Of a DNA stretch of 64,000 nt, positions 1-64,000 are shown piece by piece. Each line of letters starts with the position of its first letter. The first letter of the stretch is position 1. The stretch is taken from assembly GCA_947623455.1 (NCBI GenBank), contig OX392538.1:37556001-37620000 (forward strand), read 5' to 3'. Position numbers and translations under genes: made by a program. This DNA is from Mimachlamys varia (taxonomy: Eukaryota; Mollusca; Bivalvia; Pectinida; Pectinidae). The notes beneath the pieces were generated by a model. That model ran no database searches. It had not been told where the DNA came from and saw nothing but the letters and a program-made list of their open reading frames with translations.

Positions 1-522
1 AAAAAAAAATCACAAAAAGTACCTGTGTTTGATTGTCAGCAGGAGCATTTGTGTCACATTGCCACATGTACAATGTCTACCTGATTTTGTCTGGGGATTG
101 TGCACTATGAACTTACTGTCTACAGTACTTGCTTTGTCTTTACTTGTGTTCTGTAAATTTTTAATATTGAATTTTGGATACCTCCAGGTATTTTGCTTTT
201 AACGACACTGGATTTGACATGCACCATGTTGTGAATTGGTCTGCATAATAGTGCATGACATTACTATACAATTTAGGAAAAGAACTTCAAAATTGTAAAT
301 TGTAAGAGAATATGTCTTTTTAGATTTTTCAAGCAATAATTAAGCTAACTGAGTTTGTTTATCCCGGTATTTTGAACAAAATACATTATTCTCATGCATG
401 TATGACTTATCAATCATTGGAAATTAAAATCGATGATTGCATTGGGAGAGGCCAATTATTGATTAATCGACTATATCCAATCATCTTGCCATCACTATTG
501 TATTTCCAACCCAAATCACCAG
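1..522 (+). other. Intron sequence upstream of the first exon seen
   Basis: AT-rich unique sequence with a short A-run at the window start. I see no exon, repeat array or RNA gene in it. Confidence 0.6.
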
Positions 523-669
523 GTGTATGGTTGCCATGCTGCGACAGGCCCAAGATGAGGGCCTGCTCACCCAGTCCAGCATCCTGAATCTCATTGGGGA
601 GCGCTTCCGCATCAAACTTGATCTTCCGATATGGTATACGGAAACTGAGGTTGCTAAGTACCTTCTAAA
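523..669 (+). CDS. POLR1B: POLR1B exon 1 of the window
   Basis: First exon present here, not the first exon of the gene. Its first base completes a codon from an upstream exon. It then encodes fragment residues 1-48 (starting [15 protein letters not shown], ending VAKYLL) and two bases of a split Lys codon. The acceptor AG is at 521-522 and the donor GTAAGT at 670. The sequence matches the end of the lobe region of POLR1B, around human residue 280. The acceptor has a weak pyrimidine tract, so the exact 5' boundary is the least certain of the set. Confidence 0.88.
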
Positions 670-3600
670 GTAAGTAAACAATATCTCTATTAGATCCTGG
701 GGAATCTGAAAGAGTTGTTACATTGAAGTAAGGGGGTAAGAGTTAATACTATAAACCCTTTTATAACCAAGGGTGTAAGATAGAGAAATTCAACCCGGAG
801 GGGGGGGGGGGGGGGGGGTAAAACCTGAGGCTTTACCAGATTTAAAATCCGGGGAGTGGAATTTTCCTACCTTACACCTTTGGTTATGAAAGAGTCTTTT
901 TCTCTCATTTCAACAACCTGAATAACCTCAAAAACCATGAAAATTTGTTTTGACTGGCTACCATTTTGAAAATATCAACTTTTACCTGGAGCTTTTTTTG
1001 ATGAAATAGAATTGGCCAGCGAGAGAATTGTGGCAGATAAGCTGTTCAGGTGGTTTGATGCCACAAAATTGTTGTCAGGATGAATGACTAGGTGATACCA
1101 CAAAATTGTCGTCAGGAGGAATGACTAGGTAATACCACAAAATTGTCGTCAGGATGAATGACTAGGTGATACCACAAAATTGTTGTCAGGATGAATGACT
1201 AGGTGATACCACAAAATTGTTGTCAGGATGAATGACTAGGTTTGGCAGAAAACTTGAGACTCACCAATATTTCAGAAGTTAGTTTGAATGACAAAAAAGT
1301 TTTTATTAGGTCACCTGAGACAAAGTCTCAAGTGACCTATTCTAATCGCCTTTTGTCCGTCGTCGTGCGTCGTGCGTCCGTAAACTTTTTACATTTTCGA
1401 CTTCTTCTCCAAAACTACTGAACCAAATTCAATGAAATTTTACAGGAAGCTTCCATGGCTGAGGGTGAACCAAAATTGTGAATTATATGGTCCCCACCCC
1501 CCAGGGGCCTGCGGGGCGGGGCCAAAAAGGGTCAAATTGACTAAAACTTCAAAAATCTTCTCCTCTACTCTCAGATATGGTAGAATCAAATACTCTTCAT
1601 AGATGGAAGGGTCTTAAGGTGCTTTACCAAAATTGTGAATTTCATGACCCTGGGGTCTCATGTTTGCCCCTTGGGAGGGGGTAAACTTTACTATAGTTTA
1701 TATAGGGAAATCACATTTTTGACTATTATTTGTTGGATTTGTATTGGAATTCATTCTAACTTGTATCAAATTATCAGCATGGGATGACACTTTGATGGTA
1801 TGTGCATGTTGGCCCTAGTTGACCCCCAGGGGCTGGAGGGCGGGGCCAAAAAGGGTCAAATTGACAAAAATTTAAAAAATCTTCTTCTCTACTCTCAGAT
1901 ATGGTAGAATCAAATACTCTTCATAGATGGAAGGGTCTTAAGGTGCTTTACCAAAATTGTGAATTTCATGACCCTGGGGTCTCATGTTTGCCCCTGGGGA
2001 GGGGGTAAACTTTACTATAGTTTATATATGGAAATCACATATTTGACTATTATTTGTTGGATTTGTATTGGAATTCATTCTAACTTGTATCAAATTATCA
2101 GCATGGGATGACACTTTGATGGAATGTACATGTTGGCCCTAGTTGACCCCCAGGGGCTGGAGGGCGGGGCCAAAAAGGGTCAAATTGACAAAAATTTCAA
2201 AAATCTTCTTCTCTACTCTCAGATATGGTAGAATCAAATACTCTTCATAGATGGAAGGGTCTTAAGGTTCTTTACCAAAATTGTGAATTTTATGACCCTG
2301 GGGTCTCATGTTTGCCCCTGGGAAGGGGGTAAACTTTACTATAGTTTATATTGGGAAATCACATTTTTGACTATTATTTGTTGGATTTGTATTGGAATTC
2401 ATTCTAACTTGTATCAAATTATCAGCATGGGATGACACTTTGATGGTATGTACATGTTGGCCCTAGTTGACCCCCAGGGGCTGGTGGGCGGGGCCAAAAA
2501 GGGTAAAATTGACAAAAATTTCAAAAATCTTCTTCTCTACTCTTAGATATGGTAGAATCAAATACTCTTCATAAATGGAAGGATCTTAAGGGGCTTTACC
2601 AAAATTGTGAATTTCATGACCCTGGGGTCTCACGTTTGCCCCTGGGGAGGGGGTAAACTTTACTATAGTTTATATAGGGAAATCACATTTTGACTATTAT
2701 TTGTTGGATTTGTATTGGAATTCATTCTAACTTGTATCAAATTATCAGCATGGGATGACGCTTTGATGGTATGTACATGTTGGCCCTAGTTGACCCCCAG
2801 GGGCTGGAGGGCGGGGCCAAAAAGGGTCAAATTGACAAAAATTTCAAAAATCTTCTTCTCTTCTCCCAGATATGCTGGAATCAAATACTCTTCATAGATG
2901 GAAGGGTCTTAAGGTTCTTTACCAAAATTGTGAATTTCATGACCCTGGGGTCTCATGTTTGCCCCTGGGGAGGGGGTAAACTTTACTATAGTTTATTTTG
3001 GGAAATCACATTTTTGACTATTATTTGTTGGATTTGTATTGGAATTCATTCTAACTTGTATCAAATTATCAGCATGGGATGACACTTTGATGGTATGTAC
3101 ATGTTGGCCCTAGTTGACCCCCAGGGGCTGGTGGGCGGGGCCAAAAAGGGTCAAATTGACAAAAATTTCAAAAATCTTCTTCTCTACTCTCAGATATGGT
3201 AGAATCAAATACTCTTCATAAATGGAAGGATCTTAAGGGGCTTTACCAAAATTGTGAATTTCATGACTCTGGGGTCTCATGTTTGCCCCTGGGGAGGGGG
3301 TAAACTTTACTATAGTGTATATAGGGAAATCACATATTTGACTATTATTTGTTGGATTTGTATTGGAATTCATTCTAACTTGTATCAAATTATCAGCATG
3401 GGATGACGCTTTGATGGTATGTACATGTTGGCCCTAGTTGACCCCAAGGGGCTGGAGGGCGGGGCCAAAAAGGGTCAAATTGACAAAAATTTCAAAAATC
3501 TTCTTCTCTTCTCCCAGATATGCTGGAATCAAATACTCTTCATAGATGGATTGGTTTTAAGGTTCTTTACCAAAATTGTGAATTTCATGACTCTGGGGTC

Positions 3601-6600
3601 TTGCATCTCCCCCTGTGGAGGCGGTTAAGTTTACTATAGTATATTGGCAGAACAAAACATTTTTTTGCATTATTTGTTTAATTGCCATAAGAAATGATGC
3701 AAATTTGGTTGAAATTATCAATATGACATGACTTTTGAGTACCGTATATGACCGGGAATAAGCCCCCACCCCCTGAGAAAAATAATTGATCAAAAGTAGG
3801 GAGGGGTCTTATTCCTGAATACACCCCTGTTCACATAAGTCCGCCATTTTGGATATTCTACTGTTTTGATCTAGGAACTCAGTCCACACTATACCAGTAA
3901 TGTATTTCTAGTTGTTTGTTTTGTTAAAATAGCAATTTACATTCAGAATATTTAAAAACAGTCACTACAAAATGATCCCATTCACCGATTGATTGGTCCT
4001 GTTAACAGATTTTCTATTAGCAATTGGTTTAGATAATTCAATTTATCAAGCATCATCTTGAATGAATTTTCAGTTATAAGTTAATAAGTTTTCATTAAGA
4101 TACAATAATAACATTCAGATGTGTAAAAGGAATTAATATCATGACAATAAGACTGCTTGTCGTACGCGTTTGGCTACTGCCATTACGAGATTTGTGACAG
4201 GCCTGCAAGTCAGTAGAAATTTGAGTAAACAAGGTAAAATTAACACAAAACCAATGCATGAATCATACAAAAACAACAAACCAACTTATCTGCATTGAGT
4301 CTGGAAGCATTAAGAGCAAGAGACATGTATTTATGGATAAAAGTCTTCCAAAAAACGCTAAGGCCATCTGAAGGCAGCCATCTTGTTTTCTCAGAGAGCC
4401 GGTTGATACAAATTTCAGAATGACAATTTTAACGAACTGATATTGACAGAAAGGTTAGATTTGAAACAAACTACTTGGCAACAAACTACTTCAAAATGAA
4501 TTTACTTTTGCTTTATCACTAAAAAATATATTTCATTTTCTTTATTTTCTTTTTTCAATACAGACTTCCATATAATGGATCAAGTACAAGAATAATATTT
4601 CGTTTTTGTTCAAAGTTTGCAAAATGCACAACCAGTTCAAACATGAAAGTATGGTGTTCTTAACACCAGCTTAACAATGTTTTATTTCAAGTTTAGCCTT
4701 ATAGATATTTTTTTTGCACACTGTTTGACATATTTTATGTTCAGACACAAAATTAAAAAGAAAGTAACATGCTTTTTATTTTGAGAAAGACAAAATTTAG
4801 GGTGGGGGCTTATTCCCAGGCTCCCACCCTGTTCCAAGAACCTTTGCCAAAGTGGGGAGGGGGCTTATTCGTGGGAGGGGGCTTATTCCCGGTAAAATAC
4901 GGTAGTACGCACATATTGACACTGACTGACCCCCAGGTGTGCTACAATGTATTGTTATAAATATTCATCTCAACATTCCCATATTTCTCTTTCATATCAA
5001 ACATCAGGTGACCGTTAAGGCCCATGGGCCTCTTGTTTAAAGTAGAAGGAATGGTTTAGTAAGTTTTTGTCAGAAATCTTCAGGTGGTAGATATTAAAAC
5101 ATTAGTGTTAAAGTTTTGGGGAGGATTGGTAGAAATATCAAAACATTGTTGTGGATGTTTGGGGAGGATTGGTAGAAATATCAAAACATTGTTGTGGATG
5201 TTTGGGGAGGATTGGTAAAAATATCAAAACATTGTTGTGGATGTTTGGGGAGGGTTGGTAGAAATATCAAAACATTGTTGTGGATGGTTGGGGAGGGTTG
5301 GTAGTTGTTGCGAACTTACTTGGAGTTATCATGACATACTGTACGCGTACATATTTTTGCTGTAATCTTATTTTAGCGCTTTTCGCGCTGAAAATATTGC
5401 GCTAAAATATGATTGCGCTAATTGGATATTTTTTGCTACTTACTATATTAGTAAGTTATTATGGATGGGCAAATTTATCATAGGGCCAATGTGCCAAAAC
5501 CTGACAATGTGCACAAATTGAATTGTGCAAAATTAAGTACATTTACAATAATTTTGTTGTTGATATTTCTGTTTTAAGTTTTAAGTTATTTATTTTTGGT
5601 TCTTCAGACACTGCATTGCAATTCATCTGGAATCCAACACAGACAAGTTCAACCTACTGTTGTAAGTATGGCCGCTCTGATTACGTATATAGAGGATCTT
5701 ACACGAGGGTCAATGCAATATGGAATTTATTAAACAAGTTAGATAATTTTAATATGTCACGAAACTTTAGGTGAGTGACATATTAAATTATTTAACGAGT
5801 TTAATGAGTTCCATATTACATTGACGCGAGTGTAAGATTTTATTTATAACATAACTTATATTTTTGAGAAAATACACAAAAACTCAAATTAATTCTCTAA
5901 AAGAAAGGCACATTTCTTCTGTGACAGTACAATTTTCTCTATCGCACCATGAACAATAACATGACATCATTGACTTTTGCATTTATTAAGTCGATTGGCG
6001 GCATTTTACATCTCGGTGTTGTATGGAAATCAGGTTTTACATGTGAATAAATGCTACAGGATTTGATAATGTGATAAAAAGGATCTTACTCTCGTTTCCA
6101 CTTCATTTGAGATTCACAAATTATTCATTTAAGCTTGCCACAGTCTCGCTAAATTGAAACAAGTGTGAGATATCCTATATCTATCAAATATATTTCTGTC
6201 ACTCAAGGTATAAAGAATTCAGACTTTTACAAATAGAACATTACCAAGCAGTGATTGGGTAATACAAAACTGTTATATTATCGAATTGTTCTTGTTTTTT
6301 ATGGTCCAGAGGCACAGCGGTCTAGTCTTAGGACCCCTGGCTCATGATCGAAGGGTTGATAGTTTGAGTTCCGGCCAAGGAACTTGTGTTATATATATCT
6401 TTAAGCAAGATACTTTACTTTACTTGTTCCAGTCTACTCAGTGGTAAATGAGTATGTGGTTGGGCAGTGCTAGAAATTCTAGAATGTTAGCTGTGAGTGC
6501 CGAAGTGGCAGCACTGGTTGTAAGCTCCCCAGGGAGTAGAGAACGATATTGGCTGATTGCTAAGGCCCTTTAACCACGGATAAATATTTGTGAACCGCTT

Positions 6601-9600
6601 TGAGATGCCCTTTAGGTTGTGATAAAGCTGTATAAAAGAACCTTGAATTATTATTTGTTGTTAGATACATGACGAGGAAGCTGTTTGCGTTTGCGCGGGG
6701 AGAATGTGCCGAGGAGAGCCCGGACAACACCATGTACCAGGAGGTGTTACTCAGTGGTCATCTCATGTGTATGTTTGTAAAGGTGAGAAACAATGACAGG
6801 TCACAGACAGTCAAAACCTTGATATCTCCCGAAGCTGAAGGCACCATGAATAAACCTTGTGTTATCCTAGTATTCAAATGATGTCAGTTAGAATGCTGAG
6901 AAACAGTGAAAGGTCACAGAGAGTCAAAACCTTGATATCTCCCGAAGCTGACGGCACCATGAATAAACCTTGCGTTATCCTAGTATTCAAATGATGTCAG
7001 TTAGAATGCTGAGAAACAGTGACAGGTCACAGACAGTCAAAACCTTGATATCTCCCGAAGCTGACGGCACCATGAAAAAACCATGAGTTATCCTAGTATT
7101 CAAATGATGTCAGTTAGAATGCTGAGAAACAGTGACAGGTCACAGAGAGTCAAAACCTTGATATCTCCCGAAGCTGACGGCACCATGAAAAAACCATGAG
7201 TTATCCTAGTATTCAAATGATGTCAGTTAGAATGCTGAGTATGAAATCTGGCGAGGAATGAAGAAGTACCTAAGCATTGAAGTGTCTTGATATGGTCTTT
7301 ATGGTCGATATAAATGGCAGAGCTTTGGTCTTTATGGTCGATATAAATGACAGAGCTTTGGTCTTTATGGTCGATATAAATGACAGAGCTTTGGTCTTTA
7401 TGGTCGATATAAATGACAGAGCTTTGGTCTTTATGGTCGATATAAATGACAAGAGCTTTGGTCTTTATAGTCGATATAAATGACAGAGCTTTGGTCTTTA
7501 TAGTCGATATAAATGACAGAGCTTTGGTCTTTATGGTCGATATAAATGGCAGAGTTTTGGTCTTTATGGTCGATATAAATGACAGAGCTTTGGTCTTTAT
7601 AATCGATATAAATGACAGCTTTGGTCTTTATGGTCAATATAAATGACAGAGCTTTGGTCTTTATGGTCGATATAAATGACAGAGCTTTGGTCTTTATGGT
7701 CGATATAAATGACAGAGCTTTGATCTTTATAATCGATATAAATGACAGAGCTTTGGTCTTTATGGTCGATATAAATGGCAGAGCTTTGGTCTTTATAATC
7801 GATATAAATGACAGAGCTTTGGTCTTTATAATCGATATAAATGACAGAGCTTTGGTCTTTATGGTCGATATAAATGACAGAGCTTTGATCTTTATGGTCA
7901 ATATAAATGGCAGAGCTTTGGTCTTTATAGTCGATATAAATGACAGAGCTTTGGTCTTTATAGTCGATATAAATGACAGAGCTTTGGTCTTTATGGTCGA
8001 TATAAATGGCAGAGCTTTGGTCTTTATGGTCGATATAAATGACAGAGCTTTGGTCTTTATAGTCGATATAAATGGCAGAGCTTTGGTCTTTATGGTCGAT
8101 ATAAATGACAGAGCTTTGGTCATTATGGTCAATATAAATGAAAAGAGCTTTGGTCTTTATGGTCGATATAAATGACAGAGATATAATGGTCTTTATGGTC
8201 GATATAAATGACAGAGCTTTGGTCTTTATGGTCGATATAAATGACAGAGCTTTGGCTTTATAGTCGATATAGATGGCAGAGCTTTGCAGGCAAACTTCAT
8301 ATTGCATACAAGCACAATACAATATGTTTGCCTGCAAATTTCTCCCCTTTATAACGACCATAAAACCATATCAAAACACTTCATTGCTTATATCTACATT
8401 TCCTATAATTCATGTTGCCGACATATACTGATTTCAATTCGATTTAAACTATATATGATGAGTGTTAAAAATTTGGTACCAGCTCAAGACAGGATGATTT
8501 GCTAGTATAACCTGATTTCTTCAAACTAACACAGAATATATCAGATATTAATTAAAACTCTTTCAGTGCTGGAGACTCATTTGAACTCCTCCAATTCCAA
8601 GGTTGGAATAGTTCATTATGAAATTTTAGGGGTGAATAATAAAACATACAAATCATGTTGAAATGTAAAGAAAGACCATAGACAACTCTGTCTCATGTAA
8701 ATCTTTAAAATGCTTCTCCTTCTGTAGGAATGAAGGGAAGCAAACCAAATATTGTCAAGAACACCCTTGTGCAAAGGGGCACAATTTTGTAGAAACTAAT
8801 GTATGATTTAAGGAATTTTAACCACATGTTATGTAAAGCATCCATTGGTTATATCTGAAGGCTGGGATTCATTTAATTTAGGGTTGTCAACATCAGTAAC
8901 CGAAAAAGTAGGTTCCCCAGCAAAAACAGCAAGAATCGTGCTGTAGAAAGCACGGAATCCATCTTTGCTATTACCGGAAATGAGGCTAATGAATTGTGGG
9001 TAATGAGGTAACATGCTTATATTTAGAAAACAAAATCACTTCTGATATCAGGCAGGCAGGAATTACTGCCGGCAGTGGCAGAGGTTAAGGAATTCCATGG
9101 CATGAATTCCTGCCCGCAGGCAAAGAGTTAATGAGAATATTTTATCAACTTAAAGGTTGTTTTTATCGAAGTTGAATTTTCGAATGAGATGTACAGGTCC
9201 TCTGGGCCTCTTGTTACAATTTCAAAATCTTTTGCAAACCACTGATAGATAGTTGCGGTATGATTGCAGGAGAAGATCCACGACTGGGTGAGGAACTTAA
9301 AGATGCAAGTGGAGAAGGAAGCTAAAATAAAGGACAAGTCAGGCAACAAGTACAATGTAGATGATGGTACGTGTTAATTAACCCAACAAGTACAATGTAG
9401 ATGATGGTACATGTTAATTAGCCCAAAAAGTACAATGTAGATGATGGTACGTGTTAATTAACCCAAAAAGTACAATGTAGATGATGGTACATGTTAATTC
9501 ACCCAACAAGTACAGTCAAGATGATGGTACGTGTTAATTAACCCAACCAGTACAATGTAGATGATGGTACATGTTAATTAGCCCAACAAGTACAGTGTAG

Positions 9601-12600
9601 ATGATGATACGTGTTAATTAGCCCAACAAGTACAATGTAGATGATGGTACGTGTTAATTAGCCCAACAAGTACAGTGTGGATGATGGTACGTGTTAATTA
9701 GCCCAACAAGTACAGTGTAGATGATGGTACATGTTAATTAGCCCAACAAGTACAGTGTAGATGATGGTACGTGTTAATTAGCCCAACAAGTACAATGTAG
9801 ATGATGGTACGTGTTAATTAGCCCAACAAGTACAGTGTAGATGATGGTACGTGTTAATTAGCCCAACAAGTACAGTGTAGATGATGGTACGTGTTAATTA
9901 GCCCAACAAGTACAATGTAGATGATGGTACGTGTTAATTAGCCCAACAAGTACAGTGTAGATGATGGTACGTGTTAATTAGCCCAACAAGTACAGTGTAG
10001 ATGATGGTACATGTTAATTAACCCAACAAGTACAATGTAGATGATGATACGTGTTAATTAGTCCAACAAGTACAATGTAGATGATGGTACATGTTAATTA
10101 GTCCAACAAGTACAATGTAGATGATGGTACGTGTTAATTAGCCCAACAAGTACAATGTAGATGATGGTACGTGTTAATTAGCCCAACAAGTACAGTGTAG
10201 ATGATGGTACGTGTTAATTAGCCCAACAAGTACAGTCAAGATGATGGTACGTGTTAATTAGTCCAACAAGTACAATGTAGATGATGGTACATGTTAATTA
10301 GTCCAACAAGTACAATGTAGATGATGGTACGTGTTAATTAACCCAACAAGTACAATGTAGATGATGGTACGTGTTAATTAACCCAACAAGTACAATGTAG
10401 ATGATGGTACGTGTTAATTAACCCAAAAAGTACAATGTAGATGATGGTACGTGTTAATTAGCCCAACAAGTACAATGTAGATGATGGTAGTCGTGTTAAT
10501 TAACCCAACAAGTACAGTGTAGATGATGGTACGTGTTAATTAGCCCAACAAGTACAATGTAGATGATGGTAGTCGTGTTAATTAACCCAACAAGTACAGT
10601 GTAGATGATGGTACGTGTTAATTAGCCCAACAAGTACAATGTAGATGATGGTACGTGTTAATTAACCCAACAAGTACAATGTAGATGATGGTACGTGTTA
10701 ATTAGCCCAACAAGTACAATGTAGATGATGGTACGTGTTAATTAACCCAACAAGTACAGTGTAGATGATGGTACGTGTTAATTAACCCAACAAGTACAGT
10801 GTAGATGATGGTACGTGTTAATTAGCCCAACAAGTACAATGTAGATGATGGTACGTGTTAATTAACCCAACAAGTACAGTGTAGATGATGATACGTGTTA
10901 ATTAGCCCAACAAGTACAGTGTAGATGATGGTACGTGTTAATTAGTCCAACAAGTACAGTCAAGATGATGATACGTGTTAATTAGTCCAACAAGTACAAT
11001 GTAGATGATGGTACGTGTTAATTAACCCAACAAGTACAATGTAGATGATGATACGTGTTAATTAGTCCAACAAGTACAGTCAAGATGATGATACGTGTTA
11101 ATTAGTCCAACAAGTACAATGTAGATGATGGTACGTGTTAATTAACCCAACAAGTACAATGTAGATGATGGTACATGTTAATTAACCCAACAAGTACAGT
11201 GTAGATGATGGTACGCGTTAATTAGCCCAACAAGTACAATGTAGATGATGGTACGTGTTAATTAGCCCAACAAGTACAATGTAGATGATGATACGTGTTA
11301 ATTAGTCCAACAAGTACAGTGTAGATGATGGTACGTGTTAATTAGTCCAACAAGTACAGTGTAGATGATGGTACATGTTAATTAGTCCAACAAGTACAGT
11401 CAAGATGATGATACGTGTTAATTAGTCCAACAAGTACAATGTAGATGATGGTACGTGTTAATTAACCCAACAAGTACAATGTAGATGATGATACGTGTTA
11501 ATTAACCCAACAAGTACAATGTAGATGATGATACGTGTTAATTAGTCCAACAAGTACAGTGTAGATGATGGTACATGTTAATTAGCCCAACAAGTACAAT
11601 GTAGATGATGGTACATGTTAATTAGCCCAACAAGTACAATGTAGATGATGGTACGTGTTAATTAGCCCAACAAGTACAATGTAGATGATGGTACATGTTA
11701 ATTAACCCAACAAGTACAGTGTAGATGATGGTACGTGTTAATTAGTCCAACAAGTACAATGTAGATGATGATACGTGTTAATTAGCCCAAAAAGTACAAT
11801 GTAGATGATGGTACGTGTTAATTAACCCAACAAGTACAATGTAGATGATGGTACGTGTTAATTAGCCCAACAAGTACAATGTAGATGATGGTACGTGTTA
11901 ATTAGCCCAACAAGTACAGTGTAGATGATGGTACATGTTAATTAACCCAACAAGTACAGTGTAGATAATGGTACGTGTTAGTTCGCCCAACAAGTACAGT
12001 GTAGATGATGGTACGTGTTAATTAGTCCAACAAGTACAATGTAGATGATGGTACGTGTTAATTAGCCCAACAAGTACAGTGTAGATGATGGTACATGTTA
12101 ATTAACCCAACAAGTACAGTGTAGATGATGGTACGTGTTAATTAACCCAACAAGTACAGTGTAGATAATGGTACGTGTTAATTAGTCCAACAAGTACAAT
12201 GTAGATGATGGTACGTGTTAATTAGTCCAACAAGTACAATGTAGATGATGGTACGTGTTAATTAACCCAACAAGTACAATGTAGATGATGATACGTGTTA
12301 ATTAGTCCAACAAGTACAGTGTAGATGATGGTACGTGTTAATTAGTCCAACAAGTACAGTGTAGATGATGGTACATGTTAATTAGTCCAACAAGTACAAT
12401 GTAGATGATGGTACGTGTTAATTAACCCAACAAGTACAGTGTAGATGATGGTACATGTTAATTAGCCCAAAAAGTACAATGTAGATGATGGTACGTGTTA
12501 ATTAACCCAACAAGTACAATGTAGATGATGGTACATGTTAATTAGCCCAAAAAGTACAATGTAGATGATGGTACGTGTTAATTAACCCAACAAGTACAAT

Positions 12601-15600
12601 GTAGATGATGGTACGTGTTAATTAACCCAACAAGTACAATGTAGATGATGGTACGTGTTAATTAACCCAACAAGTACAGTGTAGATGATGGTACGTGTTA
12701 ATTAACCCAACAAGTACAATGTAGATGATGGTACGTGTTAATTAGCCCAACAAGTACAATGTAGATGATGGTACGTGTTAATTAGCCCAACAAGTACAAT
12801 GTAGATGATGGTACGTGTTAATTAACCCAACAAGTACAATGTAGATGATGGTACGTGTTAATTAACCCAACAAGTACAATGTAGATGATGGTACGTGTTA
12901 ATCAACCCAACAAGTACAGTGTAGATGATGGTACGTGTTAATTAACCCAACAAGTACAGTGTAGATGATGGTACATGTTAATTAACCCAACAAGTACAAT
13001 GTAGATGATGGTACGTGTTAATTAGCCCAACAAGTACAATGTAGATGATGGTACGTGTTAATTAGCCCAACAAGTACAGTGTAGATGATGGTACATGTTA
13101 ATTAACCCAACAAGTACAGTGTAGATAATGGTACGTGTTAGTTCGCCCAACAAGTACAGTGTAGATGATGGTACGTGTTAATTAGCCCAACAAGTACAAT
13201 GTAGATAATGGTACATGTTAGTTCGCCCAACAAGTACAGTCAAGATGATGGTACGTGTTAATTAGTCCAACAAGTACAATGTAGATGATGGTACGTGTTA
13301 ATTAGTCCAACAAGTACAATGTAGATGATGGTACATGTTAATTAACCCAACAAGTACAATGTAGATGATGATACGTGTTAATTAGCCCAACAAGTACAAT
13401 GTAGATGATGGTACGTGTTAATTAGCCCAACAAGTACATTGAGATGATGGTACGTGTTAATCAACCCAACAAGTACAATGTAGATGATGGTACGTGTTAA
13501 TTAACCCAACAAGTACAATGTAGATGATGGTAGTCGTGTTAATTAACCCAACAAGTACAGTGTAGATGATGGTACGTGTTAATTAGCCCAACAAGTACAA
13601 TGTAGATGATGGTACGTGTTAATTAACCCAACAAGTACAATGTAGATGATGGTACGTGTTAATTAGCCCAACAAGTACAATGTAGATGATGGTACGTGTT
13701 AATTAACCCAACAAGTACAGTGTAGATGATGGTACGTGTTAATTAACCCAACAAGTACAGTGTAGATGATGGTACGTGTTAATTAGCCCAACAAGTACAA
13801 TGTAGATGATGGTACGTGTTAATTAACCCAACAAGTACAGTGTAGATGATGATACGTGTTAATTAGCCCAACAAGTACAGTGTAGATGATGGTACGTGTT
13901 AATTAGTCCAACAAGTACAGTCAAGATGATGATACGTGTTAATTAGTCCAACAAGTACAATGTAGATGATGGTACGTGTTAATTAACCCAACAAGTACAA
14001 TGTAGATGATGATACGTGTTAATTAGTCCAACAAGTACAGTCAAGATGATGATACGTGTTAATTAGTCCAACAAGTACAATGTAGATGATGGTACGTGTT
14101 AATTAACCCAACAAGTACAATGTAGATGATGGTACATGTTAATTAACCCAACAAGTACAGTGTAGATGATGGTACGCGTTAATTAGCCCAACAAGTACAA
14201 TGTAGATGATGGTACGTGTTAATTAGCCCAACAAGTACAATGTAGATGATGATACGTGTTAATTAGTCCAACAAGTACAGTGTAGATGATGGTACGTGTT
14301 AATTAGTCCAACAAGTACAGTGTAGATGATGGTACATGTTAATTAGTCCAACAAGTACAGTCAAGATGATGATACGTGTTAATTAGTCCAACAAGTACAA
14401 TGTAGATGATGGTACGTGTTAATTAACCCAACAAGTACAATGTAGATGATGATACGTGTTAATTAACCCAACAAGTACAATGTAGATGATGATACGTGTT
14501 AATTAGTCCAACAAGTACAGTGTAGATGATGGTACATGTTAATTAGCCCAACAAGTACAATGTAGATGATGGTACATGTTAATTAGCCCAACAAGTACAA
14601 TGTAGATGATGGTACGTGTTAATTAGCCCAACAAGTACAATGTAGATGATGGTACATGTTAATTAACCCAACAAGTACAGTGTAGATGATGGTACGTGTT
14701 AATTAGTCCAACAAGTACAATGTAGATGATGATACGTGTTAATTAGCCCAAAAAGTACAATGTAGATGATGGTACGTGTTAATTAACCCAACAAGTACAA
14801 TGTAGATGATGGTACGTGTTAATTAGCCCAACAAGTACAATGTAGATGATGGTACGTGTTAATTAGCCCAACAAGTACAGTGTAGATGATGGTACATGTT
14901 AATTAACCCAACAAGTACAGTGTAGATAATGGTACGTGTTAGTTCGCCCAACAAGTACAGTGTAGATGATGGTACGTGTTAATTAGTCCAACAAGTACAA
15001 TGTAGATGATGGTACGTGTTAATTAGCCCAACAAGTACAGTGTAGATGATGGTACATGTTAATTAACCCAACAAGTACAGTGTAGATGATGGTACGTGTT
15101 AATTAACCCAACAAGTACAGTGTAGATAATGGTACGTGTTAATTAGTCCAACAAGTACAATGTAGATGATGGTACGTGTTAATTAGTCCAACAAGTACAA
15201 TGTAGATGATGGTACGTGTTAATTAACCCAACAAGTACAATGTAGATGATGATACGTGTTAATTAGTCCAACAAGTACAGTGTAGATGATGGTACGTGTT
15301 AATTAGTCCAACAAGTACAGTGTAGATGATGGTACATGTTAATTAGTCCAACAAGTACAATGTAGATGATGGTACGTGTTAATTAACCCAACAAGTACAG
15401 TGTAGATGATGGTACATGTTAATTAGCCCAAAAAGTACAATGTAGATGATGGTACGTGTTAATTAACCCAACAAGTACAATGTAGATGATGGTACATGTT
15501 AATTAGCCCAAAAAGTACAATGTAGATGATGGTACGTGTTAATTAACCCAACAAGTACAATGTAGATGATGGTACGTGTTAATTAACCCAACAAGTACAA

Positions 15601-18600
15601 TGTAGATGATGGTACGTGTTAATTAACCCAACAAGTACAGTGTAGATGATGGTACGTGTTAATTAACCCAACAAGTACAATGTAGATGATGGTACGTGTT
15701 AATTAGCCCAACAAGTACAATGTAGATGATGGTACGTGTTAATTAGCCCAACAAGTACAATGTAGATGATGGTACGTGTTAATTAACCCAACAAGTACAA
15801 TGTAGATGATGGTACGTGTTAATTAACCCAACAAGTACAATGTAGATGATGGTACGTGTTAATCAACCCAACAAGTACAGTGTAGATGATGGTACGTGTT
15901 AATTAACCCAACAAGTACAGTGTAGATGATGGTACATGTTAATTAACCCAACAAGTACAATGTAGATGATGGTACGTGTTAATTAGCCCAACAAGTACAA
16001 TGTAGATGATGGTACGTGTTAATTAGCCCAACAAGTACAGTGTAGATGATGGTACATGTTAATTAACCCAACAAGTACAGTGTAGATAATGGTACGTGTT
16101 AGTTCGCCCAACAAGTACAGTGTAGATGATGGTACGTGTTAATTAGCCCAACAAGTACAATGTAGATAATGGTACATGTTAGTTCGCCCAACAAGTACAG
16201 TCAAGATGATGGTACGTGTTAATTAGTCCAACAAGTACAATGTAGATGATGGTACGTGTTAATTAGTCCAACAAGTACAATGTAGATGATGGTACATGTT
16301 AATTAACCCAACAAGTACAATGTAGATGATGATACGTGTTAATTAGCCCAACAAGTACAATGTAGATGATGGTACGTGTTAATTAGCCCAACAAGTACAT
16401 TGAGATGATGGTACGTGTTAATCAACCCAACAAGTACAATGTAGATGATGGTACGTGTTAATTAACCCAACAAGTACAATGTAGATGATGGTATGTGTTA
16501 ATTAGTCCAACAAGTACAATGTAGATGATGGTACGTGTTAATTAACCCAACAAGTACAATGTAGATGATGGTACATGTTAATTAGCCCAACAAGTACAAT
16601 GTAGATGATGGTACGTGTTAATTAACCCAACAAGTACAATGTAGATGATGGTGTGTGTTAATTAGTCCAACAAGTACAATGTAGATGATGGTACATGTTA
16701 ATTAGCCCAACAAGTACAATGTAGATGATGGTACGTGTTAATTAACCCAACAAGTACAATGTAGATGATGGTACGTGTTAATTAACCCAACAAGTACAAT
16801 GTAGATGATGGTACGTGTTAATTAGCCCAACAAGTGCAATGTAGATGATGGTACGTGTTAATTAACCCAACAAGTACAATGTAGATGATGGTACGTGTTA
16901 ATCAACCCAACAAGTACAATGTAGATGATGGTACGTGTTAATTAACCCAACAAGTACAATGTAGATGATGGTATGTGTTAATTAGCCCAACAAGTACAAT
17001 GTAGATGATGGTACGTGTTAATTAGTCCAACAAGTACAATGTAGATGATGGTACGTGTTAATTAGCCCAACAAGTACATTGAGATGATGGTACGTGTTAA
17101 TCAACCCAACAAGTACAATGTAGATGATGGTACGTGTTAATTAACCCAACAAGTACAATGTAGTTAATGGTACGTGTTAATTAGCCCAAAAAGTACAATG
17201 TAGATGATGGTACGTGTTAATTAACCCAACAAGTACAATGTAGTTAATGGTACGTGTTAATTAGCCCAAAAAGTACAATGTAGATGATGGTACGTGTTAA
17301 TTAACCCAACAAGTACAATGTAGATGATGATACTTGTTAATTAGCCCAAAAAGTACAATGTAGATGATGGTACGTGTTAATTAGCCCAACAAGTACAATG
17401 TAGATGATGGTACGTGTTAATTAACCCAACAAGTACAATGTAGATGATGGTACGTGTTAATTAACCCAACAAGTACAATGTAGATGATGGTACGTGTTAA
17501 TTAACCCAACAAGTACAGTGTAGATGATGGTACATGTTAATCAACCCAACAAGTACAATGTAGATGATGGTACGTGTTAATTAACCCAACAAGTACCGTG
17601 TAGATGATGGTACGTGTTAATTAGTCCAACAAGTACAATGTAGATGATGGTACGTGTTAATCAACCCAACAAGTACAGTGTAGATGATGGTACGTGTTAA
17701 TTAGTCCAACAAGTACAATGTAGATGATGGTACGTGTTAATCAACCCAACAAGTACAGTGTAGATGATGGTACGTGTTAATTAACCCAACAAGTACAATG
17801 TAGATGATGGTACGTGTTAATTAGCCCAACAAGTACAATGTAGATAATGGTATGTGTTAATTAGCCCTAAAAGTACAATGTAGATGATGGTACATGTTAA
17901 TTAGCCCAACAAGTACAATGTAGATGATGGTACGTGTTAATTAGTCCAAAAAGTACAGTGTAGATGATGGTACGTGTTAATTAACCCAACAAGTACAGTG
18001 TAGATGATGGTACGTGTTAATTAACCCAACAAGTACAGTGTAGATGATGGTACGTGTTAATTAGCCCAAAAAGTACAATGTAGATGATGGTACGTGTTAA
18101 TTAGTCCAACAAGTACAATGTAGATGATGGTACGTGTTAATTAACCCAACAAGTACCGTGTAGATGATGGTACGTGTTAATTAACCCAACAAGTACAATG
18201 TAGATGATGGTACATGTTAATTAGTCCAACAAGTACAATGTAGATGATGGTGCGTGTTAATTAACCCAACAAGTACAATGTAGATGATGGTACATGTTAA
18301 TTAGTCCAACAAGTACAATGTAGATGATGGTACGTGTTAATTAACCCAACAAGTACCGTGTAGATGATGGTACGTGTTAATTAACCCAACAAGTACCGTG
18401 TAGATGATGGTACGTGTTAATTAGTCCAACAAGTACAATGTAGATGATGGTACGTGTTAATCAACCCAACAAGTACAATGTAGATGATGGTACATGTTAA
18501 TTAACCCAACAAGTACAGTGTAGATGATGGTACGTGTTAATTAGTCCAACAAGTACAGTGTAGATGATGGTACGTGTTAATTAACCCAACAAGTACAATG

Positions 18601-21600
18601 TAGATGATGGTACGTGTTAATTAGTCCAACAAGTACAATGTAGATGATGGTACGTGTTAATTAACCCAACAAGTACAATGTAGATGATGGTACGTGTTAA
18701 TTAGTCCAACAAGTACAATGTAGATGATGGTACGTGTTAATTAGCCCAACAAGTACAATGTAGATGATGGTACATGTTAATTAACCCAACAAGTACAATG
18801 TAGATGATGGTACGTGTTAATTAGCCCAACAAGTACAGTCTAGATGATGGTACGTGTTAATTAACCCAACAAGTACAGTGTAGATGATGGTACGTGTTAA
18901 TTAACCCAACAAGTACAATGTAGATGATGGTACATGTTAATTAACCCAACAAGTACAATGTAGATGATGGTACGTGTTAATTAACCCAACAAGTACCGTG
19001 TAGATGATGGTACGTGTTAATTAACCCAACCAGTACCGTGTAGATGATGGTACGTGTTAATTAGTCCAACAAGTACAATGTAGATGATGGTACGTGTTAA
19101 TCAACCCAACAAGTACAATGTAGATGATGGTACATGTTAATTAACCCAACAAGTACAGTGTAGATGATGGTACGTGTTAATTAGTCCAACAAGTACAATG
19201 TAGATGATGGTACGTGTTAATCAACCCAACAAGTACAGTGTAGATGATGGTACGTGTTAATTAACCCAACAAGTACAATGTAGATGATGGTACGTGTTAA
19301 TTAGCCCAACAAGTACAATGTAGATGATGGTACGTGTTAATTAGTCCAAAAAGTACAGTGTAGATGATGGTACGTGTTAATTAACCCAACAAGTACAGTG
19401 TAGATGATGGTACGTGTTAATTAACCCAACAAGTACAGTGTAGATGATGGTACGTGTTAATTAGCCCAAAAAGTACAATGTAGATGATGGTACGTGTTAA
19501 TTAGTCCAACAAGTACAATGTAGATGATGGTACGTGTTAATTAACCCAACAAGTACAATGTAGATGATGGTACGTGTTAATTAGCCCAACAAGTACAATG
19601 TAGATGATGGTACGTGTTAATTAACCCAACAAGTGCAATGTAGATGATGGTACGTGTTAATTAGCCCAACAAGTACAATGTAGATGATGGTACGTGTTAA
19701 TTAACCCAACAAGTACAATGTAGATGATGGTACGTTTTAATTAGCCCAAAAAGTACAATGTAGATGATGGTACGTGTTAATTAGCCCAAAAAGTACAGTG
19801 TAGATGATGGTACGTGTTAATTTAAGCCCAACAAGTACAATGTAGATGATGGTACGTGTTAATTTAAGCCCAACAAGTACAATGTAGATGATGGTACGTG
19901 TTAATTAACCCAACAAGTACAATGTAGATGATGGTACGTGTTAATTTAAGCCCAACAAGTACAATGTAGATGATGGTACGTGTTAATTAACCCAAAAAGT
20001 ACAATGTAGATGATGGTACGTGTTAATTAACCCAACAAGTACAATGTAGATGATGGTACATGTTAATTAACCCAACAAGTACAATGTAGATGATGGTACA
20101 TGTTAATTAACCCAACAAGTACAATATAGATGATGGTACGTGTTAATTAGCCCAACAAGTACAGTGTAGATGATGGTACGTGTTAATTAGCCCAACAAGT
20201 ACAATGTAGATGATGGTACGTGTTAATTAACCCAACAAGTACAATGTAGATGATGGTACATGTTAATTAACCCAACAAGTACAATATAGATGATGGTACG
20301 TGTTAATTAACCCAACAAGTACAATGTAGATGATGGTACATGTTAATTAGCCCAACAAGTACAATGTAGATGATGGTACATGTTAATTAACCCAACAAGT
20401 ACAATGTAGATGATGGTACGTGTTAATTAACCCAACAAGTACAATGTAGATGATAATACGTGTTAATTAACCCAACAAGTACAATGTAGATGATGGTACA
20501 TGTTAATTAACCCAACAAGTACAATGTAGATGATGGTACATGTTAATTAACCCAACAAGTACAATATAGATGATGGTACGTGTTAATTAACCCAACAAGT
20601 ATAATGTAGATGATGGTATGTGTTAATTTAAGTCCAACAAGTACAATGTAGATGATGGTACGTGTTAATTAGCCCAAAAAGTACAATGTAGATGATGGTA
20701 CAAGTTAATTAACCCAACAAGTACAATGTAGATGATGGTACGTGTTAATTAACCCAACAAGTACAATGTAGATGATGGTACAAGTTAATTAACCCAACAA
20801 GTACAATGTAGATGATGGTACGTGTTAATTAGCCCAAAAAGTACAATGTAGATAATGGTACGTGTTAATTAGCCCAAAAAGTACAATGTAGATGATGGTA
20901 TGTGTAAATTAACCCAAAAAGTACAATGTAGATGATGGTACATGTTAATTAACCCAAAAAGTATAATGTAGATGATGGTACGTGTTAATTAACCCAAAAA
21001 GTACAATGTAGATGATGGTACGTGTTAATTAATCCAAAAAGTACAATGTAGATGATGGTACGTGTTAATTAACCCAACAAGTACAATGTAGATGATGGTA
21101 CGTGTTAATTAACCCAAAAAGTATAATGTAGATGATGGTACGTGTTAATTAACCCAAAAAGTACAATGTAGATGATGGTACGTGTTAATTAACCCAACAA
21201 GTACAATGTAGATGATGGTACGTGTTAATTAATCCAAAAAGTACAATGTAGATGATGGTACGTGTTAATTAACCCAAAAAGTATAATGTAGATGATGGTA
21301 CGTGTTAATTAATCCAAAAAGTACAATGTAGATGATGGTACGTGTTAATTAACCCAACAAGTACAATGTAGATGGTGGTACGTGTTAATTAGCCTAACAA
21401 GTACATGTACAATATAGATGATGGTACGTGTTAATTTAAGCCCAAAAAGTCAATGTAGATGATGGTACGTGTTAATTAGCCCAACAAGTACAATGTAGAT
21501 GATGGTATGTGTTAATTAACCCAACAAGTACAATGTAGATGATGGTACGTGTTAATTAACCCAACAAGTACAATGTAGATGATGGTACGTGTTAATTAGC

Positions 21601-24600
21601 CCAACAAGTACAATGTAGATGCTGGTACATGTTAATTAGCCCAACAAGTACAGTGTAGATGATGGTACGTGTTAATTAACCCAACAAGTACAGTCTAGAT
21701 GATGGTACGTGTTAATTAACCCAACAAGTACAGTGTAGATGATGGTACATGTTAATTAACCCAACAAGTACAGTGTAGATGATGGTACCTGTTAATTAAC
21801 CCAACAAGTACAGTGTAGATGATGGTACGTGTTAATTAGTCCAACAAGTACAGTGTAGATGATGGTACGTGTTAATTAACCCAACAAGTACAGTGTAGAT
21901 GATGGTACGTGTTAATTAGTCCAACAAGTACAATGTAGATGATGGTACATGTTAATTAGTCCAACAAGTACAATGTAGATGATGGTACGTGTTAATTAAC
22001 CCAACAAGTACAGTGTAGATGATGGTACGTGTTAATTAACCCAACAAGTACAGTGTAGATGATGGTACGTGTTAATTAGTCCAACAAGTACAATGTAGAT
22101 GATGGTACGTGTTAATTAGTCCAACAAGTACAGTGTAGATGATGGTACGTGTTAATTAACCCAACAAGTACAGTGTAGGTGATGGTACGTGTTAATTAAC
22201 CCAACAAGTACAGTGTAGATGATGGTACGTGTTAATTTAAGCCCAACAAGTACAGTGTAGATGATGGTACATGTTAATTAACCCAACAAGTACAGTGTAG
22301 ATGATGGTACATGTTAATTAGTCCAACAAGTACAATGTAGATGATGGTACATGTTAATTAGTCCAACAAGTACAGTGTAGATGATGGTACGTGTTAATTA
22401 GTCCAACAAGTACAGTGTAGATGATGGTACGTGTTAATTAACCCAACAAGTACAGTGTAGATGATGGTACGTGTTAATTAGTCCAACAAGTACAGTGTAG
22501 ATGATGGTACGTGTTAATTTAAGCCCAACAAGTACAATGTATATGATGGTACGTGTTAATTTAAGCCCAACAAGTACAATGTAGATGATGGTACGTGTTA
22601 ATTAACCCAACAAGTACGATGTAGATAATGGTACGTGTTAATTTAAGCCCAACAAGTACAATGTAGATGATGGTACGTGTTAATTTAAGCCCAACAAGTA
22701 CAGTGTAGATGATGGTACGTGTTAATTTAAGCCCAACAAGTACAGTGTAGATGATGGTACGTGTTAATTAACCCAACAAGTACAGTGTAGGTGATGGTAC
22801 GTGTTAATTAACCCAACAAGTACAGTGTAGATGATGGTACGTGTTAATTTAAGCCCAACAAGTACAGTGTAGATGATGGTACGTGTTAATTAACCCAACA
22901 AGTACAGTCTCGATTATGGTACGTGTTAATTAGCCCAACAAGTACAATGTAGATGATGGTATATGTTAATTAACCCAACTAGTACAGTGTAGATGATGGT
23001 ACGTGTTAATTAGCCCAAAAAGTACAGTGTAGATGATGGTACGTGTTAATTTAAGCCCAACAAGTACAGTGTAGATGATGGTACGTGTTAATTAGCCCAA
23101 CAAGTACAATGTAGATGATGGTACATGTTAATTAACCCAAAAAGTACAATGTAGATGATGGTATATGTTAATTAACCCAACAAGTACAGTGTAGATGATG
23201 GTACGTGTTAATTAGCCCAAAAAGTACAGTGTAGATGATGGTACGTGTTAAATAGCCCAACAAGTACAATGTAGATGATGGTACATGTTAATTAGCCCAA
23301 CAAGTACAATGTAGATGATGGTACGTGTTAATTAGCCCAACAAGTACAGTCTAGATGATGGTACGTGTTAATTAACCCAACAAGTACAATATAGATGATG
23401 GTACGTGTTAATTTAAGCCCAACAAGTACAATGTAGATGATGGTACGTGTTAATTTAAGCCCAACAAGTACAATGTAGATGATGGTACGTGTTAATTAGC
23501 CCAACAAGTACAATGTAGATGATGGTACGTGTTAATTAGCCCAACAAGTACAATGTAGATGATGGTACGTGTTAATTAGCCCAACAAGTACAATGTAGAT
23601 GATGGTACGTGTTAATTAGCCCAACAAGTACAGTGTAGATGATGGTACGTGTTAATTTAAGCCCAACAAGTACAATGTAGATGATGGTACGTGTTAATTT
23701 AAGCCCAACAAGTACAATGTAGATGATGGTACGTGTTAATTAGCCCAACAAGTATAATGTAGATGATGGTACGTGTTAATTTAAGCCCAACAAGTACAAT
23801 GTAGATGATGGTACGTGTTAATTAACCCAACAAGTACAATGTAGATGATGGTACGTGTTAATTAACCCAACAAGTACAATGTAGATGATGGTATGTGTTA
23901 ATTAACCCAGCAAGTACAATGTAGATGATGGTACGTGTTAATTAACCCAACAAGTACAATGTAGATGATGGTACGTGTTAATTAACCCAACAAGTACAAT
24001 GTAGATGATGGTACGTGTTAATTAACCCAGCAAGTACAATGTAGATGATGGTACGTGTTAATTTAAGCCCAACAAGTACAATGTAGATGATGGTACGTGT
24101 TAATTAACCCAACAAGTACAATGTAGATGATGGTACGTGTTAATTAACCCAACAAGTACAATGTAGATGATGGTACGTGTTAATTAACCCAACAAGTACA
24201 GTGTAGATGATGGTACGTGTTAATTAGCCCAACAAGTACAATGTAGATGATGGTACGTGTTAATTAGTCCAACAAGTACAATGTAGATGATGGTACATGT
24301 TAATTAGTCCAACAAGTACAATGTAGATGATGGTACGTGTTAATTAACCCAACAAGTACAATGTAGATGATGGTACGTGTTAATTAACCCAACAAGTACA
24401 ATGTAGATAATGGTACGTGTTAATTAGTCCAACAAGTACAGTGTAGATGATGGTACGTGTTAATTTAAGCCCAACAAGTACAATGTAGATGATGGTACAT
24501 GTTAATTAGTCCAACAAGTACAATGTAGATGATGGTACATGTTAATTAACCCAACAAGTACAGTGTAGATGATGGTACGTGTTAATTTAAGCCCAACAAG

Positions 24601-27600
24601 TACAATGTAGATAATGGTACGTGTTAATTTAAGCCCAACAAGTACAATGTAGATGATGGTACGTGTTAATTAGCCCAACAAGTACAATGTAGATGATGGT
24701 ACGTGTTAATTAGTCCAACAAGTACAATGTAGATGATGGTACGTGTTAATTAGTCTAACAAGTACAATGTAGATGATGGTACGTGTTAATTAGCCCAACA
24801 AGTACAATGTAGATGATGGTACGTGTTAATTAACCCAACAAGTATAATGTAGATGATGGTACGTGTTAATTAACCCAACAAGTACAATGTAGATGATGGT
24901 ACGTGTTAATTAGTCTAACAAGTACAATGTAGATGATGGTACGTGTTAATTTAAGCCCAACAAGTACAATGTAGATGATGGTACGTGTTAATTAGCCCAA
25001 CAAGTACAATGTAGATGATGGTACGTGTTAATTTAAGCCCAACAAGTACAATGTAGATGATGGTACGTGTTAATTAACCCAACAAGTACAGTGTAGATGA
25101 TGGTACGTGTTAATTAGTCCAACAAGTACAATGTAGATGGTACGTGTTAATTAGTCCAACAAGTACAGTGTAGATGATGGTACGTGTTAATTAACCCAAC
25201 AAGTACAGTGTAGGTGATGGTACGTGTTAATTAACCCAACAAGTACAGTGTAGATGATGGTACGTGTTAATTTAAGCCCAACAAGTACAGTGTAGATGAT
25301 GGTACATGTTAATTAACCCAACAAGTACAGTGTAGATGATGGTACATGTTAATTAGTCCAACAAGTACAGTGTAGATGATGGTACATGTTAATTAGTCCA
25401 ACAAGTACAGTGTAGATGATGGTACGTGTTAATTAGTCCAACAAGTACAGTGTAGATGATGGTACGTGTTAATTAACCCAACAAGTACAGTGTAGATGAT
25501 GGTACGTGTTAATTAGTCCAACAAGTACAGTGTAGATGATGGTACGTGTTAATTAGCCCAACAAGTACAATGTAGATGATGGTACGTGTTAATTAACCCA
25601 ACAAGTACAATATAGATGATGGTACGTGTTAATGAACCCAACAAGTACAATGTAGATGATGGTACGTGTTAATTTAAGCCCAACAAGTACAATGTATATG
25701 ATGGTACGTGTTAATTTAAGCCCAACAAGTACAATGTAGATGATGGTACGTGTTAATTAACCCAACAAGTACGATGTAGATAATGGTACGTGTTAATTTA
25801 AGCCCAACAAGTACAATGTAGATGATGGTACGTGTTAATTTAAGCCCAACAAGTACAGTGTAGATGATGGTACGTGTTAATTTAAGCCCAACAAGTACAG
25901 TGTAGATGATGGTACGTGTTAATTAACCCAACAAGTACAGTGTAGGTGATGGTACGTGTTAATTAACCCAACAAGTACAGTGTAGATGATGGTACGTGTT
26001 AATTTAAGCCCAACAAGTACAGTGTAGATGATGGTACGTGTTAATTTAAGCCCAACAAGTACAGTGTAGATGATGATATGTGTTAATTAGCCCAACAAGT
26101 ACAATGTAGATGATGGTACGTGTTAATTAGCCCAACAAGTACAATGTAGATGATGGTACGTGTTAATTTAAGCCCAACAAGTACAGTGTAGATGATGGTA
26201 CGTGTTAATTAACCCAACAAGTACAATGTAGATGATGGTACGTGTTAATTAGCCCAACAAGTACAATGTAGATGATGGTACGTGTTAATTTAAGCCCAAC
26301 AAGTACAATGTAGATGATGGTACGTGTTAATTAACCCAAAAAGTACAATGTAGATGATGGTATATGTTAATTAACCCAACAAGTACAGTGTAGATGATGG
26401 TACGTGTTAATTAGCCCAAAAAGTACAGTGTAGATGATGGTACGTGTTAATTAGCCCAACAAGTACAATGTAGATGATGGTACATGTTAATTAGCCCAAC
26501 AAGTACAATGTAGATGATGGTACGTGTTAATTAGCCCAACAAGTACAGTCTAGATGATGGTACGTGTTAATTAACCCAACAAGTACAGTGTAGATGATGG
26601 TACGTGTTAATTTAAGCCCAACAAGTACAGTGTAGATGATGGTACATGTTAATTAACCCAACAAGTACAGTGTAGATGATGGTACATGTTAATTAGTCCA
26701 ACAAGTACAGTGTAGATGATGGTACATGTTAATTAGTCCAACAAGTACAGTGTAGATGATGGTACGTGTTAATTAGTCCAACAAGTACAGTGTAGATGAT
26801 GGTACGTGTTAATTAACCCAACAAGTACAGTGTAGATGATGGTACGTGTTAATTAGTCCAACAAGTACAGTGTAGATGATGGTACGTGTTAATTTAAGCC
26901 CAACAAGTACAATGTATATGATGGTACGTGTTAATTTAAGCCCAACAAGTACAATGTAGATGATGGTACGTGTTAATTAACCCAACAAGTACGATGTAGA
27001 TAATGGTACGTGTTAATTTAAGCCCAACAAGTACAATGTAGATGATGGTACGTGTTAATTTAAGCCCAACAAGTACAGTGTAGATGATGGTACGTGTTAA
27101 TTTAAGCCCAACAAGTACAGTGTAGATGATGGTACGTGTTAATTAACCCAACAAGTACAGTGTAGGTGATGGTACGTGTTAATTAACCCAACAAGTACAG
27201 TGTAGATGATGGTACGTGTTAATTTAAGCCCAACAAGTACAGTGTAGATGATGGTACGTGTTAATTTAAGCCCAACAAGTACAGTCTCGATTATGGTACG
27301 TGTTAATTAGCCCAACAAGTACAATGTAGATGATGGTATATGTTAATTAACCCAACAAGTACAGTGTAGATGATGGTACGTGTTAATTAGCCCAAAAAGT
27401 ACAGTGTAGATGATGGTACGTGTTAATTTAAGCCCAACAAGTACAGTGTAGATGATGGTACGTGTTAATTAGCCCAACAAGTACAATGTAGATGATGGTA
27501 CATGTTAATTAACCCAAAAAGTACAATGTAGATGATGGTATATGTTAATTAACCCAACAAGTACAGTGTAGATGATGGTACGTGTTAATTAGCCCAAAAA

Positions 27601-30600
27601 GTACAGTGTAGATGATGGTACGTGTTAAATAGCCCAACAAGTACAATGTAGATGATGGTACATGTTAATTAGCCCAACAAGTACAATGTAGATGATGGTA
27701 CGTGTTAATTAGCCCAACAAGTACAGTCTAGATGATGGTACGTGTTAATTAACCCAACAAGTACAATATAGATGATGGTACGTGTTAATTTAAGCCCAAC
27801 AAGTACAATGTAGATGATGGTACGTGTTAATTTAAGCCCAACAAGTACAATGTAGATGATGGTACGTGTTAATTAACCCAACAAGTACAATGTAGATGAT
27901 GGTATGTGTTAATTAGTCCAACAAGTACAATGTAGATGATGGTATGTGTTAATTAGCCCAACAAGTACAATGTAGATGATGATACGTGTTAATTAACCCA
28001 ACAAGTACAATGTAGATGATGGTACGTGTTAATTAGCCCAACAAGTACAATGTAGATGATGGTACGTGTTAATTAGCCCAACAAGTACAATGTAGATGAT
28101 GGTACGTGTTAATTAGCCCAACAAGTACAATGTAGATGATGGTACGTGTTAATTAGCCCAACAAGTACAGTGTAGATGATGGTACGTGTTAATTTAAGCC
28201 CAACAAGTACAATGTAGATGATGGTACGTGTTAATTTAAGCCCAACAAGTACAATATAGATGATGGTACATGTTAATTTAAGCCCAACAAGTACAATGTA
28301 GATGATGGTACGTGTTAATTAGCCCAACAAGTATAATGTAGATGATGGTACGTGTTAATTTAAGCCCAACAAGTACAATGTAGATGATGGTACGTGTTAA
28401 TTAACCCAACAAGTACAATGTAGATGATGGTACGTGTTAATTAACCCAGCAAGTACAATGTAGATGATGGTACGTGTTAATTAACCCAGCAAGTACAATG
28501 TAGATGATGGTACGTGTTAATTAACCCAACAAGTACAATGTAGATGATGGTACGTGTTAATTAACCCAACAAGTACAATGTAGATGATGGTACGTGTTAA
28601 TTAACCCAGCAAGTACAATGTAGATGATGGTACGTGTTAATTTAAGCCCAACAAGTACAATGTAGATGATGGTACGTGTTAATTAACCCAACAAGTACAA
28701 TGTAGATGATGGTACGTGTTAATTAACCCAACAAGTACAATGTAGATGATGGTACGTGTTAATTAACCCAACAAGTACAGTGTAGATGATGGTACGTGTT
28801 AATTAGCCCAACAAGTACAATGTAGATGATGGTACGTGTTAATTAGTCCAACAAGTACAATGTAGATGATGGTACATGTTAATTAGTCCAACAAGTACAA
28901 TGTAGATGATGGTACGTGTTAATTAACCCAACAAGTACAATGTAGATGATGGTACGTGTTAATTAACCCAACAAGTACAATGTAGATAATGGTACGTGTT
29001 AATTAGTCCAACAAGTACAGTGTAGATGATGGTACGTGTTAATTTAAGCCCAACAAGTACAATGTAGATGATGGTACATGTTAATTAGTCCAACAAGTAC
29101 AATGTAGATGATGGTACATGTTAATTAACCCAACAAGTACAGTGTAGATGATGGTACGTGTTAATTTAAGCCCAACAAGTACAATGTAGATAATGGTACG
29201 TGTTAATTTAAGCCCAACAAGTACAATGTAGATGATGGTACGTGTTAATTTAAGCCCAACAAGTACAATGTAGATGATGGTACGTGTTAATTAGCCCAAC
29301 AAGTACAATGTAGATGATGGTACGTGTTAATTAGTCCAACAAGTACAATGTAGATGATGGTACGTGTTAATTAGTCTAACAAGTACAATGTAGATGATGG
29401 TACGTGTTAATTAGCCCAACAAGTACAATGTAGATGATGGTACGTGTTAATTAACCCAACAAGTATAATGTAGATGATGGTACGTGTTAATTAACCCAAC
29501 AAGTACAATGTAGATGATGGTACGTGTTAATTAGTCTAACAAGTACAATGTAGATGATGGTACGTGTTAATTTAAGCCCAACAAGTACAATGTAGATGAT
29601 GGTACGTGTTAATTAGCCCAACAAGTACAATGTAGATGATGGTACGTGTTAATTTAAGCCCAACAAGTACAATGTAGATGATGGTACGTGTTAATTAACC
29701 CAACAAGTACAGTGTAGATGATGGTACGTGTTAATTAGTCCAACAAGTACAATGTAGATGATGGTACGTGTTAATTAGTCCAACAAGTACAGTGTAGATG
29801 ATGGTACGTGTTAATTAACCCAACAAGTACAGTGTAGGTGATGGTACGTGTTAATTAACCCAACAAGTACAGTGTAGATGATGGTACGTGTTAATTTAAG
29901 CCCAACAAGTACAGTGTAGATGATGGTACATGTTAATTAACCCAACAAGTACAGTGTAGATGATGGTACATGTTAATTAGTCCAACAAGTACAGTGTAGA
30001 TGATGGTACATGTTAATTAGTCCAACAAGTACAGTGTAGATGATGGTACGTGTTAATTAGTCCAACAAGTACAGTGTAGATGATGGTACGTGTTAATTAA
30101 CCCAACAAGTACAGTGTAGATGATGGTACGTGTTAATTAGTCCAACAAGTACAGTGTAGATGATGGTACGTGTTAATTAGCCCAACAAGTACAATGTAGA
30201 TGATGGTACGTGTTAATTAACCCAACAAGTACAATATAGATGATGGTACGTGTTAATCAACCCAACAAGTACAATGTAGATGATGGTACGTGTTAATTTA
30301 AGCCCAACAAGTACAATGTATATGATGGTACGTGTTAATTTAAGCCCAACAAGTACAATGTAGATGATGGTACGTGTTAATTAACCCAACAAGTACGATG
30401 TAGATAATGGTACGTGTTAATTTAAGCCCAACAAGTACAATGTAGATGATGGTACGTGTTAATTTAAGCCCAACAAGTACAGTGTAGATGATGGTACGTG
30501 TTAATTTAAGCCCAACAAGTACAGTGTAGATGATGGTACGTGTTAATTAACCCAACAAGTACAGTGTAGGTGATGGTACGTGTTAATTAACCCAACAAGT

Positions 30601-33600
30601 ACAGTGTAGATGATGGTACGTGTTAATTTAAGCCCAACAAGTACAGTGTAGATGATGGTACGTGTTAATTTAAGCCCAACAAGTACAGTGTAGATGATGA
30701 TATGTGTTAATTAGCCCAACAAGTACAATGTAGATGATGGTACGTGTTAATTAGCCCAACAAGTACAATGTAGATGATGGTACGTGTTAATTTAAGCCCA
30801 ACAAGTACAGTGTAGATGATGGTACGTGTTAATTAACCCAACAAGTACAATGTAGATGATGGTACGTGTTAATTAGCCCAACAAGTACAATGTAGATGAT
30901 GGTACGTGTTAATTTAAGCCCAACAAGTACAATGTAGATGATGGTACATGTTAATTAACCCAAAAAGTACAATGTAGATGATGGTATATGTTAATTAACC
31001 CAACAAGTACAGTGTAGATGATGGTACGTGTTAATTAGCCCAAAAAGTACAGTGTAGATGATGGTACGTGTTAATTAGCCCAACAAGTACAATGTAGATG
31101 ATGGTACATGTTAATTAGCCCAACAAGTACAATGTAGATGATGGTACGTGTTAATTAGCCCAACAAGTACAGTCTAGATGATGGTACGTGTTAATTAACC
31201 CAACAAGTACAATATAGATGATGGTACGTGTTAATTTAAGCCCAACAAGTACAATGTAGATGATGGTATGTGTTAATTTAAGCCCAACAAGTACAATGTA
31301 GATGATGGTACGTGTTAATTAGCCCAACAAGTATAATGTAGATGATGGTACGTGTTAATTTAAGCCCAACAAGTACAATGTAGATGATGGTACGTGTTAA
31401 TTAGCCAAACAAGTACAGTCTAGATGATGGTACATGTTAATTAACCCAACAAGTACAATGTAGATGATGGTACATGTTAATTAACCCAACAAGTACAATG
31501 TAGATGATGGTACGTGTTAATTAACCCAACAAGTACAGTGTATATGATGGTACGTGTTAATTAGTCCAACAAGTACAATGTAGATGATGGTACGTGTTAA
31601 TTAGTCCAACAAGTACAATGTAGATGATGGTACATGTTAATTAACCCAACAAGTACAATGTAGATGATGGTACGTGTTAATTAACCCAACAAGTACAGTG
31701 TATATGATGGTACGTGTTAATTAGTCCAACAAGTACAATGTAGATGATGGTACGTGTTAATTAGTCCAACAAGTACAATGTAGATGATGGTACATGTTAA
31801 TTAACCCAACAAGTACAATGTAGATGATGGTACGTGTTAATTAACCCAACAAGTACAGTGTATATGATGGTACGTGTTAATTAGTCCAACAAGTACAATG
31901 TAGATGATGGTACGTGTTAATTTAAGCCCAACAAGTACAATGTAGATAATGGTACGTGTTAATTAACCCAACAAGTACAATGTAGATGATGGTACGTGTT
32001 AATTTAAGCCCAACAAGTACAATGTAGATGATGGTACGTGTTAATTAACCCAACAAGTACAATGTAGATGATGGTACGTGTTAATCAGTCCAACAAGTAC
32101 AATGTAGATGATGGTACGTGTTAATTAGCCCAACAAGTACAGTGTAGATGATGGTACGTGTTAATTAGCCCAACAAGTACAATGTAGATAATGGTACGTG
32201 TTAATTTAAGCCCAACAAGTACAATGTAGATGATGGTACGTGTTAATTTAAGCCCAACAAGTACAGTGTAGATGATGGTACGTGTTAATTTAAGCCCAAC
32301 AAGTACAATGTAGATGATGGTACGTGTTAATTTAAGCCCAACAAGTACAATGTAGATGATGGTACGTGTTAATTTAAGCCCAACAAGTACAATGTAGATG
32401 ATGGTACGTGTTAATTAACCCAACAAGTACAGTCTAGATGATGGTACGTGTTAATTAACCCAACAAGTACAGTCTAGATTATGGTACGTGTTAATTAACC
32501 CAACAAGTACAATGTAGATGATGGTACGTGTTAATTAACCCAAAAAGTACAGTGTAGATGATGGTACGTGTTAATTAGCCCAAAAAGTACAGTCTAGATG
32601 ATGGTACGTGTTAATTAACCCAACAAGTACAATGTAGATGATGGTACGTGTTAATTTAAGCCCAACAAGTACAATGTAGATGATGGTACGTGTTAATTTA
32701 AGCCCAACAAGTACAATGTAGATGATGGTACGTGTTAATTAGCCCAACAAGTATAATGTAGATGATGGTACGTGTTAATTTAAGCCCAACAAGTACAATG
32801 TAGATGATGGTACGTGTTAATTAGCCAAACAAGTACAGTCTAGATGATGGTACGTGTTAATTAACCCAAAAAGTACAATGTAAATGATGGTACGTGTTAA
32901 TTAGCCCAAAAAGTACATTGTAGATGATGGTACGTGTTAATTAGCCCAAAAAGTACAATGTAGATGATGATACGTGTTAATTAGCCCAATAAGTACAGTG
33001 TAGATGATGGTACGTGTTAATTAGCCCAACAAGTACAATATAGATGATGGTACGTGTTAATTAGCCCAAAAAGTACAATGTAGATGATGGTACGTGTTAA
33101 TTAGCCCAAAAAGTACAATGTAGATGATGGTACGTGTTAATTAACCCAACAAGTACAGTCTAGATGATGGTACGTGTTAATTTAAGCCCAACAAGTACAA
33201 TGTAGATGATGGTACGTGTTAATTTAAGCCCAACAAGTACAATGTAGATGATGGTACGTGTTAATTAGCCCAACAAGTATAATGTAGATGATGGTACGTG
33301 TTAATTTAAGCCCAACAAGTACAATGTAGATGATGGTACGTGTTAATTAGCCAAACAAGTACAGTCTAGATGATGGTACGTGTTAATTAACCCAAAAAGT
33401 ACAATGTAAATGATGGTACGTGTTAATTAGCCCAAAAAGTACATTGTAGATGATGGTACGTGTTAATTAGCCCAAAAAGTACAATGTAGATGATGATACG
33501 TGTTAATTAGCCCAACAAGTACAATGTAGATGATGGTACGTGTTAATTTAAGCCCAACAAGTACAATGTAGATGATGGTACGTGTTAATTTAAGCCCAAC

Positions 33601-36600
33601 AAGTACAATGTAGATGATGGTACGTGTTAATTAGCCCAACAAGTACAATGTAGATGATGGTACGTGTTAATTTAAGCCCAACAAGTACAATGTAGATGAT
33701 GGTACGTGTTAATTAGCCCAACAAGTACAATGTAGATGATGGTACGTGTTAATTTAAGCCCAACAAGTACAATGTAGATGATGGTACGTGTTAATTTAAG
33801 CCCAACAAGTACAATGTAGATGATGGTACGTGTTAATTAACCCAACAAGTACAATGTAGATAATGGTACGTGTTAATTTAAGCCCAACAAGTACAATGTA
33901 GATGATGGTACGTGTTAATTTAAGCCCAACAAGTACAGTGTAGATGATGGTACGTGTTAATTTAAGCCCAACAAGTACAATGTAGATGATGGTACGTGTT
34001 AATTTAAGCCCAACAAGTACAATGTAGATGATGGTACGTGTTAATTTAAGCCCAACAAGTACAATGTAGATGATGGTACGTGTTAATTAGCCCAACAAGT
34101 ACAATGTAGATGATGGTACGTGTTAATTAACCCAACAAGTACAGTGTAGATGATGGTACGTGTTAATTAGCCCAACAAGTACAATGTAGATGATGGTACG
34201 TGTTAATTAACCCAACAAGTACAGTCTAGATGATGGTACGTGTTAATTAACCCAACAAGTACATGTAGTCTAGATTATGGTACGTGTTAATTAACCCAAC
34301 AAGTACAATGTAGATGATGGTACGTGTTAATTAACCCAAAAAGTACAGTGTAGATGATGGTACGTGTTAATTAGCCCAACAAGTACAATGTAGCTGATGG
34401 TACGTGTTAATTAGCCCAACAAGTACAATGTAGATGATGGTACGTGTTAATTAGCCCAACAAGTACAGTCTAGATGATGGTACGTGTTAATTAACCCAAC
34501 AAGTACAATATAGATGATGGTACGTGTTAATTTAAGCCCAACAAGTACAATGTAGATGATGGTACGTGTTAATTTAAGCCCAACAAGTACAATGTAGATG
34601 ATGGTACGTGTTAATTAGCCCAACAAGTATAATGTAGATGATGGTACGTGTTAATTTAAGCCCAACAAGTACAATGTAGATGATGGTACGTGTTAATTAG
34701 CCCAACAAGTACAATGTAGATGATGGTACGTGTAAATTTAAGCCCAACAAGTACAGTGTAGATGATGGTACGTGTTAATTTAAGCCCAACAAGTACAATG
34801 TAGATGATGGTACCTGTTAATTAACCCAACAAGTACAATGTAGATAATGGTACGTGTTAATTAGCCCAACAAGTACAATGTAGATGATGGTACGTGTTAA
34901 TTAGCCCAACAAGTACAATGTAGATGATGGTACGTGTTAATTAGCCCAACAAGTACAATGTAGATGATGGTACGTGTTAATTAGCCCAACAAGTACAATG
35001 TAGATGATGGTACGTGTTAATTAGCCCAACAAGTACAATGTAGATTATGGTATGTGTTAATTAGCCCAACAAGTACAGTGTAGATGATGGTACGTGTTAA
35101 TTTAAGCCCAACAAGTACAATGTAGATGATGGTACGTGTTAATTAGCCCAACAAGTACAATGTAGATGATGGTACGTGTTAATTAGCCCAACAAGTATAA
35201 TGTAGATGATGGTACGTGTTAATTTAAGCCCAACAAGTACAATGTAGATGATGGTACGTGTTAATTAGCCCAACAAATACAATGTAGATGATGGTACGTG
35301 TTAATTTAAGCCCAACAAGTACAATGTAGATGATGGTACGTGTTAATTAGCCCAAAAAGTACAATGTAGATGATGGTACGTGTTAATTAGCCCAACAAGT
35401 ACAGTGTAGATGATGGTACGTGTTAATTAGCCCAACAAGTACAATATAGATGATGGTACGTGTTAATTAGCCCAAAAAGTACAATGTAGATGATGGTACG
35501 TGTTAATTAGCCCAAAAAGTACAATGTAGATGATGGTACGTGTTAATTAGCCCAAAAAGTACAATGTAGATGATGGTACGTGTTAATTAGCCCAACAAGT
35601 ACAGTGTAGATGACGGTACGTGTTAATTAGCCCAACAAGTACAATGTAGATGATGGTACGTGTTAATTAACCCAACAAGTACAGTGTAGATGATGGTACG
35701 TGTTAATTAGTCCAACAAGTACAGTGTAGATGATGGTACGTGTTAATTAGCCCAACAAGTACAGTGTAGATGATGATATGTGTTAATTAGCCCAACAAGT
35801 ACAGTCTAGATGATGGTACGTGTTAATTAACCCAACAAGTACAATATAGATGATGGTACGTGTTAATTAACCCAACAAGTACAATGTAGATGATGGTACA
35901 TGTTAATTAGCCCAACAAGTACAATGTAGATGATGGTACATGTTAATTAGCCCAACAAGTACAATGTAGATGATGGTACATGTTAATTAGCCCAACAAGT
36001 ACAATGTAGATGATGATATGTGTTAATTAGCCCAACAAGTACAGTCTAGATGATGGTACGTGTTAATTAACCCAACAAGTACAATATAGATGATGGTACG
36101 TGTTAATTAACCCAACAAGTACAATGTAGATGATGGTACATGTTAATTAGCCCAACAAGTACAATGTAGATGATGATATGTGTTAATTAGCCCAACAAGT
36201 ACAGTCTAGATGATGGTACGTGTTAATTAACCCAACAAGTACAATGTAGATGATGGTACGTGTTAATTAGCCCAACAAGTATAATGTAGATGATGGTACG
36301 TGTTAATTTAAGCCCAACAAGTACAATGTAGATGATGGTATGTGTTAATTAGCCAAACAAGTACAATGTAGATGATGGTACGTGTTAATTAACCCAAAAA
36401 GTACAATGTAGATGATGGTACGTGTTAATTAGCCCAACAAGTACAATGTAGATGATGGTACGTGTTAATTAACTCAAAAAGTACAATGTAGATAATGGTA
36501 CGTGTTAATTAACCCAACAAGTACAATGTAGATGATGGTACGTGTTAATTAGCCCAACAAGTACAATGTAGATGATGGTACGTGTTAATTAGCCCAACAA

Positions 36601-39600
36601 GTACAATGTAGATGATGGTACGTGTTAATTAGCCCAAAAAGTACAATGTAGATGATGGTACGTGTTAATTAGCCCAACAAGTACAATGTAGATGATGGTA
36701 CGTGTTAATTAGCCCAACAAGTACAATGTAGATGATGGTACGTGTTAATTAACCCAAAAAGTACAATGTAGATGATGGTACGTGTTAATTAGCCCAACAA
36801 GTACAATGTAGATGATGGTACGTGTTAATTAGCCCAAAAAGTACAATGTAGATGATGATACGTGTTAATTAGCCCAACAAGTACAATGTAGATGATGGTA
36901 CGTGTTAATTAGCCCAACAAGTACAATGCAGATGATGGTACGTGTTAATTTAAGCTCAACAAGTACAATGTAGATGATGGTACGTGTTAATTAGCCCAAC
37001 AAGTACAATGTAGATGATGGTACGTGTTAATTAGCCCAAAAAGTACAATGTAGATGATGATACGTGTTAATAAGTCCAACAAGTACAATGTAGATGATGG
37101 TACGTGTTAATTAACCCAACAAGTACAATGTAGATGATGGTACGTGTTAATTAGCCCAACAAGTACAATGTAGATGATGGTACGTGTTAATTAACCCAAA
37201 AAGTACAATGTAGATGATGGTACGTGTTAATTAACCCAACAAGTACATTGTAGATGATGGTACGTGTTAATTAACCCAACAAGTACAATGTAGATGATGG
37301 TACGTGTTAATTAGCCCAACAAGTACAATGTAGATGATGGTACGTGTTAATTAACCCAAAAAGTACAATGTAGATGATGGTACGTGTTAATTAACCCAAC
37401 AAGTACAGTGTAGATAATGGTACGTGTTAATTAACCCAACAAGTACAATGTAGATGATGGTACGTGTTAATTAGCCCAACAAGTACAATGTAGATGATGG
37501 TACGTGTTAATTAGTCCAACAAGTACAATGTAGATGATGGTACGTGTTAATTAGCCCAACAAGTACAATGTAGATGATGGTACGTGTTAATTAGCCCAAC
37601 AAGTGCAATGTAGATGATGGTACGTGTTAATTTAAGCCCAACAAGTACAATGTAGATGATGGTACATGTTAATTAGTCCAACAAGTACAGTGTAGATGAT
37701 GGTACGTGTTAATTAACCCAACAAGTACAATGTAGATGATGGTACGTGTTAATTAACCCAAAAAGTACAATGTAGATGATGGTACGTGTTAATTAGCCCA
37801 ACAAGTACAATGTAGATGATGGTACGTGTTAATTAACCCAAAAAGTACAATGTAGATGATGGTACGTGTTAATTAACCCAACAAGTACAATGTAGATGAT
37901 GGTACGTGTTAATTAACCCAACAAGTACAGTGTAGATAATGGTACGTGTTAATTAACCCAACAAGTACAATGTAGATGATGGTACGTGTTAATTAGCCCA
38001 ACAAGTACAATGTAGATGATGGTACGTGTTAATTAGTCCAACAAGTACAATGTAGATGATGGTACGTGTTAATTAGCCCAACAAGTACAATGTAGATGAT
38101 GGTACGTGTTAATTAGCCCAACAAGTGCAATGTAGATGATGGTACGTGTTAATTAGCCCAACAAGTACAATGTAGATGATGGTACGTGTTAATTAACCCA
38201 ACAAGTACAATGTAGATGATGGTATGTGTTAATTAGTCCAACAAGTACAATGTAGATGATGGTACATGTTAATTAACCCAACAAGTACAGTGTAGGTGAT
38301 GGTACGTGTTAATTAACCCAACAAGTACAATGTAGATGATTGTACGTGTTAATTAGTCCAACAAGTACAGTCTAGATGATTGTACGTGTTAATTAGTCCA
38401 ACAAGTACAATGTAGATGATGGTACATGTTAATTAGCCCAACAAGTACAGTGTAGATGATGGTACGTGTTAATTAGTCCAACAAGTACAATGTAGATGAT
38501 GGTACGTGTTAATTAACCCAAAAAGTACAATGTAGATGATGGTACATGTTAATTAGCCCAACAAGTACAGTGTAGATGATGGTACGTGTTAATTAGTCCA
38601 ACAAGTACAATGTAGATGATGGTACATGTTAATTAGCCCAACAAGTACAGTGTAGATGATGGTACGTGTTAATTAGTCCAACAAGTACAATGTAGATGAT
38701 GGTACGTGTTAATTAGTCCAACAAGTACAATGTAGATGATGGTACATGTTAATTAGCCCAACAAGTACAGTGTAGATGATGGTACATGTTAATTAGTCCA
38801 ACAAGTACAGTGTAGATGATGGTACGTGTTAATTAACCCAACAAGTACAATGTAGATGATGGTACGTGTTAATTAGCCCAACAAGTACAGTGTAGATGAT
38901 GGTACGTGTTAATTAGTCCAACAAGTACAATGTAGATGATGGTACGTGTTAATTAACCCAAAAAGTACAGTGTAGATGATGGTACATGTTAATTAACCCA
39001 ACAAGTACAATGTAGATGATGGTACGTGTTAATTAACCCAACAAGTACAATGTAGATGATGGTACGTGTTAATTAACCCAAAAAGTACAATATAGATTAT
39101 GGTACCTGTTAATTAACCCAAAAAGTACAATATAGATGATGGTACCTGTTAATTAGCCCAAAAAGTACAATGTAGATGAATGTTTGTTATCACAATTTCT
39201 TAAGAAATACATGATTGATCTTACTTAAATTTCTTATGTATGAGGTTCCGTTCGGTTCCTTAAAAGTTGCACTCTTTTGATTTTGGGACTGATCAGAAAA
39301 AGAAAATTGCTGACAGTTGATTTGTCAGTTGAAGACTATTACAGTCAATTACTAAATGTATTGTTGTTTCTTATGAGAAAAAGATGAGAAAAGTAGGGAG
39401 TAGATCCAACTTTTTATAGAACAGATCATCAGTGTTGGGTGCCTAGCTGGGTGTTCAGGTGGTGTAGTGGATAGCGCATTTGCCTTTCACAAAGGCGGCC
39501 GGGGTTCGATTCCCCGACTGGACATGAAAAGGTATGGGGTCACCTGCCCGATTACTTTGGTTTTCTCCGGGTAATCTGGTTCCTTCCCACAATAAGACCC

Positions 39601-42600
39601 CTTGTGTGCTAACATCTGGACCAATAAGCTAAAGAGTGGTTTATATAAGTTGGATAACTTGTTTCATAATTGTTGTAAAATAAATAAAGTTTGTATTTAA
39701 TAGGATGTAAAACACAAACCAACCAAACAAAGGAATATATTATATATGTCTGTTAAAGGTTCCCTACAGAACTCCAGTCGACGTGTGTCCGCAATTACCA
39801 GGCCTGTAGAGTATTTAATGACAACGGGAAACCTCCTGTCTCGGACTGGTCTAGGACTGATGCAGGTACTGTACATTGTTTTTTGGTCATCTGACCCAAA
39901 GGGTGAGGATGACCTTATTGCCATCGTGCTTCATCCATCATTGTCCGCCATGCGCCGTCCATAAACTTTTCTTTTAACAATCTTCTCATCGATAACAAAA
40001 AGGTCCAGGACGCTGATATTTCGCCTACAGGTACAATGTACCTGGGATAGAGTGCTACAAAGTTTCCTCATATCAATGACCTTGACCTACTTTCAATGTC
40101 ACAGGGGTCAAATGTAAAATTCTTTCAAACTATTTCTCCTCAGTAACTATAAGGCCTAGGATGATGATATTATGCCTATAGCATGCTTGGATGAAGGGCT
40201 ACAAAGAGTCCTCATATCAATGACCTTGACCTTCTTTCAAGGTTACAGGGGTCAAATATGTAAAAAATATTTAAGAAACTTCTTCTCAATAACCAAAAGT
40301 CCCAGGATGCTGATATTTGGCCAGTAGGTACCTGAGATAGAGTGCTACAATGTTTCCTCATATCAATGACCTTGACCTACTTTCAATGTCACAGGGGTCA
40401 AATGTAAAATTCTTTCAAACTATTTCCACACGGAAAAGTAAAGGTTGCTACAATGAAGAGAACGGTAGTTTCTTTTACTTTTTACAGGTAACAGTCTTGT
40501 TCATTTTACTGTGAAGTTTTAAGGTCATGACACTTTCTGGTGTACTATATTTTACTGCGAAAAAGCCCCCTCTAGTGAAAAAGCTCCCTCTAGCGAAAAA
40601 GCCCCCTCTAATGAAAAAGCTCCCTCTAGCGAAAAAGCCCCCTCTATTGAAAAAGCTCCCTCTAGCGAAAAAGCCCCCTCTAGTGTAAAAGCTCCCTCTA
40701 GCGGAAAAGCTCCCTTTAATGAAAAAGCTCCCTCCCCATTTGTGGGAAATTCTTTTTCACAGGGGTTATTGGTGATAAAATATGGTAATCATCAAGCAAT
40801 ATGTAACAATTTGTTGTGAAGCTTCAGGTCCTGACACTCCTGGTGTAAGTGACATTGAGTATTTGATTGTGCTTCCAGACATCAGGATTAACCATTGTTG
40901 CCGACAAGCTGAATTTTCTGCGATACATTTCCCACTTCCGATGTATACATAGAGGCTCTTTCTTCGCGGAAATGAGAACCACTGCCGTCAGAAAAATGTT
41001 ACCAGAGTCTTGGGGTAAGAAAAATTAATTAAAACCTGAACTTTTGTTCAAACAACATTTTGGAACTGTAAAATTATTTAAAGAAATATGTATAAACTGT
41101 AAGCTATGCTTTGAAGTTATCTTTGTATTATACTTTGGTTTTTGAAAACAACCGTCTCTGCTATATGTTTAATAAAATATAGGTCGCCATTGCCTTTTTC
41201 CATATTTAAATTGACATTGTCTTTTACCTTTAGTTTGTGATTGTTTGATATTTTTATTTTGCATTTGTCGACCAATTGTTGGCTCTTATAAGTATATAAT
41301 TATGTGTTTCAGAGCCGTTGAGCATGTAATGATGATGACGATAATGATTTGAGACAAAGATTAAAGTGATATTTCTCACTAATTTTTAAATCTCAAGGCG
41401 TTTCTGCAGCAAGATGTTTTTTATACAAAACATATTTGTTACAGCATACGTTTTCCTCTAGCTGTGTATCTAACAATATCTATAAGTTTGTTTTGATGAG
41501 ACATTGCTAGTGGTAGGACGGCAGGCTCATAACAAAAAGTTTGTCGGTTTGTGTCATGTCACAATACTCATGATCATGCAGTGTTGCATCTTGGAGCAAG
41601 GTAATTTTCTCTACTTGTCTTAGTCTTCTCGGATGTAAATGAGTACATGGTTCGGCAGTGCTAGAAATTGTAGAATGCTCACTTTGAGTGCCTCAAAATG
41701 GCAGCTCCTGTTGTATGTTCCTCAGGTAATTGAGAACTTTAAGTTGGTTTGATGTTTCAGGATTTATCTGTCCTGTGCACACACCTGATGGGACCCCCTG
41801 TGGCCTGATGAACCACATGACTGCCCTCTGCAAGGTAGCGTGACAACTCTTAATTTTTCTCCCATTCTTAACAGGTGCATTCATGTTTGTGCTAGGGAAG
41901 AGATAAATATGTCTCAATCTACCTAGTAAAAAGGCAGTACACATGGGGTATTATTCTAAAATGTCACTATTGTATCGACATTATTCAGAAGGTGATACCA
42001 TTGATGATAGTGTAACCAGAGTATAGTTTCATCAATTTTGTCGCACCTTGCATTTGATGACTTGATGCACTGCAGGGCTCACCATTACAACTTGTTTTAT
42101 GGTAGGAAAGTGTGGGAGAGAAATAATCGTTTACCCATGTTCAATTTAGACAAAAACACAAAAAGGGGCAAGCTCATAAAAACACTGTAAAGAGAAAAGT
42201 TGACATGTGAAATATGAGTGGGAAAATAACATCACTTTTTTAAAATTTCTCTTACTGATGATTGTGTTGACAGATTAGTGAAGTAATTAACAAACCCATC
42301 ATCTTACCATGGAAAAGAAGGGGGTGCACAAGTAGGGGTACCTTATTCGCTGCAATTAGCCTCTCTTTACCTATAAATGCCCCTACTCTTCCATAGAGGT
42401 ATTGACATTATATAAGTGCCCCTACTCTTCTATAGAGGTATTGACATTATATAAGTGCCCCTACTCTTCTATAGAGGTATTGACATTATATAAGTGCCCC
42501 TCCCCTTCTACAGAGGTATTGACATTATATAAGTGCCCCTCCCCTTCTACAGAGGTATGGACACTATATTAGTGCCCCTCCCCTTCTACAGAGGTATTGA

Positions 42601-45600
42601 CATTATATAAGTGCCCCTCCCCTTCTACAGAGGTATTGACATTATATTAGTGCCCCTCCCCTTCTACAGAGGTATTGACATTATATAAGTGCCCCTCCCC
42701 TTCTACAGAGGTATTGACATTATATAAGTGCCCCTCCCCTTCTACAGAGGTATTGACATTATATAAGTGTCCCTCCCCTTCTACAGAGGTATTGACATTA
42801 TATTAGTGCCCCTCCCCTTCTACAGAGGTATTGACATTATATAAGTGTCCCTCCCCTTTTATAGAGGTATTGACATTATATAAGTGCCCCTCTCCTTCTA
42901 CAGAGGTATTGACGTTATATAAGTGCCCCTCCCCTTCTACAGAGGTATTGACATTATATAAGTGTCCCTCCCCTTTTATAGAGGTAATGACATTATATTA
43001 GTGCCCCTACTTTTCTACAGAGGTATTGACATTATATAAGTGCCCCTCCCCTTCTACAGAGGTATTGACATTATATAAGTGTCCCTCCCCTTTTATAGAG
43101 GTATTGACATTATATAAGTGCCCCTCCCCTTCTACAGAGGTATTGACGTTATATAAGTGCCCCTCCCCTTCTACAGAGGTATTGACATTATATTAGTGCC
43201 CCTCCCCTTCTTCAAAGGTATTGACATTATATAAGCGCCCCTCCCCTTTTATAGAGGTAATGGCATTATATAAGTGTCCCTCCCCTTCTATAGAGGTATT
43301 GACATTATATTAGTGCCCCTCCCCTTCTACAGAGGTATTGACATTATATAAGTGCCCCTCCCCTTCTACAGAGGTATTGACATTATATAAGTGTCCCTCC
43401 CCTTCTACAGAGGTATTGACATTATATTAGTGCCCCTCCCCTTCTACAGAGGTATTGACATTATATAAGTGCCCCTCCCCTTCTACAGAGGTATTGACAT
43501 TACATCAGTGCCCCTACTCTTCTACAGAGGTATTGACATTATATAAGTGCCCCTCCCCTTCTACAGAGGTATTGACATTATATAAGTGTCCCTCCCCTTT
43601 TATAGAGGTATTGACATTATATAAGTGCCCCTCCCCTTCTACAGAGGTATTGACGTTATATAAGTGTCCCTCCCCTTCTACAGAGGTATTGACATTATAT
43701 AAGTGTCCCTCCCCTTCTATAGAGGTATTGACATTATATAAGTGCCCCTCCCCTTCTACAGAGGTATTGGCATTATATAAGTGCCCCTCCCCTTCTACAG
43801 AGGTATTGACATTATATTAGTGCCCCTCCCCTTCTTCAAAGGTATTGGCATTATATAAGCGCCCCTCCCCTTTTATAGAGGTAATGGCATTATATAAGTG
43901 TCCCTCCCCTTCTATAGAGGTATTGACATTATATAAGTGCCCCTCCCCTTCTACAGAGGTATTGACATTATATAAGTGCCCCTCCCCTTCTACAGAGGTA
44001 TTGACATTATATAAGTGCCCCTCCCCTTCTACAGAGGTATTGACATTATATAAGTGCCCCTCCCCTTCTACAGAGGTATTGACATTATATAAGTGCCCCT
44101 ACTCTTCTACAGAGGTATTGACATTACATCAGTGCCCCCTAGCTACTAATCATAACACAGCTAAATTATTTTATATAATATATATATATTTGGTCAGTTC
44201 CAAAAAATTACACAGATTTTAAGCTATTTGAATAATTATTAGAATACTACCTTTTCTGGACACAATTTATTGTACTTTATAAAAACAATATTTTTCATCC
44301 AGATCATAAGTTTTGTAATGCTTTTTAAAAGCGTCCCCTTTAATTGTTACAGTGGGCATAGTGGGCGCTAATTACCGTGACTACAGTAAGTGTGTTATTA
44401 TTTTGGATTGATAATTAATTGCTTGTCCGTAGATCGTGAACAAAACATATAGTAATGTCCACCTGCCGAAGTTACTGTGTTCCCTGGGAGTGACGCCTTT
44501 GGACGCCCCGCCCCTAGGAAAGTACAACGACAACTACCGAGTCATTGTCGATGGAAAAATCATTGGCAATGTACACAACAGTTTAGCGGAGAGTGTTGCT
44601 CAAAAGATACGGGCTATGAAGGTTGAAGGCCTCAACAAGGTTGGTTCACATCCTCACCAAGTTTTGGGTATTCGAGACGAAAGTTGTATGTTAAATATAA
44701 ATAAGCATCAGAGTTTTGATTATGAAGTACTCTGAACTAACTATCTTGCTTAATTCAAAGTATTTTATCAGTCCTGGCCAATGTTCATACCAAACATGAA
44801 TTTCCTGAACTTGAATACTTGGTTAACTCTTTAAGTTTTCCTGCTGTGGACTTTGAGATAACGAGGTTGAGTGGTACTCATAAAAGGAGGATGTCGTATT
44901 GTATAATACTCTTGTCAACCTACAAACTGATGTCATTACAGTCGCATAAAAACTGTGCAGTGCAATAATGCAAGGATGCAGATTACATTATGCAATATTT
45001 ACAGTCTACACTTGATAACCATTGTTCCACAGATTATCATTATCACCTCATAACTGTACTCAAACACATGCCTAATTTCTATGGCGTTTTAGGGGAAAAT
45101 GAGTCATTTTTCGTGATTTGATGATAACACTAGCTGATTGTATGTTACCGGTACCCCCAGTGACGGAGATCTTATTTTTCGTGATGTGATGATTACACTA
45201 GCTGACTGTATGTTACAGGTACCCCCAGTTACAGAGATCGGGTTTGTGCCCTGTACCGAGTTCGCTAGTCAATATCCTGGTCTGTTTATTTTTACGTCAC
45301 CTGCACGGATGGTACGACCTGTCCAAAACCTCAGTCTCAAGAAAAACGAAATGATCGGCACATTCGAACAAGTCTACATGGACATCAGCTTAAATGATGA
45401 GGAAACTCACCAACACCAAAAGGTCTGTATAAAATAGAGGTGTGTATCGCAAGGTGCTGACGGTACGATATGTACCACAGTGTTGGGTCATGATAAAATT
45501 ATGAAACTTTTCACAATGTTTGTCCAACTTTCTTTACAAAATTTACCAAAGCTTTCTTTAATTTGAAACAAATACTTGATGTATAAAAAATCAAAAGTAT

Positions 45601-48600
45601 TTGTATTTCATGCTGAATCAAGCTATGGTAATAGAAGTTGAGTTTCTTAAATTTTCTGGGGGGTTTTCTTTTCAAAAATGTCTTATATTGACAATAAATT
45701 GTTGCGGACCAAGGCTGGTTAAATGCTCCCAAATAGTGGTACTGACCATATACAAAATAGTGGCACTTACCGTTTACTAATTTTAAAGTACCGCAATGCT
45801 ATTGAAAAATACTAAAATATTTGCACATATGATACAATTCATTGATGCATTGGTGAATCATTTTTATTTAAAGAAATATTAAATTGTGGAAATGATTAAA
45901 AAAAATTCTTGTAATATATGATGGCTGTAGAGTGTGATTTTATTTCATTATTTTGTAATTTGCCAAAATTAAGATTTTAAGTCGAGAACAATTCCATGGA
46001 GCGTCACTGTCTGATACAGATTTAGATAGCAATTCACTGTTTACACACATAATCAAGGTTGTATTTGTGGTACAGTGCATTCCTCTTTATGTCATGTTGC
46101 ATGTGTCAGGCAAAAAACATGATATTAATAGAAATGTGACATTGAGAGAAACATACTTTTTCCACTAAATCTAGTGCATTTCCAAACTCCATAACTAAAA
46201 GTAGGCTATTCAATGTACATATGAAGATGTTTCAATATATAGATAACATTATTTTAACTAGAAATCATTTTTGGGGTTATTTTTAATTTTCAATGCAATA
46301 TTTTGTAAAAATTGTATCTGAAATCGATAGAAATGACATAGTTTTATGAATATTTTATTTGATTGGTTAAAAAAACATGATATTTAGAGGACTTCACCCC
46401 AAAATCATTGATATTAACCAAATAAAATTACATAGATTATATAGAGGGGAAAATGATAATTGGGAAAAACATGATATAAAGAGGAATGTGATATTAACAG
46501 GGGCAATATTAAGCGGAATCCACTGTACTAACACAACATACTTCAATAACGATGTAGTGATGAGGCACTGTGCTATTTGAGATATTAATTTGTCCCTGTG
46601 TAAGTGTTTATATGGTGAATTTTATAATATTTGTGTAGAGGATGACCCACCAGGAGCTCACAGAAATGGCGATGCTGTCCACCGTGGCCTGCCTCACGCC
46701 TTTCTCCGACTTTAACCAAAGTCCCAGGAACATCTACCAGTGTCAGGTGTGTAATGTGGCTCACTGTTCTGTGGCTCACCTTGTGTTCTGTGACTCACCA
46801 TGCATTCTGTGGCTCACCATGTGTTCTGTGACTCATCATGTGTTCTGTGGCTCACCATGTGTTCTGTGGCTCACCATGTGTTCTGTGGCTCACCATGTGT
46901 TCTGTGGCTCACCATGTGTTCTGTGGCTCACCATGTGTTCTGTGGCTCACCATGTGTTCTGTGACTCATCATGTGTTCTGTGGCTCACCATGTGTTCTGT
47001 GGCTCACCATGTGTTCTGTGGCTCACCATGTGTTCTGTGACTCATCATGTGTTCTGTGGCTCACCATGTGTTCTGTGGCTCACCATGTGTTCTGTGGCTC
47101 ACCATGTGTTCTGTGGCTCACCATGTGTTCTGTGGCTCACCATGTGTTCTGTGACTCATCATGTGTTCTGTGGCTCACCATGTGTTCTGTGGCTCACCAT
47201 GTGTTCTGTGACTCATCATGTGTTCTGTGGCTCACCATGTGTTCTGTGACTCATCATGTGTTCTGTGGCTCACCATGTGTTCTGTGGCTCACCATGTGTT
47301 CTGTGACTCATCTTGTGTTCTGTGGCTCACCATGTGTTCTGTGACTCATCATGTGTTCTGTGGCTCACCATGTGTTCTGTGGCTCACCATGTGTTCTGTG
47401 ACTCATCATGTGTTCTGTGGCTCACCATGTGTTCTGTGACTCATCATGTGTTCTGTGGCTCACCATGTGTTCTGTGGCTCACCATGTGTTCTGTGACTCA
47501 TCATGTGTTCTGTGGCTCACCTAATGCACATTTTATGAAGTTTCCTCATCGATATGTTTTATAGACAATCAACTTTAAGCAAACCATGAAATGTTTATAC
47601 TTGAATTGAGTGTCTGATATTTTAAATCAATGAAAGGGTCAGATGTCAAGTTATCAATGAATTTAATGATGTTTTAATAGGCATTGAACTGCTTTTATTT
47701 TGCATTCATAGACAATATGAATGCCAACTGGACAAAGGCAAATTCAATGAAGCACATTTGCTTTATAATTATTAACTTGATAAAATATGCAGGTTTAGCT
47801 GAATATTTAGAAATCTACAGTTGAGTTTAAGTTGTTGAAATGTATATTTGTTTGGTGTTTAGATGGGTAAACAGACAATGGGAACTCCCTGTCACGCCCT
47901 GGGTCATAGGTCAGACAACAAGCTATACCGAGTACAGACCCCCCAGACACCGATGGTCCGCCCCTACATGTATGACTATTACAACGTGGACGAGTACCCC
48001 GTGGGAACTAACGCTGTGGTGGCCGTCATCTCCTACACTGTGAGTCGCATGGGTGAAAGGTTTTATTCTGTTTTTCCGCTTCACCGTGTCAATTGCCATA
48101 TTATTATCTTGACAGAGGAAGAGACAAACATTATATCAACCACACTATGCCTCATTAATGTGACTCTTTTTTCTTCCAGGGGTACGACATGGAGGATGCC
48201 ATGATTCTGAACAAGTCGTCGTTTGAGAGGGGCTTTGGCCACGCGACCATTCACAAAGCAGAGGTGACAAAGAAATGGATTAATCTATATAACAATCTGA
48301 TTCTAAAGGCATAAAGGCTCATGACATAATGAATTATTGAACTTGTGTAATAAATTCTGTACATGTATTACATTGACACTCATGTAAGATCCTCTAATAG
48401 TGGTGTTTTAATGCTAAGGCGGTATCCGCTGACAGCATATTGCTACTAGCCTTTCCTCTTACATAAGGTCTTCCTTTTTATCTACGATGACCTCTGGTGG
48501 ACGTTATTGGCGTTAATCTTACAATAATTATTATATCGTGTAAATTCATACAAACCTGATAATAACTAGCTCCACAAATGAAACTTGTGTAAACAATCAT

Positions 48601-51600
48601 ATTGACTTTCCTGTTTAAGTTCGGTAATTTCTAATTGTGTGATTTCATGCCGTAACACTGGCGACTACAAAACTTTAATTTCCTCAGGAGCGGTTACTTT
48701 TTACCGACCACTCTGAGTTTAAACCAACCATGCCGACTTTTCACTAACAACTCTTACCTTTTCAGCATGGTCGGTGAAAAGTCAACTTCTGCTGAACTTG
48801 CATAATATTTCATTTCTATTCTGTACTTCATCCAAAAAATGATATTTTAACTGTTTCACCTTATGATTAGCTTGCAGTCTTTCTGTACTTTGTTTTCTGT
48901 GTTAAATTTATTCGTATGTTGTAACTGATCTGTTGATGCATGTTATATATATATTGCTACAGATAATCAGTCTGGCAGAAAAAGATAACTCAAGCCGGGG
49001 CCAGAATTCAAATCTTGTGTTTGGTAAGTGTATAATGATACAGCTTTTATATACTGTGTATTTCCAGCTTGAAGCTGTAAATGTATTCACCGTATTGATT
49101 TCATGGTTGAAAAACTTTGTTGAAAATGAGTAAATCTTATTTGAACGAACAATGATACCAAGAACAGCACTATTTGATATAATTGCATTTCAAGGGAAAC
49201 AGAAGTATGTTGATACAATTTATCATTTAGTCTGAGCAGATTTTTAAAATTCACCAAAAAGCTTTAGATGAGAAGTCCTGGCAGCAACCATTCATGGCAT
49301 TATTAGATTGCTTTTATTGATGATATAGAGTTTGTGATATTTTGCTTTATCATCTAAATACTGCTTTATACCACCTACCGGTAACATGCTCAACTCAATA
49401 TCATGATCTGACAGTGTGAGAAGAAATTGAGAACAACTTGAGAACAAATTTTCCTATTTTACAGAACTTGAGAACATATTTTCTCAAAAAAAGAACATCT
49501 GCTCGCAATCGCATGACGTCATTTCCGGAAATAGTATCCCACCAAAAGTGATCCGCATAAGTAAATAGACTGTCATTAAAATATCAATAAAAATAATGAA
49601 AAATTATTGCGAGAATAAAATTACGATTTCAAGCGTATCAGAAAGTCAATGGTGATATATTTGTTCTCAAATTATTTTTGTGCTCACAGTATTCCTCCAT
49701 GCAAATGTTCTGTTTGTTTACGTTTGGCATAGACTGATCGCGATCAATGACCCTAGAAGTTGTTTCAAAACTATGGTGTTTAATTGACATTTCTTATATT
49801 ATGTTAAGAAATATATAAGGTAGTAAATTATCTAAATGTTATCTGTATCTGTAAGGTAGTAGTATATAGATGATAAACAGTTTATCACACATTGATAAAA
49901 TCGAGAGGCCACCGCAGGTGGACTCGAAATTTTATCCACGTGCTTGCGATGAGAAAATTATTCCCACGACAAACCCTGAAAGTACCTTGTGATAATCTAT
50001 AAATATCTTTTTAGACTTAAGTTAGTTTGGAATATTTTGTTACATCTTTTTAGGCTGTAAAGGAGCAGATATGAAGCGTTTAGATGGAAAATTGGACAGT
50101 GACGGACTTCCAAATATTGGGGCTTACCTACAGGAAGGAGACCCCTACTATAGGTACAGTATTAAAGCTACGTTTGATAGTTACCGTCACAGAATTTTGT
50201 TTTTAAATTCAGTCACAGAGGCTGCTAAAGTGGTAAAGGTGTCCAACATTTTACTCTCTTTCTCTTGGTTAGGGGTTTGAGAGGCCTATGTCGGGCAATT
50301 GCCAGGTAATGGCCGTAGGTAAGGTTGTCTTTTGTGTTGGGAGAACTTTTCGCCAACACTAAAACTTGGCACTTTCAATGACCATAGCTCGCTTTTTATA
50401 TAACGAATCATCAGGATGCCCTATTATCTAATTAACTCAATTTAAGAATCAAGCTGGTCCATGGATCTAAAAACCTCACCAGACCCTGGTTTCACCAATC
50501 TTCCTTAACTTAGGGAAACTCCTTTACTTTTAAACAATAAAATAAAAAAATACACAGTAAAAAAATCATGTTATAAATTTAAGAGCATTGAGCTAAGTGT
50601 AAATATCTACATCTCAAATGGGGGAAGACACAAGGAAAAGTTCCGTTTAGTAAAAGATAGCACAATTTTAATATCACACGAAAATCAGATCCAACCAATT
50701 TGAATGATAATCACCTTTAATTTGAATGTGTTGTTTTGAGCTTGTGTACTTCTGGATCTTGCTAAAATGTAAACTATGAGATTAGTGAGAGTTTGGATCC
50801 GATTTCACTTACATGCCTAAAATTAAGGAAATTCCTTACCTTAAATATCTCCACAGGAAAGCATTACAGTAGATCAGGGAATATCCTAAATTAGGAACTT
50901 TCCTTAACTTTTCTATTGCTTTCCTATGAAGAAAATAATTAAAGGAGTTTCCCTAGTTAAGGAAGATTGATGAAACCAGGGTCTGGTGAGGTTTTTAGAT
51001 CCATGGACCAGCTTGATTCTTAAATTGAGTTAATTAAATAATAGGGCATTCTGATGATTCGTTACATAAAAACCGAATGTCCTTTAGTTTGTCTCATTAG
51101 AGTTAAAACACGGTCGGCCCAGGGACCAGTTACATGTATCTCCAAGAGATGAATGTGACTGATATAGGCATTTCCGAAAGTGCTGTTATTCCCCTTGAAA
51201 GTCCACAATGGCGGATACAGGACATACTTCCGGTAAGTGTTTTTCTGATGATTTGGCTCCATGTTATGATCAGATGATGTAATTCCCATTATGATGTCAT
51301 AATTGCATGGTGCAAATTTGTTTGAAAAACACTTCCTAGTGAAGCCATGATCCAGCAAACAAGGGAGATAACAACACTTTTGCGATTGGCCTATACCCAA
51401 AGTAGCTTTGAAAATATAAACTTTATTGTACCACAATTGTTAAAAAAAGTAATTTCCCTCTTTATTATCCCCGGATGTTAGCATGCTGGGGGACTTGTGG
51501 GAGGAAATCAGAGTACCTGGAGAAAACCCACTTTGGCTTTGATCTTTGTATCATGTTGGTGATTGTTTCACAGCTACTACAACCTACAGACAGGGGAGTC

Positions 51601-54600
51601 AAAGGTCCAGAGGTACAAAAGTGCGGAGCCTGCCCACGTAGACTACATAAAGATCCTTGGCAATGATTTAGGTACCAGCGAACTCAACAAAATCTGCATT
51701 GGGCTTCGGATCAAGGTTTGTCACCGAATCTTAAATGTGTTTTACATTCAAAGATAGGTTGTCATATTTTTAACATTCATTGGTGTGTAACATACATTGG
51801 TGTACCTACATATTGAATGGTGCGCGCTAGTGCACCATGTTGAATATGTAGGTAAGTCAAGTTCAATCACCATTTCTGATTTCTGTGTATAAGGCTTCCT
51901 CTATCTGTCACCTTTTTGAGGTTTCCGTGCATTGTCTCCGCAACGTGTGCACACATTGAACTGATATTTGGTATACAGATGCATCAAGAGGATATCTAGG
52001 TGAACTTTTGATTTGGTTAAGGTTGAATGATTCTTATGCCCCTGCCATGAAATGGGGGGCATATAGTGTTACCCATGTCCATCGCGTCCCGTCCTGTATC
52101 GACCCGTCCCATCCCATGGTAATGTAATCAGCTTATTTAAATAACTACTGATTTGATTATCATCAAACTTAGCATACTTAATAAGCAAGAACAACTGATT
52201 TCATATGGGGGAAGAGGGCATTTATGTCTCACAAACATTTTTAGTTTACAGAGTTACAGACCTTGGGCTTAAAAAATTTCCGATATTTCAGTTTCTGTGC
52301 ATTATCTCTGCAACGTGTGCATATATTGAACTAAAATTTGGTATACAGATAAATCATGGGGATATGTACGTCAAGTCCTTGTAATTTGGTTAATGAATCA
52401 TTGCATCTGTATAACATGGCAAGGGGCCGGTACTCAGCAATACTCAATTTGCTTGTTTTTTGTTCAATTTCCAAGCAATACATCTTGTGTCATCAGCATG
52501 AACATTACAGTCATGTTTCAACCAAACTTAAAAAAGATATTACCTACAATATGATTACTCCCTTACAAAAGGGGGGGGGGGGGGGGTGGAGCGGGGGATA
52601 TTAATTCTATGAATTAGCTTGTTGGTTTCAAATTAAATGGTTCAACCTTTACAAAAAAGTACAAAATCTGTAAGATTTTAAAATGTCATTCAAATCTTGC
52701 TGACCTTGTCTCCTGATAGATAGATATATGTACAGTGAAACAGTGAGCCCAACATGGTGGTTCTTTCGATTTTCAGATAGCGTAGTACAGTCAAACTATA
52801 AAGACCGCTCAAGGGGAGACAGAAAAACGGTCACTATAGACAGGTTGCCTTTATAGACAGGTCGAGATTTTTGGACCAATCACTTTAATTGAAAATGTCA
52901 TAAATGACTTAATTGTCATCAAATAGGGCATTCAGACTAACATTTTCAGAAGTCAAACTTTTTGTTTTGAAATATATTCTATAATATTATTTTTAGGTTT
53001 AAATCTATATTTTTTAAAACATCTTAAAATGGTATGATGAATGCCCTATTCAATAATATTCATGTTCATTTTATTACATTTGTGAATTCTTGGTTGAGTT
53101 TGTTGTTCTTTTTCTAAAAAAAAACGTCAAGTCGGAATGATAGCACCAACTAGGTGAATCGGCATTTAAGGTTAATAAAACAAACACCTTTGAGTAGGAA
53201 ACTTTGAAAACATAACACAATGCCTAATTAATTAGGCTTGACATTGATTGACACCTCGCGCGAGTTATGATGAAGATCTGTTGACACCAGCGAAGGCACA
53301 GGTCTAATACTGATAATTGAAAAATAAACGATGTTTTCACGGCAATATCATTCATAAATTATTCAATTGAATCTTACATAAGACTTAATCTTCCACGTTT
53401 TCTATAAAATAAACAATTTGGGAGTCTCTGTGCATCTAGACATCGATAGAGTCGGCAGTGTACTGGGTTGACGGTAATTCTGACGATTACGGCCTAACAC
53501 ACGGGTCGCAAACAGGCTGCATAAATGTGAACACAAATGATGCAACGCTGTTAAATCGTATCATATGACTACACTCATACTGGAAAGCACTACGCGTTAT
53601 TCAGGTTAGGAAATAACCTAGATCGTCGCTATCAGTAGCCAATCAAAATACAGGATATTGTCGAAAACTGATGCAGCAGCGATGGGCTCATCGGAAAGTT
53701 TTCACTTGTCATAAAATAATAATATCTTCAGTCAATGTGTTTTACAACTCATATTTTCAACATTTATAGTATTTTCTACTAGTGAATCATGTACACAAAT
53801 ACCGGACATTTTGTACGGAGCTGTACATTTGCGACGGGTTACCGGAACGGCTGACAGCCAAATGTGAGATCAAAATATGTTCACCGGAAATTGGTCGTTA
53901 TAGGAAGCGAACTAGCGACCGTCGTTCCAAAATTACCGGTCGTTAGCCACATTAGACTGGTGGTCGTTAAACAGATGATCGTTATATAATGAAATCTCAC
54001 GGGGGAATCTGAAAATGGGTCGTTATAGAAAGCGAAATAGCGACCGTCGGTCCAAAATAACCGGTCGTTAGCCACATTAGACAGAAGGTCGTTATACAGA
54101 TGGTCGTTATATAGTGAAATCTCACGGGGAATCTGAAAATCGGTCGTTATAGACAGGCAGTCGTTATAGACAGGCGGTCGTTAGAGCAGGTTTGACTGTA
54201 GTTGAAAATGTTTCAATCTATATCCGCAGACCTGGGAACTCCTACGGATTGTCCGTAATTGCTATGGAATTAAGTTATAAAATACGGACTACGGATTAAC
54301 AACGAGATGCTACGGAAATTAAAAAAAAAAATTAAAATGTGTTTTTATTCTGATTTAAATTGAACCGATTAAAAATTAATGTACACAATATTACATTTAT
54401 TTCGAGTAAAATTTCTTATTAAACTACCACCTACTTTCTGTGAATCTTTGTCAATCTGTTTTCCGAATCCGCGAGGTTTTGAATAATAGAATTCAAATAA
54501 ACGCTTTATTAGACCACAGTCGCTTGAATTGATTTGGGCATGTGGTCCCACTTTTACTAAAACTACTGACAACAGATCAAAACTACTGACAACCAGCTTG

Positions 54601-57600
54601 AAAACTACAGACAAACACTGGAAAGGGTTCCCAGGTCTGTAGCTGAAACATGTCAACTACTACGCTCTCTATTAAAATATCAGAAAATCGGAAGGACCTC
54701 TGTGTTGGGCTCGCTGTTTAACTACACATTACCTTGATTTTTGTGAGACCTCGTGTAAACACCTCTAACCTCTATCCACGACAGGTTTGACTAGATATCA
54801 ATGTTTGACTACCTCCCGGGACCTTGTGCTGTATACACCTGTATCCACGACAGGTTTGACTAGATATCAATGTTTGACTACCTCCCGGGACCTTGTGCTG
54901 TATACACCTGTATCCACGACAGGTTTGACTAGATATCAATGTTTGACTACCTCCCGGGACCTTGTGCTGTATACACCTGTATCCACGACAGGTTTGACTA
55001 GATATCAATGTTTGACTACCTCCCGGGACCTTGTGCTGTATACACCTGTATCCACGACAGGTTTGACTAGATATCAATGTTTGACTACCTCCCGGGACCT
55101 TGTGCTGTATACACCTGTATCCACGACAGGTTTGACTAGATATCAATGTTTGACTACCTCCCGGGACCTTGTGCTGTATACACCTGTGTCCAGGACAGGT
55201 TTGACTAGATATAAATGTTTGACTACCTCCCGGGACCTTGTGCTGTATACACCTGTGTCCAGGACAGGTTTGACTAGATATCAATGTTTGACTACCTCCC
55301 GGGACCTTGTGCTGTATACACCCGTATCCACGACAGGTTTTACTAGATATCAATGTTTAACTACCTCCCGGGACCTTGTGCTGTATACACCTGTGTCCAG
55401 GACAGGTTTGACTAGATATCAATGTTTGACTACCTCCCGGGACCTTGTGCTGTATACACCTGTGTCCAGGACAGGTTTGACTAGATATCAATGTTTGACT
55501 ACCTCCCGGGACCTTGTGCTGTATACACCCGTATCCACGACAGGTTTTACTAGATATCAATGTTTAACTACCTCCCGGGACCTTGTGCTGTATACACCTG
55601 TATCCACGGCATGTTTGACTAGATATCAATGTTTGACTACCTCCCGGGACCTTGTGCTGTATACACCTGTATCCAGGACAGGTTTGACTAGATATCAATG
55701 TTTGACTACCTCCCGGGACCTTGTGCTGTATACACCCGTATCCACGACAGGTTTTACTAGATATCAATGTTTAACTACCTCCCGGGACCTTGTGCTGTAT
55801 ACACCTGTATCCACGACAGGTTTGACTAGATATCAATGTTTAACTACCTCCCGGGACCTTGTGCTGTATACACCTGTATCCACGACAGGTTTGACTAGAT
55901 ATCAATGTTTGACTACCTCCCGGGACCTTGTGCTGTATACACCTGTATCCACGACAGGTTTGACTAGATATCAATGTTTGACTACCTCCCGGGACCTTAC
56001 ATGTGCTGTATACACCTGTATCCACGACAGGTTTGACTAGATATCAATGTTTGACTACCTCCCGGGACCTTGTGCTGTATACACCTGTATCCACGACAGG
56101 TTTGACTAGATATCAATGTTTGACTACCTCCCGGGACCTTGTGCTGTATACACCTGTGTCCAGGACAGGTTTGACTAGATATCAATGTTTGACTACCTCC
56201 CGGGACCTTGTGCTGTATACACCTGTGTCCAGGACAGGTTTGACTAGATATCAATGTTTGACTACCTCCCGGGACCTTGTGCTGTATACACCCGTATCCA
56301 CGACAGGTTTTACTAGATATCAATGTTTAACTACCTCCCGGGACCTTGTGCTGTATACACCTGTATCCACGGCATGTTTGACTAGATATAAATGTTTGAC
56401 TACCTCCCGGGACCTTGTGCTGTATACACCTGTATCCAGGACAGGTTTGACTAGATATCAATGTTTGACTACCTCCCGGGACCTTGTGCTGTATACACCC
56501 GTATCCACGACAGGTTTTACTAGATATCAATGTTTAACTACCTCCCGGGACCTTGTGCTGTATACACCTGTATCCACGGCATGTTTGACTAGATATCAAT
56601 GTTTAACTACCTCCCGGGACCTTGTGCTGTATACACCTGTATCCATGGCAGGTTTGACTAGATATCAATGTTTGACTACCTCCCGAGACCTTGTGTCTCC
56701 ACCCCCCACATATTAATATATTGGAGAATCAGAGTCTTTGGTAACCCTGTTTTTTTATTTTGCAGAGAAATCCAATCATAGGAGACAAATTTGCCAGTCG
56801 ACATGGCCAGAAAGGAATCTGTAGGTAGGTCTTATCAGTTATCTCTACAGATTGGAAATCATAGGTGTCTTTGCATCGCCATGCCACTGGCTGTAGATCC
56901 ATTGCCTAATACAGTGGACTCCACTTAATATCACTCCTGTTAATATCACATTACTCTTTATATCATGTTTTTCCCAAGCACCATTTTTCCCTCTATATAA
57001 TCTATGTAATTTTATTTGGTTAATATCATGTATGTTGAGGAGATTTCCTCTTTATATCATGTTTTTCTTAACCAATCACATAAAATCTCCAGAAAATGAT
57101 GTAATTTCCATTGATTTCAGATACAACTTGTATCAAATATTGCAAAGAAGAAAAAAAATCTCCAAAAATGATTTTTAATTGAAATAATGTTATCTATATA
57201 TTGAAACATCTTCATATGTACATTGAATAGCTTACTTTTAGTTATGAAGATTGAAAATGCCCTAAATATAGTGGGAAAACATGTTTCTCTTAATGTCACC
57301 TTCCTGTTAATATCATGTTTTTGTCTGACAAGTGCAACATGATATAAAGAGGAGTGCACTGTAATGCATTATATCTGTGAATATTTACATTTGCCCTACA
57401 TCCGTCCATTGTAATGCATAGTGAAGGTAAATGTTGTTATAAGACTGTGACAAGATTTGTTATTGTGACGTCATTAATCTTTAGTGTGATGTCACCAATT
57501 TCATTGTTGTGTACACTTGATTTGCTGCTCAAGAACTGTTTGAAATAACTTAATAGAGCACAATAATTCTATCAAAATGGGAATGTTATGTAACAAAATG

Positions 57601-60600
57601 TAATGACTGTTTAAGCAAATATTGTTACAGTCCTATAACACACATTGCTATTGCTGACAGATGTTCCTGAAAGTTTGTGATCAATAGCAATTGTGTTATA
57701 TAGGACTGTAACAACATTTGCTAAACATTAATTACTTAAGTACTTACCTATATATACTTTCTGCCTTCACAAGATGGAGGGTTACCATAGTTTTGTCCGT
57801 CCTACCATCTGTCTGTCTGTCCTTCCATCCTTCTGTTATCTTGTCCGGGCTCTATCACCAACACTACTTGCCAATGGAATGCCATCCTTGGGATAATGGT
57901 TTACCTTGGTGAGGCTGTGTGTCATACTTGGGATACTGGTTTACCTTGGTGAGGCTTTGTGTCATGTATCAAAAGTAGGGCACTCTGACCTTCATTTTGA
58001 CCCATATTTTGGGATATGGATGAGTTTACTTTGGTGAGGCAATACTATATGGTGGAGGATTGTAATTCGCTATATCGGCCGATATTGTCCTGTTGAATGT
58101 AGACTCATGGGTGATGTTTTTCCGTTTTTTGACATGTGGATGGTCAATAAATTTATTTCAGCTTTTTCTTACTTTAATTTATTTTCAGACTTTTTTTACT
58201 TTCACCCATGTAGACTCTAAAAGCTTCTTTTGAATTTTCAGTATGTTGTGGCCGGTGGAGAATATGCCTTTTACAGAGAGCGGGATGACGCCGGACATTC
58301 TGTTCAACCCGCACGGCTTTCCCTCCAGAATGACCATAGGTTAGCTTGTACTCATATTGACCAGAGAAGCTAGATAGTAATGTAACATGGTTCATAATTA
58401 TTAACACTCAACTTCTTACAAAAATGACACTTGGAGAAAATCTGTGTCTTAGCAGAATATCATGTATATAACATATTGAAATTATATAAGATGCGATTAG
58501 CATGAATAGACAAGAAAATTCTCAAGGACTTGTTATTTTTACGAAATTATGAATATCAAATCTGAATGCTGATTTGCTGGTTTTCCAGGTATGATGATTG
58601 AGAGTATGGCGGGTAAGTCCGCAGCCAGTCATGGCCTTTGTCATGATGCCACTCCGTTCAAATTTTCTGAAGATCAGCCAGCCATCAATTACTTCGGAGA
58701 TATCCTCACAAAAGGTATAAAGTCTGGACATGTTGTGGTCCCCGAAACCAAAGTATAAAAACATTTTTAAATTGAAATAAAAGCCTCTTCACACATTAGT
58801 TTGGGGAAATTGTTGAATTGTTGTTACATGAATTGTGCAATGTCACCCTGAATAAGGAACAGTAAAACCCAACTTACTCGAACTTTTGGAGACCAGATCA
58901 ATTGTTCAAGGAAAACATGGTATTTGAGTTATCTGGAGTTTCTGTAAACTTCCAGACATAGTTAAGTATTGAACTGTTTTCATTTAGCATTCATAGGCAA
59001 TATGAATGTCAACTAAAAGCAGTTCAATGCTTAAATTTTTCATATTTAGAATCCCTATTCATCCCATACAAATTTAATTTACAGTTTTTATTTTTTGGTA
59101 TGTAGCGTTAAAAATATATCTATCGGGTATGGCTGTTCACTGAATAGAACAGCCAGCAATTGACTGGGGACTGTCATTGGTATCAAACATAATAATTATG
59201 ATGTCATAATAATGTAGATATCAACAATTGGTAAATGGCATTGATGGCCTTATGAATACCAACTGAATTTGGTAGGATTATATAGAGACAGTGCCGTGAA
59301 TATGTAAATATATAGCTATAACTACCATTGTTATAAACATGTTTCTGTATTTACCAACAGCTGGCTATAATTACTATGGGACGGAGCGTATGTACAGCGG
59401 TTCAAGCGGACTCGAGTTAGAAGCCGACATCTTCATAGGAGTGGTTTACTACCAGCGTCTACGTCACATGGTTTCTGACAAATTCCAGGTACAAAAACTT
59501 AACTGTATCGCAGAAAAACAAATGGATGAAATGAAACGTCATGCATACAATATTAATACAAGGCATCGCAAACGCTACAAATCCCCTCGCGTGCTAACAC
59601 ATGAACTCTGACGCAAAATGGGGGGTGGGGTTATTGCAGGACATTGAAATAACATCAGTTGTCATTTGCACCAAACTGCAATAGACATGGATGGGCTTAT
59701 TATCAGTTTGGTCAGGATCCGTTCAGAAATGAAGTTGCAAGAGTGCTGACAAAGATTTTCTATAAATAGTAACTGTGACCTTGACCTTGACCTTTGCACC
59801 CTGAAACATATACTCGTTTGAGGCATTACCATGCTGGACCCATATAGGAAGTTTGGTCAGAATCCGTTCAAAAATGAAGTTGCAAGAGCGCTGACAAAAA
59901 GTGAACATACGTACATACGAACGGAACGCTCTATCACCTCCCCAATTTTCGTTGCGAGGGGATAAAAAAAAGACAAATCATTACCGACTAGAGGCATGGT
60001 TAGTCAATGATATGTTTGTTTATGTATGTGTCAATTGATTTCAGGTGCGATCTACTGGCCCTGTCGACCAGTTGACCCACCAGCCCGTGAAGGGGAGGAA
60101 GCGCGGGGGAGGGATCAGATTCGGGGAGATGGAGAGAGATGGCATGATAGCTCATGGCACAGCATTTCTCCTACAGGACCGGCTCCTTAACTGCTCGGAT
60201 AAATCTATGGTGAGTGGAAACTTGAACTTCTGATGCTTATTGTTAAACCAATCTGATTAAAATGCAGATCCTTAATCTAACTCGGTTTTACAAGGATCTG
60301 ACAACATCCCATTAGAGGTCTTCGTTGTACTGATAACCTTTGTCGCCTCTTTTCTTCACACTAAAGTAGAATTTTCTATTTTATGACAGTTGATGCTGTC
60401 ATCTTCAGCAAGTCATTTGGTAACAACATCGTATAATAGTAATAACTTTTGTGATGAAATGACTAAACGTACAGATAGGATTAAGCAATTTTTGTTTTCG
60501 TCCCAAAACATTCACTTTAAGGATTTTGGCAGCGATAATTTGATTGACTGATGCAAAAGGTCACCAGAACATGACCCCTAAGGCTTATGGGATGTTGTCA

Positions 60601-62643
60601 GTTCCTATCTATGACGAGAATAACTGAGCAACAATGGATCTGCTTTTTAATCAGATTTATTGATAACTTTGTACCATAGCTGTGGTTAGTGTAACTTTTT
60701 GTAAGCAACTTCTCTCTATGGTGACTGGATGTACGTACAGCAATAGCCTATTCTGACTGAAATGGAAGGGGTAGCATCCACAGTTTAGTCAAGAAAAAAT
60801 TTCGCTGTCTACCTGAAAGGGCCAATATACGTAAGTTCAGGAAATTTTTCGTGATTCTGAAAAATTCTGAAAAAAAATCCAGTTGATAACCATGCAAAAA
60901 TAAGCCTAAAACGAAGTAAACCTGAGCGTTAACTAACAAGAAACTCTTGACAGAAAAATCCAAAGAATCGAAAATAATTCAGGCGTGGCCCACTTCAACA
61001 ACAAGCCGACAGTTCAAAATGGACGCGTGGTTACAAATACCGAGTTTCAACTGCTGCTGTACCAATAACCTCTGAAGAATTCATCTTGAATTTTGCTGAT
61101 ATCAGTTAATCTTAACTAAATCTATAATATAAAAAGTTATTCAGCTTGATTTTCGCCTCAAGTTTTGCAGAAAGTTATATTATAACTTAATATAATATTG
61201 GGCCTTTAAGATATTAAACCACAAATTTCTGCATGGCTATAGAATATGGTGTAAAAGCAATTGATATGAATTTTGTCAAGTATTCATTGGATATATTAGA
61301 CAAAATTAGCACTTTGTAAAAGATGTGCATTGATTTGGTTGCCTTACAAGGGCGAGCTGTAGAGAAATCTCCTTTTAGCTCAATGATAGAGTATCGGGCT
61401 GGAAAGTTGCGGTTTGAATGCCAGCGATGGCACTAAATATGTTTCTCTATTCCACATCCTATTACACTTACATTGTAGGAGAAGGGGAATAAAGATAAAC
61501 TTGTGCCAAGTCAAAAAGTGTTAAGACCTGGATAGAAAATAGAATTTTCTGGTGTCTTGCAGTCAGATTTAGGAGTATTTTAGCATGTATACATTGTCAT
61601 ACTAGGAAATAACATTTTGTATTTGTGCAAGGTTTTCGTTTTCTAATTCTAATAAAATTTTTTTATAAAAAAAATTGTTAATTAAATATTTTACGAAAAA
61701 GTGTGTGGTGTTATTTATCTTTCTCAAATGAAGTGAAAAGTTGTAGTTTAATTCATTCTCTATTATGTCAATTGACTCCTTGTTAAATTCCTACAAAATC
61801 CGACCTTGACCTTTGATCTGGTGATCTTAACTCAAGGTCTGTTAATTCTTTGTTTAATTCCGACCAACTGTGCTTCATAATGTCATCACAAAATGTTTGT
61901 CAGTGAAAATCCAAACAAAATTACCTCAACATTTGACAAGGTGACCTTGACTTTTGGTAAGTTGATGCCTTACTTGATTCTGACCTACTTTGCTTCATAA
62001 TGTCATAACACATTGTTCATCAGTGAAACGCTAAAATATTTTACCTTGGCCTTTGACCCGACCACTTTAACTTTTGATCAGTCAACTCCTTGCTTTATTC
62101 TGACCTCCTTTGCTTCATAATTTCATAACAAAATGTTCATCTGTGAAAAGCTTCTAATTCAACCTTGACCTTTGATACAGTGACCTTGACCTTAGACCTG
62201 GATCTTTTACATTTAGTTTGTAGGTATTTTGGTGAACTGAACCTCGTTCATTTAATTCTGATGGCCTTAATTTTGCCCAAAAGTGTAATTTTTCCTATAA
62301 ACTATACCAAAATCCGCCCCCTCTGAGAGGCATGGAATTCACAGTTTAATTTTTTAATAAACTTCCTTAAGAAAGATCCTTTCATCGATGAAGATTTCAT
62401 TCTAATTGAAATTTTTTGTCGTAGGTCCATGTTTGTACGAAGTGTGGCAGTATGTTATCTCCCCTGCTTGAGCGGCCAGCGACGGCGGTGGCGGCAGTGA
62501 CCTCAGAAATGAGGCGGAAATGGACCTGTATGTTGTGTAAACGCTCGGACACTATCAACATAATCACCGTACCCTATGTGTTCCGTTACTTAGTGGCAGA
62601 ACTAGCAGCCATTAATATCAAAGTACAGCTGGAGGTCAAATGA
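523..62643 (+). CDS. POLR1B: RNA polymerase I second-largest subunit, 3' part of the gene (21 exons)
   Basis: This is the catalytic second-largest subunit of nucleolar RNA polymerase I, which transcribes the 47S/45S rRNA precursor and forms the active-site cleft with POLR1A. The coding parts of the 21 exons listed separately join into one frame of 869 codons plus TGA. In fragment numbering, the lobe and fork region is at residues 1-244, with SHFRCIHRG and [17 protein letters not shown] in exons 6-7. A Pol I-specific region is at 245-417. The hybrid-binding and active-site region is at 418-797, with [35 protein letters not shown] and [11 protein letters not shown]. The C-terminal zinc-binding clamp is at 798-869 (CTKC and CMLC). 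The match to POLR1B rather than the Pol II or Pol III paralogues rests on recalled human sequence across nearly every exon, for example [17 protein letters not shown]. The start codon, promoter and first exons are outside the window. Confidence 0.97.
755..895. mobile_element. Short palindromic inverted-repeat element with a poly-G core
   Basis: The arm TTATAACCAAGGGTGTAAG is answered by the complement of CTTACACCTTTGGTTAT, and the pairing extends into AATTC and CCGG on both sides. The centre holds a G-run of about 20 at about 799-818. This is the size and shape of a foldback or MITE-type insertion in intron 1. No clear target duplication was seen. Confidence 0.65.
1057..1241 (+). repeat. 37-bp minisatellite, about 5 copies
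   Basis: The unit CCACAAAATTGTTGTCAGGA followed by TGAATGACTAGGTGATA repeats at 37 bp, with an occasional GTCGTC variant. Confidence 0.9.
1498..3739 (+). repeat. About 324-bp tandem array, nearly 7 copies
   Basis: Units marked by GTTGACCCCCAGGGGCTGG, GGCGGGGCCAAAAAGGGT and TGACACTTTGATGGTATG recur near 1803, 2127, 2454, 2776, 3101 and 3423, with spacings of 322-327 bp. The array resumes briefly after the nested element at 4905. Short open frames inside (2771-3082, 3419-3628) are products of the repeat, not genes. Confidence 0.93.
3740..4904. mobile_element. 1.17-kb inverted-repeat element nested in the 324-bp array
   Basis: The left end TACCGTATATGACCGGGAAT, continuing AAGCCCCC, matches the complement of the right end (4877-4904) with two mismatches in 28. 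Removing the element with one TA rejoins TTTTGAG-TA-GTACGCACAT, which aligns with the uninterrupted 324-bp unit (TGATGG-TA-TGTACATG). This gives an empty-site argument for a TA target, as used by Tc1/mariner-type elements. The interior (about 3840-4790) is AT-rich with no recognisable transposase. Confidence 0.85.
5115..5305 (+). repeat. 43-bp minisatellite, about 4.5 copies
   Basis: The unit GAGGATTGGTAGAAATATCA, continuing AAACATTGTTGTGGATGTTTGGG, repeats at 43 bp with few changes. Confidence 0.92.
5608..5661 (+). CDS. POLR1B: POLR1B exon 2 of the window
   Basis: A 54-nt exon that supplies the third base of the split Lys codon, then residues 50-66 ([17 protein letters not shown]) and two bases of a Leu codon. 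The acceptor is TTCTTCAG and the donor GTAAGT. It was found because the human protein has NQCICIHLKSNTEKF at this place and the phase requires a microexon. An inverted-repeat element begins about 33 nt after the donor. Confidence 0.92.
5695..5840. mobile_element. Inverted-repeat (foldback) element just after exon 2
   Basis: Two arms of about 66 bp, GATCTTACACGAGGGTCAATG and onward versus the complement of CATTGACGCGAGTGTAAGAT, meet at GTCACGAAACTTTAGGTGAC. The element begins about 33 nt after the exon 2 donor, so the nascent intron can form a long hairpin there. A single arm-like copy lies near 48364-48396. Confidence 0.8.
6303..6660 (+). mobile_element. tRNA-derived SINE ending at the exon 3 acceptor
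   Basis: The tRNA-like head includes GGCACAGCGGTCTAGTC (A box region) and AGTTTGAGTTCCGG (B box region). A body with GGCAGTGCTAGAAATTCTAG follows, then a tail AAAAGAACCTTGAATTATTA. The tail merges with TTTGTTGTTAG, the acceptor of exon 3 at 6664. A second, older copy is at 41510-41757. Confidence 0.8.
6665..6782 (+). CDS. POLR1B: POLR1B exon 3 of the window
   Basis: 118 nt encoding residues 68-106, beginning [14 protein letters not shown] and ending MCMFVK, phase 0 at the end. The acceptor is TTGTTAG and the donor GTGAGA. MTRKLFA.A.GEC is shared by POLR1B and its paralogues. The T-rich acceptor region is the 3' tail of a tRNA-derived SINE, and a 113-bp tandem repeat begins exactly at the donor. 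Confidence 0.96.
6783..7237 (+). repeat. 113-bp tandem repeat starting at the exon 3 donor, 4 copies
   Basis: GAGAAACARTGA recurs at 6785, 6898, 7011 and 7124, exactly 113 bp apart. The first unit begins at the GTGAGA donor itself. Later units carry TGAGAAACAGTG in the place of GTGAGAAACAATG, so they lack the exon-side G. Copies differ by a few substitutions. Confidence 0.95.
7291..8288 (+). repeat. 33-bp minisatellite, about 30 copies
   Basis: The unit ATGGTCGATATAAATGACAG, continuing AGCTTTGGTCTTT, repeats at 33 bp. Eleven codons per unit keep frames open on both strands ([11 protein letters not shown] on +, similar on -). These peptides have no gene context and break only where a unit has an indel. 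Confidence 0.95.
8283..8338. repeat. Hairpin at the end of the 33-bp array
   Basis: TTTGCAGGCAAAC at 8283 pairs with GTTTGCCTGCAAA ending at 8338. The pairing continues inward with ATTG/CAAT. Confidence 0.8.
8339..9269 (+). other. Remainder of intron 3
   Basis: Mostly unique AT-rich sequence without an exon. At 9051-9116 there is an imperfect inverted repeat (GGCAGGCAGGAATT with GAATTCCTGCCCGC). At about 9180-9213, CAGGTCCTCTGGGCCTCTTG resembles the right end of the 1309-5035 element, so it is probably a relic of that family. Confidence 0.55.
9270..9366 (+). CDS. POLR1B: POLR1B exon 4 of the window, founder of the satellite
   Basis: 97 nt encoding residues 107-138 (starting [11 protein letters not shown], ending GNKYNVDD) and one base of a Gly codon. 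The acceptor is GATTGCAG and the donor G|GTACGT at 9367. The last 23 nt (9344-9366) plus the first 17 nt of the intron make the 40-bp unit repeated for the next 29.8 kb. Phase and spacing agree with joining to exon 5 at 39759, giving [13 protein letters not shown]. Reading through the donor meets TAA three codons later. Confidence 0.95.
10569..16490 (+). repeat. Two tandem 2,961-bp higher-order copies inside the satellite
   Basis: The block 10569-13529 is followed directly by a second copy, 13530-16490. Both begin at a rare GTAGTCGTG variant (two extra bases) and both contain a one-base-shorter ACATTGAGATG unit near the end (13437, 16398). Rare variants between them recur at the same 2,961-bp offset, including AGTCAAG, GTACGCG, TAGTTCGCCC and GATAATGG. 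That is 74 units plus two bases minus one. I checked several rows and saw no difference between copies. Confidence 0.9.
22500..31200 (+). repeat. Large internal duplication, about 4.4-4.6 kb, inside the satellite
   Basis: Rare units recur at an offset of about 4.4 to 4.6 kb: AATGTATATGATGG at 22.54 and 26.91 kb, then 25.69 and 30.31 kb; ACGATGTAGATAATGG at 22.62 and 26.99 kb, then 25.77 and 30.39 kb; and AGTCTCGATTATGG at 22.91 and 27.29 kb. The drift in offset shows gain or loss of about five units between copies. A smaller block near 22.1-22.9 kb is also repeated near 25.2-26.0 kb. The boundaries are approximate. Confidence 0.75.
31430..31920 (+). repeat. Three 160-bp (4-unit) higher-order copies in the satellite
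   Basis: The rare variant AGTGTATATGATGG occurs at 31541, 31701 and 31861, exactly 160 bp apart. It is accompanied by the same order of neighbouring unit types, so a four-unit block was triplicated. Confidence 0.85.
32821..38130 (+). repeat. Two further duplications of about 0.52 kb in the satellite
   Basis: The rare TTAGCCAAAC unit with its AGTCTAG neighbour occurs at 32821 and again about 526 bp later at 33347. Separately, a block with GATAATGG (37411, 37933) and AAGTGCAATG (37601, 38123) recurs at 522 bp. The span given covers both events; the sequence between them is ordinary array. Confidence 0.75.
39453..39700 (+). mobile_element. tRNA-Val-like SINE downstream of the satellite
   Basis: 39453-39524 folds as a tRNA. 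The acceptor stem GTTCAGG/ACTGGAC has one mismatch, with discriminator A. The D arm has TGGTGTAGTGG (A box), the anticodon loop TTCACAA gives CAC (Val), and the T arm is CGGGG TTCGATT CCCCG (B box). A body with TTTTCTCCGGGTAATCTGG and CCCACAATAAGACCCC follows, with an AATAAATAAAG tail. No CCA-end context or terminator makes it look like a free tRNA gene, so SINE is the better call. Confidence 0.78.
39759..39865 (+). CDS. POLR1B: POLR1B exon 5 of the window
   Basis: 107 nt giving the last two bases of the split Gly codon and residues 140-174, including [20 protein letters not shown] and ending GLMQ. I chose the acceptor CTGTTAAAG|GT at 39757-39758 because it alone restores frame with exon 4. 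The more pyrimidine-rich CTACAG at 39769 would put the exon out of phase. The donor is GTACTG. Human POLR1B has PFEYLLATGNL.SKTGLGLLQ here. Confidence 0.9.
39882..40440 (+). mobile_element. Hairpin-headed dispersed repeat with internal units in intron 5
   Basis: It starts with the hairpin GGTCATCTGACCC AAA GGGTGAGGATGACC, then CGCCGTCCATAAACTTTTC. It continues with about three units of roughly 150 bp, marked by ATCAATGACCTTGACCTACT and CACAGGGGTCAAATGTAAAA. The layout resembles the 1309 element: hairpin head, then tandem body. Confidence 0.65.
40557..40735 (+). repeat. 18-bp minisatellite, about 10 copies
   Basis: GAAAAAGCCCCCTCTAGT alternates with GAAAAAGCTCCCTCTAGC, so the pairs form a 36-bp higher period. 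Confidence 0.93.
40879..41014 (+). CDS. POLR1B: POLR1B exon 6 of the window (fork)
   Basis: 136 nt encoding residues 175-219, with [20 protein letters not shown] and VRKMLPESW, plus one base of a Gly codon. The acceptor is GCTTCCAG and the donor [16 protein letters not shown] is the conserved fork segment next to the downstream DNA and active site in second-largest subunits. Confidence 0.97.
41510..41757 (+). mobile_element. Degenerate SINE copy ending at the exon 7 acceptor
   Basis: GGCAGTGCTAGAAATTGTAG, the GAGTGCC and GGCAGC block and AATTGAGAACTTTAAGTTGG align in order with the SINE at 6303-6660. The head (TAGGACGGCAGGCTCAT) aligns as well. Similarity runs to within about 20 nt of the exon, so the 3' splice-site region GTTTGATGTTTCAG is SINE-derived or abuts it. 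Confidence 0.72.
41761..41834 (+). CDS. POLR1B: POLR1B exon 7 of the window (fork)
   Basis: 74 nt completing the Gly codon and encoding residues 221-244, [18 protein letters not shown] then MTALCK. The C.VHTPDG.PCGL.NH motif is near-invariant in all RNA polymerase second subunits. The acceptor is GATGTTTCAG and the donor GTAGCG. The 3' splice-site region is the end of a SINE copy (41510-41757). Confidence 0.97.
41835..42376 (+). other. Intron 7 before the 39-bp array
   Basis: Unique sequence. I see no exon, RNA gene or repeat array in it. Confidence 0.55.
42377..44138 (+). repeat. 39-bp minisatellite, about 45 copies
   Basis: The unit GAGGTATTGACATTATATAA, continuing GTGCCCCTCCCCTTCTACA, repeats at 39 bp. 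Variants recur in blocks (TCCCTCCCCTTTTATAG, TTCTTCAAAGG), showing local higher-order duplication. Thirteen codons per unit produce open frames such as [13 protein letters not shown], which I regard as spurious. Confidence 0.95.
44139..44432 (+). other. End of intron 7
   Basis: AT-rich sequence with a short TATATATATA run. No other feature seen. Confidence 0.5.
44433..44639 (+). CDS. POLR1B: POLR1B exon 8 of the window (Pol I-specific region)
   Basis: 207 nt, phase 0 at both ends, encoding residues 245-313. Visible landmarks are [38 protein letters not shown] and the end VEGLNK. It corresponds to the RPA2-type region after the fork (human LLCNLGVTPIDGAP..YPVLLDG). The acceptor is GTCCGTAG and the donor GTTGGT, which is weaker than most in this gene. 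Confidence 0.95.
44640..45105 (+). other. Intron 8, unique part
   Basis: No exon or repeat recognised before the acceptor duplication that starts at 45106. Confidence 0.5.
45106..45241 (+). repeat. 68-bp duplication of the exon 9 acceptor region
   Basis: 45106-45173 and 45174-45241 are tandem copies starting ATTTTTCGTGAT. The downstream copy holds the working acceptor TGTTACAG|GTACC and the first 23 nt of exon 9. The upstream copy reads TGTTACCGGTACC, so the AG has become CG and that acceptor is dead. The copies differ at about eight positions, so the event is not recent. Confidence 0.92.
45219..45422 (+). CDS. POLR1B: POLR1B exon 9 of the window
   Basis: 204 nt, phase 0, residues 314-381: [20 protein letters not shown], then [20 protein letters not shown] and [11 protein letters not shown]. 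It matches human YPGLFLFTTPCRLVRPVQNL and IGTMEQIFMN. The acceptor is TGTTACAG and the donor GTCTGT. The acceptor plus the first 23 exon nt are duplicated 68 bp upstream. Confidence 0.96.
45423..46070 (+). other. Intron 9, left part
   Basis: AT-rich unique sequence. No exon or array seen. Confidence 0.5.
46071..46527 (-). mobile_element. 457-bp TA-flanked MITE, copy A
   Basis: The ends TACAGTGCATTCCTCTTTAT and GGAATCCACTGTA are inverted repeats with a TA at each edge. Internal stretches such as TTCAATGTACATATGAAGAT are the reverse complement of the element at 56910-57363. It has no coding capacity. A Tc1/mariner-like TA target is suggested by the edges only. Confidence 0.85.
46639..46746 (+). 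CDS. POLR1B: POLR1B exon 10 of the window
   Basis: 108 nt, phase 0, residues 382-417: [20 protein letters not shown] then [35 protein letters not shown] is the conserved block shared by all eukaryotic second subunits. The acceptor is TTGTGTAG and the donor GTGTGT. A 19-bp tandem array begins at the donor. Confidence 0.97.
46747..47521 (+). repeat. 19-bp minisatellite starting at the exon 10 donor, about 40 copies
   Basis: The unit GTGTTCTGTGGCTCACCAT alternates with GTGTTCTGTGACTCATCAT. The first, diverged unit, GTGTGTAATGTGGCTCACT, is the donor and the 13 bases after it, so the array begins at the splice junction. Overlapping open frames ([19 protein letters not shown]) are repeat by-products. 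Confidence 0.95.
47522..47862 (+). other. End of intron 10 with a short palindromic repeat
   Basis: 47676-47760 contains ATTGAACTGCTTTTATTTTG then CATTCATAGACAATATGAATG. A related copy is at 58962-59040, so this is a small dispersed palindromic repeat. The rest is unique. Confidence 0.6.
47863..48039 (+). CDS. POLR1B: POLR1B exon 11 of the window (hybrid-binding domain start)
   Basis: 177 nt, phase 0, residues 418-476, beginning [20 protein letters not shown] and including [20 protein letters not shown] and VVAVISYT. The MGKQ.MG opening and the [14 protein letters not shown] end are family hallmarks. The Asp-Asn-Lys-Leu-Tyr and Met-Tyr-Asp-Tyr-Tyr pieces are Pol I-like. The acceptor is GGTGTTTAG and the donor GTGAGT. 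Confidence 0.97.
48180..48263 (+). CDS. POLR1B: POLR1B exon 12 of the window (active-site acidic motif)
   Basis: 84 nt, phase 0, residues 477-504: [20 protein letters not shown] then [17 protein letters not shown] is the acidic motif that sits near the second catalytic metal in second-largest subunits. The Glu-Asp pair is intact. The acceptor is TTCTTCCAG and the donor GTGACA. The intron before it is the shortest seen here, 140 nt. Confidence 0.97.
48264..48962 (+). other. Intron 12
   Basis: Mostly unique. At 48364-48396, ATTACATTGACACTCATGTA resembles one arm of the foldback element at 5695-5840. At 48690-48785, ACTTTTCAC and related words occur in both orientations. No gene seen. Confidence 0.5.
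48963..49023 (+). CDS. POLR1B: POLR1B exon 13 of the window
   Basis: 61 nt encoding residues 505-524 ([20 protein letters not shown]) plus one base of a Gly codon. The acceptor is TTGCTACAG and the donor G|GTAAGT. The segment is poorly conserved but fits human FIDLSEK...SSLVFG, and its phase links exons 12 and 14 exactly. Confidence 0.93.
49024..50053 (+). other. Intron 13
   Basis: AT-rich with no array. It contains a TGACGTCA octamer at about 49515 followed by TTTCCGGAAATA, and GAGAACATATTTTCTC just before. Nothing here indicates that these words are functional. Confidence 0.45.
50054..50153 (+). CDS. POLR1B: POLR1B exon 14 of the window
   Basis: 100 nt completing the Gly codon and encoding residues 526-557 ([20 protein letters not shown] then [12 protein letters not shown]), plus two bases of a Ser codon. 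DGLP..GA.L..GDPYYS is conserved. The acceptor is TTTTTAG and the donor GTACAG. Confidence 0.96.
50388..51075. mobile_element. Foldback element with about 150-bp arms in intron 14
   Basis: TTTTTATATAACGAATCATC at the left, continuing through AATCAAGCTGGTCCATGGAT and AACCTCACCAGACCCTGGTT, is matched in reverse complement at 50935-51070. The central 390 bp or so is AT-rich. The arms are nearly identical, suggesting recent insertion or arm homogenisation. No coding sequence. Confidence 0.88.
51470..51545 (-). mobile_element. Antisense SINE fragment before exon 15
   Basis: Read on the - strand, it gives TGGGTTTTCTCCAGGTACTC, then CCTCCCACAAG and ATGCTAACATCCGG. This matches the body of the SINE at 39453-39700 (TTTTCTCCGGGTAATCTGG, CCTTCCCACAATAAG, GCTAACATCTGG). 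An open frame crossing it into exon 15 (51475-51666) is accidental. Confidence 0.8.
51574..51715 (+). CDS. POLR1B: POLR1B exon 15 of the window
   Basis: 142 nt completing the Ser codon and encoding residues 559-605: [20 protein letters not shown], then [17 protein letters not shown] and KICIGLRIK. It matches human YLNLNTGESFVMYYKSKE and the strand before the R.PR.PTIGDKFA motif. The acceptor is GTTTCACAG and the donor GTTTGT. An antisense SINE fragment ends about 30-40 nt before the exon. Confidence 0.95.
51804..51853. repeat. Hairpin in intron 15
   Basis: ACCTACATATTGAATGGTGC is followed by GTGCACCATGTTGAATATGTAGGT in inverted orientation, with a loop of a few bases. Confidence 0.8.
51880..52610 (+). 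mobile_element. Dispersed hairpin-containing repeat, with duplicated flank and G-run
   Basis: A hairpin TATGCCCCTGCCATGAAATG then GGGGGCATA at 52036-52064 precedes CGTCCCGTCC and TCGACCCGTCCCATCCCATG. A flank word set (GCATTGTCTCCGCAACGTGT, TTTGGTATACAGAT) occurs at about 51930-51980 and again at about 52298-52350. A G-run of about 18 lies at 52570-52587. I recall this as a bivalve-type dispersed repeat. Confidence 0.55.
52786..54200. mobile_element. 1.4-kb TA-flanked inverted-repeat element in intron 15
   Basis: The ends TACAGTCAAAC and GTTTGACTGTA are perfect 11-bp inverted repeats with TA at both edges. Subterminal GACAGGTCG/CGGTCGTTATAGACAGG words occur in opposite orientations. Near the right end, a block of about 120 bp (CGGTCGTTAGCCACATTAGA) is duplicated at about 53935 and 54062. 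No transposase frame is visible. Confidence 0.82.
54227..54645. mobile_element. Short inverted-repeat element or relic
   Basis: CAGACCTGGGAACTCC at the left and GGGTTCCCAGGTCTG at the right form inverted ends of about 14 bp around 400 bp of AT-rich sequence. An internal AACTACTGACAAC motif repeats two to three times near the right end. Confidence 0.6.
54774..56695 (+). repeat. 69-bp minisatellite, about 28 copies
   Basis: The unit begins CCACGACAGGTTTGACTAGA and ends GTGCTGTATACACCTGTAT, at 69 bp. Subtypes (CCACGACAGG, CCAGGACAGG, CCACGGCATG, TTTTACTAG) recur in ordered blocks, showing higher-order duplication. 69 is 23 codons, so frames stay open on both strands, up to 417 codons on +. They encode only [19 protein letters not shown] repeats. 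One unit has ACATG inserted at about 56000, which breaks the frame. Confidence 0.96.
56766..56824 (+). CDS. POLR1B: POLR1B exon 16 of the window (catalytic lysines)
   Basis: 59 nt encoding residues 606-624: [19 protein letters not shown], plus two bases of a Ser codon. [12 protein letters not shown] is near-invariant. Its two lysines correspond to the active-centre lysines K1065 and K1073 of bacterial beta (K979 and K987 in yeast Rpb2). The acceptor is TTTTGCAG and the donor GTAGGT. It follows a 69-bp tandem array by about 70 nt. Confidence 0.97.
56910..57363 (+). mobile_element. 454-bp TA-flanked MITE, copy B
   Basis: The ends TACAGTGGACTCCACTTAAT and GGAGTGCACTGTA are inverted, with TA edges. 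The interior AATAATGTTATCTATATATT then GAAACATCTTCATATGTACA is the reverse complement of the element at 46071-46527. It lies in intron 16. Confidence 0.87.
57609..57726. mobile_element. Short foldback element in intron 16
   Basis: GTTTAAGCAAATATTGTTAC, continuing AGTCCTATAACACACATTGC, pairs with the complement of GGACTGTAACAACATTTGCT and the bases before it. The arms are about 45 bp with a central loop of about 30 bp. Confidence 0.85.
57765..58140 (+). mobile_element. Dispersed repeat relic in intron 16
   Basis: TTCACAAGATGGAGGGTTAC, TTGTCCGTCCTACCATCTGT and a duplicated CTTGGGATANTGGTTTACC with TTGGTGAGGCT suggest a dispersed repeat with a short internal duplication. The class is unknown. 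Confidence 0.45.
58242..58339 (+). CDS. POLR1B: POLR1B exon 17 of the window
   Basis: 98 nt completing the Ser codon and encoding residues 626-657: [18 protein letters not shown] then [14 protein letters not shown], plus one base of Gly. The WP.EDMPFTESG..PDI.FNPHG.PSRMTIG block is diagnostic of the family. The acceptor is AATTTTCAG and the donor GTTAGC. Confidence 0.97.
58589..58714 (+). CDS. POLR1B: POLR1B exon 18 of the window
   Basis: 126 nt completing the Gly codon and encoding residues 659-699: [20 protein letters not shown], then [20 protein letters not shown]. It matches human [23 protein letters not shown]. The acceptor is GGTTTTCCAG and the donor GTATAA. It ends with one base of an Ala codon. 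Confidence 0.97.
58715..59360 (+). other. Intron 18
   Basis: It contains a nested palindrome at 58962-59040 (TTGAACTG...CATTCAT...ATGAATG...CAGTTCAA), related to 47676-47760, and a small hairpin GGCTGTTC/GAACAGCC near 59128-59152. The rest is unique. Confidence 0.6.
59361..59488 (+). CDS. POLR1B: POLR1B exon 19 of the window
   Basis: 128 nt completing the Ala codon and encoding residues 701-742: [20 protein letters not shown], then [19 protein letters not shown] and KFQ. The [15 protein letters not shown] strand is conserved in Pol I, II and III subunits. [11 protein letters not shown] matches Pol I. The acceptor is TTACCAACAG and the donor GTACAA. Confidence 0.97.
59695..59965 (+). mobile_element. 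Dispersed repeat in intron 19
   Basis: Two similar stretches, GTTTGGTCAGGATCCGTTCA and GTTTGGTCAGAATCCGTTCA, each followed by a form of AAATGAAGTTGCAAGAG.GCTGACAAA, flank TGACCTTGACCTTGACCTTT. The end is CGTTGCGAGGGGATAAAA. GACCTTGACC-rich repeats of this kind also occur at 39882 and 61765. Confidence 0.6.
60045..60209 (+). CDS. POLR1B: POLR1B exon 20 of the window
   Basis: 165 nt, phase 0, residues 743-797: [20 protein letters not shown], then [20 protein letters not shown] and [19 protein letters not shown]...LT.QP..GR...GG.R.GEMERD is the conserved switch/anchor region entering the clamp. The acceptor is TGATTTCAG and the donor GTGAGT. Confidence 0.97.
60250..60657. mobile_element. 408-bp MITE in intron 20
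   Basis: The ends AATCTGATTAAAATGCAGAT and, in complement, AATCTGATTAAAAAGCAGAT match over 22 bp with one mismatch. CTGACAACATCCCAT/ATGGGATGTTGTCAG further in makes long imperfect arms. The interior is AT-rich and non-coding. Confidence 0.85.
60658..61764 (+). other. Intron 20, middle part, with a tRNA-like relic
   Basis: Mostly unique. At 61375-61435, TAGCTCAATGATAGAGTATC and GCGGTTTGAATGCCAGCG look like A- and B-box segments of a decayed tRNA-derived SINE head. It is too degenerate for a tRNA gene. Confidence 0.45.
61765..62200 (+). repeat. Degenerate repeat of about 121 bp, 3-4 copies
   Basis: TTTGCTTCATAATGTCATAA, then TGTTCATCAGTGAAA, and ACCTTGACCTTTGA blocks recur three to four times at roughly 120 bp with many differences. 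It is an old tandem or a dispersed GACCTTGACC-type element. Confidence 0.65.
62425..62643 (+). CDS. POLR1B: POLR1B last exon with stop (zinc-binding clamp)
   Basis: 219 nt, residues 798-869 plus TGA at 62641-62643. The Cys pairs CTKC and CMLC form the C-terminal zinc site, and [20 protein letters not shown] is the final clamp helix region. The acceptor is TTGTCGTAG. The length and last residues fit the natural C-terminus of the human protein, so the gene is complete at its 3' coding end. Confidence 0.97.
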
Positions 62644-62812
62644 AACTATAAAGGTCAACTCAAGGTTATGACAATTTCTGGTTACGTACTACGTTCAGGT
62701 CACGTTTTTGGTTGTGCATGAGTATGTACAGTGTTAAAAAATCGTCTACTGTAAGGCTATGATATGTTACCCGTATTGATATGGAAGATGTGTCAATCCC
62801 AGCAGTCATAAT
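62644..62812 (+). other. 3' untranslated region, start
   Basis: Sequence after the POLR1B stop. I see no AATAAA or ATTAAA before the minisatellite, nor AATAAA up to the window end, so the polyadenylation site is non-canonical, inside the array, or beyond the window. Confidence 0.5.
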
Positions 62813-64000
62813 GGTCCATAGATTCCCTCTTGGCCTTACTGGTCCATAGATTCCCTCTTGGCCTTACTGGTCCATAGATTCCCTCTAGGCCTTACTGGTC
62901 CATAGATTCCATCTAGGCCTTACTGGTCCATAGATTCCACCTTGGCCTTACTGGTCCATAGATTCCATCTAGGCCTTATTGGTCCATAGATTCCATCTAG
63001 GCCTTACTGGTCCATAGATTCCCTCTTGGCCTTATTGGTCCATAGATTCCCTCTTGGCCTTACTGGTCCATAGATTCCATCTAGGACTTACTGGTCCATA
63101 GATTCCCTCTTGGCCTTACTGGTCCATAGATTCCATCTAGGACTTACTGGTCCATAGATTCCTTTTAGGTCTTACTGGACCATAGATTCCATCTAGGCCT
63201 TACTGGACCATAGATTCCGTCTAGGCCTTACTGGTGTGTAGATTCCATTTAGGTCTTACTTGACCATAGATTCCATCTAGGCCTTACTGGACCATAGATT
63301 CCATCTAGGCCTTACTGGTCCATAGATTCCATCTAGGCATTACTGGTCCATAGATTCCATCTAGGCCTTACTGGTCCATAGATTCTATCTAGGCATTACT
63401 GGACCATAGGTTCCATCTAGGTCTTACTGGTCTGTAGATTCCATTTAGGTCTTACTTGACCATAGATTCCATCTAGGTCTTACTGGACCTTAGATTCCAT
63501 CTAGGCCTTACTGGTCCGCAGATTCCATAATTCTATCTCGGTCTTACCAGTCGATAGATTCGATCTCGGCCTTACTGGACCATAGATTCCATCTATGTCT
63601 TACTGGACCATAAATTCCATTTAGGTCTTCTGGACCATAGATTCAATCTAGGTCTTACTGGACCACAGATTCAATCTAGGTCTTACCAGTCCATAGATTC
63701 AATCTAGGTCTTACCAGTCCATAAATTCCATCTAGACCTTACTGGACCATAGATTCCATCTTGGCATTACTGGTCCATACATTCCATCTAGGTCTTACCA
63801 GTCCATAGATTCCATCTAGGCCTTACTGGACCATAGATTCCATTTAGGTCTTACTGGTCCATAGATTCCATCGAGGCCTTATTGGACCATAGATTCCATC
63901 TAGGCATCACTGGTCCATAGATTCCATCGAGGCCTTATTGGAACATAGATTCCATCTTGGCCTTACTGGTCCATAGATTCCATCTAGGCCTTACTGGACC
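62813..64000 (+). repeat. 28-bp minisatellite downstream of POLR1B, over 40 copies, runs off the window
   Basis: The unit GGTCCATAGATTCCATCTAG, continuing GCCTTACT, repeats at about 28 bp. Variants are CCCTCTTGG, TGGACC and ACCAGTCC. Divergence rises toward the middle, with indels near 63530. The array continues past 64000. Confidence 0.95.

Follow-up and report, generated by a model that had tools for sequence, protein, structure and literature searches.

The analyzed window comprises 64,000 nucleotides of contig OX392538.1 of the scallop Mimachlamys varia and encodes POLR1B (RPA2) from approximately residue 278 of 1145, as counted on the Pecten protein, through its end. A protein search placed Pecten maximus first at 79% identity, followed by Ylistrum balloti at 78% and Argopecten irradians at 73%, the last covering 85% of the query. 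Using tblastn with the Pecten protein and a spliced-alignment script, we modeled 21 exons in the window. The gene looks functional, because all 20 modeled junctions (two of them placed by eye and then checked) are GT-AG and the joined model of 869 residues has a single stop, at its end. Human RPA2, in a comparison with the PDB, aligns along its length, with gaps near the junction segment described below.

The fourth POLR1B exon in the window (9270..9366, forward strand, as are all features below; 97 nt, phase 1) ends in GATGATG and was placed by spliced and ortholog alignment to Pecten maximus RPA2. It is followed by an intron of 30,392 bp (9367..39758), nearly all of which is a tandem array, with 579 bp of other sequence ahead of the acceptor (ttaaag|GTTC) of the next exon (39759..39865). 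Among the in-frame pairs of GT or GC with AG within the ranges tried, alignment to Pecten maximus RPA2 gave the top score to the junction 9366|39759 (319, with 307 for the next best pair). A donor after 9349 paired with an acceptor at 39778 lay within the ranges scored, yet outside the two best pairs, and was rejected. A second AG occurs 11 nt downstream of the modeled acceptor, and the frame is broken if it is paired with the donor at 9366. The 21-residue spliced peptide across 9366|39759 aligns without gaps to Pecten maximus, and the Ylistrum sequence at the same segment reads KAGNSYSVNDSSLQNTSRRVD. The modeled junction is thus supported by orthology, and the spliced alignment to Pecten maximus RPA2 bears out the sequence-only reading, which had named POLR1B as the host gene and set the exon end at 9366. 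That reading had also called the exon "exon 4", a number that holds within the window and not for the gene.

Several further observations concern this intron and its flanking exons. A tRNA-Lys-like match at 39452-39525 (ARAGORN; 33.9 bits with Rfam) lies in the non-array end of the intron; a guess would be that it forms the start of a tRNA-derived SINE. Scoring of 7,989 candidates turned up no relative, at E <= 0.001, of a 97-aa antisense frame in the array. The RPA2 model of Argopecten irradians, labeled LOW QUALITY, is missing precisely the two exons on either side of the array intron; the absent segment lies opposite Pecten residues 384-452, and this was the sole model covering less than 75% of the two-exon segment among the 120 RPA2 proteins listed. 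The same model also deviates at the junction preceding VPPVTE. The gap may represent a prediction failure caused by repeats, or exon skipping.

We further analyzed the structure of the array. In this one assembly, TRF reported a tandem array at 9344..39179 with a period of 40, 740.5 copies, 93% matches, and 1% indels, and alignment to a circular 40-bp consensus resolved 741 units across 9344-39200; both agree with the roughly 740 sense-orientation copies claimed earlier. Most units were 40 bp long (627 of 741), 106 were 42 bp, and eight had other lengths, with an indel present in 114. Mean unit identity to the consensus was 96.0%, and 120 distinct aligned forms were counted with insertions left out. 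The bulk of the variation is confined to four columns, without which mean divergence is 1.35%. No antisense copy was found within the window with a 30-mer at up to 6 edits. Head-to-tail units of about 10-100 bp define a minisatellite or VNTR, and the array is accordingly a very long minisatellite; calling it a "satellite" goes rather far while a single locus is known.

The two ends of the array differ from each other. The founder unit (9344..9383) consists of 23 exon nt and 17 intron nt, as the sequence-only reading had stated, contains the modeled 5' splice site ATG|GTACGT at 9366/9367, and shows zero differences from the array consensus. At the distal edge, the decayed last unit (39159..39200) carries 12 differences and the two units preceding it carry four each. 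Over the last 21 units the mean is 2.71 differences, dropping to 2.25 once the final unit is left out, compared with 1.45-2.0 in the other 60-unit segments, so that decay at the distal edge is slight once the final unit is set aside. An established model has unequal exchange homogenize an array while its free edge decays; a decayed edge and a consensus-identical first unit fit it without proving it.

To explain these features as a whole, we consider it likely that a 40-mer at the exon boundary was duplicated, grew into an array, was homogenized, and has been tolerated through exon definition. In this scenario, a 40-bp segment spanning the POLR1B exon-intron boundary would have been tandemly duplicated with the exon copy retained as unit 1, and unequal exchange or replication slippage, together with block duplication, would have expanded it to ~740 units and would also keep it homogeneous. 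The mechanism of growth, the choice of the first donor, and near-neutrality are what we infer. The order of events could have been the reverse, with an older satellite reaching the exon edge and supplying both the donor and the last codons. The exon copy is identical to the array consensus, as such an origin would allow, and because of this exact identity exchange between exon and array is possible. However, no gap is needed to align the coding portion of unit 1 with Pecten (NKYNVDDG here, QKYNVDEG in Pecten), and no copy of the unit was found outside the array within the window (30-mer, up to 8 edits); we regard an array-first origin as highly improbable. Since this coding portion can be aligned with Pecten and other scallops, the exon end is probably older than the array and the array was probably derived from it, as the earlier claim of an exon-founded array had it. 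A second concern is that assembly expanded a real but short array. Unit identity exceeded its chance level of 0.054 at lags 74 (0.175), 114 (0.110), and 108 (0.098), and the value at lag 74 is raised because of an exact 74-unit block: within 10544-16493, a 2,989-bp stretch at 10544..13532 recurs exactly at 13505-16493 with a lag of 2,961 bp. This is the sole exact run of 25 or more units in the array, and it may reflect either a block duplication of very recent date or a fault of assembly such as assembler stutter. However, it makes only ~3 kb of the array suspect, and the varied units elsewhere, with their many aligned forms and scattered 42-bp lengths, go beyond simple stutter. We therefore judge an artefact of this kind to be unlikely, and we retain duplication and growth from the exon boundary as the preferred account.

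To characterize the splice-donor content of the units, we scored each donor with a generic weight matrix not fitted to molluscs. The GT is intact in 704 of 741 units (703 of 740 without unit 1), and the GT plus the G at +5 in 593 of the 740 units other than unit 1. The +1 G is gone in 37 units and the +5 G in 112, chiefly through G-to-A changes (36 and 106 units, respectively). With this generic matrix, the modeled donor at 9366 reaches 7.39, compared with a median of 5.81 among 19 modeled donors of the gene, a set that left out the donor at 60209; 586 of 741 units equal or surpass the genuine site, and 698 equal or surpass the weakest of the 19. Reading through beyond the first donor adds Gly-Thr-Cys-stop, and any later donor, if used, would lead to a TAA after three codons.

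Sites with weak donors are unevenly distributed, making up 28-37% per 60 units across the first 180 units versus 7-20% in the core, and the distal end is equally rich in them (9 of the last 21 units). Selection against decoys near the genuine site is not convincing: four of the first six decoys are weak, as occurs in 4.2% of six-unit windows. No codon signature was seen in the array copies, whose mismatch rates at codon positions 1, 2, and 3 were 0.018, 0.054, and 0.017. Folding of 200 nt of array RNA gave z = -1.48, with 15 of 200 shuffles equally stable. The mean unpaired probability of the donor 9-mer was 0.657 for the genuine site and had a median of 0.565 (range 0.111-0.666) for 36 decoys scored from 40 units sampled, with no clear difference between the two. 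Ratchet sites for recursive splicing were absent from the units (eight AGGT and no CAGGT in ~30 kb), and recursive splicing of the array intron was rejected as a reading.

The 97-nt exon sits between introns of 2,487 bp upstream and 30,392 bp downstream, an arrangement that would suit exon definition. Under exon definition, donors of near-equal strength compete such that the upstream one is favored (Carranza et al. 2022, PMC9225289, as far as the accessible text of that study states). The acceptor upstream at 9270 would then be paired with the nearest donor, namely the genuine one, and the 703 later donors with an intact GT would be removed inside the intron, so that the array would be tolerated. 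Because near-equal donors favor the upstream site, we expect that the first donor, at 9366, is the one in use. However, the same accessible text gives this bias as partial in human genes, at 60% over all near-equal competition events, and has strength dominate when donors are unequal (PMC9225289). Since the bias is partial, a spread of decay-prone POLR1B products is possible, and since strength dominates where sites differ, the hundreds of competing donors may be a real load. Thus, the locus could be a natural case of splice-site competition among ~700 donors, in which either the first is picked or decay-bound POLR1B products tie the supply of a Pol I subunit to array length; we offer this reading tentatively, as a possibility short of an expectation.

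Another possibility is that the array has a function, either because its donors recruit U1 against premature polyadenylation or because they tune POLR1B output via nonsense-mediated decay. U1 is known to shield long introns from premature polyadenylation, a process termed telescripting. The high proportion of units with an intact GT and with scores at or above the weakest modeled donor would be in keeping with such a role, as would the short extension to a stop beyond the first donor. In addition, AATAAA and ATTAAA are absent from the array, compared with 22 and 23 occurrences in the rest of the window. However, this absence follows from a single homogeneous unit without such signals, and the donor positions are not notably conserved, as the losses at +1 and +5 indicate. 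A functional array is therefore improbable in our estimation, and tolerance through exon definition is the reading we carry forward.

To investigate how other repeats are placed in the gene, we tallied 21 intronic tandem arrays across the POLR1B window, including the 40-bp array. These are the rows kept of 25 reported by TRF: the four dropped comprise three overlapping a kept row (40559, 54077, and 57886) and one located past the last exon (62812). Four of the 21 have an end within 20 nt of a modeled splice site or span one, compared with a random mean of 2.31 (p = 0.18), and among arrays of at least 3.9 copies the count is 3 of 10 (p = 0.09). Under the null model, the overlap of an array with an exon could be as large as one unit; two of the intron borders used were 1-3 bases off, with no near array there. 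Because clustering at splice sites is not significant in either form, it was rejected and is not claimed.

Individual arrays illustrate the range of positions. A 113-bp array of four copies (6784-7239) abuts the donor after 6782, with one intron base ahead of it, and its three later copies have CTGAG in place of the GTGAG of the real donor. A 68-bp tandem duplication (45106-45239) spans the POLR1B acceptor at 45219; its upstream copy has a decoy acceptor that looks dead, because ACCG replaces the ACAG of the real site. The splice site is thus kept in neither of these two comparable repeats, while the 40-bp array keeps its own. A 19-bp array of 40 copies (46765-47521) is separated by 18 nt of intron from the exon end at 46746, and a 69-bp array of 28 copies (54768-56695) ends 70 bp upstream of an acceptor and keeps a frame open for 423 codons (54769-56040).

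Taken together, the locus suggests that a 30-kb array can grow out of a coding exon's edge in a gene that remains open. If the splicing model is true, hundreds of near-identical donors compete within one essential gene, and the proximity rule of exon definition becomes testable in a natural gene and beyond a pair of sites. Use of the first donor or a decay-prone spread of products would be informative either way.

Very long arrays and satellite-bearing introns are known from other genes. The accessible text on the CACNA1C intronic TRACT describes a 30-bp VNTR of 3 to more than 30 kb, for which expansion through perfect repeat tracts is proposed (PMC13131567). It resembles the POLR1B array in that a short unit is repeated to great length at one intronic locus, whereas that text presents it as intronic with no mention of a splice site (PMC13131567). 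Similarly, Drosophila kl-3 and kl-5 have gigantic introns containing satellite DNA and share with POLR1B the presence of such DNA within introns; however, these introns are of megabase size, and the satellites are not described in the accessible text as built from the genes' own splice junction (PMC6508621).

The closest counterpart is found in a human gene. The minisatellite of IFI6 (6-16, G1P3) comprises ~26 copies of a 12-bp unit and lies at the exon 2 border. According to the accessible record, it contains multiple splice donor sites, and a sentence citing the original report states that splicing uses two downstream units as donors (Turri et al. 1995). The sequence-only reading had held that a pattern such as that in POLR1B was undescribed; this does not stand, since a donor-bearing minisatellite is in print (Turri et al. 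1995). Among the titles and abstract openings covered, a partial coverage that gives weak evidence of absence, no splice-junction-built array besides that of IFI6 was found, and within the same partial search the combination of scale, 40-bp unit, and a housekeeping host encoding a Pol I subunit had no precedent. In both IFI6 and POLR1B, as far as the IFI6 record extends, minisatellite units carry splice donors of a single gene, those of POLR1B being predicted; here too the array lies at an exon-intron border and its units carry a candidate 5' splice site. The POLR1B array differs in its 40-bp unit, its ~740 copies, and its housekeeping host, and it is an extreme form of a phenomenon known on a small scale in human IFI6.
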